From Zingiber officinale (taxonomy: Eukaryota > Streptophyta > Magnoliopsida > Zingiberales > Zingiberaceae): 64,000 nucleotides of DNA. This document shows, piece by piece, positions 1-64,000 of the stretch. The DNA lies in contig NC_055987.1 in NCBI RefSeq assembly GCF_018446385.1, forward strand, positions 32,251,202 to 32,315,201, written 5' to 3'. Below the pieces are notes generated by a model. It searched no databases. It worked only from the letters and a program-made list of their open reading frames with translations, and was not told the DNA's origin. The position numbers and the translations under genes were made by a program. Within the stretch, counting starts at the first letter, position 1; each line of letters starts with the position of its first letter.

Positions 1-883
1 AGCTATGATGAAGGGGGAGCATCGCAAGACGAGGTAAGTAAGGTACGTGTCCTAAACCCTAAACAGTCCTTTCATTTTATTAAAGCTATTTCTAAAGAAT
101 TAGATAAAGTAGAAAAGGAAAATGAATATTTGAAATCAGAAAATGAAGCTTTAAAATTAGAAATTAAAAAATTGAAAACTGATGCATGTTTTAAAAATAT
201 TTTTCCACATTCAAAAATAAAGTTATATGGAAAATTAAATTGGTACATACGGAAGCATCAGGGTCAACTTAGGAAAATACCAAGAAACTATGTACCCCCT
301 AAGTTTTTGACCAACCCTGTAGGTAGGAACCGTTATTGGATTCCAAAATCTTTACTAGTTTAAATTTCTCTTTTAATTAAAAGCTTTCAGTGAGAAAATT
401 AAACATTGAGGTTCTTTATGGAAGCTTTGTCTAAGGAAGTGGTTGTTGCTCCAATAACCAAGAAGGCCTAGTGCCTCGCCATGACCTGGAAGCCGAAATA
501 TTGAAATAGAAATATTTAATTAACCTTCTGATAAAAGCATTAAAAATTAGAATTAAACAATGCTTTGAAAAGTTTTTAAACATTTCTTGAAAAAGTGTTT
601 CTTGAAATTTTTACTTAGAATTTTTTTTTAATTCTGAAAATTCATTTTAAGTTAGAAATTTGTTTTCACCCCATTTTTTTGCTATGATCAAAGGGGAGAA
701 TCAAGATAAGTTCAGTTAGGGGGAGTTAGTTAAAATTTGTTTTCACCCCGTCTTCATGTTGCAATTTATTTTAAAATTGCAAATTTATGCCTGAATTGTT
801 AATTTAGTAATTTCTTTAAATTACTATCTGTTTGTTTTACCCTAACCTGAACTTGGGTTGATGCACATCAAAAAGGGGGAGAT

Positions 884-1967
884 TGTTGAACCCTGTGGTA
901 GTTTTGATGTGATCAACCAAGTTTAGGTTAGGTCCTGTTTGTCTGATCCCTGTGTTTAAGTGTGCAGGAACTTAGGAATGCAGGAAGTCGAACGGAAGAT
1001 GCAGCTAGCGAGAAAGACGGCACGGGAAGGGAGCCGACGGGCTCGGTGCGTCCGAAGGACGAGAGAGCTACGGAAGAGTACACCCGGTGGGCGTGAAGAA
1101 CATGCGCGGTGTTCAAGGGACGTAAAGCCGGGATGGAAGACTGCTCGAGGAGAAGGCCGGGAACTGGGTTCGGGTGAGCCCTATTCCGGATGGCCGAAAT
1201 CACCCAAAGAAGCTGAACCAGAGCAAGTCAACTGGAAGTTGACTTATCAATGGTTCGGTCGACTGAACCTCCTGATCGGTCGACCGAACCCCTCTCAATC
1301 AGCAGCCAACCGCCAATGCCACGTCAGAAGTTGACCGTTGGTAAAGCTGATCGGTCGACCGAACATCCTGATGGGTCGACCGAACCGAAGTTAATCCAGA
1401 GACTTAGTCGAGCAAATTGATCAGGCCAACTCAGCTGGAGACCGTTGGCCGATCGGTCGACCGAACATAAGGATCGGTCGACCGAACCAAAGCTCGATCG
1501 TCAAAGACTGCACCTGGACGGAAGACTGGGCAGGTACAGTAGGTTCGGTCGACCAAACCTGGGGATTGGTCAACCGATCCCTCTCGAGTCAAACCTGATC
1601 CCGAAGGTTCAGGTTATTTGATAAGCTCTAGAACCCCTATATAATGGGGGTCTCGGGTAGCTATTAAAAATAACGAACTCTAACGAAATAGCAACTCTTA
1701 TACTCTCATTCTCTTAGCAACTACTATGCTGTCAAAGTGTAAAAGGCTTCTCCGGCTTCAGAGAAGGAGTTTTTCTTACTGCGCTTTTCTTACTGCCCTA
1801 GATTAACAACCCTCTTAGTTGTAACCAAGTTAATTTCTGTCTCCTTTTATTTCTGCTGTTAATTTTATTATTGTTGCTTTAATTTAAGAGTTGAAAAGGT
1901 TTGAGGAGGGTATAATATTTATCGCAGGCAATTCACCCCCCTCTTGCCGGTCCCCGCTACACCAACA
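884..1967 (+). repeat. 3' LTR of element A
   Basis: It begins TGTTGAACCC just after a purine tract (aaaaagggggaga) and ends CCAACA. The first 80 bases match the LTR starts of elements B, E and F (a TGATGTGATCAA-like stretch, then GTTAGGTTAGGTCCTG). It contains a GC-rich U3, a palindrome array and a TATA-like box near 1639. Confidence 0.8.
1252..1590. repeat. Array of GGTCGACC palindromes in the LTR of element A
   Basis: Eight copies of a motif close to the perfect palindrome TTCGGTCGACCGAA lie near 1252, 1274, 1350, 1369, 1453, 1472, 1541 and 1563. They come as four pairs, each pair spaced about 20 bases centre to centre, with pairs recurring every 90-100 bases. The array ends about 50 bases upstream of the TATA-like box. 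A regulatory or hairpin-forming role is inference. Confidence 0.85.
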
Positions 1968-2676
1968 CAGTCCAGTCGGTTGCAACTTTTAACAGTCAAC
2001 TGCACCAGTCGACTGCATGTTTTAGCAGTCGACTGCACCAGTCGACTGGCAGCGAACAGAAGCATTCTGTTCGCTCAGCAAATAGCTACCAGTCGACTGC
2101 TAGTTTTAGCTGTCGACTGGTAAATGACCGTTGGAGACCGTTGGTGATGCAAAGTAGCCGTTGGCTACCTTCAACAGTAGCACCAGTCAACTGATGGTTT
2201 TGCCAGTCGACTGGTGCCGAGATGAATTGATATGATGATCAACTCTCTCCTCTTATTTATAGGAAGCTTTGGGACTTGAAGGAGGTTACTAATTATTATT
2301 GAATCACTCCTTGTCATTGCCCAAAGCTTCCAAGCCTACTCTCTTCCTCCTAAACCTAAGTTCATCTTGTAAGAGGAAGAGAACTTTGTGAGAGGTTGTA
2401 CTCCACCGAGAAGGAGTAAGCTCTAGTCGGAGATTGTCAGGGATTGATCCACCGACGGATCAAGGGTTTGTCCACCTCAAGGACATGCCGTGGAGTAGGA
2501 GCAAGCAATCTCCGAACCACGTCAAGGAATCATGTTAGCGTTTGTGCTCTTACTTGTTTCTTTTCATTGCTTTAGTTTTCATATTCCGCTTGCATAACTA
2601 ACCTTGTAGAGAAGAATAAAAGCTGGGGGGTGACCTAGCTATCCAACCCCCCTTCTAGTCGGCCATCGATCCCTCA
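1968..2676 (+). mobile_element. Element G: LTR fragment of a second family
   Basis: A plus-oriented LTR-like segment with a TATA-like box (ttatttatagg) near 2254 and an end of the usual type (ccccccttctagtcggcc followed by atcgatccctca). Its start is cut off by element A. On its right side it abuts the protease region of the older minus-strand element C (a protease motif reads on the minus strand at about 2690-2735), so G appears to have inserted into C. No primer-binding site follows, so this is a solo LTR or a 3' LTR. Confidence 0.6.
1970..2220. repeat. Array of CAGTCGACTG palindromes in LTR G
   Basis: About eight copies of CAGTCGACTG or one-base variants (CAGTCAACTG, CTGTCGACTG) lie between 1970 and 2220, again mostly in close pairs. 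The array lies immediately upstream of the TATA-like box near 2254. The layout is the same as in the LTR of element A, but the palindrome differs. Confidence 0.85.
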
Positions 2677-3433
2677 CATGATCCTAGTCATGTGTCTGGA
2701 ACAACCACTGTCCAATATCCACTTGGTTTTCTAAAAATAAAATGTGGAAGTCATTATTAATTTAATTCATCAATTTTAACTTTTAATTTAATTTTAATTT
2801 TCAAGTCTTAATTTAATTTTTAACTTTAATTTTTAAGTTTTGATTTTAATTTTAATTTAATTTTAATTTAATTTTAATTTAATTTTAATTATTAAGTTTT
2901 AATTTAATTCTTAAGTTTTAATTTAATTTTTAAGTTTTAATTTAATTTTAAGTTTTAATTTAATTTTTAAGTTTTCATTTAATTTTAATTTAAGTTTTAA
3001 GTTTTCATTTTATTTTAATTTTTATGTTTTAATTTAATTTTAATTTGAGTTAAATTTTTATTTTAATTTTTAATTTAAATCCTTAATTATCTCACCTAAT
3101 TTACATTTTCAATTAGAGAATCCTATAGTTTTGTGAGTTGAGTTCAATTGAATTTTAGGGTTGGGTTTAACTTTGTGTTAGATTCATGTTTATCTTTGGA
3201 TTCAACAAATAGGCAGTTTTTGGATAAACTTCCAAATTGTGGTGAGCCACTTGGACATCATTAGAGTAACCACGCCTTCCAAATTTTTTAAATAGTCCTA
3301 TCCACTAAACTTAATACAAAACTCTAGTCTAACCAGTTAGGATTTGTAAAGGATAGCTTCAGTTAGTTCCACTTAGCCAAATACACCAGGTCGAAGTCAT
3401 ATCTTCCTAGATATGCATAGACAGAGTTTCCCT
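2677..3433 (-). mobile_element. Element C (old copia, minus): protease region and gag-pol spacer
   Basis: On the minus strand at about 2690-2735 the motif KWILDSGCSRHMT can be read. This is the active-site region of Ty1/copia aspartic proteases (DSG followed by C and H). The rest of the segment is an AT-rich spacer that continues beyond element B at 7220. Together with the gag region at 7630-8920 and the LTR at 9371, it shows an old minus-strand copia element, probably of the Gag-spacer-protease layout seen in SIRE-type elements. It is broken and interrupted by at least three younger insertions. Confidence 0.65.
2755..3070. repeat. AT-rich degenerate tandem repeat
   Basis: Repeated blocks built from TTTTAATTTAA and TTTTAAG fill this stretch. 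It lies in the gag-protease spacer of element C and probably grew by slippage after the element decayed. Confidence 0.75.
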
Positions 3434-4293
3434 TGTTGGTACCCCAAGGTTGTTTTGATGTGATCAAACAAGTTAGGTTAGGTCCTGTTGTGTTTAATCC
3501 TATGTCCAAGTGTGCAAGAACTTAGAGCACAAGATGTCGAGCAAAAGACGTAGCTAGCGAGAAGGGTCGCACGGGAGAGAGCCAACGAGCTCGGTGCGTC
3601 TGAGGGACGAGGTGCTATGGAAGAGTACCCGGGCGGATGAGAAGGAAGCGCACGGTGTTTCCAAGGGACGAGAAGCCAGGAGCGGAAGCTTGCTCGAGAA
3701 GGCCGAAAGTTGGGTTCGGGTGAGCCTTATTCTAGATGGCCGAGATCACCTAATCAAGAGGAACTGGAGCGGAAGATTCGGATCGAGGTGAGTGAAACTG
3801 GAGCGGAAGGCCCGGAGTGGAAAAAGTCAACTTGGTTTAATCTGGATTTATCTGGATCGCATTTGACCATGATCCTTTATGAAGGGGATAAAGTTTTATC
3901 TCCCTCCAGGCACCTAGAACCCTTCCAGGAACCCCAAGTAGGGTTATATAAGCAGTCCTACTCCCAAAGCTAAACTCTAACAAGAAATTGTGAAACAACA
4001 CTTGTACACATCCACTATTCTATTTTAACTTTCTATTTTTGCGCTTCCATTGCTGTAAAGAGACTTCTCTGCCTGAAGGAGAATTTTAGTGCTCTTTAAC
4101 TTCCTTGGATTAACAACCTCCCCGATTGTAACCAAGTAAATATGTGAGCCTCGTCTTTTTAGTTTATCTCTTATTTTGTTTATGCAAGTCTTTAGTTTAA
4201 TTAAGTTATAAGTCTGAGGAAGGTTTGTTTTGCTTGATTTGTGTTGGGGATATTCACCCCCCCCTTTCTAGCCGGTCGCTGAGGGTCCTAACA
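3434..4293 (+). repeat. 5' LTR of element B
   Basis: 860 bp, TGTTGGTACC to CCTAACA, with a TATA-like box (tatataagc) near 3945 and a run of C residues near the end. It is flanked on the right by the primer-binding site. Confidence 0.88.
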
Positions 4294-4350
4294 AGTGGTA
4301 TCAGAGCCAAGACGCTTTAGGAGGACTAATCGTCGAACGAAGCACATGAG

Positions 4351-5778
4351 ATGGCTGGACCGAGCATCTGCCCACTAAAGTTCGAGGGGGAGTTCGCGAG
4401 CTGGAAAAAGAAAATGGAGGTATTCTTTAAAATTGACTTTAAATTACTTTTAATAATGAAATTCAATTTTGTAGCACCTGAAGGAAAGGAAGAATACCAA
4501 TGGACGAAGAAGGAGCAGACTGATTTCGTAGTAAACGGCAAAGCAGAGTTCCATCTGTTGGACGTCCTACCATCATAAGTCAACCGAATCAGCGCCTAGG
4601 ACTCAGCAAAGGAGCTTTGGGAGAAGTTCCTTGAGCTACACAAAGAGACATCTGAAGCTAAGCTCACGAGACGTGATTTGCTAAGGAATCAGTTAAGCAA
4701 CATAAAACTGAAAGCAGAAGAAACCGTTGCACATCTTCACTCGAGAATTAAGGAACTAATCATCGGACGCATGAATCTCGAAAAAAAGGTAAGAAACCAA
4801 GATTCGCTGAGGTACGTGCTTAATGCATTTCCTAGATCTACTGAATGGGCATCATTAGATGCTTACTATATTTCTAAAGATTTAGAAGCTGTCACCTTAG
4901 AAGAAATGTTTTCAGCATTTGAATTCCATGAAATAAGATGTGAAGATTCGAAGAAGGAGCCGAAACACAATATTACCGTCAAGGCTAAGATGGACGAACA
5001 AGATTCAGAATCCTCTCTGGACGACGATGAAACGGTAATGATGGTAAGACAATTTAAAAAATTATTTAAATCTAGAAAAATTAACCATCTGTAGGGTAGA
5101 AAGAAAAGGAAAATCAAATTCTACCACTGCAATGAAGAAGGGCATATTAAAGATAACTACCCTAAATTGAAGAACAAGGACAAGGGTACGAACAAGAAGC
5201 TCGTCCAAACGAACAAGCACAAAAACCTGAAGGTGACGTGGGATGAAATGTCATCCGAATCAGAGATTAAGGCTTTCTCGAGACTTGCGTTAATGGCAAG
5301 TCATCAAGACGATGAAAACGAAGAAAGCTTGTTCGAAATGAGCATCGATGAAGGGGAAGTGACATCAGAAGAAAGCAGCAGTTCAGGGGGAGCTACAGAT
5401 AATGAGATAGACAAGGTAAGTCAGGTACGATCTCTTCCTCCCGATAAATTATTTAAAATTGTTAAGTTATTATCTAAAGACTATTGTAAATTAGAAAAAG
5501 AAAATAAAGAATTAAAGTTAATTCTAGCCAAATCATGCTTATTAGAAGATTTTGAAAAATTAAAATTGGAATATGATAAATTGAAGACACAAGTAGAAAA
5601 CTTGAAAAATCATACATGTTTAAGTGTTCAAACTCAAAATTTTAAAAGACTAAGCTGGTATCTTAGATTTCACAAGGGTCAAATTAGAAAAATTTCCAAA
5701 AGTTATGTGCCCCCAAAATTTTTGATTAATCCTGTAGGAAGGAACTTATATTGGGTTCCAAAATCTTATATAAGTTAA
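4351..5778 (+). other. Gag region of element B
   Basis: Reading-frame pieces here match the Gag of element F: an N-terminal MAGPS start, the WKKKMEVFF stretch, a helical middle part, a CCHC zinc-knuckle region near 5120-5165, an acidic Ser/Glu-rich segment and the terminal NPVGRNLYW motif. It is a fossil with a few breaks. Gag packages element RNA into virus-like particles in this class of elements. Confidence 0.75.
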
Positions 5779-6339
5779 AATCATAATTGAAATTAGCGCT
5801 TTCAGCGAGAAAATTAAATGTTTGATTTCCTTAAGAGACTTTATCTAGAAAGTGGTTGTTGCTCCAATAATCAAGAAGGCCTAGTACCTCGCCACAGCTT
5901 GGAAGTTAATTAATAAAATAAAATATTTAATTGGCTAACTGACAAAAGCAATGTAATTAGATAATGCTTTAAATAGTTACTCAAATATTTTACAGTATTT
6001 TTTATTTAGAAATTTTTTTTTACAAAACTTAAAGTTTCTAAAATTATTGCAAATTTTTCTAAGTGATTTACAAATTTTTTCAAAGTTTGATAAGTTTTCC
6101 AAAATTGTTTGAAAATCAAAGTTTTATAAAAACTAAAAAAAATTTAAAAAGTATCCTTAGATTCTTTTTGGTACCCCATTTTTTATGTGATCAAAGGGGG
6201 AGAAGGGAATATTAAGTATAGGGGGAGGTAGTTTAAATTGCTTTAAATTTTTTCACTTTAAATTGCAAATTTATTTCTTTTACTTTATGTTAGTTTACCC
6301 TAACTTAGCTTGGGTTGCTCACATCAAAAAGGTGGAGAT

Positions 6340-7214
6340 TGTTCGTACCCCAAGGTTGTTTTGATGTGATCAAACAAGTTAGATTAGGTCCTGTTGTGTT
6401 TAATCCTGTGTCTAAGTGTGCAGGAACTTAGGAGCACAAGATGTTGAGCAAAAGATGTAGCTAGCGAGAAGGACCGTACGAGAGAGAGCCGACGGGCTTG
6501 GTGCGCCTGAGGGACTAGGTCTTGCGGAAGAGTATGTGGGCAGACAAGAAGGAGGCGCGTGGTGTTTCCAAGGGACGAGAAGTCAGGAGCGGAAGCTTGC
6601 TCGAGAAGGCCGGAAGTTGGATTCAGGTGAGCCCTATTTCGGATGGCCAAGATCACCCAATCAAAAGGAACCAGAGCAAAAGACCTGGACTGAGACGAGT
6701 GAAATCGGAGTGGAAGGTCTAGACTGGAAAAAGTCAACTTGGTTGACTTTCCTGGTCCGGGCGCTCGAAATAAGATTTTATCTGGATCACATTTGACCGT
6801 GATCCATTACGAAGAGGATAAAGTTTTATCCCCCTCCAAGTGCATAGAACCCTTCCAGGCGCCTCGAGCAGGGCTATATAAGTAGCCCTACTCCCAAAGC
6901 TAAACTCTAATTGTGAAACAACACTTGTACACATCCATTGTTCTATTTTAGCTTTCGATTTCTACACTTTCATTATTGTTAAGAGGCTTCTCTACCTGAA
7001 GGAGAATTTTAGTGTGCTTTAATTCCTTGGATTATCAATCTCCCCGGTTGTAACAAAGTAAATCTATTATCCTCGTCTTTTTAGTTTATCTCTTATGTTG
7101 TTTATGCAAATGTTTAGTTTAATTATGTTATAAGTCCGAGGAAGGTTTGTTTTGCTTGATTTGTGCAGGGGCTATTCACCCCCCCCCCCTAGGCGGCTGC
7201 CGAGGGTCCTAACA
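6340..7214 (+). repeat. 3' LTR of element B
   Basis: 875 bp, TGTTCGTACC to CCTAACA, similar to the 5' copy. Scattered differences are visible by eye, so the insertion is not very recent; divergence was not computed. Confidence 0.88.
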
Positions 7215-7219
7215 TCCCT

Positions 7220-9370
7220 AACCTACTATATCATCCAAAACTTCACCATTACCATTTTTCATGTTAAACTATTATCCCTTTTTAGACGAGTCCTAATTAC
7301 CCATTCGGGTAAATTTATTGATTTTGGAGATGCCAACTAGTTTGGAGCCTCCCCTTGAATTATTAGACTGGGTTTTAGGTTTTGGGTTTGTGTCAATTTA
7401 CTTTATAGTTATAATGAACTTGGTTATAGTTTGAGCTTAGATTAATTTTGGTTTTATTTAATTTAGGTTTAGTTATAACCTTGGTTGACTTTAGCTTAGA
7501 GGGGCTAGTTTTTGAGATTAAGGTTGACTTATTTGGTTTATTTGTTTTTAGATGGTGCATTTTATTTTTAGGTATGTAGTATTGATTGATTCCTACTTGC
7601 ATGATTAGGCACGCTTTCAGAACCCAGGCTTTGGTTTAATTTTTATGTTGATTGACTAAAGATATAAACATTTTGTTAGTTAATCTGGACTTGTATCCAA
7701 GTCCAGACTTATTATACACAGCTCTTTGTGATCCAAGTATCATATCTAGATACTTAGATCTTGTTATAAAATTTTCTAATAGTTGTTTTAGTTCAAATAC
7801 TTCGCTTTTCAATCTAGAATTATCCTTCTCAAGTTGTGCAACTTGAGTCAGAATTTCAAGTTGAATTGACTTAATTGTTGAGTTTGAATTTAGTTGTTCG
7901 TTAAGTATTTTATTTTCTTTGGTTAGTTCATTTATTTGTTCTTCAAACGCAGTTAATTTATTATGTAAGCATGCAATAATTTTAAAGAACTTTTTTCTTA
8001 AGATAGACTGTACCTCATTGGAACCTTCAGAAATGAGTACGGACTCATGGCTCGATTCGAGTTCAGACTCGTCTTCTGATTCACTCTCCGACTCTGGTCC
8101 ATACGCCATCAGCACAAGTTGGTGTGCCTTGGTCCATCACCGTTTGATTTCTCGGCAGACAATTCATCCCACGTTGCTTTGAGGGCTTTCTTTTTCTTGA
8201 GATTTGAGCAGTCGTTCTTGTAGTGTCATTTCTTGTTGCATTCAAAGCACGCAACATTGGTCTTGTTGTTGCTGGAATTTGAAGTGTAGTTGATCTTTTG
8301 CTGGTTCCTTTTGGTGAAGTTCTTCTTTCTCTTGGTGATCATCTTTCTTACCAGGTTCACAAGGTATTCTTCATCATTCGAGTCTTGGTCAGACTCAATT
8401 TTAGGTTCTGGTTTAGTTCTAATATTTTATTTTATTGTTCCTACAATAAGAGTAATACCTTTCTTGGGTTTGACATTAGTATGTTCGTGAAGCTCTAATT
8501 CACAGAAAAGTTCATCTAATTTAAGTTTATATAGATTTCTCGAGATTTTGTAGGCATCCACGATAGATGCCCACAATACATTTCGAGGGAATGTATTCAG
8601 GGCATACCTTATCAAGTCTCGGTTCTCCATCTGATGGTTAATTGTGTGGAGCCCGTTGAGGATGTCTTTTATTCTGGGGTGCAGTTGACTAGCAGATTCT
8701 CCTTCCTGCATTTTGATATTAAATAATTTATTTAAAAGTAAATCTCTTTTTGTTACCTTTGCGTCTGGGTCCCTTGTGTAGCTCTATGAGCTTGTCCCAT
8801 AGTTCCTTTGCATTTTCATGTAGGTTGACATGATTCAATTCCTCCTTTGTTAGTCTGCACTGGATTGTGTTAAGAGCCTTGAAGTTAATCTGGTCCTTTT
8901 TCTTCATCTTCATATTCTAATTTTCTCGGTCCATTGGAATTCTGGTGTTGTGGTCGACTGGTGCTTTATATCCTTTAGTAACGTTGAACCACTAGTCGAA
9001 GTCAGTTTTCAAGTAGACTTCCATCCACTTATTCTAGTATAAGAAATCATCCCCGTAAAATAAGGGTGGATGAACATTGCTATATCCTTCGTTTCGAGCC
9101 ATTTGTCACTAAAATAGAAAATTAGAGAAAGATACCAAGACTTGCTCTTGGATTAGCAGGGTTCTAAGAAAATAAAATATATCAAGGAACTCAAGTGGTG
9201 TTGTACCAGCTTCGAGTAAAAATTGAACGAAAAAGAGTTATTTGAAGAGGTAAACTTTTATTAATTCAAATAAAATGTAAAAAACTAAAATCCAAAGAAA
9301 ATAAATCAATTCCCCCTGGCTTTATTGATGGTTGCACCAATTCATAGCAGAACTTGGCTCTAATACCACT
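7220..9370 (-). mobile_element. Element C (old copia, minus): gag region and primer-binding site
   Basis: Read on the minus strand, this starts with a primer-binding site at about 9358-9370 (tggtattagagcc, one base from the initiator tRNA-Met type). It is followed by Gag pieces at about 8913-8427, a zinc-knuckle-like stretch near 8190-8270 and an acidic/coiled-coil part at 8115-7636 that ends with the motif LGSQRAVYNKSGLGYK, common in copia elements with a long Gag. The gag is broken in several places. The sequence continues on the other side of element B at 3433. Confidence 0.75.
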
Positions 9371-9417
9371 TGTTGGATCGGGTCGCATGTGAGAGGGGGG
9401 TTGAATAACGTGATTTT
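9371..9417 (-). repeat. LTR of element C, left piece
   Basis: The first 47 bases (TGTTGGATCGGG at the left edge) of C's LTR next to its primer-binding site. The LTR is then interrupted by copia element D and resumes at 18600. Confidence 0.75.
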
Positions 9418-10322
9418 TGTTAGGATGTATACTAAAAGTCTAGCTTTTTGTATGAACATTTATTTTGAAATGAGAATCACATTGGTCAAATGTCTGTATT
9501 TAGTTAAATGCAGTTGTTCATTTAATTTATATTGAAGATAACATGGTGTGTGGTGTCACACAGAAGATCATGTTATCAGTTCCTTATAAATTATAAATAG
9601 TAGCTCACAACCAAGATGGATTGGGACAAACCATTGGAATGGTTGTAGTGTAATTTGGTATTAGTTTATCTTGACTATAAAATTACACTAGTACACTATG
9701 TGTGTATTGAGCAGGACCATTTGAGGTTGTTTCTTTTTATATTGACTATATAAAAGAACATAACCTCTATTATTATGGATGTGCGTACTCTTAATCCCGA
9801 TATAATAACAAGCACATATACTTAGTATTTATTTTTTTTATTTATCAATGGGTGAGATTTATTCATTAAATCAATAGGCCCGATAAGTTGGGAAATAATA
9901 TTATTTATATGGTGTGTTGTTGATTATAGAAGGAAACTGTGTCCTAGTTATCTAGGTTGATGATGTCCCCTTGAGGAGCTCATAAGGATTGTCATGTAAA
10001 CCCTGCAGGTGGACTTAGTCTGACATGACAATGAAGTTGAGTGGTACTACTCTTGGAGCTAGATGTTAATTAAGTGAGTTGTCAGTAACTCATTTAATTA
10101 ATAGACATTCGATATCTTAAACACAGGGAGATTAATGCACTCATAATAAGAAGGAGCCCATAATGTAATATGGGATTGGTGTGGTAGTTCAATAATGACT
10201 CTTTAGTGGTATGAGTTATTATTGATGAACTTGAGTTAGGTGTTTGGGTCGAACACAGGAAGCTCAAGTCCATCAGGAGGCCAAAACCAATTCCTCCTCT
10301 AGGTCCCTGTTGTAGCCTCTTA

Positions 10323-10610
10323 GACCATCCACACCTGCTTCCCTATCCAAAATGCATAATTTAGGGTAAAAAAATTACGTTATTAAATTTGGATATCCAC
10401 TTTTCAATACATCATATATCAGTTTCCCTATTTTTTTCTCTCTCCTCTATAATGTTTAGGGAATGGAATCCATTCCCTAAATTTAGAGAAGTATTGTTCA
10501 TAAATGCATAATTTAGGGAATCGATAGGGTAGCTGATGTAAAGATTTTTTAGCTACCCTATCCAAAATTTAAGGTAAAATTTTTGAATAGGGTATCTGAT
10601 GTGGATGCTC
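10323..10610. mobile_element. Harbinger/Tourist-type MITE inside the 5' LTR of D
   Basis: 288 bp with imperfect terminal inverted repeats (GACCATCCACA at the left, GAGCATCCACA as the reverse complement of the right end). It is flanked by a 3-bp TTA duplication (10320-10322 and 10611-10613). The 3' LTR of the same element has the empty site with a single TTA (near 17228), which proves insertion after the LTRs were formed. A TTA duplication plus this TIR length fits PIF/Harbinger-derived MITEs. It has no coding capacity. Confidence 0.88.
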
Positions 10611-10784
10611 TTATTAAAAGCCTTTTTATCCACCCAAAGCTCAGCTTCTTACCCAAGCTAGGCGTCGGCCACATCCTTGCTTGGTGCCCAAGCAAGGGGC
10701 CTGCCAAGCCCATCTTGGTGTCCAAGATGTGGTCGGCCAAGCCTCGCTTGGTGACCAAGCAAGGGGTCGATCACTAAAGAAATA

Positions 10785-11165
10785 AAAAGAGATGTTTTAA
10801 TTTTTTTAAAATCTTTCCTTTTATAGCAATTTACAAAGGATTAAAAGAGAGATTTTAATTCTAAAATCTTTCCTTATTTTGAAGTCATCCACATGGTTTT
10901 AAAAGAGAGTATTAAATTTTAAAATCTTTCCTTTTTTGTTGCCATCTATAATGATTTAAAAAGAGAGATTTTAATTTTGATAAAACTTTCCTTTTTTGTA
11001 ACCATGATTTAGAAGAAGAGAAGTTTAATTTTAAAATCTTTCCTTTTTGTAGACATCTACAATGTTTAAAAGAAAGAGATTTTAATTTTTTAAACTTTCC
11101 TTTTGTAGCCATCATAATAGAAAATTTAAAAAAGAGAGATTTTAATTATTATTAAAATTTCCTTT
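10785..11165. repeat. Minisatellite in the 5' LTR of D
   Basis: About six copies of a unit of roughly 60 bp containing AAAGAGAGATTTTAA, AAAATCTTTCCTTTT and a short GTAGCCATC-like spacer. The same array is present in the 3' LTR at about 17335-17720, so it predates the insertion of D. Confidence 0.8.
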
Positions 11166-12111
11166 TATGTCATGACCAAGGATTATAAAAGAGAGGTAGA
11201 GGGTGCCTTATGGGAATAACACATCTCCATATTTCTCTTGTTCCCTTAGAGTCGAAACCTAAGCTTTCCCTCTTCTCTTTTCCTTGGTGGCCAGCTCTTC
11301 TCTCTTTCTCTTCTCCCTTTGTTTTCTTCCCTTAAGGCCGGCGGCACATCAAGCTCCATCTTCTTGTGGCCAGTTTGCTTGGAGGGGAAGAAGAAGAGAA
11401 GGAAGTTTCCTATTTTGGCATTCCTTGGGTGGCCGAAACTTGTAGGCAAAGAAGAAGATTCGGGTGGATTTCAACTTGGTAGATCATTGCCCACATGACG
11501 TCCAAGAGGAGGAGAGGAATACAATATAAGATCAAAAGGTATTTAGCTGCATAGAAAGGTATAACTAATTATTTATTTCCGCTGCATAATTAGTTTGTGT
11601 TCTTTGTATGAATCCTAAAATACCAACACAAGAGACTATCGATTTTATATTTCGATTTTGTGTTTCGATTTTATGTTTCAATTTTATGTTTCTATTGTAG
11701 TCTTTATAGTTAAACCTAAGGTTACTATAAGAAGTTTAAATATTCAATTTCTTTGAAAGGCTTTGTCTAGGAAGTAGTGGATGATCCCATATCCAAGAAG
11801 GCCGAGTGCCTCGCCATGTTTAACCTGGAAGTCAATCTTTGAAATAAATATTTAATCAACTTTTGTAATATGGTTTAACTTCTGAAGAACACATGGGTTG
11901 AATTTGGAGTAAAAATGATAAGTTCCGTTTCCAATCCAAGTTTAACTTCTGAAGAACAACTTGGATTAAAAATGTTAAGTTTTATTTGCAATTCAAGTTT
12001 AACTTCTGTAGAGCACATGGGTTGCTAGGAAAAGTTCTGTTCTTGTACAAATTTTTGTACAGGGGAAACGGAACAGAATTCTGAGTAGCACCCAATAATT
12101 GGTATCAGAGC

Positions 12112-13600
12112 TAGTTTTCTGCTTCTGTGTGTTTGGTTTTCAGTTAAATTATGTACTTTTCATACATAAATTTAGGCAGGATAATAGTAGGATATGCAAA
12201 TAGATTAACTTTGTGGTTCCAGGCATCCTAATTCCAACTATTATGGCCCTATTGTGTTTATGTGTGATTGGACCCTCGGGCATGTCGAGGGCATTTTATG
12301 TGTGTGCATGATTGTAATTATTAAATACAGCAGGAGTTGTATTAGTTTTAGGATTTTATATTCTGTTCGATCTAGATTACATGTACATTCCCTTGTAGTT
12401 TATAGGATCTATAAATGTAAAATTTTATTTTTATCGCGGATCGTATCCTTGTGAGGCGTGGTGCTATTTGAGGACCAGAGGCGCAGCGGAAAAGGAAGCA
12501 AGATAAACGCGACGACATGACCCATTGGAGGCGACTAAGGTTGGTGGCACACGGAGGATAGCTATGGATGAGGCCATAATAGTTGAAAAATTATTTTTCA
12601 TATTTATTGCCTTTTATGCTGTTTATATGTGTTGTGTGTGCGTGCATGTTAAAATTCCTCGCTTTAAATAACTAAGTGGGAGAGGAATTATTTAAAAACT
12701 CCACGGTCTCCATTACTGGTTTGTAAGTGATGCATTCAAACTTGCGCGTTGGCTTTGAGTGTCTTCCTCCACATCGGATGAGTTTGTTTGCGGATCAATA
12801 TATCAAACTTCCTTTATGGATGATTATAGGAAATTATTTAGGTTTGTGTGATCTTCTCCATCTGAAGGGGCACAATCCTATTTAATAGACTAAGTATCAA
12901 GTAATGTTATACACTTAGGCACATTTAATAGTATCCTCCCCATCAGAGTCACTGCTATTATTTGTGTGATCAAAGAAAAATCAACTATTAATTGTATTTA
13001 TCATAAAGTTAGGTTGACAAGATAATAAAATTAATGGGTAAAACTCTCTCTTACAAATGTTTAAATTTGTATGCATCCACACTATCGTGGCATACAAAAT
13101 TCATGGTATTTTGAGGTGTTGGTGAATTTAAATGATATTATTTGACGAATCAATATTATTTTAAATTATTAAGTTTTGACCAAATATTTTATGATTATTA
13201 GGATTTCAAATAGATATCAATCCTCTTGCTGAGGAATACAAGTTCGTATTTCTTGAGGTCTGTCCTAGCGTGCCTGATAAGGATTCTAGTGAAAAGGAGA
13301 TAGAGAGGCATAGTTAATAGGTCAAGGCAGATGAGATGGCGCGGTGTTACATTTTGACTTATATGTCAAATGTGCTGCAACATTAGCATCAGGCCATATC
13401 CACTGCCTATAACATGATGCTCAAGGAACTCTTCGGACACCAAAATTGAGTTGCTAGGCAAGAAGCCATGAGATACATAATGACCACCACCATGACTGAG
13501 GGGACACCCATAAGGGATCATATCTTCAAGATGATGGCTCATTTGATGAACTATCCTCGCTGAAACAAGAACAATAAAGGTGTATCTTATTCATTAGTCG
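12112..13600 (+). other. Decayed gag/leader region of element D
   Basis: This lies between the primer-binding site and the protease. Short Gag-like pieces can be sensed around 13200-13560 (for example ADEMARCYILTYM), but no long frame is open. Confidence 0.5.
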
Positions 13601-13617
13601 TCGAAACATATTTAGCG

Positions 13618-16179
13618 GTGTTATCTACCGATACCTGGTGTGTAGATACGGGAGCCACTGATTATGCATACAATTCATTGCAAGGGTTCCAGGAAACCCG
13701 ACGACTACATGAAGGGGAAATCACCGTCTACATGGCCAATGCTACGAAAGTGGTGGCTATTGCAGTGGGAGATGTTTATTTATCTTTTGATAGAAATAAA
13801 ACATTGATTTTGAGAAATTGTCTTTATGTACCATGTTTTAGAAAGAACTTGATTTCAGTTGCTAAACTATTTATGGATGGATATTCTGTTTCTTTTGATA
13901 ACAAAGTAGTTGTCAAGAAAAATAGGGTAGTTATCTATTCTGGTACGTTGGTTGGTAATTTGTATACTCTAAATCCAATAACTCCCATGATACAACAAAA
14001 GAAAATTAATAACACATCTTCTAATTCTAATAAGAGAAAGCAACCTCGAAAATAAACCAAACATATCTTTGGCATTTAAGCCTTGGTCATATTAACTTGA
14101 GTAGGATTCAAAGGCAAATAGCCGATGAACCTTTGGGTTCATTAGTGGTGGAAAATTTTTCAACCTGCGAATCTTGCTTGAAAGGAAAAATGACCAAGAG
14201 ACATTTTTAGGCCAAGGGGTATAGAGCCAAAGATGTGTTGCAATTGGTTTATTCTGATTTGTATGGACCTATGACTATCCAGGCAAGAGGTGATTTCAAA
14301 TATTTTGTCTCTTTTATAGATGACTATTCGATATACTGGTACATTTACTTGATGCGCCGCAAGTCTGAGTGTTTTGATAAGTTCAAAGAATACAAGGCTG
14401 ATGTGGAGAAACGTCATGGTAAAGGTATCAAGACACTACGTTCTAATCGTAGTGGCGAGTACCTCTTAGGAGAGCTTAGGAGTTACTTATCAGAGGTCGG
14501 GATTCAATCCCAACTGTCTGCACCTAGTACATCTCAACAGAATGGTGTGGCAGAACGAAGGAATAGGACTCTTATGGAAATGGTTAGATCAATGATGAGT
14601 TATTCAGAATTACCAAATTTGTTTTGGGGATATGCTCTGGAAACGACACTGTACATTCTAAAATTGGTACCTTCTAAGTCAGTACCCTCTACTCCCACAG
14701 AATTGTGGAATGAGCGTAAGCCTAGTCTGAAGCATATTCAGATTTGGGGTAGTCCAGCACATGTGCTGAAGAGAGACACCGTAAGTTGGAATCACGTACA
14801 GAAGTTCGCTTATTTGTGGGTTATCCTAAAGGAACGAAAGGTGGTTTATTTTATAGTCCTAAAGATCAGAAGGTCATTGTTAGCATCAATGCCCAATTTT
14901 TAGAAGAGGACTATGTAATGAACCACAAGCTCATGAGTAAAATTATTCTTGAAAAATAAGAGAAGACACATTTACCTTAGTACCAACGGTACAAGATGAG
15001 ATACCACAAGAAACTACAACACGTGCCACAAATGATGCACAATTACAAGTAATGCCTCGTCGTAGTGGGAGGGTTATTAGGCAACCTGATAGATTCATGT
15101 TTTTAGGAGAATCTTCAGACTTGATCCCTGATAAACATGAACCTGATCCCTGGACATATGATGAAGCACTCCAAGATAAAGATGCAGCATCAGTCTATCT
15201 ATGGATTGAAGCAAGCTTCGAGATCTTGGAACATCCGATTTAATCTTATGGATTTATTCAGTGTTTGGATGAGTCATGTGTATACAAGAAGAGTGACGGA
15301 AACGTGGTGGTATTTCTTGTACTATACGTAGATGACATTTTGCTCATTGGCAACAATGTCAAAGTGTTGTCAGACGTAAAGGTATGGTTGTCCAAGCAGT
15401 TTGATATGAAGGATTTAGGAGAATGTGGACATATTCTTGGGATCAAAGTAATAAGGGATCGCAAGAAAAGAATGTTGTGCTTATCCCAAGCTTCATACAT
15501 CAATATTATCCTAGCTCGTTTTAGCATGCAAAACTCCAAGAAAGGTTTTCTACCTTTTCGGCATGGAGTACCTTTATCTAAAGAGATGTGTCCTAAAACA
15601 TCAAAGGAGATAGAAGACATGAAGGCAGTTCCTTATGCTTCGGCTGTAGGAAGTCTAATGTATGCAATGCTATATACGAGATCGGATATCTGTTTTACCG
15701 TGGACATGGTTAGCAGATATCAAAGTAATCCAGGACAGGGATATTGAACTGCCGTAAAACTTATATTAAAGTACTTGAGAAGGACTAGAGATTATATGCT
15801 AGTTTAACAGGCAGATGATTTGCTCTCTGTGGGTTACACGGATTCTGACTTTCAATCAGATAGGGATAATAGTAAGTCGACCTCGGGGTATATGTTTACT
15901 TTGGGAGGTGGAGCCATAGCATGGAGGAGTTTTAAGCAGAAATGTGTTTCAGACTCTACCATAGAAGCTGAGTATGTGGCAGCCTCTGAGGCAGCCAAAG
16001 AAGTTATATGGCTTAGAAATTTCTTAATGGACTTAGATGTGATTCCTTGTTTGCCCAAAATTATCATAATTTATTGTGATAATAGTGGTGCAGTAGCAAA
16101 CTCGAAGGTACCACGAACCCATAAGGCAAGTAAACCCATTGAGCGCAAATACCACCTAATACGAGACATCGTAAAATGA
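13618..16179 (+). other. Pol relics of element D (PR, IN, RT, RH)
   Basis: Four frame pieces: protease and GAG-pre-integrase (13618-14055), integrase core with YSDLYGPM and the SAPSTSQQNGVAERRN motif (14235-14903), reverse transcriptase with YVDDILLIGN (15265-15747) and RNase H with GYTDSDFQSD and WRSFKQKCVS (15820-16179). The order IN before RT places it in Ty1/copia. Not functional as it stands. Confidence 0.85.
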
Positions 16180-16324
16180 GGAGAAGTTGTTGTCGCCAAA
16201 ATTACATCAGTAGATAACCTGGATCCTTTCACTTAGGCCCTTCAGGCGAGAACTTTTAATGGGCATGTTAAGGGGATGAGAATCAGATGTATGGCAGCAT
16301 AGTTTTTTAGTATAAGTGGGAGAT

Positions 16325-18599
16325 TGTTAAGATGTATACTAAAAGCCTAGCTTTTTGTATGAACATTTATTTTGAAATGAGAATCACATTGATCAAATGT
16401 CTGCATTTAGTTAAATGCAGTTGTTCATTTAATTTATATTGAAGATAACATGGTGTGTGGTGTCACACAGAAGATCATGTTATCAGTTCCTTATAAATTA
16501 TAAATAGTAGCTCACAACCAAGATGGATTGGGGCAAACTATTGGAATGGTTGTAGTGTAATTTGGTATTAGTTTATCTTGACTATAAAATTACACTAGTA
16601 CACTATGTGTGTATTGAGCAGGACCATTTGAGGTTGTTTCTTTTTATACTGACTGCATAAAAGAATATAACTTCTGTTATTATGGATGTGCGTACTCTTA
16701 ATCCCGATATAATAACAAGCACATATACTTAGTATTTATTTCTTTGATTTATCAATGGGTGAGATTTATTCGTTAAATCAATAGGCCCGATAAGTTAGGA
16801 AATAATATTATTTATATGTTGTGTTGTTGATTATAGAAGGAAACTGTGTCCTAGTTATCTAGGTTGCTGATGTCCCCTTGAGGATCTCATAAGGATTGTC
16901 ATGTAAACCCTGCAGGTGGACTTAGTCCGACATGACAATAAAGTTGAGTGGTACTACTCTTGGAGCTAGATATTAATTAAGTGAGTTGTCAGTAACTTAT
17001 TTAATTAATGGACATTCGATATCTTAAATACAGGGAGATTAATGCACTCATGATAAGAAGGAGCCCATAATATAATATGAGATTGGTGCGGTAGTTTAAT
17101 AATGACTCTTTAGTGGTATGCGTTATTATTGATGAACTTAAGTTGGGTGTTCGGGTCGAACACAGGATGCTCAAGTCCATCAGGAGGCCAAGACCAATTC
17201 CTCCTCTAGGTCCCTGTTGTAGCCTCTTATTAAAAGCCTTTTTATCCACTCAAAGTCCAACTTCTTACCCAAGCTAGGGGTCGGCCACATCCTTGTTTGG
17301 TGCCCAAGCAAGGGGCCGACCACTAAAGAAATAAAAAGAGACATTTTAAAAAAAAAAATTAAATCTTTCCTTTTATAGCAATCTACAAAGGATTAAAAGA
17401 GAGATTTTAATTTTAAAATCTTTCTTTTTTTGAAGCCATCCACATGGTTTTAAAAGAGAGTTTTAAATTTTAAAATCTTTCCTTTTTTGTTGTCATCTAT
17501 AATGGTTTAAAAAGAGAGATTTAAATTTTTATAAAACTTTACTTTTTTGTAACCATGATTTAGAAGAAGAGAAGTTTAATTTTAAAATCTTTTCTTTTTG
17601 TAGACATCTACAATGTTTAAAAGAAAGAGATTTTATTTTATTTTATTTTTAATTTATTTCTGTAGCCATCACAATAGGAAATTTAAAAGAGAGAGATTTT
17701 AATTATTATTAAAATTTTCTTTTATGCCATGACCAAGAATTATAAAAGAGAGGTAGAGGGTGCCTTATGAGAATAACACATCTCCATATTTCTCTTGTTC
17801 CCTTAGGACCGAAACCTAAGCTTTTCCTCTTCTCTTTTCCTTGGTGGCTGGCCCTTCTCTCTTTCTCTTCTCCCTTTGTTTTCTTCCCTTAAGGCCAGCG
17901 GCAAATCAAGCTTCATCTTCTTGTGACCAGTTTGCTTGGAGGGGAAGAAGAAGAGAAGGAAGTTTCCTATTTTGGCATTCCTTGGGTGGCCGAAACTTGT
18001 AGGCAAAGAAGAAGGTTCGGGTGGATTTCATCTTGGTAGATCGTCGCCCACACGACGTCCAAGAGGAGGAGAGGAATACAATAGAAGATCAAGAGATCTT
18101 TAGCTGCAAAGAAATGTATAACTAATTATTTGTTTCCGCTGCATAATTAGTTTGTGTTCTTTATATGGATCATGAAATACCAACACAAGAGGCTATCGAT
18201 TTTGTATTTCTATTGTGGTCTCTATAGTTAAACCTAAGTTTACTGTAAGAAATTTAAATATTCTGAAAGGCTTTGTCTAGGAAGCGGTGGATGATCCCAT
18301 ACCCAAGAAGGTTGAGTGTGTTTAACCTGGAAGTCAATCTTTGAAATAGATATTTAATCAACTTCTGTAATATGGTTTAACTTCTGAAGAACACATGGGT
18401 TGAACTTGGAGTAAAAATGTTAAGTTTCATTTCCAATCCAAGTTTAACTTCTGAAGAACAACTTGGATTAAAAATGTTAAATTTCGTTTGCAATCCAAAT
18501 TTAACTTCTGTAAAGCACATAGGTTGCTAGGAAAAGTTCTGCGCTTGTACAAATTTTTGTACAGGGGAAACAAAACAGAATTTCGAGTAGCACCCAACA
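16325..18599 (+). repeat. 3' LTR of element D
   Basis: 2275 bp, TGTTAAGATG to CACCCAACA. It lacks the MITE found in the 5' LTR. A few percent of positions differ from the 5' LTR by eye (not computed), which implies a moderately old insertion. Confidence 0.85.
17335..17720. repeat. Minisatellite in the 3' LTR of D
   Basis: Counterpart of the array at 10785-11165, with the same AAAGAGAGATTTTAA and AAAATCTTTCC blocks. Confidence 0.75.
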
Positions 18600-19880
18600 G
18601 TTTTCAAACACAAATCTTTTTCATTTTTAAGAATAAAGTGTACTGCAAAAAACTAAGAAAGCAAAATAGAAAATAAAGTAAAAGAATATGCACTCGATTT
18701 TACTTAGTTCGGAACATTCGGTGACTCCTACTCCAAGACACAGGTCTCACGGACCTATCGATAGATAATCCACTAAAATACCTCTTTCAGTACCTCTGAA
18801 AGAGGGAATCGAGTATAAAAGAATTCGAAACAAGTGCAACACACTGCACTTGTCCTTTTGCAGTAATTAAATACACAAATGAAAAGATTACCAAACACTC
18901 TTTCAATATGGTCAGCTTGAGCTTGGTGTTTGGGCGGCTTCTTAGTAGTAGATGAGTGTAGCAGCATCGCAGCAGAGTTGTAGCTGAAAGCCAGAGCGTT
19001 TGGAAGTTCGATCGAAAGCGTAGATGTTCGTATCAGTGTGTTCTCTGATAGCTTGGGCGAGCAACCCTTATATTGATCATGGAAGGCATCTTCAAAGACC
19101 TTGAAGGCACCTCCAATGTGGCAATTCTGATCCTGAACAACTCGATCCTTATCTTTGATGAATTCTGAACTTTATCCTAAGGAAGGTGCCTTCCATGCAC
19201 TGAAGGCACCTTCTATGAACAGTGCCATGACACCTTCAGTGCTTGAAGGCGCCTTCCATCCTTTAGAATGCGCCTTGGATATTGTTCACTCGAGTCATTT
19301 GTGCTCTTCTTTCCTTGCAAAGCGTATTAGTTCAATAAACCAAATAATAACCTGCAAGACAAGTGTTAGCACAATAATACTGAGTAGTAATTAGACTCTG
19401 TTTTCCCGAGACTAGAATCTAATCAAGGTCTCAATTTAGGTCCAATTTAGGAGTCCGAAATTGACCTAAATTGGATTGACGCCTATTGTTCCTCAACCGG
19501 GACGCGTGTTCACCGAGTTACTCTCCTCGAGTGAGTTACCTTTACTTACCAATTTATAGTCGGTTTGACTAGTCTCTTGACCCACCAGGTCTTCATGTCA
19601 GTTATTAGGTCCGCAGACTCAACTGAATTTCTACCGGTCGTTAGGTCCTGCAGACTCGACCGGGCTTCCCGCCATATATCAGGTCAGCTCGTTGACCTAT
19701 TTGGACTTTACACTAGCTATCTGGTCCCATGGACCTAGTTGGATTTCAACTTGGTGTTAGGTCCTCCAGATCCATCAACTCCTGCACACTTGGTTAAGCA
19801 ATTAGATCACAACAATACATAACTTAACTTACTTGTTATTCATCAAAATCTGAGTTAGACCGTTAGTACAAACTGCACCA
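18600..19880 (-). repeat. LTR of element C, right piece
   Basis: Continuation of C's minus-strand LTR after the D insertion, ending around 19880 (ctgcaccaa). Read on the minus strand, it has a TATA-like box (aatataagg) near 19066 preceded by an array of AAGGYGCCTT palindromes. The boundary at the right is placed by analogy with the usual ending of this LTR type and may be off by a few bases. Confidence 0.65.
19080..19290. repeat. Array of AAGGYGCCTT palindromes in LTR C
   Basis: About eight copies or near copies of GAAGGCACCTT / AAGGTGCCTT / AAGGCGCCTT lie in 200 bases. They are directly upstream (minus strand) of the TATA-like box near 19066. A third palindrome type with the same placement as in A and G. 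Confidence 0.8.
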
Positions 19881-21085
19881 ATAAACGTCTCCTCTTTCTT
19901 CACCGCAAAGCAAACTCTCCCTCTATAAATACCTCTCTTTTCCAGAGGTTGAAGGCATCCAAGAAGTGTGCAAGTGTGCAAGTGTGCAAGAGTGCAAGCA
20001 TCCAAGTGTGTTTCTAGTTTTTCTGTAAGTATCTCTTGTAATGTTCGTGTAATAATGTCCTTGTAATTTTCTTATGCAAGTCTATAAAAAAGTTAAGTAA
20101 GTTTGATTTCAATTTCCTAGTTTGTATGATTTCCTGTAAAATTTCTATGACAACTTAATAAAAAAAACTCGGTCTTCGTCTCTTTGTCTTCAAAAGTTAG
20201 AAACTGTTTCGGGGTTTAAGCTTGTAAAGCCTGTGCTGACTAAGTTGGGTAGCAAGAGCTACTGAAAGCTCATTACAAGACCCATAAAAGTCAAGGTAAA
20301 GCTTGAACAATAAGACATAACTAATTAGAAGCAAAAATGAGAAAAATATCCTAGTTTTAGCAATTAGCGTTTAATTACTGTTCACTTTTTACTGTTCACA
20401 ATAACTGTTTAAGATTACTATTTACTTTTACAAGTCACTTTTATTGTTCACAATCACTGTTTAATATTATTGTTCACATCAGAAAAACACAACTCTTTGA
20501 CATAAAGTATCACTTTTATGAACCACATTAAAAATACATGTAAAAATTGCACACCCCATGTACATCTAAAAATTGTCACTTTTATAAGACACACCTTATG
20601 GTGCACATCTCGAGAGAACCTAACGTAATGTTTTTTTAGAATCTAGAGTTTAGAGTTTAAAGTTTAGAGTATAGTATATATAGACTCGGAACCCACTTAT
20701 TTAATTAAGGATATTTATTGGATTAAATTATAATTTAATTATATTTTGATTATTTAATTAGAATTCAAATTTATTTAATTAAGGAGATTTATTGAATTAA
20801 TTATAATTTAATTAGATTTTGAATTTATTTAATTATAATTTAATTAGAATTCAAATTTATTTAATTGAGATTTATTGAATTAATTATAATTTAATTAGAT
20901 TATGAATTTATTTATTTTATATTAAGAAGATGGTAGAATACAAATATGTGTAAAATTTAGAAAGACTTATAAATTTTATTATAGGTTATTCATTTAAAAA
21001 ATATAAAAGAAAAATATAAATCTATATGGTATACACAAAATTAAATAAAAGATTAATAACTAATCACTATACTAATATAGCATAC
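19881..21085. other. No gene recognised; promoter-like start and AT-rich repeats
   Basis: At 19920-20060 there is a TATA-like box (ctctataaatacctc) followed by tandem AAGTGTGC units and a TGTAAT-rich stretch, resembling the transcription start and leader of a retroelement or pararetrovirus relic. No coding support was found. At 20375-20490 CTGTTCAC blocks repeat. At 20690-20910 a roughly 65-bp AT-rich unit (TTATTGAATTAATTATAATT) repeats about three times. Confidence 0.4.
20690..20910. repeat. AT-rich tandem repeat
   Basis: Units containing ATTTATTTAATT, GAGATTTATTGAATTAA and TTATAATTTAATTAGA recur about three times with small differences. Confidence 0.7.
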
Positions 21086-21086
21086 G

Positions 21087-21962
<876 letters not shown>

Positions 21963-22987
21963 TGTTGGAAACCTAAGATTGTTTTGGTGTGATCAACAAG
22001 TTAAGTTAGGTCCTATGTGTTTCTAACCTTGTGTCTAAGTGTGCAGGAGCTTAGGAGCACAGGTACTCGAGCGGAAGACGCAGCTAGCGAGAAGAACGGC
22101 ACGTGGTGCGTCTAAGGGACGAGGTGCTGCGGAAGAGTACCCCAGTGGACGAGAAAGAAGCGTGCGGTGGTTCCGAGGGACGAAAGCCGGAGCAGAAGAT
22201 TGCTCGGGGAGCAAGAGACGCAGCTAGCGAGAAGGTCGGCACGGGGTGCGACCGAGGGACGAAGACTGCGGATGAGTACGCTGGTGGACGAGAAGGAAAC
22301 ATGCGGCGATTCCGAGGGACGAGAAGCCGGAGTGGAAGGCTGCTCGAGAAGACCGGAAGTTGGGTTCGGGTAAGCCTTATTCCGGATGGCAGAGATCACC
22401 CAAGTAAGCGGATCCGGAGCGGAAGACCCGGACCGAGGCGGGACTGAAACGGAGCAGAGGTCCCGGAAAAAAAAGTCAACCAGAGTTGACTTTTGGGGTC
22501 CGGAGCGCCCGGACCCCTCCGGGCGTCCAGACCAGCCTTTTGACCAGGATAGAGTTTTGACTCGATCTGATCGTTGGGGGATAAAGTTTATCCCCCCAGG
22601 GCGCCCGGAACCCTTCCAGGCGCCCCAACCAAGGCTATAAATATAGTCTTGGTCCAGAAACTTTTAAAATGAACTCTGAATTGTAATTCCAACGCTTGTA
22701 AGCTTTAGTCTAGAGTTGAGCTTCTGTTTTCTGCGCTTCAACGTTGTACGAGGCTTGTCCGCCTGAAGGAGTTTTTTAGTGAGCTTAATCTTCCTTGGAT
22801 TAACAACCACATATCGGTTGTAACCAAGTAAATCCTTGTGCCTCGCTTTTCCTTATGCTTTTAATTTATCGGCTTACTTCATATATACAAGTGTAAGCTT
22901 AAAGAGTTCGAGGAAGGGTTGTTTTGTTTTTGACTTTACAGGACTATCCAACAACCCCCCCCTTCCAACCGGCCCAACGGTCCTACA
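21963..22987 (+). repeat. 5' LTR of element E
   Basis: 1025 bp, TGTTGGAAAC to GGTCCTACA. A TATA-like box (ctataaatatag) lies near 22634, and GGGCGCCC-type palindromes lie just upstream at 22505-22625. Confidence 0.87.
22505..22625. repeat. GGGCGCCC palindromes in the LTR of E
   Basis: Four or five copies of GGGCGCCCGGA-like motifs lie just upstream of the TATA-like box near 22634. The 3' LTR has a longer set at about 25160-25330. Confidence 0.8.
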
Positions 22988-24625
22988 AGTGGTATCAGAG
23001 TCGAGACGCCTCAGAAGGACTAACCGCCATCTGAAGCAACAAAACGATGGCCGGAGCTAGCGACTACCCACCTACATTCGAGGGGGAGTTTTCCATCTGG
23101 AAACAAAAAATGGAGGTATACCTTAATTCAGATTTTGGTATTTCTTTAATATTAAAATTTGGTTATGAAGAACCGAAGAACACGAATGGAGAAAGACTCG
23201 ATCTACGCCTTTGGAACAAGAAGCAACGTGACGAGTCAATGGCAAACGGTCGGGCATAATTTCACATTCTAAGCGCAATACCAACTAAAGATTTCGACAG
23301 AGTCGGAGAGTACAAAAGCGCGAAAGAACTTTGGGAAAAGTTTTTAAAGCTCTACGAAGAACCGGTTGAAGCCGTCTCCTTAATAGACATTGAGTCGTCA
23401 TCAGAAGAATCCGAGACATAAGAAATTACCGAGACAGCCCCAACAAACTCAATGGTCGAATTCCATCCCGAAGCAAGCCCATCCCGGATGAGCAACGATG
23501 AAGGGGAGAAACTTCGGAAGAAAGCAACTCGACAGGGGGAGAATCAACTATCGAAAAGGTAAGTCAGGTATGGACTCGAACTTCCGATCAATTGGTTCAA
23601 TCAATCGAAAAACTGCATGAAGATTTTTTCGAATCAGAAATTGAATCTTCGAAAAAGTTTTTTAGATTAAGAAATCTATTATTAATAGACTCCTGCAAAT
23701 TAGAATTTTTGTTAAAAAATTCCTGCAAACTACAAAATATTTTTTCGAACGAATCTTGCACATTGGCGAAAGAATTTTTTATATCGTCGGAAAAATTTTT
23801 CGAATTAAAAAATCTTTTGTCAAACAAATCTTGTAAAACAGAAAAATTGCCGAAAGATTTTTTACCTATTATTTTGCTGAAAGAATGTTGCCAAATAAAA
23901 GTATTGTCAAAAGAGTCTTGCAAGTTACAAAATACTTTGTCAAACGAATCTTGCAAACTTAAAACATGTTTGAAAGACCTTTTATCAAATATTTCGTCAA
24001 AAGAATTTTCTGAATGTTTAATATTATTTACTTTAAATCTGAAAAAGTGTGATTTAAGAAGTTATGATATATTGAAATGAGAATTTAAAACTTTCTGATA
24101 AAAGTATTAGAATAAAATAAATAAATAAATAAATACATAGAATTTTTTTTTTAATATTATCAATTTTCTTAAATTTTCTTGCATAAAATTTAGGGCTTAG
24201 AAAAAAAAATTTGTGAAAACTTAGAAATTTTCCAAAAGTTATTCTTAACTTTCTCTGATATTTTGAGATTGCTGTTGTGAAAATTATTGCAAAATTTTCA
24301 AAGTTCTCAAAATTTGCTAAAAAAAGGTTTTAATGACCTGGAATTTTTTTTTACCTAGAAATTTTCCTTGACTTAGAAATATTTTTTTTAATATTTTTTT
24401 CTAAGTCTTTAACCCTTAGATTGTTTTTCTTGAAACTCCATTTTTTTGTGATCAAAGGGGGAGAAGGGAAAGTATAAGTCTAAGGGGAGATAGATAGATT
24501 TAATTTTTTTTATCTTTTCTATCTTTTTACACTTAAATTATAAATTAAGTAATTTACTTAATTTTATTTAATGTCTATTTTAACCCTAGCTTAACTTGGG
24601 TTGATCACACCAAAAAGGGAGAGAT

Positions 24626-25689
24626 TGTTGGAACCCCAAGGTTGTTTTGGTGTGATCAATAAGTTAAGTTAGGTCATGTGTGTTTCTAACCTTGTGTCTA
24701 AGTGTGTAGGAGCTTAGGAGCACAGGTACTCAAACGGAAGATGTAGCTAGCGAGAAGGACGGCACGTGGTACGTTTGAGGGACGAGGTACTGTGGAAGAG
24801 TACCCCGGTGGACGAGAAGGAAGAGTGCGGTGGTTCCGAGGGACGAAAGCTGGAGCGGAAGATTGCTCGGGGAGCAAGAGACGCAGCTAGCGAGAAGGTC
24901 GGCACGGGGTGCGACCGAGGGACGAAAACTGCGGATGAGTACGCTGGTGGACGAGAATGAAACATGCAGCGATTCCGAGGGACGAGAAACCGGAGCGGAA
25001 GGCTGCTCGAGAAGACCGGAAGTTGGGTTCGGGTGAGCCCTATTTCGGATGGCAGATATCACCCAAGTAAGCGGATCCGGAGCGGAAGACCCGGACCGAG
25101 GCGGGACTGAAACGGAGCAGAGGTCCCGGACAAAAAAGTCAACCAGAGTTGACTTTTGGGGCCCGGGGTGCCCGAAGCTGACCGGGGCGCCCGGACCCCT
25201 CCGGGGCGCCCAGAACCCTTCCGGGCGCATGGACCAGCCTTTTGACCAGGATCGAGTTTTGACTCGATTTGATCGTTGGGGGATAAAGTTTATCCCCCCA
25301 AGGCGCCCGAAACCCTTCCAGGCGCCCCGACCAAGGCTATAAATATAGCCTTGGTCCATAAGCTTTTAAAACGAACTCTAAATTGTAATTCCAACACTTG
25401 TAAGCTTTAGTCTAGAGTTGAGCTTCTGTTTTCTACGCTTCAACGTTGTACGAGGCTTCTCCGCCTGAAGGAGTTTTTTAGTGAGCTTAATCTTCCTTGG
25501 ATTAACAACCACATCGGTTGTAACCAAGTAAATCCTTGTGCCTCGCTTTTCCTTATGCTTTTAATTTATCGACTTACTTTATATATACAAGTGTTAGCTT
25601 AACGAGTTCGAGGAAGGGTTGTTTTGTTTTTGACTTTACAGGACTATCCAACAACCCCCCCCCCTTCCAGCTGGCCCAACGGTCCTACA
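24626..25689 (+). repeat. 3' LTR of element E
   Basis: 1064 bp, TGTTGGAACC to GGTCCTACA, with GGGCGCCC palindromes at 25160-25330 and the TATA-like box near 25337. Confidence 0.87.
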
Positions 25690-26694
25690 TGGATGACTTC
25701 GGATTGTTTGATGGATCCTTATGTTCTTTTGTAATTTTAAGAAGAAGATACGATGGCTTAGGTTTCTCCCTCATCTCTACATGGAAGCCAGAGAATTTTT
25801 TATGTTTCCCTTTATTTTAGAACTTGTAGGTTTCGGATTTCATAAAGGTGGGTTTAAATTCTATTTCTAAGAGTTATGTATTTGGATGTTGCATTCCAAT
25901 TTGGGTCATGCTTCTAGTTGTATTCTATTAGAAGATAGGAAACTTTTCCATGCTTAATTTCACTCACAAAACTAGAAAATTTCAAATTCATAAAGATAGG
26001 TTTAAATTCTATTTTTAGGGGTTATGTGTAGGGATATTACATTATAATTTGTTCCATTCTTGTAGTGGTTTTCCTTTAGAAGATAGGCACTTTTCCATGC
26101 TTAATTCAACTTGCAAATTAGTACATTTCAGATTTATGAAGGTATGTTTAAATTTTATTTTTAAAGGTTAATTATTATGATGTTGCACTACAAGTTCCTT
26201 CATGTTTTACTACTTATTTACCCTTAAAAGTTAGAGAACTTTGCATGTTCAATTTATAGAGTAAGACTTCCAAGTTTCAAATTCTTTAAGACTTGGGTTA
26301 AATTCTGTTTTAGGGGTTTAACTATTATATTTTATTTTAGTTCCTAAAGTTCATGCATGTATAGGTACTTTAAATGAGGTTTCAGTTTTTAGTTATGTGC
26401 TACTTATCATGATGACTATACATACATGCTACATCTAGATTTCAGACCTCTAGATTAGGTAAGTTCATGTTGCTTCTTGCTTCTCATTATGATAACCTCA
26501 AATGCGTAGGAAATTAATCCACTTATGATGATGCACCTGTTAATATTTACATTCCATGTTTATGTAGTGATCATGTTTATGTATATGTTTATATGCATGT
26601 CTATGTAAGGTTTATGTTTAGGTTTATGTACATGCTTGTATTCATGCCTATGTAGTGATCATGATTATGATTGTGCTTATGCTTATGTCTATGT

Positions 26695-26945
26695 TTATGG
26701 AATGAAGTGGTTAGTTATAATCGGGGACCTAAGCCCGGGAAGCTTCTCATCTTATATGGGTTAAGTTATGAATCAAGGACCTAAGCCTGGGGAGCTTGCC
26801 AAATCTTTTTATGGGTTAAGTTATAAACTAGGGGCTTAAGCCTAGAGAGCTTCCTAAATCTTTTTATGGGTTAAGTTATGAACCAGAGACCTAAGCCCGG
26901 GGAGCTTGCCAAAGAACCTTCATGAATTGGGACGGTGGGATGAAC
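26695..26945. repeat. Tandem repeat of about 60 bp, 4 units
   Basis: Each unit reads roughly GGTTAAGTTATGAA, then GGACCTAAGCC, GGGGAGCTTGCC and AAATCTTTTTATG. Units are 75-90 percent alike by eye. Confidence 0.8.
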
Positions 26946-27124
26946 TGAGGTCCTAAGCCTAGGGAGCACACCAAAATCATGCATGGGTAGGGGATTCGTT
27001 CCAAGGAGCGGTCCCCGCCAACCTAGCTAGGGTAGTTGTTTGATCAACAACTTATATTACGGTACTGCTAAGTGCAACTAGGTCACCCCCAACGATATGG
27101 TTATAAATACGCATACAAGTATGT

Positions 27125-27335
27125 GCAAGTCATATTCATGTTTATGTATATGCTCACATTTATGTTTATGTCTATGCTCACGTTTATGTTTATGTTTATG
27201 TTTATGTTTAGATTTATGATTAGGTTTATATTTATGTTTAGGTTTATATTTATATTTATGTTGATGTTTATGATTATGTTTATATTTATGTTTAGGTTTA
27301 TATTTATTTTGATGTTTATGATTATGTTCATGTTA
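27125..27335. repeat. TTTATG hexamer array
   Basis: Runs of TTTATG, with TTTAGG and TTTATA variants, for about 200 bases. The frames open here on both strands are low-complexity and not genes. Confidence 0.9.
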
Positions 27336-27819
27336 TTATTATGCTTATGCCTATGGGCATGCTCGTGATCAAGTCTATCATTAGGCTTAGTTCATCTACC
27401 ATGCTTACCTCTATGTTGTCACACTTATGTCATTGCATGTGCATATGTTCATAGTATGTTAATAGGGAGGTCCCAAGTTACTTTCAATGTGATCTTTCTT
27501 AATACACTAGATTATAGATGCTAACTACTGCTTAACATAGTTTTGAATATGTTGAGTCTCTCGACTCACAATCTTTGATTCTTTTTTTTTCAAACAATGA
27601 AACTAATGAGGCAGGAGACGTTAACCAGTGAGTCAGCTCGGAGTAACGACAGTACAACCCGAAGACCTTCTAGTTTAATTCCGCATTTAGCTATGCTTAT
27701 TTTTCTTCAAGTCGTTTATGTAATTTTATTTTAACCAAGAACCGCTATGAAAGTATGAGTACATGGTATTCGCAGTTGATATATTATTATAAAGGGGAAA
27801 CAAAATTAAGGGCGTTATA

Positions 27820-28361
27820 GTATATATTTAGAATTTAGGGTTTAAAGTATAGTATTTAAATTAAAGAAATTTTAAAGCAATTCAAAAGAAAAAAAATTTA
27901 CATTAGGTGTGCGCCATAAAACATGTGGTATAACATCCTTGTATTATTATTATTATTTTTTTTTAAATTTGTGAGTATGTCTTTTATGCATGAAACTAAT
28001 ATATATCCACAATATTATGTATATTTCTTGGCGCGACAATGATCTAGAATTTACGGAGGTTGAGTCCAAAAATCACCTCTTAAAGTAAAACAAGACTATA
28101 CGTAATAGATTCTTTCCTGGACCTGATAGGGTTTCAGTCATAGGACTGTCCTTTTACAAGAATCACCATAGCTTGATATATGTCAAACTTGAATAGTTTG
28201 ACTCCAACTTGCATAGACTGATCCAAATTCCTACAAAGTTATCATCAATTGGCTAACTTCATGACTCAGGCCGAAATTCTGCCGTCTGCCAAATCCTAAT
28301 TCTTTCTTTTTCTTTTTTTATTGTTGTTAATTTATATGTCTACTGCACTGGTATTGATTAA
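27820..28361. other. Intergenic; possible MITE arm, MIZ1 3' flank
   Basis: At 27825-27925 there is TTTAGGGTTTAAAG followed by an arm with TTACATTAGGTGTGCGCC. This arm looks like the reverse complement of sequence at about 20590-20640, so it may be half of an element split by the 20.7-27.8 kb insertions. The rest up to 28361 is AT-rich and would include the 3' UTR of the MIZ1-like gene. Confidence 0.4.
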
Positions 28362-29135
28362 TTAGATCCTGACGAAGAATATGCTGAGCTCCGGGCCGTC
28401 GTTGCCGTCGGGGTTGAGCATGTAGAACGTCTCGGAATCCTTGGAGCCGGTGACCCGGTCGAAGTAGGCCCGCATGTAGGTGAGCTCGCCGTCGACGGGG
28501 TCGGTCATGTCGCCGGGCAGCACGCCGGCTCCCATCGACACCGCGTGGAGTAGCTGCATCACGCCGAGGTCCAGCTCCGTTGGGTCCCTCTTGGCGGCGT
28601 AGCCCACGTTTCGGCCGTTGATGTATGCCACCCACAAGGGCTCGTCGAGGACGCAGCTTTTCTCGCCGGCGCCGGCGCCGGCGACCTTCTTCTCGCACTC
28701 GAGGGCGACGCGGAGGAGGCTGGAGGAGCCCATGTCCTGCATGAACCGGGCGGTGGGGACGGCCAGCTGGAGGAGGAGGAGAGGCACGCTACGGGGGTTG
28801 TCCTGGAAGGCCACCGTGATGCGGGCCTTGCGGTGGCCGAACAGGGTGCCGGTGGTGCGGGTGCCGTGGACGTGGCAGTCCCGGCGGCCGCTGGAGCCGA
28901 CTCGGCTGAGGGCGGCGGTGGGGATGTGACATCCGGGCGGTGTGGCGATGATGGGAAGGGCTCGGAAGGCGGAGCGGAAGGAGCGCAACAGCTTCGTGGA
29001 CCTGGAATGGTTGTGCCTCCGCTGCGACGGCGGCTGGAGGAGGATGGCCGGGAAGCGATGAACCGTGCTCGGCTCTGGAGCGTCGGGGTCGGCCGCCGCA
29101 GCCGCCTTACCAGGAAGGGGAGGAGGGCCTGCCAT
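28362..29135 (-). CDS. MIZ1-like: MIZU-KUSSEI1-like protein (DUF617)
   Basis: A single-exon frame of 257 aa (Arabidopsis MIZ1 is about 297). The DUF617 domain fills roughly residues 75-257. Visible family motifs are VAFQDNPRSVPLLLLQLA, the FMQDMGSSSLLRVALE stretch, YINGRNVGYA, MQLLHAVSMGAGVLPGD, DGELTYMRAYFDRV, KDSETFYMLNPDGN and the C-terminal GPELSIFFVRI, all close to the family consensus. MIZ1 is needed for root hydrotropism in Arabidopsis and acts at ER membranes in calcium signalling; the exact role of this paralogue is inferred. The frame is strongly GC-rich at third positions, as in many monocot single-exon genes, unlike the AT-rich flanks. The start at 29135 (MAGPPPLPGK) is the first in-frame Met; the N-terminal 60 residues are Pro/Ala/Ser-rich and poorly conserved. 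No breaks were seen. Confidence 0.9.
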   Translation of the reverse strand: MAGPPPLPGKAAAAADPDAPEPSTVHRFPAILLQPPSQRRHNHSRSTKLLRSFRSAFRALPIIATPPGCHIPTAALSRVGSSGRRDCHVHGTRTTGTLFGHRKARITVAFQDNPRSVPLLLLQLAVPTARFMQDMGSSSLLRVALECEKKVAGAGAGEKSCVLDEPLWVAYINGRNVGYAAKRDPTELDLGVMQLLHAVSMGAGVLPGDMTDPVDGELTYMRAYFDRVTGSKDSETFYMLNPDGNDGPELSIFFVRI

Positions 29136-29758
29136 GGATCGGCAGAGCGACGTCGGCGTGCGGCACCACCGATCTTGATTACCAAATACAATATATGAAA
29201 CAGAGAAGAAGAAGATCAGGCTTGGAGAATAAAAATAAATAAATAAAATTGTTAATTAGAAAGAAGAGATTACATCGAATCAAGTTTAGTAAGTGAAAAA
29301 TTAACGGCCGTGCACGTTTTAAGGCAGGAAGATAATGAGAGGAGGTTAATTAGATTAATGAGAAGAAGTTAATTAGATTTGATGTTTCTGTCTGATTTAA
29401 AATATGGCATTAAATTTCATTGATTCCTGAAATCCTTTCACATCTCGTCTAAACGCAAGGACATTAAATTTCAACTAATTGCAGATTGTTTACATAGTAC
29501 ATTTTTCCAATGTAAAACCTAAAGCTTATATATCCTTTTCAAATTTATAAATCTCACCTAAATACCATTAGTTTAAATTAAACTCAAGCTAATGATGTTT
29601 AGTTAACATAGTATAACCGGAATGCCCTTATGCTCAAGTCAAGGCTGGACCTGATGGGAGGCCCAAACATCTAAGAGGGGAAAAAAATATATATTATAAA
29701 TTAATTATAGACTCATTTAATTTTTTGATCATATGTAATCTAATTATTCAATCGTATA
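29136..29758. promoter_or_regulatory. Upstream region of the MIZ1-like gene
   Basis: AT-rich sequence 5' of the minus-strand MIZ1-like gene. It should contain the promoter and 5' UTR, but I cannot place a convincing TATA box or start. Nothing else was recognised. Confidence 0.35.
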
Positions 29759-31225
29759 TGTAGGATCGAGACCTAATAAAGGGATGAATAGTACTCCTAG
29801 CTTTCACGTTTATTTTTCGAAAAACACTCATGTAAGAGTTTGTAAAGTGGAAATAAAGGAATAAACGAAAATAACAATACAAGTTTGTTTTACTTGGTTC
29901 AGAGTCTATGACAACTCATATTCCAAGACCCACGCTCATTGAGTTTTACTTTGACCAATTTACTATCAGTTCGTAAAATTACCAAGACAAGTACAATTAC
30001 AATCTGATTAAAGTTAAGTGTTATAAATGAAATTATATCGACAACTTAGAAAGTTGGAGATGCGAGCTTTCGGTCGTCGAAACAACGTTACAGTTTCGTG
30101 GACTTGTCTTTGGAGCAGTATGCAAGATCAGAAAATATTTGAACTGTTGTAGTTGAAGTTACTGGTCAAATCCTTTTTTATAGTCGAGTTGAACCTGATC
30201 TAGATCCTCTGATCTTGGGATCACTGTTTGACTCGACGTTGATTGGTTGATCGATTCCTCTGATCGGTCGACTGATCCTACCTGAATTTGCCCAGCTTTT
30301 CGTCCAAATGCTACTACTCGGATAAGAGTCTTCGTTCGATCAATCGATCTCGTTGTTCGGTTGATCGATCTGTTGATGATCCCTGACTTATCTGATTCGA
30401 TTGACCTAGTCTGATCAACCCGCTGCTTATCCACTATTCGGTCGACTGAACCCAACGTTCAGTCGACAGATCCCTTGGTCGAAACTTAGCCGTGAGCTGA
30501 TATGATTTCTGGGGTTTAGTCGATTGATCTCAATGTTCAGTCGAGCGAATAAGGTAAATTTTGATCCTACAAAATGTTAGTCTTCCTGTAAAACAGAGTT
30601 AGAATAATATGTAAATAGTATATAAAAATTAACTTTTAACAACCTTTGGGTTGTTCGGTCATGATTTTGAGTTTCGTTGAACGATAGGTCAGCCTGAGGC
30701 CTACTGTCCTCTCTTCGGGGAACGTGTCCTCCCCTATTCCTCTTAGAAGAGTTTATCTTTTGCTAGATCGATCTTTCAGACCGTCTGGACTTTTGCTCAG
30801 CATCGGAGATATCAGGACTTCATGCTGAATGTCCGATCCTGACCCGTCCGGTCTACCACCTGATGTATGTGACTCCTAGGATTTTCTCCTAGAGTCCTTG
30901 ACTATAAGATTTTGTCTAATGTCCTCGACTCTAATATTTCGTCCAACGTTCTCGACTTTAGAATTTTGCCCAATGTACTCGACCCATCAAGACTTCGCTC
31001 AGTCTCCCGGACCAGGACTTCTTTACATAACCATAGCTAGGACTTTCCTAACCTAGGGTTATCTCCTCCTAAGACCTAAGGTTACTTTCTCCTAGGATTT
31101 TTCACTTATCTAAAATTTACTAGGACTTTTACCTAAAAATACTTAGGATTTTCTTACCAGCTCCTCTCAACTTTTAAATCTTCTATCATTATTAAAATTT
31201 CAGATTCGATCATCTGATGTGCACA
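29759..31225 (-). mobile_element. Element H: solo LTR, minus orientation
   Basis: 1467 bp from TGTAGGATCGAGACC to a GTGCACA end. Its layout resembles LTR C: a TTACTTGGTTC-like stretch with CCAAGACCCACG at 29900-29940, a minus-strand TATA-like box (tataaaaaagg) near 30175, an upstream array of palindromes at 30220-30560, then CTC-rich sequence. No internal region is attached, so it looks like the product of LTR-LTR recombination. No clear target duplication was seen, so the borders are approximate. Confidence 0.6.
30225..30550. repeat. GGTCGACTGA palindromes in LTR H
   Basis: Around eight motifs of the type GATCGGTCGACTGATCC, TTCGGTCGACTGAACC, CGATCAATCGATC and TTCAGTCGACAGATC lie upstream (minus strand) of the TATA-like box near 30175. 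Several are paired. Confidence 0.75.
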
Positions 31226-32159
31226 GAACTATATAAAGATTAAAAAACAATTTAGACCATTTTAAGTCAGAAGTTGTAAATTATATAGATTAAAAAAATT
31301 ATGATATATTAATGATACAATCTGTTTATGACAATTTATGTTTCTTTTTAGTATGAACGAGAGATTTAAGAAGTATATATATTATTTATTATTATATTCC
31401 ATCCGACTCAAGATATATATATATTTTTTCGATTTTGATAGATTTATATTTTTTATTGTTTAACATGCTCGATAAATGCTATGAGATCTAAGGACTTTTT
31501 AATCTACTCCACTTGAGTTATATGTATTTTATTTTTGATATTTCTTTATTATTTCTTTAATTAATTTGATTGTCTATATTCCTTTTTTCCTTTAAGTACG
31601 AATTCATAAATTGTATATAATGATGAAAACGTGAGAGACTGAAGGGAGATTATGAGTTGAATACTCAAATTATAAAAAAAATAACTATAAATTTTAATTA
31701 TATTTTATCAATATAATATATTCCATTTTTTTCAAGTATCATTTATATTTTTATATAATATATTATATTTTTAAAATTAGATTTAAAATATTTAAATTAA
31801 TTATGTATAAAAATTAATAATTTATATATTTTAAATAGAGAGATTTTAAAAAATTCGCCTAGCCTCCAAAATGTTAAGTAACGCAGTTCGCGGCGAACGC
31901 ATGGTAGGCAAATATTTTTGATATCGTACGTGGCACGCGATGATTGGTGATACAATGCAATGGGATCGGTTCTGAAAAGACCAAGAAAAGGAGATGATGA
32001 GCCAGAGGGGCAGCTCAGCGCTTCGATACAACCTAAGCTGGACACTTCTTGTTTTTAAATCCCACCTCGCCTTAGGCGGCGACCTGCATCAACGAAGAGG
32101 ATCTCGCCGTCCGGTGGCACGAAAGGCTCCTCTTGTTGGCTATCCTGGACGTAGAAGCC
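31226..32159 (+). promoter_or_regulatory. Promoter and 5' UTR of plastid pyruvate kinase
   Basis: AT-rich up to about 31860, then gradually GC-richer toward the ATG at 32160, as expected for a 5' UTR. A weak TATA-like stretch (ttttaaatccc) lies near 32053. The short frames here are not supported as genes. Confidence 0.4.
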
Positions 32160-35100
32160 ATGGCGCAGCTGGTGGCGACCAGATCCATCCAGAGTTCGCA
32201 CCTTTCGCGCCCAGAAGCCAGATCCGAGGGCCGGAGCATGCAAGCGTGCGACCTGAAGCCTTCGAGCATCCCTGCTCGATTCTACCGCCAGGAGAAGAAG
32301 ACGAGCGTGCAGGTGGGCGGTTGTCGCCGCTCCGCCGTGGTTGCCGTGGCCAGGCCGCTGTCTCGTCCCGATTCCGGTGTTCTTCCTGTGTCTCCGGATG
32401 ACGTATCAAAGGTTTTTCTTACATTCTAACTTGTGAATGCTAAATTTCATCCCTTTTTTCCCGTATCTGTGTTGTTATAATGTGCTTCTTTAGATAGTTC
32501 CTGTTCTTATTTGCTAACTGTTTAAGTGCATCATTTGATTTTCTTGGGGATTAAGAAAGTACTTGCTATGTTGGTTTGTAGTCCACCCACGAAATATTAG
32601 ACATTTTCATATTAACAAATTCAGTAATTTATGATTGGGAATGTGAAGAAACGATTTCATTTATTAAATCCTTATGTCTCACTTTGTAACTTCGATACTC
32701 TTAAAACTATAGTGAAATTGGAGACTTTGATTGCAGGAAGAAGCGCAGTATCAGCATCTGAAGAGCATTCAACAATTGGGTGATGTTTCAAATGGTTTCT
32801 TGTCTAAGCCAAATAAAATGCGCAAGACGAAGATAGTCTGCACCATTGGCCCATCGACCAACACAAAGGAAATGATATGGAAGCTGGCTGAGGCCGGCAT
32901 GAATGTTGCTCGGCTTAACATGTCTCACGGAGACCATGCATCTCATCAGAAAGTTATTGATCTTGTGAAAGAATACAACCTGCAAAATAAGGACAATGTT
33001 ATTGCAATTATGCTCGATACAAAGGTGGGGATACTCTTACTCCTATTTCCTTCATCTATCATTTTGGATTTATGAGAGCATTATAAAGCTCAGGGAATTA
33101 AATAAGCAACATCCATTTGGTGCCTGTTTATTTCCTGTTCTTCTGAGGCAATTATAAATATCTTAGCAAGGATTTGCTATTTTGAGGGTTGATTACAGAT
33201 CTAGTAGAGTGTTTTGATATTTAATCTGAATGTCTATTCCATCATCATAATGTCTAATGTGGTATCTTCTCCATACCTCTTTTTTTCTCAGGGGCCTGAG
33301 GTTAGGAGTGGTGACTTACCTCAGCCAATTAACTTGCTTCCTGGACAAGAATTCACTTTCACAATAAAAAGAGGAGTTAGCTCAGAGACTTGTGTTAGTG
33401 TAAATTATGATGATTTCGTCAATGATGTAGAAGTTGGTGACATGCTTCTTGTAGATGGTAACCAAATACTTATCTTTTGTATGTGTGTGTCAAATAATCT
33501 TTTGAGATATAAATAGAGTGCATGAATTTGGGCATAGACTACTGTCCAATGAGTTTGTCATAATCAATGACATACACACTCCTCAGTACCATAAAATCCA
33601 AATTAAATACAAGAAAATAATGCAAAAGAAAGTCTTTTATAGATAATCAAATTGGAAACCTAGCAAACAATTTCCACTTTTAGGCTTTTATATGCCTATC
33701 CTTAGGCTATCAATAAGTCAACTTGGGTTTATTCAGGTGGAATGATGTCCCTAACGGTGAAGTCAAAAACTGAGGATTCTGTCAAGTGTGAAGTTGTTGA
33801 TGGTGGCGAACTCAAGTCCAGGAGGCATCTAAATGTTAGAGGAAAGAGTGCAACCTTGCCATCCATCACAGGTAAATTAGTATGGTTATGCATGTCTTTT
33901 TCTTCTTATTAAGAGAGGGGTCATTGTCTCAGAGGCATTCACATTGTGCTCGGTATAATAACTTTATCTTCATCTCTTACAGAAAAGGATTGGGATGATA
34001 TCAAATTTGGAGTTGAGAACAAAGTGGATTTCTATGCAGTTTCTTTTGTAAAAGATGCCAAAGTTGTCCATGAACTGAAGGATTATCTGAAGAGTAGGTG
34101 CTCAGGAATAAATTGCCTCAAAGTAACCTTCGATTGGCATGTGAATTTATCTGTTCAAAGCTAATTCCTCAATTTATTTTGTTAGGTTGCAATGCAGATA
34201 TACATGTTACAGTAAAGATTGAAAGTGCCGATTCGATTCCAAATTTACACTCCATAATTTCTGCATCTGATGGGGTAAGTGCCTGAATGTCATATTCTAA
34301 AGATTAAAGATGACGTGCTAGTTTAATGCTTTTCTACCTCTCTGGACATTGTGATATAAATAATGCAGGCAAGGAAATATATGTTTGATGTCGTCCAGTG
34401 TGTTGGTCCCTTTGGAGGCCGGCAAGAGGGGAGGGGTGAATTGTCCTACAAAAAATAAACCACAAACCTTTCTGGGATATTCAACTAATTTAAAAGAACT
34501 TGTAATAATAAATGAAAGAGACTAATTAGAAACAAATTCAGACACAGAGGGTTTACTTGGTTTGCAATCAGGATTGCTAATCCAAGGCAAAGATGGCGTA
34601 CTATCTGATTCTCCTCTAGGCGGAGTAGCCTCTTACAACGTTGACAGTACAAAAGAATAGAAAGCACAGAGAAAATGGATTACAAGTTGGTTCAATAATC
34701 TGTGCAGATCAGTGCTATATTTATAGCACTGTTCGGGGCGCCCCGAAGGGTTCTGGGCGCCCTGGGGGATAAAACTTTATCCCCGAACGTTCAGTCAACG
34801 TCCACATCATCGTGGATGAATTTTGGGTTCCGGGCGCCCGGACCCTCAAAAGCTGCCCAGGGCGCCCGGACCACTTAAGTCAACCTTGTTGACTCCGCTA
34901 GTCTGGGTGATCTCAGTCATTCGGAATAGGGCTCACTCGAACCCAGGTTCCGGCCTTCTCCTCGAGCAGCCTTCCTTCCCGGTTTCTCGTCCCTCGAACG
35001 CCACGCACGTTCTTCTCGTCCACCGGTGTACTTTTCCATGGTCACCTCGTCCCTCGGACGCACCGAGCCCGTCGGCTCTCTCCCGTGCCGTCCTTCTCGC

Positions 35101-38100
35101 TAGTCGCGTCTTCCGCTTGACTACCTGTGTTCCTAAGCTCCTGCACACTTAGACACAAGGGTTAGACAAAGCAGGACCTAACTTAACTTGTTTGATCACA
35201 TCAAAACACCTTGGGGTTCCAACAATCTCCCCCTTTTTGATGTGAGCAACCTAAGTTAAGTTAGGGTAAAATAGATGCAATAAAAAACAATTAATATGCA
35301 AATAAGTCTAAATATTTTTTAATTGAAAAATTATATACCTCCCCCTAGACTTAACATACTTATCCCTCTTTGATCACATAAAAAATGGGGTTTCTTTTAA
35401 TAAGTCTAAGGTAAATTCTAAAAAAAATTCTTTCGAAATACTCTTTTTAAATTCGCAAATAAGTCCAAAATTAATTTGAGAATTGTTTTTCAAAATTTTT
35501 TGCAAAAAATGTCTAAGTAAAGACCCTCTTCAGAATTTTCTTTCGAAAAAGAATTTTAAGTAAAACATTTTTTAGAATTTTAAAAAAAAATTCATAAGTC
35601 TTAAAAAATTCTAAAATTTAAGTTTGTAACTTATTTCAACATTTCCTTTTAAAAAAATTTCTATAAGTAAAAAAAAATTTAAGGCAATTTTTTAAAAAAA
35701 TTCAAAGGCAATATTTAAAAAACTTTTTAAGTCAAGTTAAAAAAAATTTCTAAGGCAATTTCCAAAAAAAATTTCTAAGTCAATTTTAAAAAATTTTCTA
35801 AGGTAATTTTTTTTGTTAAAAAAAAATTTCTAAAACACATTGAATAACTCTTTTAAAGCATTAAGTAATTTAAATTAATGCTTTTTCCAAAAAGTTAATT
35901 AAAATTTCAGTATTTTGGCTTCCAGGTCGTGGCGAGGCACTAGGCTTTCTTGGTTATTGGAGCAACGACCACTTCCTTAGACAAAGCCTCATAAAGAAAC
36001 TATCTGTTTAACTTTCTTGCTGAAAATGCTAAGTCTAATTTTAATTTTAAATTAAACGAGTTTTTGGAATCCAATAGAGGTTCCTTCCTACAGGGTTAAT
36101 TAAATATTTTCTAGGTACATAGGCCTTTGATATTTTTCTAATTTGATTTTGATGAAACCTATAATACCAGTTTAATCTTCTATAATTTTTAAAAGCAGAA
36201 ACATTTGAACCGTTAGACTTTTTCGGCCTTACAATTTCTTCTTTTAGTTTTTATTTTCAATTTTCAATTTTTCAAAATCCTCTATAAGACATGATTTTGC
36301 CAAAACTCTTTTTGTTTCTAAAATTTCATTTTCTAATTTGGTATTTTTATTTTCTAATTTATACATGGATTTTGCTATTACCTTAATACCAAAGTAAAAT
36401 TGATCAGGGGATAAGAGGCATACCTCACTTACCATATCAGAATTGAAGCCTGAATCTCCCCCTGCTTCGCTGCTTTCATCTGAGGTCGCTTCCCCTTCAT
36501 TGATGCTGGGTTTTGATGTGCTTTGTACTTCGTAGCTTGCCATCAGCGCTAGCCTGGCATATTCTTGAATCTCAGACTCAGATGAAGAAGTGTCGTCCCA
36601 AGTAGCTTTTAGGTCCTTGTGCTTCTTGGGAATCTTGCCTTTGTCCTTCTTTAGTTTTGGGCAATTTTCTTTTAGGTGTCCTTCCTTTTGACACTGGTAG
36701 CAACGCATCCTTCTTCTATTCCTTGGATTCTTTTTATTATGCATTTCTTTAAATTTATCAGATCTAAAAAACTTTTTAAAATTTCTTACCATGTATGCTT
36801 CTTGATCATCTTCTGAGTCTAACTCGGGTTTATCTCTTTTGGTTGCGTTTAGTGCGATCATCTGACTTGATTCCTTTGTTCTTGCACACCTGGTTTCATG
36901 CAATTTAAGAGTGGAGAACAGTTCTTCTAAAGTACTTATCTCCATGTCTTTCGAAATGTAGTAGGCGTCGACGATTGATGTCCATTCTGAAGTTTTGGGA
37001 AATGTGTTGAGTGCGTAGCGTATAGTGTCCCGATTTGTTACCGTTTCTCCGAGGTTCTCGAGACTAGTAATCAGTTCTTTTACCTTCACGTGTAGATTGG
37101 TTACCTTCTCACCTTTTTCCAGACGGATGTTCATCAGCTTGTTCCGGAGGATGTCTCTTCTAGCGAGCTTTGCTTCGGCCGTGCCTTCATGGAGTTCCAG
37201 GAACTTCTCCCAGAGTTCTTTAGCAGATGAATAGCTTCCGATGCGGTTGACCTCTTGAGACGACAACACGCTCAGCAGGTGATATTCCGCACGGCTGTTC
37301 GCTACAGTCTCATTCTGCTCCTTCTTTGTCCAATAGCTCTCTTCTTTTTCTTCTCCATCTTGATTCATCGGAGCTATAAAACCATACTTCATAATAAATC
37401 GAATTTTGAAATCAGTTTTTAGAAATATCTCCATACGACGCTTCCAGTCTGCGACGTCCCCCTCGAATTTTGGTGGAACGATGCTTGGTCCGGCCATCTC
37501 GTTGCTTCGATCGACGGTTAGTCCTCCTGAAGCGCCTTGCTTTGATACCACTTGTTAGTCCCTTTGGAGGCCGGCAAGAGGAGAGGAGTGAATTGCCCTA
37601 CAAAAAATAAACCACAAACCTTTCTGGGATATTTAACTAATTTAAAAGAACTTGCAATAATAAATGAAAGAGACTAATTAGAAACAAATTCAGACACAGA
37701 GGGTTTACTTGGTTTGCAATTAGAGGATTGCTAATCCAAGGCAAAGATGGTGCACTATCTGATTCTCCTCTGGGCGGAGTAGCCTCGTACAACCTTGACA
37801 GTACAAAAGAATAGAAAGCACAGAGAAAATGGATTACAAGTTGGTTCAATAATCTGTGCAGATCAGTGCTATATTTATAGCACTGTTCGGGGCGCCCCGA
37901 AGTGTTATGGGCGCCCTGGGGGGCTAAAATTTTATCCCCTAATGTTCAGTCAACGTCCACATCATCGTGGATGAATTTTGGGTTCCGGGCGCCTGGAAGG
38001 GTTTCGGGCGCCCGGACCACTTAAGTCAACCTTGTTGGCTTTTTGTGGTCCGGTTCCACTGCTCCGGTTTAGCTCATCTTAGTCCGGGTCTTCTGTTCCG

Positions 38101-40589
38101 GCTCCGCTAACTTGGGTGATCTCGGCCATCTAGAATAGGACTCACCCGAACCCAGGTTCCGGCCTTCTCCTCGAGCAGCCTTCCTTCCCGGGACGCACCG
38201 AGCTCGTCGGCTCTCTCCCGTGCAGTCCTTCTCGCTAACTGCGTCTTTCGCTCGACTTCCTGTGTTCTTAAGCTCCTGCACACTTAGACACAAGGGTTAG
38301 ACAAAGTAGGACCTAATTTAACTTGTTTGATCACATCAAAACACCTTGGGGTTCCAACACAGTGCTCTAAAGTTCATTAGCCTTTGCTGAATTTTATGTG
38401 CTAAGCATTTCTTATGAAGTGTTGTACAATGATCCATCTTCAACTGCTTCAAGTAATTCCTAGCAAATTGGAATGCATATACTGATACATTGTGTGCTTG
38501 AACTTTTTATGTTTTAATCTAAAGTTTCATGATAAACATACTAAATCAGTCATATAAATTAAGCTTAAATGTTTGTCTTCCTTTATTAGAGCTGATCATT
38601 GACTGCAGCTACAATGGAAGCTCACTTATAGGAAATACCATGCCACTTACAGGTGAAGAGAATTAGAATCAACTTGGTGATGGCTATTCATTTAAAGGGA
38701 TGGTGAAATCATGGACAAGTTTCAAGTATTAATGAAATTCAGCGTACTTTAGTAATGTTAAAAATTTCAAGGATAAAAGAACTCATCCAATACAGTGTCA
38801 AATTTTTTGAATGCTATCATATGACGCTTCATTGTGTAGCATGCTTTAGAGTTTCCATTTATGTTTATTAGCAAATTGTTTTTTGATAGAATTTTAGCAA
38901 TTTATACTAATTATGGATGAATCTGCTTTAAGAGTTTTTTTGTTCCTTTTCTTTGAAGTAATAAAGCATTTTTTATCCACAGCAGACAATTTAATTTTTT
39001 TATGCCTTTTGTAGGCTATGGTAGCTAGGGGCGATCTTGGAGCTGAACTCCCTATTGAAGAGGTTCCTCTGCTGCAGGTATTTGTCGCCCATCAATGATA
39101 AAATTCATAGCAAAAATGTCCAGTTGATGTTTATATTTTTTCATTAGTCTAGAATGCCCTGTTGCATATGTTTGCACCATACTGTACTAAACTTTTCCAA
39201 TTCTTATGATTTGTTAATCTATTGAATGAATGAAAACAAATATTGACCTCCTATTCCTTTTTGAATGGAACAGATATTTTATCTGCTTTACTTGTGTGTG
39301 TGTATATATATATATATATGTTTTGTGCAGGAAGAGATCATAAGAATATGCCGGAGCATGGGAAAAGCTGTTATTGTAGCAACAAACATGCTTGAGAGCA
39401 TGATTGTTCATCCAACACCAACACGTGCTGAGGTCTCAGACATTGCCATTGCAGTCCGTGAGGGTTCTGATGCCATAATGCTTTCCGGGGAAACTGCTCA
39501 TGGGAAGTAAGAAATTTTTCTTTTTTTTTATGTGCATTCTTTCTAACTTCTGTTTTCTTTCTTCTTCTACAATTTTGTGTTGTAAATTACTCTGTTAAGT
39601 AAGATCTTACTAAGACTGTTCTCTCAAATAGCCTAAGGGTGTATTAATTGCCAATATGTGTAAATTCATATAATTCATGAAGTTCTTAGGTGCATAATTA
39701 TCAGATCATTCCCTATCTAATCTATTATCTTTTTTTTACTTATCTTTATCAGATACCCACTTAAAGCCGTTAAGGTCATGCACACTGTAGCTCTGAGAAC
39801 TGAAGCAACTCTTAATGGAGGAGAAGCACCAGCTAATCTTGGTCAGGCATTCAAGGTAACAATCATATATATTCTTATCTAATGGCAAGATCCGTCGCTT
39901 CCAAACTTTATCCAAGTAACATGAAACCTAAGATATTGCTGATTTTTTTCGTTTATTTGATGATGGTGTTTCCTAGAGTCACATGAGCGAAATGTTCGCC
40001 TACCATGCAACCATGATGTCGAATACTATTGGCACATCAATTGTCGTCTTCACCAGATCCGGGTTTATGGCAATCTTACTCAGCCATTATAGGCCCTTTG
40101 GCACTATATTTGCTTTCACCGATGAGTACGTTCCTCTTCCTTTACCGTTCTACTTACACATTTGAGTAAAATTCTCTATCCTTAATGTTGTTTCAATCAC
40201 GCCCGTTTATAAGTTTGCAAGCAAAAGATTAAAGAGATTAGTTTATGCGCAGTGAACGAGTGAGGCAAAGATTGGCTCTGTACCAAGGAGTGTGCCCAAT
40301 GTATATGAGTTTTTCAGATGACGCCGACACAACATTCACTGATGCCTTGGGCTTATTGCAGGTAGCCACGCCTGCCCCCTATTTTCCTTCTGCTTCTTTA
40401 TGCTAAATCAACTCCTTAATTAGAGTTCCCAGATAGTAATTATTCTGATAATTAGATATTTTTAAAAATGATGTGATTCAGAAGCTTGGCATGGTCAAGG
40501 AAGGCGAGCAAGTAGCTCTTGTCCAGAGTGGCCGGAAACCTATTTGGAGGTCCCAAACCACACACAACATCCAGGTCCGAAAGGTTTAA
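32160..40589 (+). CDS. PKP2: Plastidial pyruvate kinase beta subunit
   Basis: Twelve exons keep one frame: 32160-32411, 32737-33024, 33292-33457, 33737-33871, 33983-34093, 34186-34274, 39015-39077, 39331-39506, 39753-39855, 39977-40125, 40253-40361 and 40482-40589. Together they give 582 aa (Arabidopsis PKP2 is about 579). All introns are GT-AG. The N-terminus ([11 protein letters not shown]) starts like PKP2 and about 70 residues look like a Ser/Arg-rich chloroplast transit peptide. The catalytic barrel follows: [39 protein letters not shown] (around 176-190), the active-site Lys in [10 protein letters not shown] (K328), Mg-binding region [12 protein letters not shown] (349-360), [19 protein letters not shown] and [12 protein letters not shown]. 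It ends THNIQVRKV, also as in PKP2. The enzyme makes pyruvate and ATP from phosphoenolpyruvate in plastids for fatty-acid synthesis, with an alpha partner. Intron 6 (34275-39014) holds retroelement F; the original intron was about 780 bp. No coding breaks were seen. Confidence 0.93.
34401..35224 (-). repeat. 3' LTR of element F
   Basis: 824 bp, plus-strand edges TGTTGGTCCC and GGTTCCAACA. It contains CGGGCGCCCGGACC-type palindromes (34735-34870) next to the minus-strand TATA-like box (ctataaatatag on minus) near 34720. It has an extra stretch near 34980-35060 not found in the 5' LTR. Confidence 0.88.
36244..37497 (-). other. Gag frame of element F
   Basis: A long open frame of about 417 aa starting [15 protein letters not shown], with the copia-type Gag region (residues about 1-240, including [16 protein letters not shown]), a CCHC zinc knuckle [14 protein letters not shown], a Lys-rich stretch, an acidic Ser/Glu segment and a coiled-coil tail. 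It looks whole over these domains. Gag would form particles and bind element RNA; enzymes would have to come from another element. Confidence 0.8.
37553..38359 (-). repeat. 5' LTR of element F
   Basis: 807 bp, plus-strand edges TGTTAGTCCC and GGTTCCAACA. The GGGCGCC palindromes lie at 37893-38025, upstream of the minus-strand TATA-like box near 37875. Confidence 0.88.
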
Positions 40590-42493
40590 TCGATTGTGAT
40601 GAAACATAATCAACCTAAGCATTTAGACTTTTGCTGCCTGCTCCAGTTTTCCAATTTATTTTGATTGTTGTGTTGAATTATTATCCGATATTATGCATCG
40701 CTTGACAATTTTATGCTATGTGCTAAAAGGACTCAGACACGTTAGATATACTAACACTGATCATGGCAACTGAAAGGATATATATATTTATATATATAAA
40801 GGTACATGGCTGTAATGGCAATTTTTTTTAAAAAAAATTCTTAATTTATTGTTAAGCATATTTATTGTTATTGTATTCAGATAAATTCTTTAAAAAATAT
40901 ATACTTTTCTCTAATTTTTGAGAATAACAGTTACTAATAAAATTATATATTTAAGTTTTGATAATAATTTTTTAAATAATAAAATATAAATTATATAATC
41001 TTTAAACATTATTAAAAACATTATAAATTTTAATTAAAATTTATCTTTTATAAAATTTAATATCGCAAGTGTATTTAATTATGAGTATTATTTTTTAAAA
41101 AAATATTTAATTTTAAAAATAAATCTAAATCATCAATATTAAATCATATTTTATATTTTAAAAAATGTTTGAGATTAAAAAATGGAGAAATCAAAGATAG
41201 TCATTTTTTACCTTATATGATAAAAAAATAATTTCGTATTTAAAAAATAAAGAACATCTACATCTATCCTTCTATTTATTTCATAAATATAATAATCTGA
41301 AATAATGAAAAAATAGATTTCTCCTCTTATTTCATAAATATAGTAATATGAAATAATAAAAAGATAGCATCTATTCTTCCACTTATTTCACAAATATAAT
41401 AATATGAAATAATAAAAAAATAGATTCTTTCACTTATTTTATAAATATAATAATATGAATTAATAAAAAAATAGAAGAAAGAGGAGAAATTAATAAAAAA
41501 TTGAAGATAAAAGAAATTTTAGGTTAGTTAATATAGCGTGTAATGAAAAATAATTATCTAAATTTAATAAAATGAGTTATTTATTTTAAATTTTAAATAT
41601 AAAGATAGAAAAATTGACGTGGATGCTACTAATTTTTTAACATGATGAATAAAAATTTCTACGTTTTTTATTTTAATTGAGGAAGTAGTAGAAAAAATAA
41701 TAAAAAAAAATGGATCAACGATAAAAGAAAAAAGGATTTAATAAGAAAAAAAGATCAGCGATAAAAGAAAAAGGGAAAAAATGGAATATTTAGTATAACT
41801 AACAAGGATTGCCTAGTTGATATGTGTATGGATCGTTGTTGTAATAAGATTTGAGGTTAATAAAAAGTATCTATGGTTGACCCTTTTTCATTAGAAAGAT
41901 TGTTGTATTAGGGTAAAATAGTCCTCGTGATTTATTCCTTTTCAGAATATACAACTTTGAACGTATCTCTTTTGTTGTAACTAATAAGGGAGGATTAAAA
42001 CAACCTAAGTGGTATACTTGTATATATGGGCAACGGTTTGAGTTGAGGCTACGACAAATAATCCTCCCCACTTAGGGGGTCATTCAATACTTGATTTACC
42101 TCCTTTTATTTTAACTAGGGGCAGACGATGAGGGGTATTTGGTATGAATATTATAATATTTTTATATCCCTGGTAAGGGAGAAGGACACATAATTGATGA
42201 ATGAGAAAGAAAAAGAATATAAAAATATCAATGATAAGAAAAAGACATGAGATCACGGACAACTACAAGACCTAGAGCGTATAGTTTTTAAGAGATCAAT
42301 AGAAAAAAATAATCGATCAAGATTTTTTTAAAAAAAATATATACAATTTTAAAAAATCAACAAATAAAATTGAAATAATCTAAAATTAAAAAAATATATT
42401 TTTTAAAATCGATCTAAATTGAATGTTTTTTAAAAATAAATATAAATAATATAAAAAATTATGTCCCAATCAAATTGAGACCCTAGGTATATG
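40590..42493. other. Intergenic, AT-rich, no gene seen
   Basis: 3' flank of PKP2 followed by low-complexity AT-rich sequence with one tandem repeat (41255-41480). The short frames near 41871-42262 have no recognisable protein features. Confidence 0.5.
41255..41480. repeat. Tandem repeat of about 60 bp, 4 units
   Basis: Units contain CTTATTTCATAAATATAATAA, then ATGAAATAATAAAAA and ATAGATT. About four copies with small differences. Confidence 0.8.
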
Positions 42494-42951
42494 TAGGGGT
42501 GTAAAATAAGTCAAGCCGCTCATGAACTATTCGAGTCTCGGTTCAAAAAAAAAAATTCATTCGAGTTCATTCGATTAAATAAACGAGTCGAGTTTAAGTC
42601 TAATTTCAAACTCATAAACATTATCGAGCCGAGCTCAAGCTTAATAGTATTTGATTCATGAGCTCACGAACATATTTATTTAGAGGCTCATAAATGTGTT
42701 CGCTAAGAGATTCATTTATCTTATTATATATATAACTAAATACCACATAAATAATAAATATAATAATATATTATTAATTATTGTAGTTAATTATCTTAAA
42801 TCAATTTAACTAAACTCCTTTAATTTTTAAATATATTTTTTTTCAAACCGAGCTCAAGTTATATAATTTTATTATAAACTAAGATCGAACTTAAGATTAA
42901 CAAATCGAGCTCGAGCTCTCTTATTATTTGATTTGGTTTGATTACATCCTA
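42494..42951. mobile_element. hAT-type MITE 1
   Basis: 458 bp with terminal inverted repeats TAGGGGTGTAAA and TAGGATGTAATC (right end reversed). Flanking octamers GGTATATG and AGCATAGG agree at 5 of 8 positions, compatible with a decayed 8-bp duplication. The interior is rich in GAGCTC / CGAGCTCAAG-type sequence, typical of widespread plant hAT-derived repeats. Non-coding. Confidence 0.65.
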
Positions 42952-43157
42952 AGCATAGGCCAATGCCTTGAGCCGAGGGCGATATTAAATTTATTAATTA
43001 TATAGTTTTTGATCTTTCAAACACTGGTACAAGTTCTTGTTAAATAAATTTAAAGCATAATTTATACACGTGGACTTTGAAAATATTTATCCCAGATTCA
43101 AAGGCGGATATTTTTATTATTCTCTCAGGTATTTTATCACTAGACCATACCTATCGT

Positions 43158-43764
43158 TAGGGCGGTAAATAAATTAAGCGTTCGTGAATAAACTTGTTGT
43201 TCACTTTGGTAAGAGTTTGTTTATATTCGTTCAATATACATAAGATTAATTAAACAAACAAGCTTGAACAACTCGTTAAGCTAAATAAACAAGCTTGAAC
43301 ACATATGTGTTCAGCTCGTTAATGTTCGTGAACAATGTTCGTGAACAACGTTCGTGATCAATGTTCATGAACCATATTTATTAATAAAACTCTTTTCAAT
43401 ATGCTAAATAAATAATAAAATAAAATAAAAAATAAATTTAAATTATCAATCTTAATAACCAATCAAACAATTAAAAGTTTCAAACAATCAAACAAGTTTG
43501 AATTGAGAGCTTGATAATATCTAAACGAACCAAACTCAAACCAAGCTCAAGTCAAGCTTGAATTGAGAGTTTGATAACATCTAAACGAATCAAGCTCAAG
43601 CCAAGCTTCAAATAAGCTCAAACTCATAAAAAAATAAACTAAGCCAAACTTGAATACTCATTTTAAAAAGTTGGTTCATTTTAAGCTCGGCTTGGCTCGA
43701 TTATCTTATCAAACAAACTTGAACACCTCAAATCCCGACTCGACTCGGCTCGTTTACAACTCTA
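43158..43764. mobile_element. hAT-type MITE 2
   Basis: 607 bp with inverted ends TAGGGCGGTAAATAAA and TAGAGTTGTAAACGAG (right end reversed). The flanking octamers CCTATCGT and CCCGTCGT match at 6 of 8 positions, a likely old 8-bp duplication as made by hAT transposases. Inside, GTTCGTGAACAATG units repeat in tandem near 43325-43375. It lies only about 200 bp from the related MITE 1. Confidence 0.72.
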
Positions 43765-44811
43765 CCCGTCGTTGGACGTTCAATTTTCTTGTATTGGTCA
43801 TCCTTATTAGCTATTTAATCGTGGCTGTCCCTATTACATACACATATATAATTCGGTTAAATCAGTTTATTCGATCTGAATCAAATTTACAAGTTCAGTT
43901 ATTTTGAAAATTTAATTTTTATTTATAAAAAATGTTTGATTAATTTAATTAAATCGGTTCAATGTTGATTTTATAAATTCAAATTAAGTTAAATCGTGAT
44001 TAAACAAAAGAAACGATTGATATGTTATTAGCGGTCAAATGCTATAACAGTCAACTGCGAACTAAACCGTTAAATTTAAAAACTGAATAGAATACTCGAT
44101 TGTTGGACTTCACTGTTCCTCATCAATCGATTGTTGGAACTCGGACAATAGCAATCGACTACTTAGCTCATCACCAATCAATTGTTAAAAAATATCAAAA
44201 AATTATAGTTATTTTGATTTTTAATATTTTATTTATTCAGTTTGTTTAATTTTTAATTATTATTAGTTTCATTTACTTTATTTTTATTGAAAAATGTTAT
44301 TAATTCAGTTAGTTTGTAAAAAAAAATTACTCCTGAGATAGTTGAATTATTCTAATTATGAATATATCAAATTTGCATTTTGATTTGATCTAAAAATGGA
44401 TGGAACATTAAATACAAAACGAAATATCGTAAGGCTATTTTTTTTTGTTAAAAAAATCTTTTAGCATCCTTAATTATTTCACATCATACCCTATTCAAGG
44501 CACGAATGCCACGGTGAAGCACTCTTTTAGCTCGAGAAAGTTTAATTTTGAGGATGAAAATTTAAACGGAGGACCATGGCGATATATTTGTCCTTTCTAA
44601 ACCAAAATAGTCTTTCCAATTTCCATCCTTCGCCCAAAAGCTTCTGATCTAAATTTTGACCATGCTAAAATTCTAACGATCACTCTACAAAAGCTTCCCT
44701 TTTATCATCGTTCATTCCTCACACTCCTCCTCCTCCAACTGCATCGACATCATCGTAATCCATCTAACAAGAATACATTTGAGTAAAGGGAAAAAAGGAG
44801 GAGGAATTGTC
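43765..44811 (+). promoter_or_regulatory. Intergenic and upstream region of the phytocyanin gene
   Basis: AT-rich sequence without genes. The last 100 bases before the ATG at 44812 are CT-rich (ctcctcctccaactgc), like a plant 5' UTR. No firm TATA box can be placed. Confidence 0.4.
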
Positions 44812-45852
44812 ATGGCAAAGACGTTGACCTACACCATCTCACTACTCTTGGCGACTTTGCTATGTCTTTTGACAACCTCGCAAGCCCATATAAAGATTCA
44901 CATCGTCGGAGGAAGCTATGGTTGGAAGATTCCTCCGACCACCACCTTTTATCAAGATTGGGCAAAGAATCAAACCTTCCTCGTGGGCGATAAACTAAGT
45001 GAGATCTAAAAATTTAATGTTGTCATCATCATTGTCATTGATTTCAGGAGCAAGTGGCAAATCCAATCAGCGGCTTCAATTGGCAAAATCCAATTGGCAG
45101 CAGCACTTGATTACCTATTATAATTTATTAATTGAATTTGGTCATTTTGATCTTGATTGGAATTTGTTCCTTGGAATCGTGCCGATCGGATTTTGCCCAT
45201 TTGCATATGACTGAAATTTGATTGTCGATCGGATTTAATCCATTGGTGCTGCCATTTGGCTCAAGCCAAACTTTACTTGACTGCCAGAGTAGCAACAGAG
45301 CACCCTGCTTCTTCTTTTGTTTTTTTTCCTCTATCTCAGGCTCAGCTTACTCTCCTGTAGACTCCCTCCAATTGTCTATCCAACAACTTCAATCAACATC
45401 ACCTTCATCTCACCGGTGGCTCATCTTCCGAGGGTCTTAGAGACTCTTGAAGAATCAGTCATTAGTGAATTGTCGGCAAGGTTGATTGGAGTTTTTGGAG
45501 AGCCAATGAGAGGGACTTTGCAGGAGAGTAAGCTAAACCTGAATGACGGCGGTGGCCCGGCTCATCCCCACATCACTCCTCGTCGTCAAAATTGTCTTCG
45601 AGTATTTAAAAGTGTAACATGATTTCAATCTTCACAGTGTTTCTATACACGAGCGGGTTGCAGAATGTAGTGGTGGGATCCACAGAGGATGACTTTGCCA
45701 CGTGTCAACAGAAGAACGTGGTGGACATCCTCTACCAGGGCCCATCCATAGCAGAGTTGACCGAGGCCGGCACTCACTACTACTATTGCAGCGTGGGGCT
45801 TCACTGCGAGGGCGGTCAAAAGCTAAAGATCAACGTCAACGCCTCTGCTTAA
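44812..45852 (+). CDS. Secreted phytocyanin (plastocyanin-like), one copper ligand replaced
   Basis: Two exons (44812-44998 and 45638-45852) join in frame through a GT-AG intron and give 133 aa. Residues 1-25 are a clear signal peptide (MAKTLTYTISLLLATLLCLL, cleavage likely after SQA). The mature part has the cupredoxin pattern: GGSYGWKIP, WAKNQTF, VGDKLMFLY, a Cys at 85, then YYYC (Cys113), LHC (His118, Cys119) and GGQK (Gln123). In stellacyanin-type proteins copper is bound by His, Cys, His and Gln. Here Cys113, His118 and Gln123 are present, but the first His is replaced by Gln71 (GLQNVV instead of the usual HNV). Cys85-Cys119 would form the conserved disulfide. No Pro-rich tail or GPI signal follows, so it should be a free extracellular protein. 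I chose the ATG at 44812 because the signal peptide begins there. Copper binding is doubtful. Confidence 0.85.
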
Positions 45853-47004
45853 GTCATTAACCAAAGTCAAACAACAGAATCCTCGGTGGCAGGTTGCTTG
45901 TTTTGTGAGCGTGTCGATATACCACGTGTGGCTGCTTGTTTTGCAATACTGTACCGTACGAATGATTATATTTTAATTTCGGGTTGACGATTTATTAATT
46001 TTTCATTTGTTTGGTGGAAATAAAGTCACTGATTGAGTTATATCTATCAAGCATCACTTCTACTATGAATGAAAGAGTATCACTTCTATCAAGCATCACT
46101 TCTAATAAATAAATGAAAGAGGAGACAATTTTTTTAAAGTCATTGAAGCTAAATGAATACACTTTCTTGATAGTGAGCATATTTTTGAGATTCATTACCA
46201 CATAGAACTTCTACTATGAAAGAGGAGACAATGTTAGGAGAAATTGCCCGGCTCCGAGCAAACACACATCTATTGGAAACTTGGAGCAAAGGTCTTGTGG
46301 ACTTCTCCCAGCGAAGAAACAGATCCAATTAATATGAGATACTATGATATGCAATTCCATTCATAGCAAACACTAATTTGTTCCATAGCTTTATCAAAGT
46401 ATGGTGAGTAAGGATGTTGGGTTGAATTTGCATTTAGATAACTTCTAATAAACCAAAGATCCGATATGCATGGAGTATGCAATCAAATTTAAGTAGTCGA
46501 TAACTGTTGTAATTACAAATTATTCAAATGTTTTACAAGGAAACCAAGGGACTCTACATTTTTTTCCATGACTGCATTGGTGTAGAATCCCCTTCTTGGT
46601 ATTGTATGCATTGGGTTGGTGATCATCCTGGATGACAGCAGAAACACTCTGCAAGTAAAGGAACTAACTAAACGTTTGAGAACAATCAGCAGTTCAAAAT
46701 GTTCTCAAATGGTGAAATCAAAAAACAACAAAAGAGGATCTTTTTTTCTTTCACTAGTTCAGATGAATGGAAGGCAGGAAGCCTACTGGTTATGTTTGTG
46801 ATATATAACTATAGTCCAAAGACACATCAAAGAAAGGGCTATCTGAACACTAAGTCGAAATCATCAAATATAAACAAGTTACGATCAGAAAACAAACAAA
46901 AGTTCAGTCTTGCTAAACATCTACGTTGATGATTCATTAGATTTAAACGAACAAGAAAAAGTTCGTACGGCAAGAAACAATGGCTATTGATGGTCAGATT
47001 AACT
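45853..47004. other. Intergenic, no gene recognised
   Basis: 3' flank of the phytocyanin gene. Around 46035-46115 the short unit ATCACTTCTA(T/C) recurs. The small plus-strand frames near 46616-46929 show no family features. Confidence 0.4.
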
Positions 47005-47243
47005 TCAGAGCAATTGTCCGCTGCCCGATCCATCAAAGCTCAGGGATTTTAGAAGAGCCCACGCCAAATCAATAGCAGTAAGAACAAAAGAAGAAATAGC
47101 GGAGGGATGGGCTCGACCTGTGTAGAAATATGAATTCTCGGAGAGCGAATCTGAGGCTGAAGAATTGATGGCCCAAGCCATTGCGGGTATCGCAGTGCTT
47201 TCTGAGACAATCGCTGTGGTTTTATGGGTAGCATCTCCCTGAA
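47005..47243 (-). CDS. Possible small protein of unknown function (partial frame)
   Basis: On the minus strand a frame reads KTTAIVSESTAIPAMAWAIN, then SYFYTGRAHPSAISSF and LTAIDLAWALLKS before a stop at 47005. The amino-acid mix is protein-like and the segment could be an exon of a small plant protein. However, the frame runs without a start into sequence antisense to the tRNA gene, and the nearest ATG (about 47231) is in another frame. Function unknown; it may be only chance. Confidence 0.25.
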
Positions 47244-47364
47244 CGGGCTTTTGACCTAGCGATGTGAAGTGAGAAAGCAGAGAACAGAGAGAAGAAACGA
47301 CTGGGCAAGGAAAGAAAGCACGTTTTATGTATACAATATTAATTCCATACGAACCTCCAACGCA

Positions 47365-47437
47365 GGGGATGTAGCTCAGATGGTAGAGCGCTCGCTTAGC
47401 ATGCGAGAGGTATGGGGATCGATACCCCGCATCTCCA
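47365..47437 (+). tRNA. trnA-AGC: tRNA-Ala (AGC)
   Basis: A full cloverleaf of 73 nt: acceptor GGGGATG pairs with CATCTCC (one G-U), D-arm GCTC/GAGC, anticodon stem CTCGC/GCGAG with loop TTAGCAT (anticodon AGC), T-arm GGGG/CCCC with an ATCGATA loop, discriminator A. A box (TAGCTCAGATGG) and B box (GGATCGATACC) are close to consensus. No intron; CCA is not encoded, as usual in nuclear tRNA genes. A T-rich tract that could stop Pol III follows at about 47444. Confidence 0.95.
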
Positions 47438-47537
47438 TTCATCTTTTTTTAAAAATTTTTACGTTCCACTGTGAATAAAATGTAGTTGCTCACAGAGAAT
47501 CTGTTTAAAATATAGTTCCATACGAATTTCAAATATA

Positions 47538-47603
47538 GGGGCTGTAGCTCAAACGGTAGAATGTGCATGAGAGAGGTAAAGACATCGATATCCTGCATCT
47601 CCA
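47538..47603 (+). pseudogene. Degenerate tandem copy of tRNA-Ala
   Basis: The ends GGGGCTGTAGCTC and CTGCATCTCCA match the tRNA at 47365, but the anticodon arm is deleted (66 nt remain) and several pairs are lost. The flanks are duplicated too: TTCCATACGAA upstream and TGTGAATAAAATGTAGTTGC downstream occur at both copies, so a segment of about 170 bp was duplicated in tandem and one copy decayed. Confidence 0.88.
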
Positions 47604-47881
47604 TCTATGTATGGCTGTTTTTTTTTTTTTTTAATTTTTTAGGTTCCCCTGTGAATAAAATGTAGTTGCTCACAGAGGGCCAACTTTGAAGGAATCGATA
47701 AAGTTGATAATTGTACTTTACCAGTGCTATATATTTGATAAAAATAAAATAAAACAAAAAAAATTAAACCATCATGAAATTCGAATATATTTTTAACAGC
47801 GTAACAAACAAATCATTCAATTAAATATCAAACACGTAGCTCCTTGTTCACAATCAGATTGGGACATTTGCAGATCAGTCG

Positions 47882-50800
47882 TCAAGAAGATTGCATGGTT
47901 ATCTCAAATATGACTCCTTCGAGGTTTGCGACAACCGATCTAGTACCTTGCACTTCGCTGATCTGCATTCCATGCTTGAGAGCTTCATCGACAATCATCG
48001 CGTCCATACTGTTTAAAGGAGGTGTGGAAAGATACTTTCAGTTAGCATTTTGCTTGGGCATAATCCATTGAGTGCCGATATTAAAAATATGGATCAGAGC
48101 TTAAACTAGAAAAATATGATTTCCATCAATTAGTTTCAGCCATTGTATTAGAATATAATAAAATGCAACAGCTCTAAGTCTACACGATGGTGATGGGATA
48201 ATATTGGAATGGCGAGGTTTAGAGCCAAGCTCATTTGAAAGAAGCTCTAGTACCATATCAATGTTGCGAGGGGCATATCAATGAAAAAACAGAATGAATG
48301 AAGACTAAACCACCGAATCGAATTGCCTTCGTTTGATACATATTTTGCTATTTACAAACTTCATCAAATCGGTTAACTACTTGAACTGCATCTCTGCTGG
48401 GATATTTGAATCTCCAAAGGAACAAAATAACAATAAAAGTTCAACTACTTTACCACTTGTTCCTAGCATGTTCTGTTTACTAATAGCATTTTATAACAAG
48501 CCTTAGATGAAGAATAATGGACTAATCAACAAAGTTTATGGGATTAACTGACTTATATGTACTGTCAATTTAAACTCAAGTGTTTTGCAACTGTGGTTGA
48601 AACAAAGTTAAAGACCCAATTATCCTATGCAGACACCTTGTGGCATTTTGGTATTAAAACAGATACCATCTTTAATCACATTGAATTGTTTGAAAAATGT
48701 TGTTCAGAAACTTTGGATCTTAATGGAGATTTGAAATCTTTACTGGAAGTTTATGAATCATGACATCCTATTTTAGCCTGAAAATTGGAGTTGTGAGCTA
48801 ATGAAGAGGAGACTAGATGATAAAATTGCTATTAAGTAGGGCTTAAGTATTTTGATCAATTGTTGGACCAAACAAAGCTAATAAGTTAGTTATCTTATTT
48901 GGATGGGTTGTAATATAATTGAAAGTAAATTCTCATTTCAGTAGTGTTAGGACAATGTTAAGAGAGTCCAAGCTGTAGATGAATACAAACAAAAACAAAC
49001 AAGGTAATGTCAGATGACTGAAAGGAATAAGCTTATGGCAACAAAATGCTTGAAAGTAATAAGCTTACTTCTTCGCTCGAGATACGTATGCAAGTATAAA
49101 TTTGCACTTGCCACCCCTAAAAAGCAGAAGCTTCTCTACAGTATTGAAAAGAGGAGGGATGCTGGACTGTTGGAAGCTTTAGATAATGTCAAGGAAAGAA
49201 ACATGACTTCTGAGTATGGAACAATTAAAATAAAAAATAATCCAGAAATATAAAAGATATAAATGTCAGCGCCAAGAACAAGATCAAATCCTGCAGGGTG
49301 CTCCTGCAAAATTTTGCTCAACTGGTCACTGTTTCCCCATTCTAATTTCAGAGCACTTAATCCTGCAAATAAAATGAGTCAAGCCACATTATTTCAAGTG
49401 CCTACTTAGCAACAAACATTACTCTTGCTAGAGAAATAATGTAGTTGAAAAGAATATATAAACTTTTATCAGTTTTCAAGAAAAGAATATATTACTGTTA
49501 AAAAGCTTAGCTCCCTTACCAGCAGAACATGGATCATCTAATGATGACTGAAGTTCTATATTTTTCCTTATTATCTGAGACGAAAAAGGAAAACATCAGG
49601 ACATAAAATCAAATAATAACTGGCCAAGGAATAGAGAAAGAAGTGCCACCTGACTAATTAAAGATATCCTTCTTTATTGCTTTATAGTACGTATTGATCA
49701 ATTACTAACTTATCAAACTGCTATCACTTTCTTTGCAGTTGTCTAATCAAAATAAAGATTAACAGAACATCTTGATAGAAAATGTCTAATCAACGAAAAA
49801 ATTGTAAAATGTAAAGTATTGAGGTTCCACCAAACCACAAAATGTACTAACAAGACGAGTTTGGACCTTGCCTCGAGAACTTCCACATTGTGGTCAGTTA
49901 GTACAATCTCACGGCAGAATCTACTGCATAAAATACCAGTGATTCCTGTTAAAGAAATGCATAATTAGTTCACTAGTATTTCACAGAAGATAAAGGCAAG
50001 CTGTTGCAAGCTTACCAATTCCAGATCCTAACTCTATAATTGAACATCCATGGAGCATTCCGGCATTCTCTGTAAGGTAATTGTTTAGCAAAACTGCACC
50101 AGGCCACACAACTTGTCCTGTAAGATCATAATCGGCTGCCAAAAAAATTGTTACAAACAAACAAAATCATTCTTCTCTCAAGCAGCACAATACTAAATAA
50201 ATATGAAAGAAGACAACCAGTTTATAGGCAGACCGCAGACCCAGTTTAATATTAATACTAAAGTACAAATTTTAGTTGGGATTAACATAGCTTGTTGAAA
50301 TAATAAGTGTATACTTCTTTATCTTTTTAATCAACTGAATACACTTGAAACCTACTCAACTTTATCTACAGTTTGAAATTGGAAAAGATTAGCCCCAACT
50401 TTGAGAAACTACAAATCTAGAAACAACATGCTCATAAGGGAGGCAATCCAAATCCGACAAAACCACAACAAAACAAAAATGGTTATCAGTTTAATAGTTC
50501 AGTTTCAGTTTGAAATATAGTGAAAATTTACATTTAAGTTCAGTTTCATCTTGGGACAATGGCAAGCCAATGTGTCAACCCAAGCCAATCGAACTGATAA
50601 GAAATTATGAGGACATATGCAAATACATTTATCTGTCAAACCAAATGAATAAGATCAGCTAGGTTTCTGAAGCTTATCTGTTTTTCCATTTTTTTTGCTT
50701 TAGTTTAAAAATTTTCAGCTTTAAAATTTCAATTTGGTTTTGGATATCTTCCGTAGACCAATAAGCTGAACTGTGCTCGGCCCTATTTTCTTGTGTGTAA

Positions 50801-51814
50801 CAAATCTATCCATCGGAGAAGTTCATGCTATCTTCACTACTATGCTTTCTAGTTCATATGGCCAAATGTACCCTTATGTAGATGAGTTGTACACGAAGTT
50901 AAATTAAGAGCTTAGTAATTATGCTCCATTTTCAGGAACATGAATAAATCTAGCACTAACACTTTGAATTGATATGTGAAAAGTATTAACACTTCTATCA
51001 TGAAGTCGATACTCTGAATTGTTAAGTGACTTAATATTGCTGACTTGTTGTGCCAAGTAAGCAACCTAGTCAATGTTTAATTCAACCTTAAAAACCTGAC
51101 CAGTCGAACCTCATGATATCCCACCAACCAAAGCAATTAAGGTTTTACTACGTTTACTTGGTGGGTATATTGACATGGAATTTAATGTCAAATTAGAATT
51201 TGACCTAATAGCAATTTAATAAGGTGCTAATTTGTTACACAACCGAAGTAGTGTCTATATAGTGAAAGATGTAAGTCGTGATAAATAATAAATGTATATG
51301 ATGTATGTGAATTAGAAGTTAAATTGTAAAGTAGACGATCTAAAAGTTGAACCAACCTAGAACCATAATTCTAGTATTGACATTTGATTATAGTATGTTG
51401 ATTAAGGGTGCAATTGGTGAAGCTAAACCGAGTCTTGATCTTGTAATGGTATGCCAAAATTAACAGTATTACTTTGTCTTGATTTTACTCGATTCTTGTA
51501 GGCTTTAAGATTATCAATGAACAACTCGTGATTCACCGGCCAAAATCATAATCAAATGGGATAACAAAAGAAAAGAAAAGAAAAGAAAAGCGGAACATAC
51601 TGGAAGCGGAGCGAAGACATAGTAGGCGGAGGGAATGACGCCCGAAAGTGAAGGTCGTGAGCTCGTAGCTAAACCAGAGCCAGAAAACAGGGTTTATGAG
51701 TAACCAAGCAGAAATAAAAAGATGAAGAAAGAGACATGTGTGGAAGGAACAATACTCGCGGTTGACGAAGATGGAATCACCCAAGCAGATCGTGTCGTCA
51801 TCGCTTTCCTCCAT
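47882..51814 (-). CDS. METTL21-type SAM-dependent protein methyltransferase
   Basis: Eight exons (minus): 51756-51814, 51601-51668, 50016-50135, 49872-49945, 49520-49574, 49261-49362, 49069-49177 and 47882-48008. All phases fit and give 237 aa, the usual size of the Methyltransf_16 / METTL21 family. Motifs: YDLTGQVVWPGAVLL, the SAM-binding ELGSGIGITG (77-86), VLTDHN, FDLVLGADICFQQ (151-163, the position of the family's catalytic acidic/aromatic motif), GGKCKFILAYVSR and a C-terminal beta strand GVIFEI. Relatives methylate lysines of translation factors and chaperones; the substrate here is unknown. Intron 4 begins GC (GAG|GCAAGG), since the nearby GT would bring in a stop. Intron 6 (49178-49260) fits a U12-type AT-AA intron. 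The start at 51814 (MEESDDDT) is the only ATG that leads into exon 2. It is divergent from THG1, 1.3 kb away. Confidence 0.88.
49178..49260 (-). other. Probable U12-type AT-AA intron
   Basis: On the minus strand this 83-nt intron starts ATATCTTTT (consensus ATATCCTTT, one change) and has the exact minor-spliceosome branch site TTCCTTGAC at 49196-49188. The branch adenosine is 11 nt before the junction, and the intron ends AA. Removing exactly these 83 bases gives GADICFQQSS, as family members read; using the AG one base later breaks the frame. There is no GT donor in exon 6 that would work. Confidence 0.75.
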
Positions 51815-53133
51815 CGCGCAAATCGCGTGGCAAACCCTGCTGCTGTCCGTCGCCGCTGCACTCCAGCACAGCTGGCGCTTCAACCTGCAACGAAAAAGCA
51901 ATAGGGGAAGAAAGACTGCGAAGCCCATGTAGTAATCGACTGGGCCGAGAAGCCCGCACCGATTGTTCTAACTTTTCACTTTGCCCAAAATAATTTCATA
52001 AATAGCAATCCAGTTATTTGTCCTCTTTCAAAAAGGCTCCACCTTTTTTTTTTTTTTTTTTTTTTTTTGACAAAACCATATCCTCCAATGAACTCCCCAA
52101 CATATCAACGTCAGGTTCGCCGGCAGCCAGAGACACCGAATCGCACAGAGGTGGAGCTATGAGAGAGACAGAGAACACCGCGTCGCGGTCTCTGTCGAGG
52201 AATACACTAGCGCAAGTCATCCACTCTCGTAGCTGTCAGCTTCTCCAGCCGCCATGGACGTCAGATCTCGCAGAGGTGGAACCATGAGCGTGAAGGAGGA
52301 CAGAATGCCGCGAACATTGCTGGAGAATCCGCTCTTTCGAGCTCGCGCAGAAGCGGAACCGTCGCGTGATGGAGAACAGTGTGCCGCGGACATTGCTGCT
52401 GAACCCGCTCGTTCGAGCTTACCGAGGAGGATACCTCGCAATTCAATGTCCTCATCGTCGTCATCTTCGATGACCCGGAACCGGAGCATGGGGTGGACGA
52501 ATCACGAATGGGAGACAATCGGCGCCGGGCATCGAAGAGGGAGACGTTAGGGTTTTTTTGGAAAGTTCATGTAGTTGGTAGGGACGATCTCAGTAATTTT
52601 AACAAATGAGAGGTTTATGATATTATAGTTCATCTGTGAGGATTTCATGGGCATTGCCGAAAATTAGCAGCGAATTCTGCCTTGTTTAAAACTCACACTC
52701 TCTCTCATGTTTCTTTTTCCCACTGCAGCCGCCTGCGTCCTCCCCCCTCCCTCTCTCCTGAATTTTCGCCACAGGGTTTCACGGCGCCCCGTCTTTCACC
52801 GTCGACACCTCGTCCTTAGCAATCTCTGTCTCCGGCGACTCCGTCCGCGAGACCTTCCTTTCTCCGCTGGATCTGTTGTTGCCGCCAGTCGCCCTAGCCG
52901 CTGCTCTTAACCTAAATTCCGTCCGATTATCTGTCGCACATGCAGCAACAGAGAAGATCTGAACCCATCGGGTGAGCAGAACAGGGCATTTTTTTCTCAC
53001 GCACATCAGATGTTCGGTGAAAGTTCACATCGTACTACCATATAGATTTTATATTTTTTAGTTTGTTTTATTTAATCTATTTGAACTAATTTATTCTTCT
53101 GCAAGATATGCTGTAGGCTCTAAGTTTGTTTGA
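51815..53133. promoter_or_regulatory. Divergent promoter region between the methyltransferase and THG1 genes
   Basis: 1.3 kb between two start codons facing away from each other. It contains a T tract at 52046-52068, a GC-rich block (52090-52550) with an internal repeat, and a CT-rich stretch at 52690-52900 that looks like the 5' UTR of THG1. Several short frames are open here but none shows family features. Confidence 0.5.
52269..52421. repeat. Two tandem units of about 77 bp
   Basis: Units contain GCAGAGGTGGAACC (or GCAGAAGCGGAACC), GCCGCGAACATTGCTG (or GCCGCGGACATTGCTG), then CCGCTC and TTCGAGCT. A more diverged piece (CAGAGGTGGAGC) lies at 52137-52185. Confidence 0.75.
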
Positions 53134-56100
53134 ATGGCTAATAGCAAGTACGAGTATGTGAAGAAATTTGAAGCTGACGACAGATTGCCTCCTTCCAATT
53201 GGATTGTTGTCAGAATTGATGGTTGTCATTTTCACAGGTTAGAAGATTTCCTTGACCTAGAAGAAGAACGTGAAGATCAAAGAGAAACTCTGGTCGATTA
53301 TCATGTTGCAAAATTTAATTGTCATATCATGGCATGAATGAAAAGATGAGTTAAAGATAGTAAAACAGTATGTGCTCTATAATCACATTAAGCATTCTTT
53401 ATCTTGTAAAATAGATTGCATTCCTTAGTACATTTAGGGCAATCACTACGTGAAGCTATCAGCAACATGAAGAATCTGTATGCACACCCTTGCTGACTAG
53501 AAAATTTTTAAAATGAAACATCCAAGGTCAGAATTTGATTGATGATAATCTTCATAGAAAGAGTGAAGATGATAAGCTTTATGACAAAAATGTCAGTAGC
53601 TTTCCTAAGTCATCATCCTATGGCTTTTAAAAATTGCATTAACTTTTCATGTTTATATCATGCTTTACTTCTTTTTTGCTTGACATTGAATAGTGTACTT
53701 TGATTTCATCAGTTGGTTTGATTTATGGGATCTTACATCTCTTATTAACTCTTTCACTTGAACTATTAGGGTTTGCTTCTTGTTTAAAATTTGAGCACAA
53801 TATATTTAATTAAGAGGTAATTTTTCAAAATTCAGAAATCAATTGTAAACTCCACTATGTTCCTTTCAACCTTGTCAAACATCGATAATCTGATACACCA
53901 TATGTTCTCTAGCTTTTACTTTTTTGGCTGAACAAAGTTCCTTTTTTAGGAAGTCATTTTTTGTCTTTGATTTTCTTCTGGAGAATTACTGTCATACTAC
54001 TAAATCACATTTAGTGCATGGATAATACAAACACTCAATTAGGTAGTGAGACTTCTCATTTCATTCCTCCATTCTATTTTTCTATCACATATCAGATATG
54101 TTTTTCTCTCTCTGATAGGTTTTCTGCAGAACATGCATTTGAAAAGCCCAATGATGAGAATGCCTTAAACTTAATGAATGTGTGTGCTGTTTCGATGCTA
54201 GAACAATTTCCAGAAATTGTGTTTGCTTATGGTGTCAGTGATGAATACAGGTACTAATCTTTTAATCTACTATTGATCCCAAATGCTTGGGTTGTACTTT
54301 TTGAATTGAGGAGGGGGGGTGGTGGGGGGTGGTGGGGGCTGCCACAATGGAAAGAGAGATCTGTGTTTTAGAGTTTTAAAATCCCATATAACTTTGAAAA
54401 AGTCACATCTCGAAAAGAGAAAACTATATTATGAAGTAAAAAAATAAATACATAATAATTTTCTGACCCAATGTGATACAAGTAATGTCCATACAACTTT
54501 GCATACCAATTTGAATGAAACTGTATAGTAGCCAATCATTTGCAATCTTATCAGCTATTTTACAATATATGAATCAAACATCTAAGGTGACAATCTTATA
54601 AGAAGACTTAAATAGGTTGAGTATGCTTCTACTGAATCATCTGATATTTACTTTTTTGCAGTTTTATATGGAGGGAAAACACTCAATTTTACCAAAGACG
54701 AGCAAGGTAGATCCTTTCTGCCTTTTGTTTTTATGAATAGGCATATTTTTATATATGCAAATGGTGCATGAAACTCTAGATTGTTATGTTTATCCTATAT
54801 CTGATCTTATTCCATGTTCCATAATTAAAAAATTTACCTGAATTAGAATGATAAATATGATGTTGATGATTCACTGACTGTTTGCTTTGATTAAAATAAT
54901 ACAGCAAATTGCTTTCACTCTGTGTATCCTATTTCACATCTATGTATGTGATGAAATGGAAGGAATTCTTTTCGTACAAGGAGCTGAAAGGACCCCCATA
55001 TTTTGATGGACGAGTTGTATGTTACCCAAGAGCAAAAATGATCAGAGACTATCTGGCATGGAGGCAGGTTGACTGTAAGTGCACAGATAAAGAATCAGAA
55101 AATTTTGTTGATATTACTCCAGCAATCAAAACATACCATGATCAGGTTGACGTTGACTTTGTTTTGCAGGTCACATCAACAATCAATACAATACATGTTT
55201 TTGGATGTTGGTTAAGTCAGGAAAGACACAAAAGGAAGCACAAGAATATCTCAAGGTATGGCAAACCACCCTTTAACTTGTTTATTTTTATAAAGAATTC
55301 CCTTTCATCCTAAATGCAATGGATTAATATTTCTGTTGAATACTGAAATAAAATTTTCTGAAAAATTATCTCATCAAGTTGAATTCTCTTAAAATATGGT
55401 TCTAGTGATTGCTTGTCCTTATGGTAGAGAAAATAATGAAATATCAAATGCAGCAAAGAATTATTATTCTCTTGCAGAATTTTTCTCTAATTTTCTGAAT
55501 ACAACATAGCATAGGGTAGTTATTTTAATTATTTGTTTTTTCATACAATTTTATGGGCACCCCTTCTCCTAGTTCATATGTTTAGTTATATTTGAGCCTT
55601 TGACTGCATCTGTACTTTCCTGATGTTTCTCTATGCTCAAAATTTATCATGCTACAGGGCACACAAGCAAAAGATAAGAATGAGCTGCTTTTTCAACAGT
55701 TCAATATTAATTATGATAAGCTACCTCAAATGTTCCGAAAAGGATCTTGTATTTATAGAGAAAAGGTAAACTAATCATTTCTTCGCGTCTTATTCCCGTT
55801 CATAGCAAAATATTTTACGTGGTTCACTTTTTCTTCAAAATAGTTCGCATAGAGTTGATTTATAAATGTGGAATGTTGTTTTGGCTTCCTTTGCTTTTGT
55901 TAAACTAAGAAAGCAAACCAAAACATTTCAATGCTACAATGATCACTTTGGTACTAGGCTTTTCATTTTCATCCATTATCTTTGCTGATATTTACCTGTT
56001 CAATGTAATTGTAGGTGGAAGAAATAGTGAAGGAAGATGGCAATGCCAATGGCGTCACGAGAACTCGAAACAAAGTGGTTCTGGGGCACATGGACATTAT

Positions 56101-56149
56101 AGGCCCCAATTTTTGGATCCAACACCCTTATATTCTCCAAGAGGATTAA
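53134..56149 (+). CDS. THG1: tRNA-His guanylyltransferase, single-domain
   Basis: Seven exons stay in frame: 53134-53237, 54119-54250, 54662-54706, 54905-55074, 55170-55255, 55658-55765 and 56015-56149. They give 259 aa (yeast 237, human 298). All introns are GT-AG. Signature residues: [11 protein letters not shown] with Asp29, KPND, SDEYSFIWR with Asp76 and Glu77 (the two-metal catalytic acidic residues, at the same numbers as in human THG1L), YFTS, the GPPYFDGRV stretch, HINNQYNT (His152-Ile-Asn) and MFRKGSCIY. The enzyme adds G at position -1 of tRNA-His, which histidyl-tRNA synthetase needs. Arabidopsis also has a longer two-domain form (ICARUS1); here only one domain lies before the stop, so this is either a short paralogue or a truncated copy. 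The 3' UTR may contain another intron (donor near 56178, acceptor near 56250). Confidence 0.93.
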
Positions 56150-56734
56150 TGCTAAAAAAATTAACAGAATTGAACCTGTAAGACATTTTTATGACCAATT
56201 TGTTTGGTATGCATCATGATTTTAAGGAGTAGCTGAATGCTGCTCTGCAGTTTAGACGGATTTGATGCAGATCAAGTGGTTGCATATCAGTTGAAAAAAG
56301 AATTTATAGTTGATCCATTCAAATCTGTTCAGACTAAAGAGATTTAAAATCCTAAGGTACCCCTTTTGGTTATTTAAAATTTGTAATTGTCTGCAGATTA
56401 GCTTGCTTATTTAAAATCTGGCAGATTAGCTTATCACGTTTGAGAAGTTGTAGATTGCTTATTTGTTCTTTGCAGGTTAGCGTTTTCCATACTTTTTAGC
56501 CTGCTGCTTTGCTTACTATAAAAAATGTTTGTTGATTAAACATGGAGACTTTCCAATTCATTTATATATTATATTTGAAAGAATAGATCTTACGTTCATG
56601 CATTGGCGTGCCTTACTCATACAGTTTTGTTCGAAATTATACTCTCAAAATATAATTTTGTGCCACATATATATCTATTAACTTTGTTTCTCATATGTAG
56701 ATATCATCATAGTGACATTTTTTTTGTTTATATA
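56150..56734 (+). other. 3' UTR and flank of THG1
   Basis: After the stop there is a possible splice donor (CCT|GTAAGA near 56178) and acceptor (TCTGCAG near 56250). A short frame then reads DGFDADQVVAYQLKKEF, ending near 56347. It could be a 3' UTR exon or a relic of a longer C-terminus. The rest is AT-rich. Confidence 0.4.
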
Positions 56735-57422
56735 GATTATATCCTGTGTGTCACACGGTGCGTGATTATGCGCGTGCAGGATATCAGAGCATTTATTTAT
56801 TTATTTATTTTATTTTATTTTTAAAAATTAACATTTCTTACAATATAAATTTTAAATACATTTATTATATCCCATAAATGTATTATTATATTCTGTAAAT
56901 GTTTAAATTTTTTTATTTTTAAATTTTCTTTTAACTAAATATTATAATTCATTTGGGAAGTGTAATTCAATTCGGAAGTGTGAATTTTAAAATTAAAATC
57001 TTAAAAAAAATTTAACTTGGAAATTATAATCCAATTGGAAACTGTAAATCTTAGGGGTAGAGAGTTAAAAAAATAAAAAATAAAAACTAAAAACTAAAAA
57101 CTAAAGATTGATATGTGGCGTGTACGGTCGTGCATAATTGGGTTATAGTGTTGAAAGAAAAAAATTTTAATATTTTACTTTTGGAGTTCAGACTTCCAAT
57201 TAAGGTTATAGTGTTCAGTTCAAATAAAAATTAAAACAAAAAAATTTAGACGTTTATGGGGTATAGTAATATGTCTACAGGGTATAACAATATATTTAAA
57301 ATTTACATTCAAAGAAATATTGATTTTTAAAAATAAAAAAAATTAAAAAATAAAAATAAAATAACATGTTAATATCTTGTGCGTGCACAATTATACACTA
57401 TGCAATGCACATGATATCGATA
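56735..57422. mobile_element. Long-armed foldback MITE
   Basis: About 690 bp with inverted arms of about 190 bp. Left arm 56735-56920 (ATATCCTGTG, TGATTATGCGCGTGCAGG, TTAACATTTCTTACAAT, AAATTTTAAATACATTTATT); right arm 57230-57422 is its imperfect reverse complement. Identity by eye is around 75-80 percent. The centre is AT-rich with no frame. No clear target duplication was seen; the long arms suggest a MULE- or foldback-type element (inference). Confidence 0.7.
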
Positions 57423-58110
57423 CTATATATATATACATACACAATAGTGTTATACTGCACGACTTATAATGCGTGATTGTGCGTGATTTCTACGTTGACA
57501 TTTCGTGACATGGATGTGACCTTTCTTCTGCGTTGTTTTGTTTGCTGACCAACACATTTAATTTGTATTTTTTTTTTCTATTTCTCACCTCACACGTTTT
57601 GACTTTTTCATTTTTTTGCTTTTTCGTTTTTTCCACATAGCACACTTTCATCATCGCCTCTAAAGCCGATCGCTCTGCAAAAGCGAAAACTAGGGCAACC
57701 TTATTTTGCTGTCGCGCCATCGTCCTCGCCATGCGCCCTTGTTCCTCGCGCAACAAACCTTCGACGAGAAGCTTTCACACCCTACCTCGCGCAACCTCCA
57801 AACTCTATTTCACCGTCGCGACACTGTCCTTGCCCTATTTTGCCGTCGCGACGCCGTACTTGCCGCTCCGGTGTTCCTCGCTTTCAGATCCTCGTGCGGC
57901 CACGAAGCTTCCAGATTGCGCTCTTCAATACCGCCCCATTGTTCTCATTGTCGACCTCTCGTCGCAGCCCCTCTCTGTGAGACTCCTTATTTAGCAGTTA
58001 TGTGGTTCGAGACAGTAGATGCAGCATGGGAAGTTGCAAACGTAGGAAAGACGCACAGCCTTCGCCCTCCCTGGTTGCAATGGCAATCATCATCCATATT
58101 TTAAAATAAA
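57423..58110. other. GC-richer block without a recognised gene
   Basis: From 57640 to 58110 the base composition rises and CGTCGCGAC / GCCGTCGCGAC units recur, opening frames on both strands. The frames are Arg/Ser/Pro-rich with no family motif, so I regard them as chance. It may be a 5' UTR or first exon of an unseen gene or a captured gene piece. Confidence 0.3.
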
Positions 58111-58838
58111 ATTCTCGGTCGCATCATTCTCGGATCTCTTTCCTTTATGTAAATGAGTACATAAACTAAATTAAGGGCATCGACAAAATATTACACGAGA
58201 TGTTGTCTTTATTGCTTGATCTAACCATTTTCATTTAGCAGCTTATGCTTACCTACGAAGTCTTGTTCATATACTTGATAATTGGAAAGGTAGACATGGG
58301 CTGCCTACTGTCTTTTTGCACTCGAGTTCAATATTTTCTTCCCATATTATCATCATGATCTTCTTTTGTTATTAGTTATTTATTTCTAGTGATTCGTTGT
58401 TTTGCTTATTGATTGGTTGAGGGCCATAACCCATCAATTACTTGGCCTATAAAAGTCTCCATGATGATGTTGATAGGAGACAGAATGGTCCAAGATCAAG
58501 TAGCAATTGCTTATTGCAATGTATGCTCAAGAAATAAACGGTGAATTAAATAAAAATAAACATTGTGTCACACACTCAAAAACCTTTCCTTCAATTTGAG
58601 ATTAACAGGATACAATTAGCAATAGAGGCGGCAGTTCAACTTTTTTTTTACATTTTTTTTCTACTTCTTTCTACACATGGGATAGGTCAATGTTAATTGA
58701 GATTCATACAATTGCAACCTAAATCTTTGGCTATTAACCATCTAACTACAATCCATTACAAATTACATCAGCAAGGAAACAAAATTACCTCCCAACTGTG
58801 GAAAACGAAACAAACAGACATTAGAAATGGACTGGTTC

Positions 58839-58938
58839 GATCACTTCACAGCTATGGAATCGGACGACATCAACAAGCAAGACTTTCTGATCACTTCACA
58901 ACTATGGAATTGGACGACATCGACAAGCAAGACTTTAA
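58839..58938. repeat. 50-bp tandem repeat, 2 units
   Basis: GATCACTTCACA, CTATGGAAT, GGACGACATC and ACAAGCAAGACTTT occur twice in a row with four or five changes. Confidence 0.9.
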
Positions 58939-59587
58939 GATGTGCATTCGTCTGTGATCTGAACATTGAATCACAAAACACTTCAATGATCATATTTGGA
59001 TGCTCCATCTTTAAGTCCAAAGAAGCTTGCTCTGGAACAATAATGTAGAACAGCTAATGGCAGGCCAATTAATCAAAAGGAAAAGGAAGAGGAATACATA
59101 CATCTATCGAGCCTTCGCAAGGGATTGGGTTGATCGACTAGAGACGCCATGCAAGAGCTTAACAAATCCTAGAAAGCTTAGTTTCCCATATGTGTGACTT
59201 ACCCAATCATGTAGAACAGCATGAACAGGTACAGAGGGGCTGAGACCAAGTTCCTGTAAATAAAACGAGAGATGCTTCAATTAGCATGCATCCTGCAAAG
59301 ATTAACATTAGAGGTAGTAAAACCTTTAAAAACATAAATAATTACTACACTGTAGTATTTATGACATAAACACCGATATGGCATCACACAACCTTTAAAT
59401 GTATGAAGGCATCTCCTGTGCTCTAGAACACTTTATCGGTGAGGAAATCTGCAACTGTCATAATTCCATCGGAGAGAATCTAGTAGTGCCATAATTTCAG
59501 CTGAAATCCAGTCTCAAATCACTGAACATACTCTAAAACTAAGTAGATTGGTGGTTTGGACCCTAGCCGAATCAATCTTGGCGTTTA

Positions 59588-59812
59588 CAACAGATACAAA
59601 AATGAGAGTTCACAATAAATATAGAAATGAGAGTTCACAAAAGTCTACTCAAATATGCAGGCGTTTGAAGCTTGTTTAAACAGATACGAAAATGATTAAA
59701 GAGTTCACAATAGCCTACACAAATATGAAACATATGAAGCTTGTTTAAACAGATACAGAAATAATTAAAGAGGTCATAACAGTCTGCTCAAATGTGAAAA
59801 GTATGAAGTTGG
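59588..59812. repeat. Tandem repeat of about 70 bp, about 3 units
   Basis: Units contain GAAGCTTGTTTAAACAGATAC, AAATGATTAAAGAG, TTCACAATAG and CTACTCAAATATG (each with variants). Confidence 0.8.
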
Positions 59813-60123
59813 TTCAATGCCTCTCCAAGCACTAGGTCTGGGACTTCATCGTCTTCTCCACCGTTAGATGCAACAGCTTCAAATTCAGGTGTTTGTCTAT
59901 GCAACTACTCCATGAGCTATAAGCACAACTAAAGCTAATATAAGTGTAATAGCTAACAAATTTAAAATAAATTGTACAAACATCTTCTATGGAAATAAAT
60001 AGACATAATTAACAAAAGTAAAAAAGAAATCTTCAAAGTTGATCTGTCAATTGCTAGCGTATATTGTTAGAACCTACAATAATAAAGACAATTATTATTT
60101 TTAATATTTCAATCAATCAACCA

Positions 60124-62403
60124 GCAATTTTAAATTAAACTTTGATAGTCCTTGCCTGCTATTGATGCCAATTCTTCTTCGTATATGTCGTCATCGTTGT
60201 TATGATGATTATCCAAAGTTGATCTGTCAATCAACACATTGTCATATTTATACAATTTAATAAAGGTAATTAATTTACAAATAAAATTATCATACAAATA
60301 GAGAATTAATTGACACATACCCTTGTTGTAAATTTGGACAATTACGCTTATCATGTGACGCACCTCGACGCCCACATCCATGACATAACCGAGACTTTGA
60401 GGTTGACTTCTCCTTTGATGATTTCAATCTCTTCCCACATCCCTTTGTTCTCACTAAAGAAGGATCCATAATATTAGGGGACTCATCCATAGATTTCTTC
60501 CTTTGACTTCTATTGTCACATGTTCTACTAATGTTCACCTCTTGAATTTTACTATAAATACAATCCAATTATTCATCCAAGAAGTTTATCTCCTTATCAG
60601 TCAAAGATACATCATCAATTAATATTGAAGCTTTATAGGATAACCTTGAGTGCCTTGACATCAAAACCCTATCTAGATCATCAATGAAATTTTGTACCCC
60701 CAAAGATATATTGCTCCAACCTTTGCATCTCGTGTCCAGCATTTGAGTATATATTTATCAGGCAAATGAAATACTTGGTTGATACGAAAAAAAACTAACA
60801 TATGCCTGCATGGGATGCCATCAAGCTCAAATTTCCTACAGCTACAGAATATGTTGTCCCTCTGTTTGTCATGCATAAGCACCCTTGGTTTGGAGGAAGA
60901 ACAACTTTGAAAATTCATCACATGGTAAACTACTGAGTCAACTTCCATAGATACTTGTTGCACATAATAACCATGACTCTCACTCATTTCACTTTGAAAC
61001 TCCATCCATTTTTTTTGTGTATAACTTAACCATCTAAGTTTCCATTGGCCAGTTTGTCTTAACCCTGGGATGCTCATTCAAATCAATATGATCTGCAACT
61101 AACTCATTGTGCCTTTGATATCTCAGTGCCCTATTGAAACGGGTGATAAAGTCCATCAATGAATTTTTATTTGAGACATATCTCTTGAAAAATGCATGCG
61201 AGCCTTCAGATATCTGACTACTTGACATTCCAGCACAAAAAACATGGCTAAAATAAGCTGGCACCCACTTATGTCACAATTCATACATCAAAGACAACCA
61301 ATCATTTTTCTCTAAGTTAGCACACTTGATAACCTCTTCCCATGAATTCTCAAATTCATCAGGTGTTGTAGAATTTCTAATTACATTATTTATACTTTGA
61401 TAGTAGTCACGAAAAGTCAAAGGATGTAATTTTTTTGGGAATTTGTTCAGTATATGCCACAAACAATATCGATGCACTGTCTGAGGGAAAACTTGGGCAA
61501 TGACTTTTGTCATAGCAGGATCCTGATCAGTGATGATCACATTTGGTGCACCTTTAGGCATGACTTCTATAAACTTGTTGAACATCCAAACGAAAGATTC
61601 AATTTTCTCATCACTTATAAAGTCACAACAAAAAATAATTTTCTGGTGATGATGATTAACTCCTACAAATGATGTAAAAATTAACCCATATTTGTTGGTG
61701 TTATATGTTGTATCAAATACAACTACATCACCAAATACATTATATGCCATTCTTGATACATGATCAGCCCAAAAACACCTACTGAATCTGTTATCTGAAT
61801 CAGTCTCATATTTAAAGAAAAAGCTGAATTTTTCTCTTTCTCAGATGCAAATAGTTCGATTAGTGTTTCGGCATCGATACCCTTTTGTTGATCCCTTAGA
61901 TCTTTTTCAAAATTTCTAATATCTCTTTTTGTGCAACCTACTTGCTCGGGCCCTCCATACTCTATCTCTAATAATCGGATTTGTTGACAAGTTGACACAT
62001 TGGCCTCTGAAAATCGTTGAGTCAATGTTTTTTTTGCTTCTGAAACATTGCGATGTGAGTGTAGTAAATGGACCTTTGAAGGTGTTGAAAGTGGATGATT
62101 ATGACCTTCTATAAAGTTAGTGACAACCCATGAATGCCCAGTTTGTTTTTTGACAAGTGAAATCTTCGACTTACAACCAGTTCTAACTTCACCACGTGCT
62201 CTTTCCCTTGTCCGCTGATCACCTTTTGCTTGTTTATTCCGTTGATCATCCGTATATCCTTCTTTAAAGCAAACAAATGTTTTCCACACAACTTCATTTG
62301 TCATCTTATTTTTTTTGCTACTATTTATCCTGCCACTAAATCCAGATTCATGTGCATATTGGTTATAGAATGAAAATGCCTCATCTATTGATGAGAATTC
62401 CAT
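60124..62403 (-). pseudogene. FRS-like: FAR1-related sequence (FRS), Mutator-transposase-derived, broken
   Basis: On the minus strand, domains appear in FRS order. FAR1 DNA-binding region (62403-62080: FYNQYAHESGFSGRI, CKSKISLV, FIEGHNHPLSTPSK), MULE transposase domain (61750-61270: VVFDTTYNTNKYGL, VIITDQDPAMTKVI, HRYCLWHI), a helical part (61264-61034), SWIM zinc finger (60850-60800: CSCRKFELDGIPCRHML) and C-terminal zinc knuckle (60430-60370: CHGCGRRGASHDKRNC). FRS proteins are transcription factors domesticated from Mutator transposase; FAR1/FHY3 act in phytochrome A signalling. The frame is lost several times: a one-base loss near 61822, a TGA at about 61274, a TAG near 61034 and an A-run length change near 61015. 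So it is a pseudogene or a decayed MULE gene. A 5' frame change near 62440 also hints at loss of the start. Confidence 0.85.
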
Positions 62404-62584
62404 CCCATATTTTGGCTTTCGGGCATCTACAACTTGAGAATGTATACTTGATCTTCACCGTAATTTTCATCCATTGCTGGAAAATTTCAGATTAAGATGA
62501 AATGAGACTCTTCATATTATCATCATATAGCTAGAAAAAACATTCTAAATCAAATATACATTAAAAAAAAGAATATTTTTACAA
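62404..62584. other. 5' flank of the FRS pseudogene
   Basis: On the minus strand the FRS frame can be followed a little upstream (VVDARKPKYGMEFSS), then an ATG in another frame at about 62474 (MDENYGEDQ). This probably was the original N-terminus. Confidence 0.4.
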
Positions 62585-62697
62585 TATAAATTAAATGGAC
62601 AACTGCATTTAACTAAATGTAGACATTTGACCAATGCGATTCTCATTTCAAAATAAATGTTTATATAAAAAGCTAGACTTTTAGTATACATTCTAAC
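62585..62697 (-). mobile_element. Relic of a D-family LTR (first 113 bp)
   Basis: The reverse complement starts TGTTAGAATGTATAC and follows the first 113 bases of the LTR of element D (TAAAAGTCTAGC, ATTTATTTTGAAATGAGAATC, AAATGCAGTTG) with few changes, then stops abruptly. A truncated copy. Confidence 0.85.
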
Positions 62698-62698
62698 A

Positions 62699-63400
62699 TT
62701 GACAGCATGCATTTTGCCTATCTCATCTCGAGATGTCGCGAATATGCGTCCATCGCATTCCTTCTTTTTGTATGCATTGTGTCAACACTTAGATATAGAT
62801 ATCGCATTACACATGTTTTATAACATTATTCATGCGGTCAGTCTCGTTACGTCCCATGTAGTCCATATGCCCTACTGTCATATCTTGACATATATCTTCT
62901 CGACTATAGATGGTATAGATATGACTCAGGGGATGGTTACCCACCTTACACTGTATGATGAGATTGATCAGCGTCATCTTAGGTTAGCACATATAGACAT
63001 CACTGCTCAAGGGATCCTAGCATGGAGAGGTGGGCCATCGCCAGCCGATCCAGTCGAGGATGAGCCTGTTGCTCCATCCGAGGAGTTCGACCTAGCCCCA
63101 GACGAGTACTTTCAGCTAGCCGAGGGATAGGAGGAGTTATTTGAGTTCACTGATGTTCAGCTATTTGGGGAGCCTCTTGATCCATTATAGCCCTCGACGT
63201 CAGCTCAAACTTTCACTTCCTTATCCATTGAGGATAGACTCACTCGTCTCAAGCGATCTTCCGCGTAGACACGATGGCATGTCTCGGACGGTTTCCGTAC
63301 ACTACGAGCTGAGATGATTACTTTCCGAGAGGAGATTCTTAGTGCGCTACATGCACCCAAGCGATCTCGATCACCTCCTCCAGCTGACGACCCTTCTATT
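62699..63400 (+). pseudogene. Degenerate transposon-type frame
   Basis: A frame open at 62699-63130 and continuing in pieces to about 63400. It reads SSRDVANMRPSHSFFLYAL, ALHMFYNIIHAV, MPYCHILTYIF and a Pro/Glu/Asp-rich tail with EDEPVAPSEEFDLAPDEYF. The pattern resembles the domain called putative plant transposon protein that occurs in many plant repeat elements; this assignment is from memory. Stops lie at about 63128 and 63188. It is an old mobile-element relic, cut at the left by the D-family LTR relic. Confidence 0.4.
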
Positions 63401-63755
63401 TGATCATACTTCAGACTTGCATTGTATCTATTATACACCTATTTACTTCTTGTATAGATAACTGTCTTTTGGTTTATTTTTATGCTTAGTAGAATAGACC
63501 TTATTTCTATGTTTAAATCAGCTTGATTTTAAGATTATCCTTTTTAATCTTAGGAAAAACATTTTTCAAAATTCCAACTTTTGTTACTTTTTCAAAAGTC
63601 TGGTTTAGCCTAGGAAATTATTCCCTAGAAAGCATGTACCCTTAGAAAAAGCCAGAGCATCTCACAAGTACACTAGGTTCAATTTGCTTATGTTTGAAAA
63701 TACTTAGAATAGTGTGAGATGCATAGGGTACTACATAGACTTAAGAATCTTATGT
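63401..63755. other. No gene seen
   Basis: AT-rich tail with sequence such as TTTAGCCTAGGAAATTATTCCC. It probably belongs to the same degenerate element as the frame before it. Confidence 0.3.
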
Positions 63756-64000
63756 TGTTGGATTTTTCGGGCCGCAAAAATCACTTTTTGCGTTGCGGAA
63801 ACCTCGAAACCCATGCCATCGGATCCGTGCGAAGAAAATAATTTCAAAAATTTTACGTGTATGAGTTTCTAAACCTAGATCTACTCTAGATCTACAAGAA
63901 GAGACTTATACCTTTGTAGCGAAGCCCTTCGCTAATCCCGCTCGTCCAAGGTTCGTCGGATCTCGAGAGTATCAAAGTAGATACTCCTCTATGTGTATCC
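63756..64000. mobile_element. Start of another LTR at the window edge
   Basis: TGTTGGATTTTTCGGGCCGC begins an LTR-like stretch (CGTTGCGGAAACC, ATCTACAAGAAGAGAC, CTTTGTAGCGAAGCCC) that runs out of the window. Orientation and family cannot be decided, since the other end is missing. Confidence 0.4.

What the first reader, a model, noticed from the sequence alone, without database searches (positions are those of the whole stretch)
1252..30550. Five LTR families carry separate palindrome arrays just upstream of their TATA boxes
Each LTR type here has its own short palindrome repeated several times in U3, ending 30-150 bases before a TATA-like box: GGTCGACC type in A (1252-1590), CAGTCGACTG in G (1970-2220), AAGGYGCCTT in C (19080-19290), GGGCGCCC in E and F (22505-22625, 34735-34870), and GGTCGACTGA in H (30225-30550). 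The sequences differ but the architecture is the same, including frequent pairing of copies. Either several families converged on a shared promoter design (binding sites for dimeric factors, or hairpins in RNA or DNA), or the arrays are fast-evolving from one ancestral design. I know of no named feature that describes this.
Basis: partly seen in the sequence, partly recalled or inferred. Interest (0 to 1): 0.7.

Follow-up and report, generated by a model that had tools for sequence, protein, structure and literature searches.

The report
Sirevirus promoter palindrome arrays
Plant jumping genes of the Sirevirus type carry arrays of short palindromes just before their promoters, a feature described in 2010; here the palindromes come in evenly spaced pairs and one whole array seems to have been exchanged between relatives, which suggests a swappable control switch.

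Summary
The arrays are real but not nameless. They are the palindromic "repeated motif (RM) boxes" of Sirevirus (Ty1/copia) LTRs, upstream of a conserved TATA box (Bousios 2010, PMC2829016). Family A's core CGGTCGACCG is letter for letter the RM listed there for the element "Vitis". A, B, E and F pass the Sirevirus structural tests.

Palindrome excess over shuffles is clear in A, G and F, and for the repeated core in E's 3' LTR; it is weak in C, E's 5' LTR and H, whose copies are imperfect. Gaps to TATA are about 7-60 bp, not 30-150.

Beyond the texts I could read:
(1) Palindromes are paired, centres 19-21 bp apart (12 of 77 blind distances; 0 of 5000 random placements reach this).
(2) LTR A is a mosaic: flanks of the B/E/F clade, array of the H type, so arrays can be exchanged; convergence is not needed.
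(3) In A, B3, E and F the TATA box lies inside an inverted repeat whose arms differ by family yet stay complementary.

Best mechanism: clustered sites for dimeric regulators, about two helical turns apart. Hairpin/siRNA production is a live, compatible rival. Neither was testable directly.

The parts
884..1967 (+). LTR A (3' LTR), mosaic: flanks of the B/E/F clade, array of the H type
   Evidence: PPT and AT/TG junction before it; sliding similarity
1255..1577 (+). A array: 8 boxes of CGGTCGACCG type in 4 pairs, each pair 21 bp centre to centre
1628..1655 (+). A TATA-centred inverted repeat (10 of 14 pairs)
   Evidence: (19/1000 shuffles reach it)
1968..2690 (+). LTR G fragment, 3' end approximate; its 5' part is not seen, A lies against its array
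   Evidence: array, TATA and C-rich 3' end read directly
1973..2214 (+). G array: CAGTCGACTG type, 9 boxes (10 matches with 3 mismatches or fewer, one overlapping one dropped), 4 pairs 20 bp apart plus one extra box
3434..4293 (+). LTR B5, related to E/F, array nearly lost
6340..7214 (+). LTR B3, same family, two imperfect boxes 98 bp apart; TATA-centred inverted repeat at 6866-6893
19078..19295 (-). C array: AAGGYGCCTT type, imperfect, pairs 20-21 bp apart; LTR fragment roughly 18600-19890, ends uncertain
21963..22987 (+). LTR E5 (TSD TGGAT)
22501..22627 (+). E5 array: 4 boxes of CGGGCGCCCG type in 2 pairs (18 and 19 bp)
22627..22654 (+). E5 TATA-centred inverted repeat (11 of 14 pairs)
24626..25689 (+). 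LTR E3
25164..25329 (+). E3 array: 6 boxes in 3 pairs, 19 bp; one pair more than E5
25329..25356 (+). E3 TATA-centred inverted repeat (13 of 14 pairs)
   Evidence: 0/1000 shuffles
30235..30560 (-). H array: decayed CGGTCGACCG type, 4 pairs each 21 bp apart, last box 60 bp from TATA as in A; LTR fragment roughly 29765-31230, ends uncertain
34401..35224 (-). LTR F3 (TSD CACTG)
34734..34869 (-). F3 array: 4 boxes of CGGGCGCCCG type in 2 pairs (19 and 28 bp)
34707..34734 (-). F3 TATA-centred inverted repeat (12 of 14 pairs); F5 has the same at 37861-37888
   Evidence: 0/1000 shuffles
37553..38359 (-). LTR F5
37888..38015 (-). F5 array: 4 boxes in 2 pairs, 19 bp

Best explanation
These are the cis-regulatory arrays (RM boxes) of Sirevirus-type Ty1/copia LTR retrotransposons. 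Shown: repeated palindromes stand just upstream of the TATA box, in pairs whose centres are mostly 19-21 bp apart, and the array of LTR A has a different ancestry from its flanks. Inferred: each 10-12 bp palindrome binds a symmetric dimer of a host transcription factor. The pair, about two helical turns apart, places two dimers on the same face so that they bind together, and several pairs act as the element's enhancer. Families differ because the array is exchanged between related elements as a cassette (for example by template switching during reverse transcription), gains and loses pair units, and decays at its CpG sites. The identification is near certain for A, B, E and F, likely for G, and rests on weaker similarity for C and H; the dimer mechanism is the likelier of two main readings.
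For: Sirevirus anatomy: terminal PPT with AT/TG att site and PPT-flanking inverted repeat in 4 of 4 testable junctions (A, B, E, F), further PPT-like copies upstream; tRNA-Met-type PBS motif after B5 and E5, 5-bp TSDs for B, E and F, C-rich 3' ends; copia-type gag in B and F. Published RM boxes: dyad-symmetric, up to 14 copies in a 3' LTR, upper half of the LTR, upstream of TATA, CGG-CCG core, one of them CGGTCGACCG. Pair spacing: blind, sequence-agnostic caller, 12 of 77 distances at 19-21 bp; best 3-bp bin in 5000 random placements was 9; 0 of 1832 control 300-nt windows had two such pairs. Array excess over shuffles in A, G, F. Mosaic: A flanks to F/E/B z 50/26/38 (5') and 16/19/15 (3'), to H z 2.0 and 1.6; A array to H z 16.1, to F/E/B z 3.3/2.7/-1.7; switches near 1206-1250 and 1600-1700. 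A and H keep the same 60 bp between last box and TATA.
Against: No protein is known to bind these boxes; Bousios 2010 found no common factor. In the blind count E5 gives no 19-21 bp pair and F3 and H one each, so that test rests mainly on A, G and C; 2 of C's 4 such distances involve a site that is not a clear family box, leaving 10. 19 bp is 1.8 turns, not 2. Copies inside one array may be duplicates, so pairs within a family are not independent. Within pairs, complementarity between the two boxes is no worse than inside each box (234 against 225 of 288), which a pure dimer-site model does not predict. CpG observed/expected in the arrays is not above that of the adjacent U3 in E5 and F3 (it is in A).
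Confidence: 0.6

Rival explanations
1. The arrays work as RNA: U3 is transcribed at the 3' end of the element's RNA, the paired palindromes and the TATA-centred repeat fold into hairpins, and these are either processed into small RNAs by the host or serve RNA 3'-end formation.
For: Folding far beyond shuffles: A array z -10.1, E3 -5.8, F5 -6.0, against -0.7 for the first 342 nt of LTR A. Boxes of a pair are complementary to each other in 234 of 288 positions, slightly more than within boxes (225); in 8 pairs inter exceeds intra, in 3 the reverse, 13 ties; true partners are more complementary than non-partners in 6 of 8 LTRs, less in E5 and E3. The TATA-flanking arms covary between families. 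Maize Sirevirus palindrome regions are small-RNA hotspots (passages in PMC5311732 and PMC10760457). A dual TATA/poly(A) role was suggested for Retrofit-type LTRs and a very short R for Sire and Retrofit (PMC3601003, section read).
Against: Any palindrome pairs with its copy, so folding does not separate the two models; the inter/intra difference is small (8 against 3). Being a source of siRNAs is a cost to the element and does not explain why boxes persist. No small-RNA data here.
Confidence: 0.27
2. The palindromes are a mutational by-product: template switching by reverse transcriptase on quasi-palindromes perfects them and duplicates units, with no function.
For: Unit gain or loss between the two LTRs of E (one pair, 39 bp) and a changed spacer in F; arm sequences differ between families while symmetry persists. 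The window as a whole holds more palindromes of 8 bp or more than its shuffles (514 against a mean of 301 in 5 shuffles), so palindromes are not confined to arrays.
Against: Does not explain 19-21 bp spacing across differing spacers, the place before TATA, or the lack of a repeated GC-rich core in the other copia LTRs of the window (D, at most 2 copies).
Confidence: 0.08
3. Five families converged independently on the same promoter design.
For: The C array shows no similarity to any other array (z -1.0 to 0.7), and G only faint similarity to E3, H and A (z 3.8, 3.6, 2.8) and none to F3 or B3 (0.4, 0.3).
Against: A, B, E, F share Sirevirus features and are homologous outside the array; G has the C-rich 3' end; C and H resemble the clade weakly in U3 (C-F z 6.8; H-F and H-B 3.9); A and H are homologous inside the array; only two core classes.
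Confidence: 0.05

Closest known systems
Sirevirus RM boxes (Bousios et al. 2010, PMC2829016)
   Same: Dyad-symmetric boxes, many copies per LTR, starting 200-400 bp into the LTR, upstream of a conserved TATA box; A's core equals the Vitis element's CGGTCGACCG; multiple PPTs, PPT inverted repeat and C-rich 3' signal also present.
   Different: G (CAG...CTG) and C (AAG...CTT) lack the CGG-CCG signature; no env-like gene was identified here; pair spacing, TATA-centred arms and array exchange are not mentioned in the parts of that paper I read (abstract, sections 8, 9, 11, 19 and passages from two term searches).
Palindrome-rich region of maize Sirevirus LTRs (Bousios et al. 2016, Genome Research; not held, known from citing papers)
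   Same: Clustered palindromes in the cis-regulatory part of the LTR, predicted secondary structure, high variability (as cited).
   Different: Different motif (CACCGGACNNNGTCCGGTG as given in PMC10760457); small RNAs not testable here; I could not read whether spacing was analysed.
Tnt1 superfamily U3 modules (PMC1838419; passages)
   Same: Copia LTRs in which the U3 regulatory region varies and evolves as a module apart from the rest.
   Different: Not Sirevirus (recalled); the word palindrome does not occur in its text; there the U3 differs between subfamilies, here an array of the same ancestry can be named in another LTR (H).
Conserved TATATA motif of Sire and Retrofit LTRs (PMC3601003; passages and one section)
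   Same: Conserved TATA box in Sire-type LTRs.
   Different: No inverted repeat around it is mentioned in the passages I read.

Membership tests
Sirevirus (A, B, E, F) | Terminal PPT tied to AT/TG attachment site | tested here: met
   4 of 4 three-prime junctions
Sirevirus (A, B, E, F) | Inverted repeat flanking the PPT/3'LTR junction | tested here: met
   25-30 identical positions over 31-33 columns in 4 of 4
Sirevirus (A, B, E, F) | Several PPT copies upstream of the 3' LTR | tested here: met
   3-5 AAGGGGGA-like octamers (1 mismatch or fewer, terminal one included) within 1500 nt (883 nt for A) in each of 4; the far ones may be chance
[quoted passage not shown]
   Read directly in A, B, E, F, G; not clear in C, H
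Sirevirus | Reverse transcriptase phylogeny | not testable with these tools
   No pol found in B, E, F; A, C, G, H are cut off
Sirevirus RM boxes | Multiple palindromic boxes in the upper half of the LTR upstream of TATA | tested here: met
   A, G, F strong; E, C, H with imperfect copies; B nearly none
Sirevirus RM boxes | CGG-CCG core signature | tested here: inconclusive
   Met in A, E, F (as consensus) and by inference H; not met in G and C. The 2010 paper itself lists one exception
Sirevirus RM boxes | At least eight copies per element | tested here: inconclusive
   Per LTR: A 8, H 8, G 9, E 4 and 6, F 4 and 4, C 6; the paper counts 3' LTR plus linker
Sirevirus RM boxes | Array forms a CpG island | tested here: inconclusive
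   CpG o/e 0.72-1.39 in A, E, F, G, H, but 0.28 in C, 0.20 in B5, and no higher than adjacent U3 in E5 and F3
Sirevirus RM boxes | Extra boxes before an env gene | not testable with these tools
   No env-like gene identified; none of the 10 same-core clusters lies in an internal region of A, B, E or F

The most novel reading that the evidence does not exclude
Sirevirus LTRs carry an interchangeable promoter cassette with fixed geometry: palindrome pairs set two helical turns apart, ending in a TATA box enclosed by covarying arms. Different lineages trade whole cassettes, each with its own palindrome and thus its own cognate dimeric factor, so that an element changes its regulator, or escapes matching siRNAs, in one step.
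Probability: 0.25. Interest if true: 0.62.

Novelty: new variant of a known kind. Interest (0 to 1): 0.42.

Why it matters
Sireviruses occupy 21% of the maize genome (passage in PMC10760457), and what drives or silences them is open; the 2010 authors could name no factor for the boxes. A fixed pair spacing and an array that can be swapped whole give concrete handles: a spacing rule to test in reporters, a motif pair for DAP-seq, and a natural experiment (LTR A) in which one array type sits in another family's LTR. The covarying arms around TATA suggest a structural role at the U3/R border that could be probed directly.

Tried and rejected
Chance: rejected for A, G, F by shuffles and for the spacing by a max-statistic; not rejected for perfect palindromes in C, E5, E3 and H.

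Hairpin against dimer by comparing complementarity inside and between boxes: not decisive.

CpG-island reading: the arrays do not stand out from neighbouring U3 in E5 and F3.

Relatives elsewhere: an 18-base PPT/LTR junction pattern in IMG/VR gave one match, L001, whose list of palindromes shows no array; a looser pattern gave 0; F gag gave 5 pattern matches, none a relative by tblastn. In genome contigs the 18-base pattern gave 10 matches, all in bacterial records by title; by my own estimate chance gives several in 257 Gb; I did not read them. The window's own genome could not be searched: the genome search did not answer in 7 attempts. So every statement about families rests on this one window.

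Literature: 9 answered paper searches (one search listed 20 of 39 and 10 of 19). No listed title or abstract opening named RM pair spacing or a TATA-centred inverted repeat in Sireviruses; but the key 2016 paper is not held, and no figures or supplements were seen.

A first version of the TATA symmetry scan had an indexing error that skipped even-length centres; one search replaces it. C's TATA-like box was not put through that test. Alignment A2 was made with shifted A and B5 pieces and was not used. One search ended in an error only after all scores were printed. Scripts used 1962-1963 as the end of A; the LTR ends at 1967.

Rows dropped before counting boxes: of the matches listed I kept A 8 of 15, G 9 of 10, C 6 of 7, E3 6 of 9, H 8 (of 15 to its own and 10 to the symmetric consensus), leaving out overlapping, off-register or very weak ones; E5, F3 and F5 kept 4 of 4.


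Full report
What the window is. A stretch of plant DNA full of nested LTR retrotransposons, with a pyruvate kinase gene and other genes. I mapped LTRs by self-comparison and by their ends: A (3' LTR, 884-1967), B (3434-4293 and 6340-7214, TSD TCCCT), E (21963-22987 and 24626-25689, TSD TGGAT), F on the minus strand (34401-35224 and 37553-38359, TSD CACTG), fragments G (from 1968), C (roughly 18600-19890, minus) and H (roughly 29765-31230, minus), and D, a copia element with pol and LTRs of 2.3-2.7 kb (9417-12095, 16324-18597).

The observation. Palindromes of GTCGAC core in A and G and GGCGCC core in E and F are clustered in the LTRs at the stated places. Perfect palindromes of at least 8 bp: A 7, G 6, F3 5, F5 4, with 0 of 300 dinucleotide shuffles reaching each; but C 1 (159 of 300), E5 1 (136 of 300), E3 2 (72 of 300) and H 1 (229 of 300). 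The most repeated GC-rich 6-mer palindrome: A 7, G 6, E3 4, F3 4, F5 4 (0 of 300 each), H 3 (3 of 300), E5 2 (9 of 300), C 1 (197 of 300). Controls: the first 342 bases of LTR A hold no palindrome of 8 bp or more. D's LTRs show no repeated GC-rich core beyond chance, although they are mildly rich in palindromes (right-hand LTR 17 against 11.3, 16 of 300; palindromes of 10 bp or more in the second part of the left-hand LTR 6 against 2.6, 12 of 300). The window as a whole holds 514 against 301 in 5 shuffles, so palindromes as such are not special to LTRs; the repetition of one core is. After dropping overlapping and off-register matches (see Tried and rejected), A has 8 boxes, H 8, G 9, C 6, E5 4, E3 6, F 4 and 4. 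B, a relative of E and F, has almost none. Over the whole window 10 clusters of three or more copies of one GC-rich 6-mer palindrome were found; 6 lie in these arrays.

Pairs. Boxes come in twos: A 21, 21, 21, 21 bp between centres; H 21 four times; G 20 four times with one extra box 13 bp on; C 21, 20, 21; E 18, 19 and 19, 19, 19; F 19, 19, 19 and one of 28 (these pairs were picked by me after inspection). A blind caller that knows only symmetry and GC content, on one LTR per family (A, G, C, E5, F3, H), found 36 sites and 77 distances up to 130 bp; 12 fell at 19-21 bp. The best 3-bp bin anywhere from 10 to 110 in 5000 random placements was 9 (mean 5.4). By family: C 4, A 3, G 3, F3 1, H 1, E5 0; 2 of C's 4 involve a site that is not a clear family box, and the remaining 10 still exceed every placement. 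Of 1832 control 300-nt windows none had two such pairs. Random placement does not model duplication of pair units within an array, so the agreement between families is the stronger part of this evidence. The gap from the last box to TATA is 60 bp in both A and H, 39 in G, 8 in E and F, about 7 in C.

What it is. A, B, E and F have the Sirevirus hallmarks: terminal PPT and AT/TG att site, PPT-flanking inverted repeat, extra PPT-like copies, PBS motif after B5 and E5, C-rich 3' end, and copia-type gag by Pfam in B and F (the E and A pieces gave no gag hit). Bousios et al. 2010 (PMC2829016; abstract, sections 8, 9, 11, 19 and term passages read) describe exactly such boxes as "repeated motifs": palindromic, many copies, upstream of a conserved TATA, absent from classic copia elements, core CGG-CCG, with CGGTCGACCG for the element Vitis. 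The finding is therefore an instance of a described feature. G and C lack the CGG-CCG signature.

Convergence or descent. Segment by segment, the first part of U3 and the part after TATA put A with B, E and F (z 25.6-50.1 and 14.6-18.5); C and H are distant (A-C z 4.6 and 1.7; A-H z 2.0 and 1.6). In the array A matches H (z 16.1; with all eight palindromes removed z 9.9, 0 of 200 shuffles) but F, E, B at most faintly (3.3, 2.7, -1.7), while B, E and F match one another (12.9-16.2). Along LTR A in 90-base steps the best match switches from F/E/B to H near 1206-1250 and back near 1600-1700. Either A received an H-like array or the B/E/F line replaced its own; in both cases array and flanks have separate histories. 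The C array aligns with no other (z -1.0 to 0.7) and G only faintly with E3, H and A (3.8, 3.6, 2.8), so their origin stays open. A and F are 86% identical over aligned bases in the first 323 bases (84%) yet carry different boxes, so the change of array is young compared with the clade. E's two LTRs differ by one pair unit and F's by a spacer. H departs from CGGTCGACCG mainly by CpG transitions (11 of 18), and over all families 31 of 63 departures are such (for E and F part of the 'departures' are real variants of the box edge).

TATA. In E3, F5, F3, B3 and E5 the TATA box is the centre of a 28-base near-palindrome (13, 12, 12, 11, 11 of 14 pairs; 0, 0, 0, 2, 3 of 1000 shuffles reach this); A has 10 (19 of 1000); B5 8 (256 of 1000); G 7 (841) and H 8 (369) are not above chance; C was not tested. 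The arms differ between families but remain complementary: 32 of 36 outer pairs in one LTR per family (A3, B3, E3, F), the highest of the 24 ways to re-pair left and right arms (next best 29). For B I took B3, the LTR with the better repeat. This is suggestive with only four families. B, E and F also share a GGGGATAAA/TTTATCCCC-like hairpin upstream of the proximal pair.

Mechanism. Two readings compete and may both hold. Dimer sites: explains internal symmetry, clustering, place before TATA and same-face spacing; rests on inference. RNA hairpins: explains folding z of -10.1, -5.8 and -6.0 against -0.7 for a control stretch and the slight excess of complementarity between boxes (234 against 225 of 288), and fits small-RNA hotspots reported for maize Sireviruses. 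My test does not separate them. I favour dimer sites as what keeps the boxes and hairpins as a consequence that hosts can exploit.

Limits. One window, one copy or pair of LTRs per family; the source genome could not be searched; the 2016 paper was not readable; no expression, binding, methylation or small-RNA data.

Noticed in passing
window 1-883, 4294-6339, 22988-24625, 35225-37552: B, E and F have internal regions of only 1.6-2.3 kb with gag-type sequence and no pol found; A's visible end also passes from a short ORF (1-360) to the 3' LTR without pol. They look like non-autonomous gag-only elements (TR-GAG type, name recalled; listed). Pfam gag hits only in B and F; E's gag is inferred from DNA similarity to B, A's from reading its sequence.
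   Followed up: partly
window 1329-2160: The 7-mer CCAACGG occurs 9 times in the window (both strands); 5 lie, all on the same strand, between the palindrome pairs of A and G. It resembles the MSA/MYB3R element of cell-cycle genes (consensus recalled); one full 11-base match near 2129.
   Followed up: partly
window 1961-1980: Element A lies directly against the palindrome array of LTR G, apparently inserted in it; a weak preference of plant LTR elements for palindromic targets has been reported (PMC6911290, abstract and passages).
   Followed up: no
window 32731-39500: F appears to sit in an intron of a pyruvate kinase gene, between the exon ending at about 34275 and that starting near 39020.
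   Followed up: partly
window 7639-8783 (-): Broken copia gag remains on the minus strand between B and D (Retrotran_gag_2 in 8430-8783).
   Followed up: no
window 9417-18597 and 62582-62698: Copia element D has long LTRs (2.3-2.7 kb) with tandem repeats of about 57 bp; a 117-bp piece of its LTR start recurs at 62582 on the other strand.
   Followed up: no
window 22572-22597, 25274-25299 and equivalents in B and F: A sequence-conserved hairpin, GGGGATAAA...TTTATCCCC, between the two palindrome pairs.
   Followed up: partly
window 21090-21201: Perfect (TA)56 repeat.
   Followed up: no
window 28365-29255 (-), 54900-55310 (+), 61277-62454 (-): Other genes: DUF617 protein, tRNA-His guanylyltransferase (Thg1), FAR1/MULE transposase-derived protein.
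   Followed up: no
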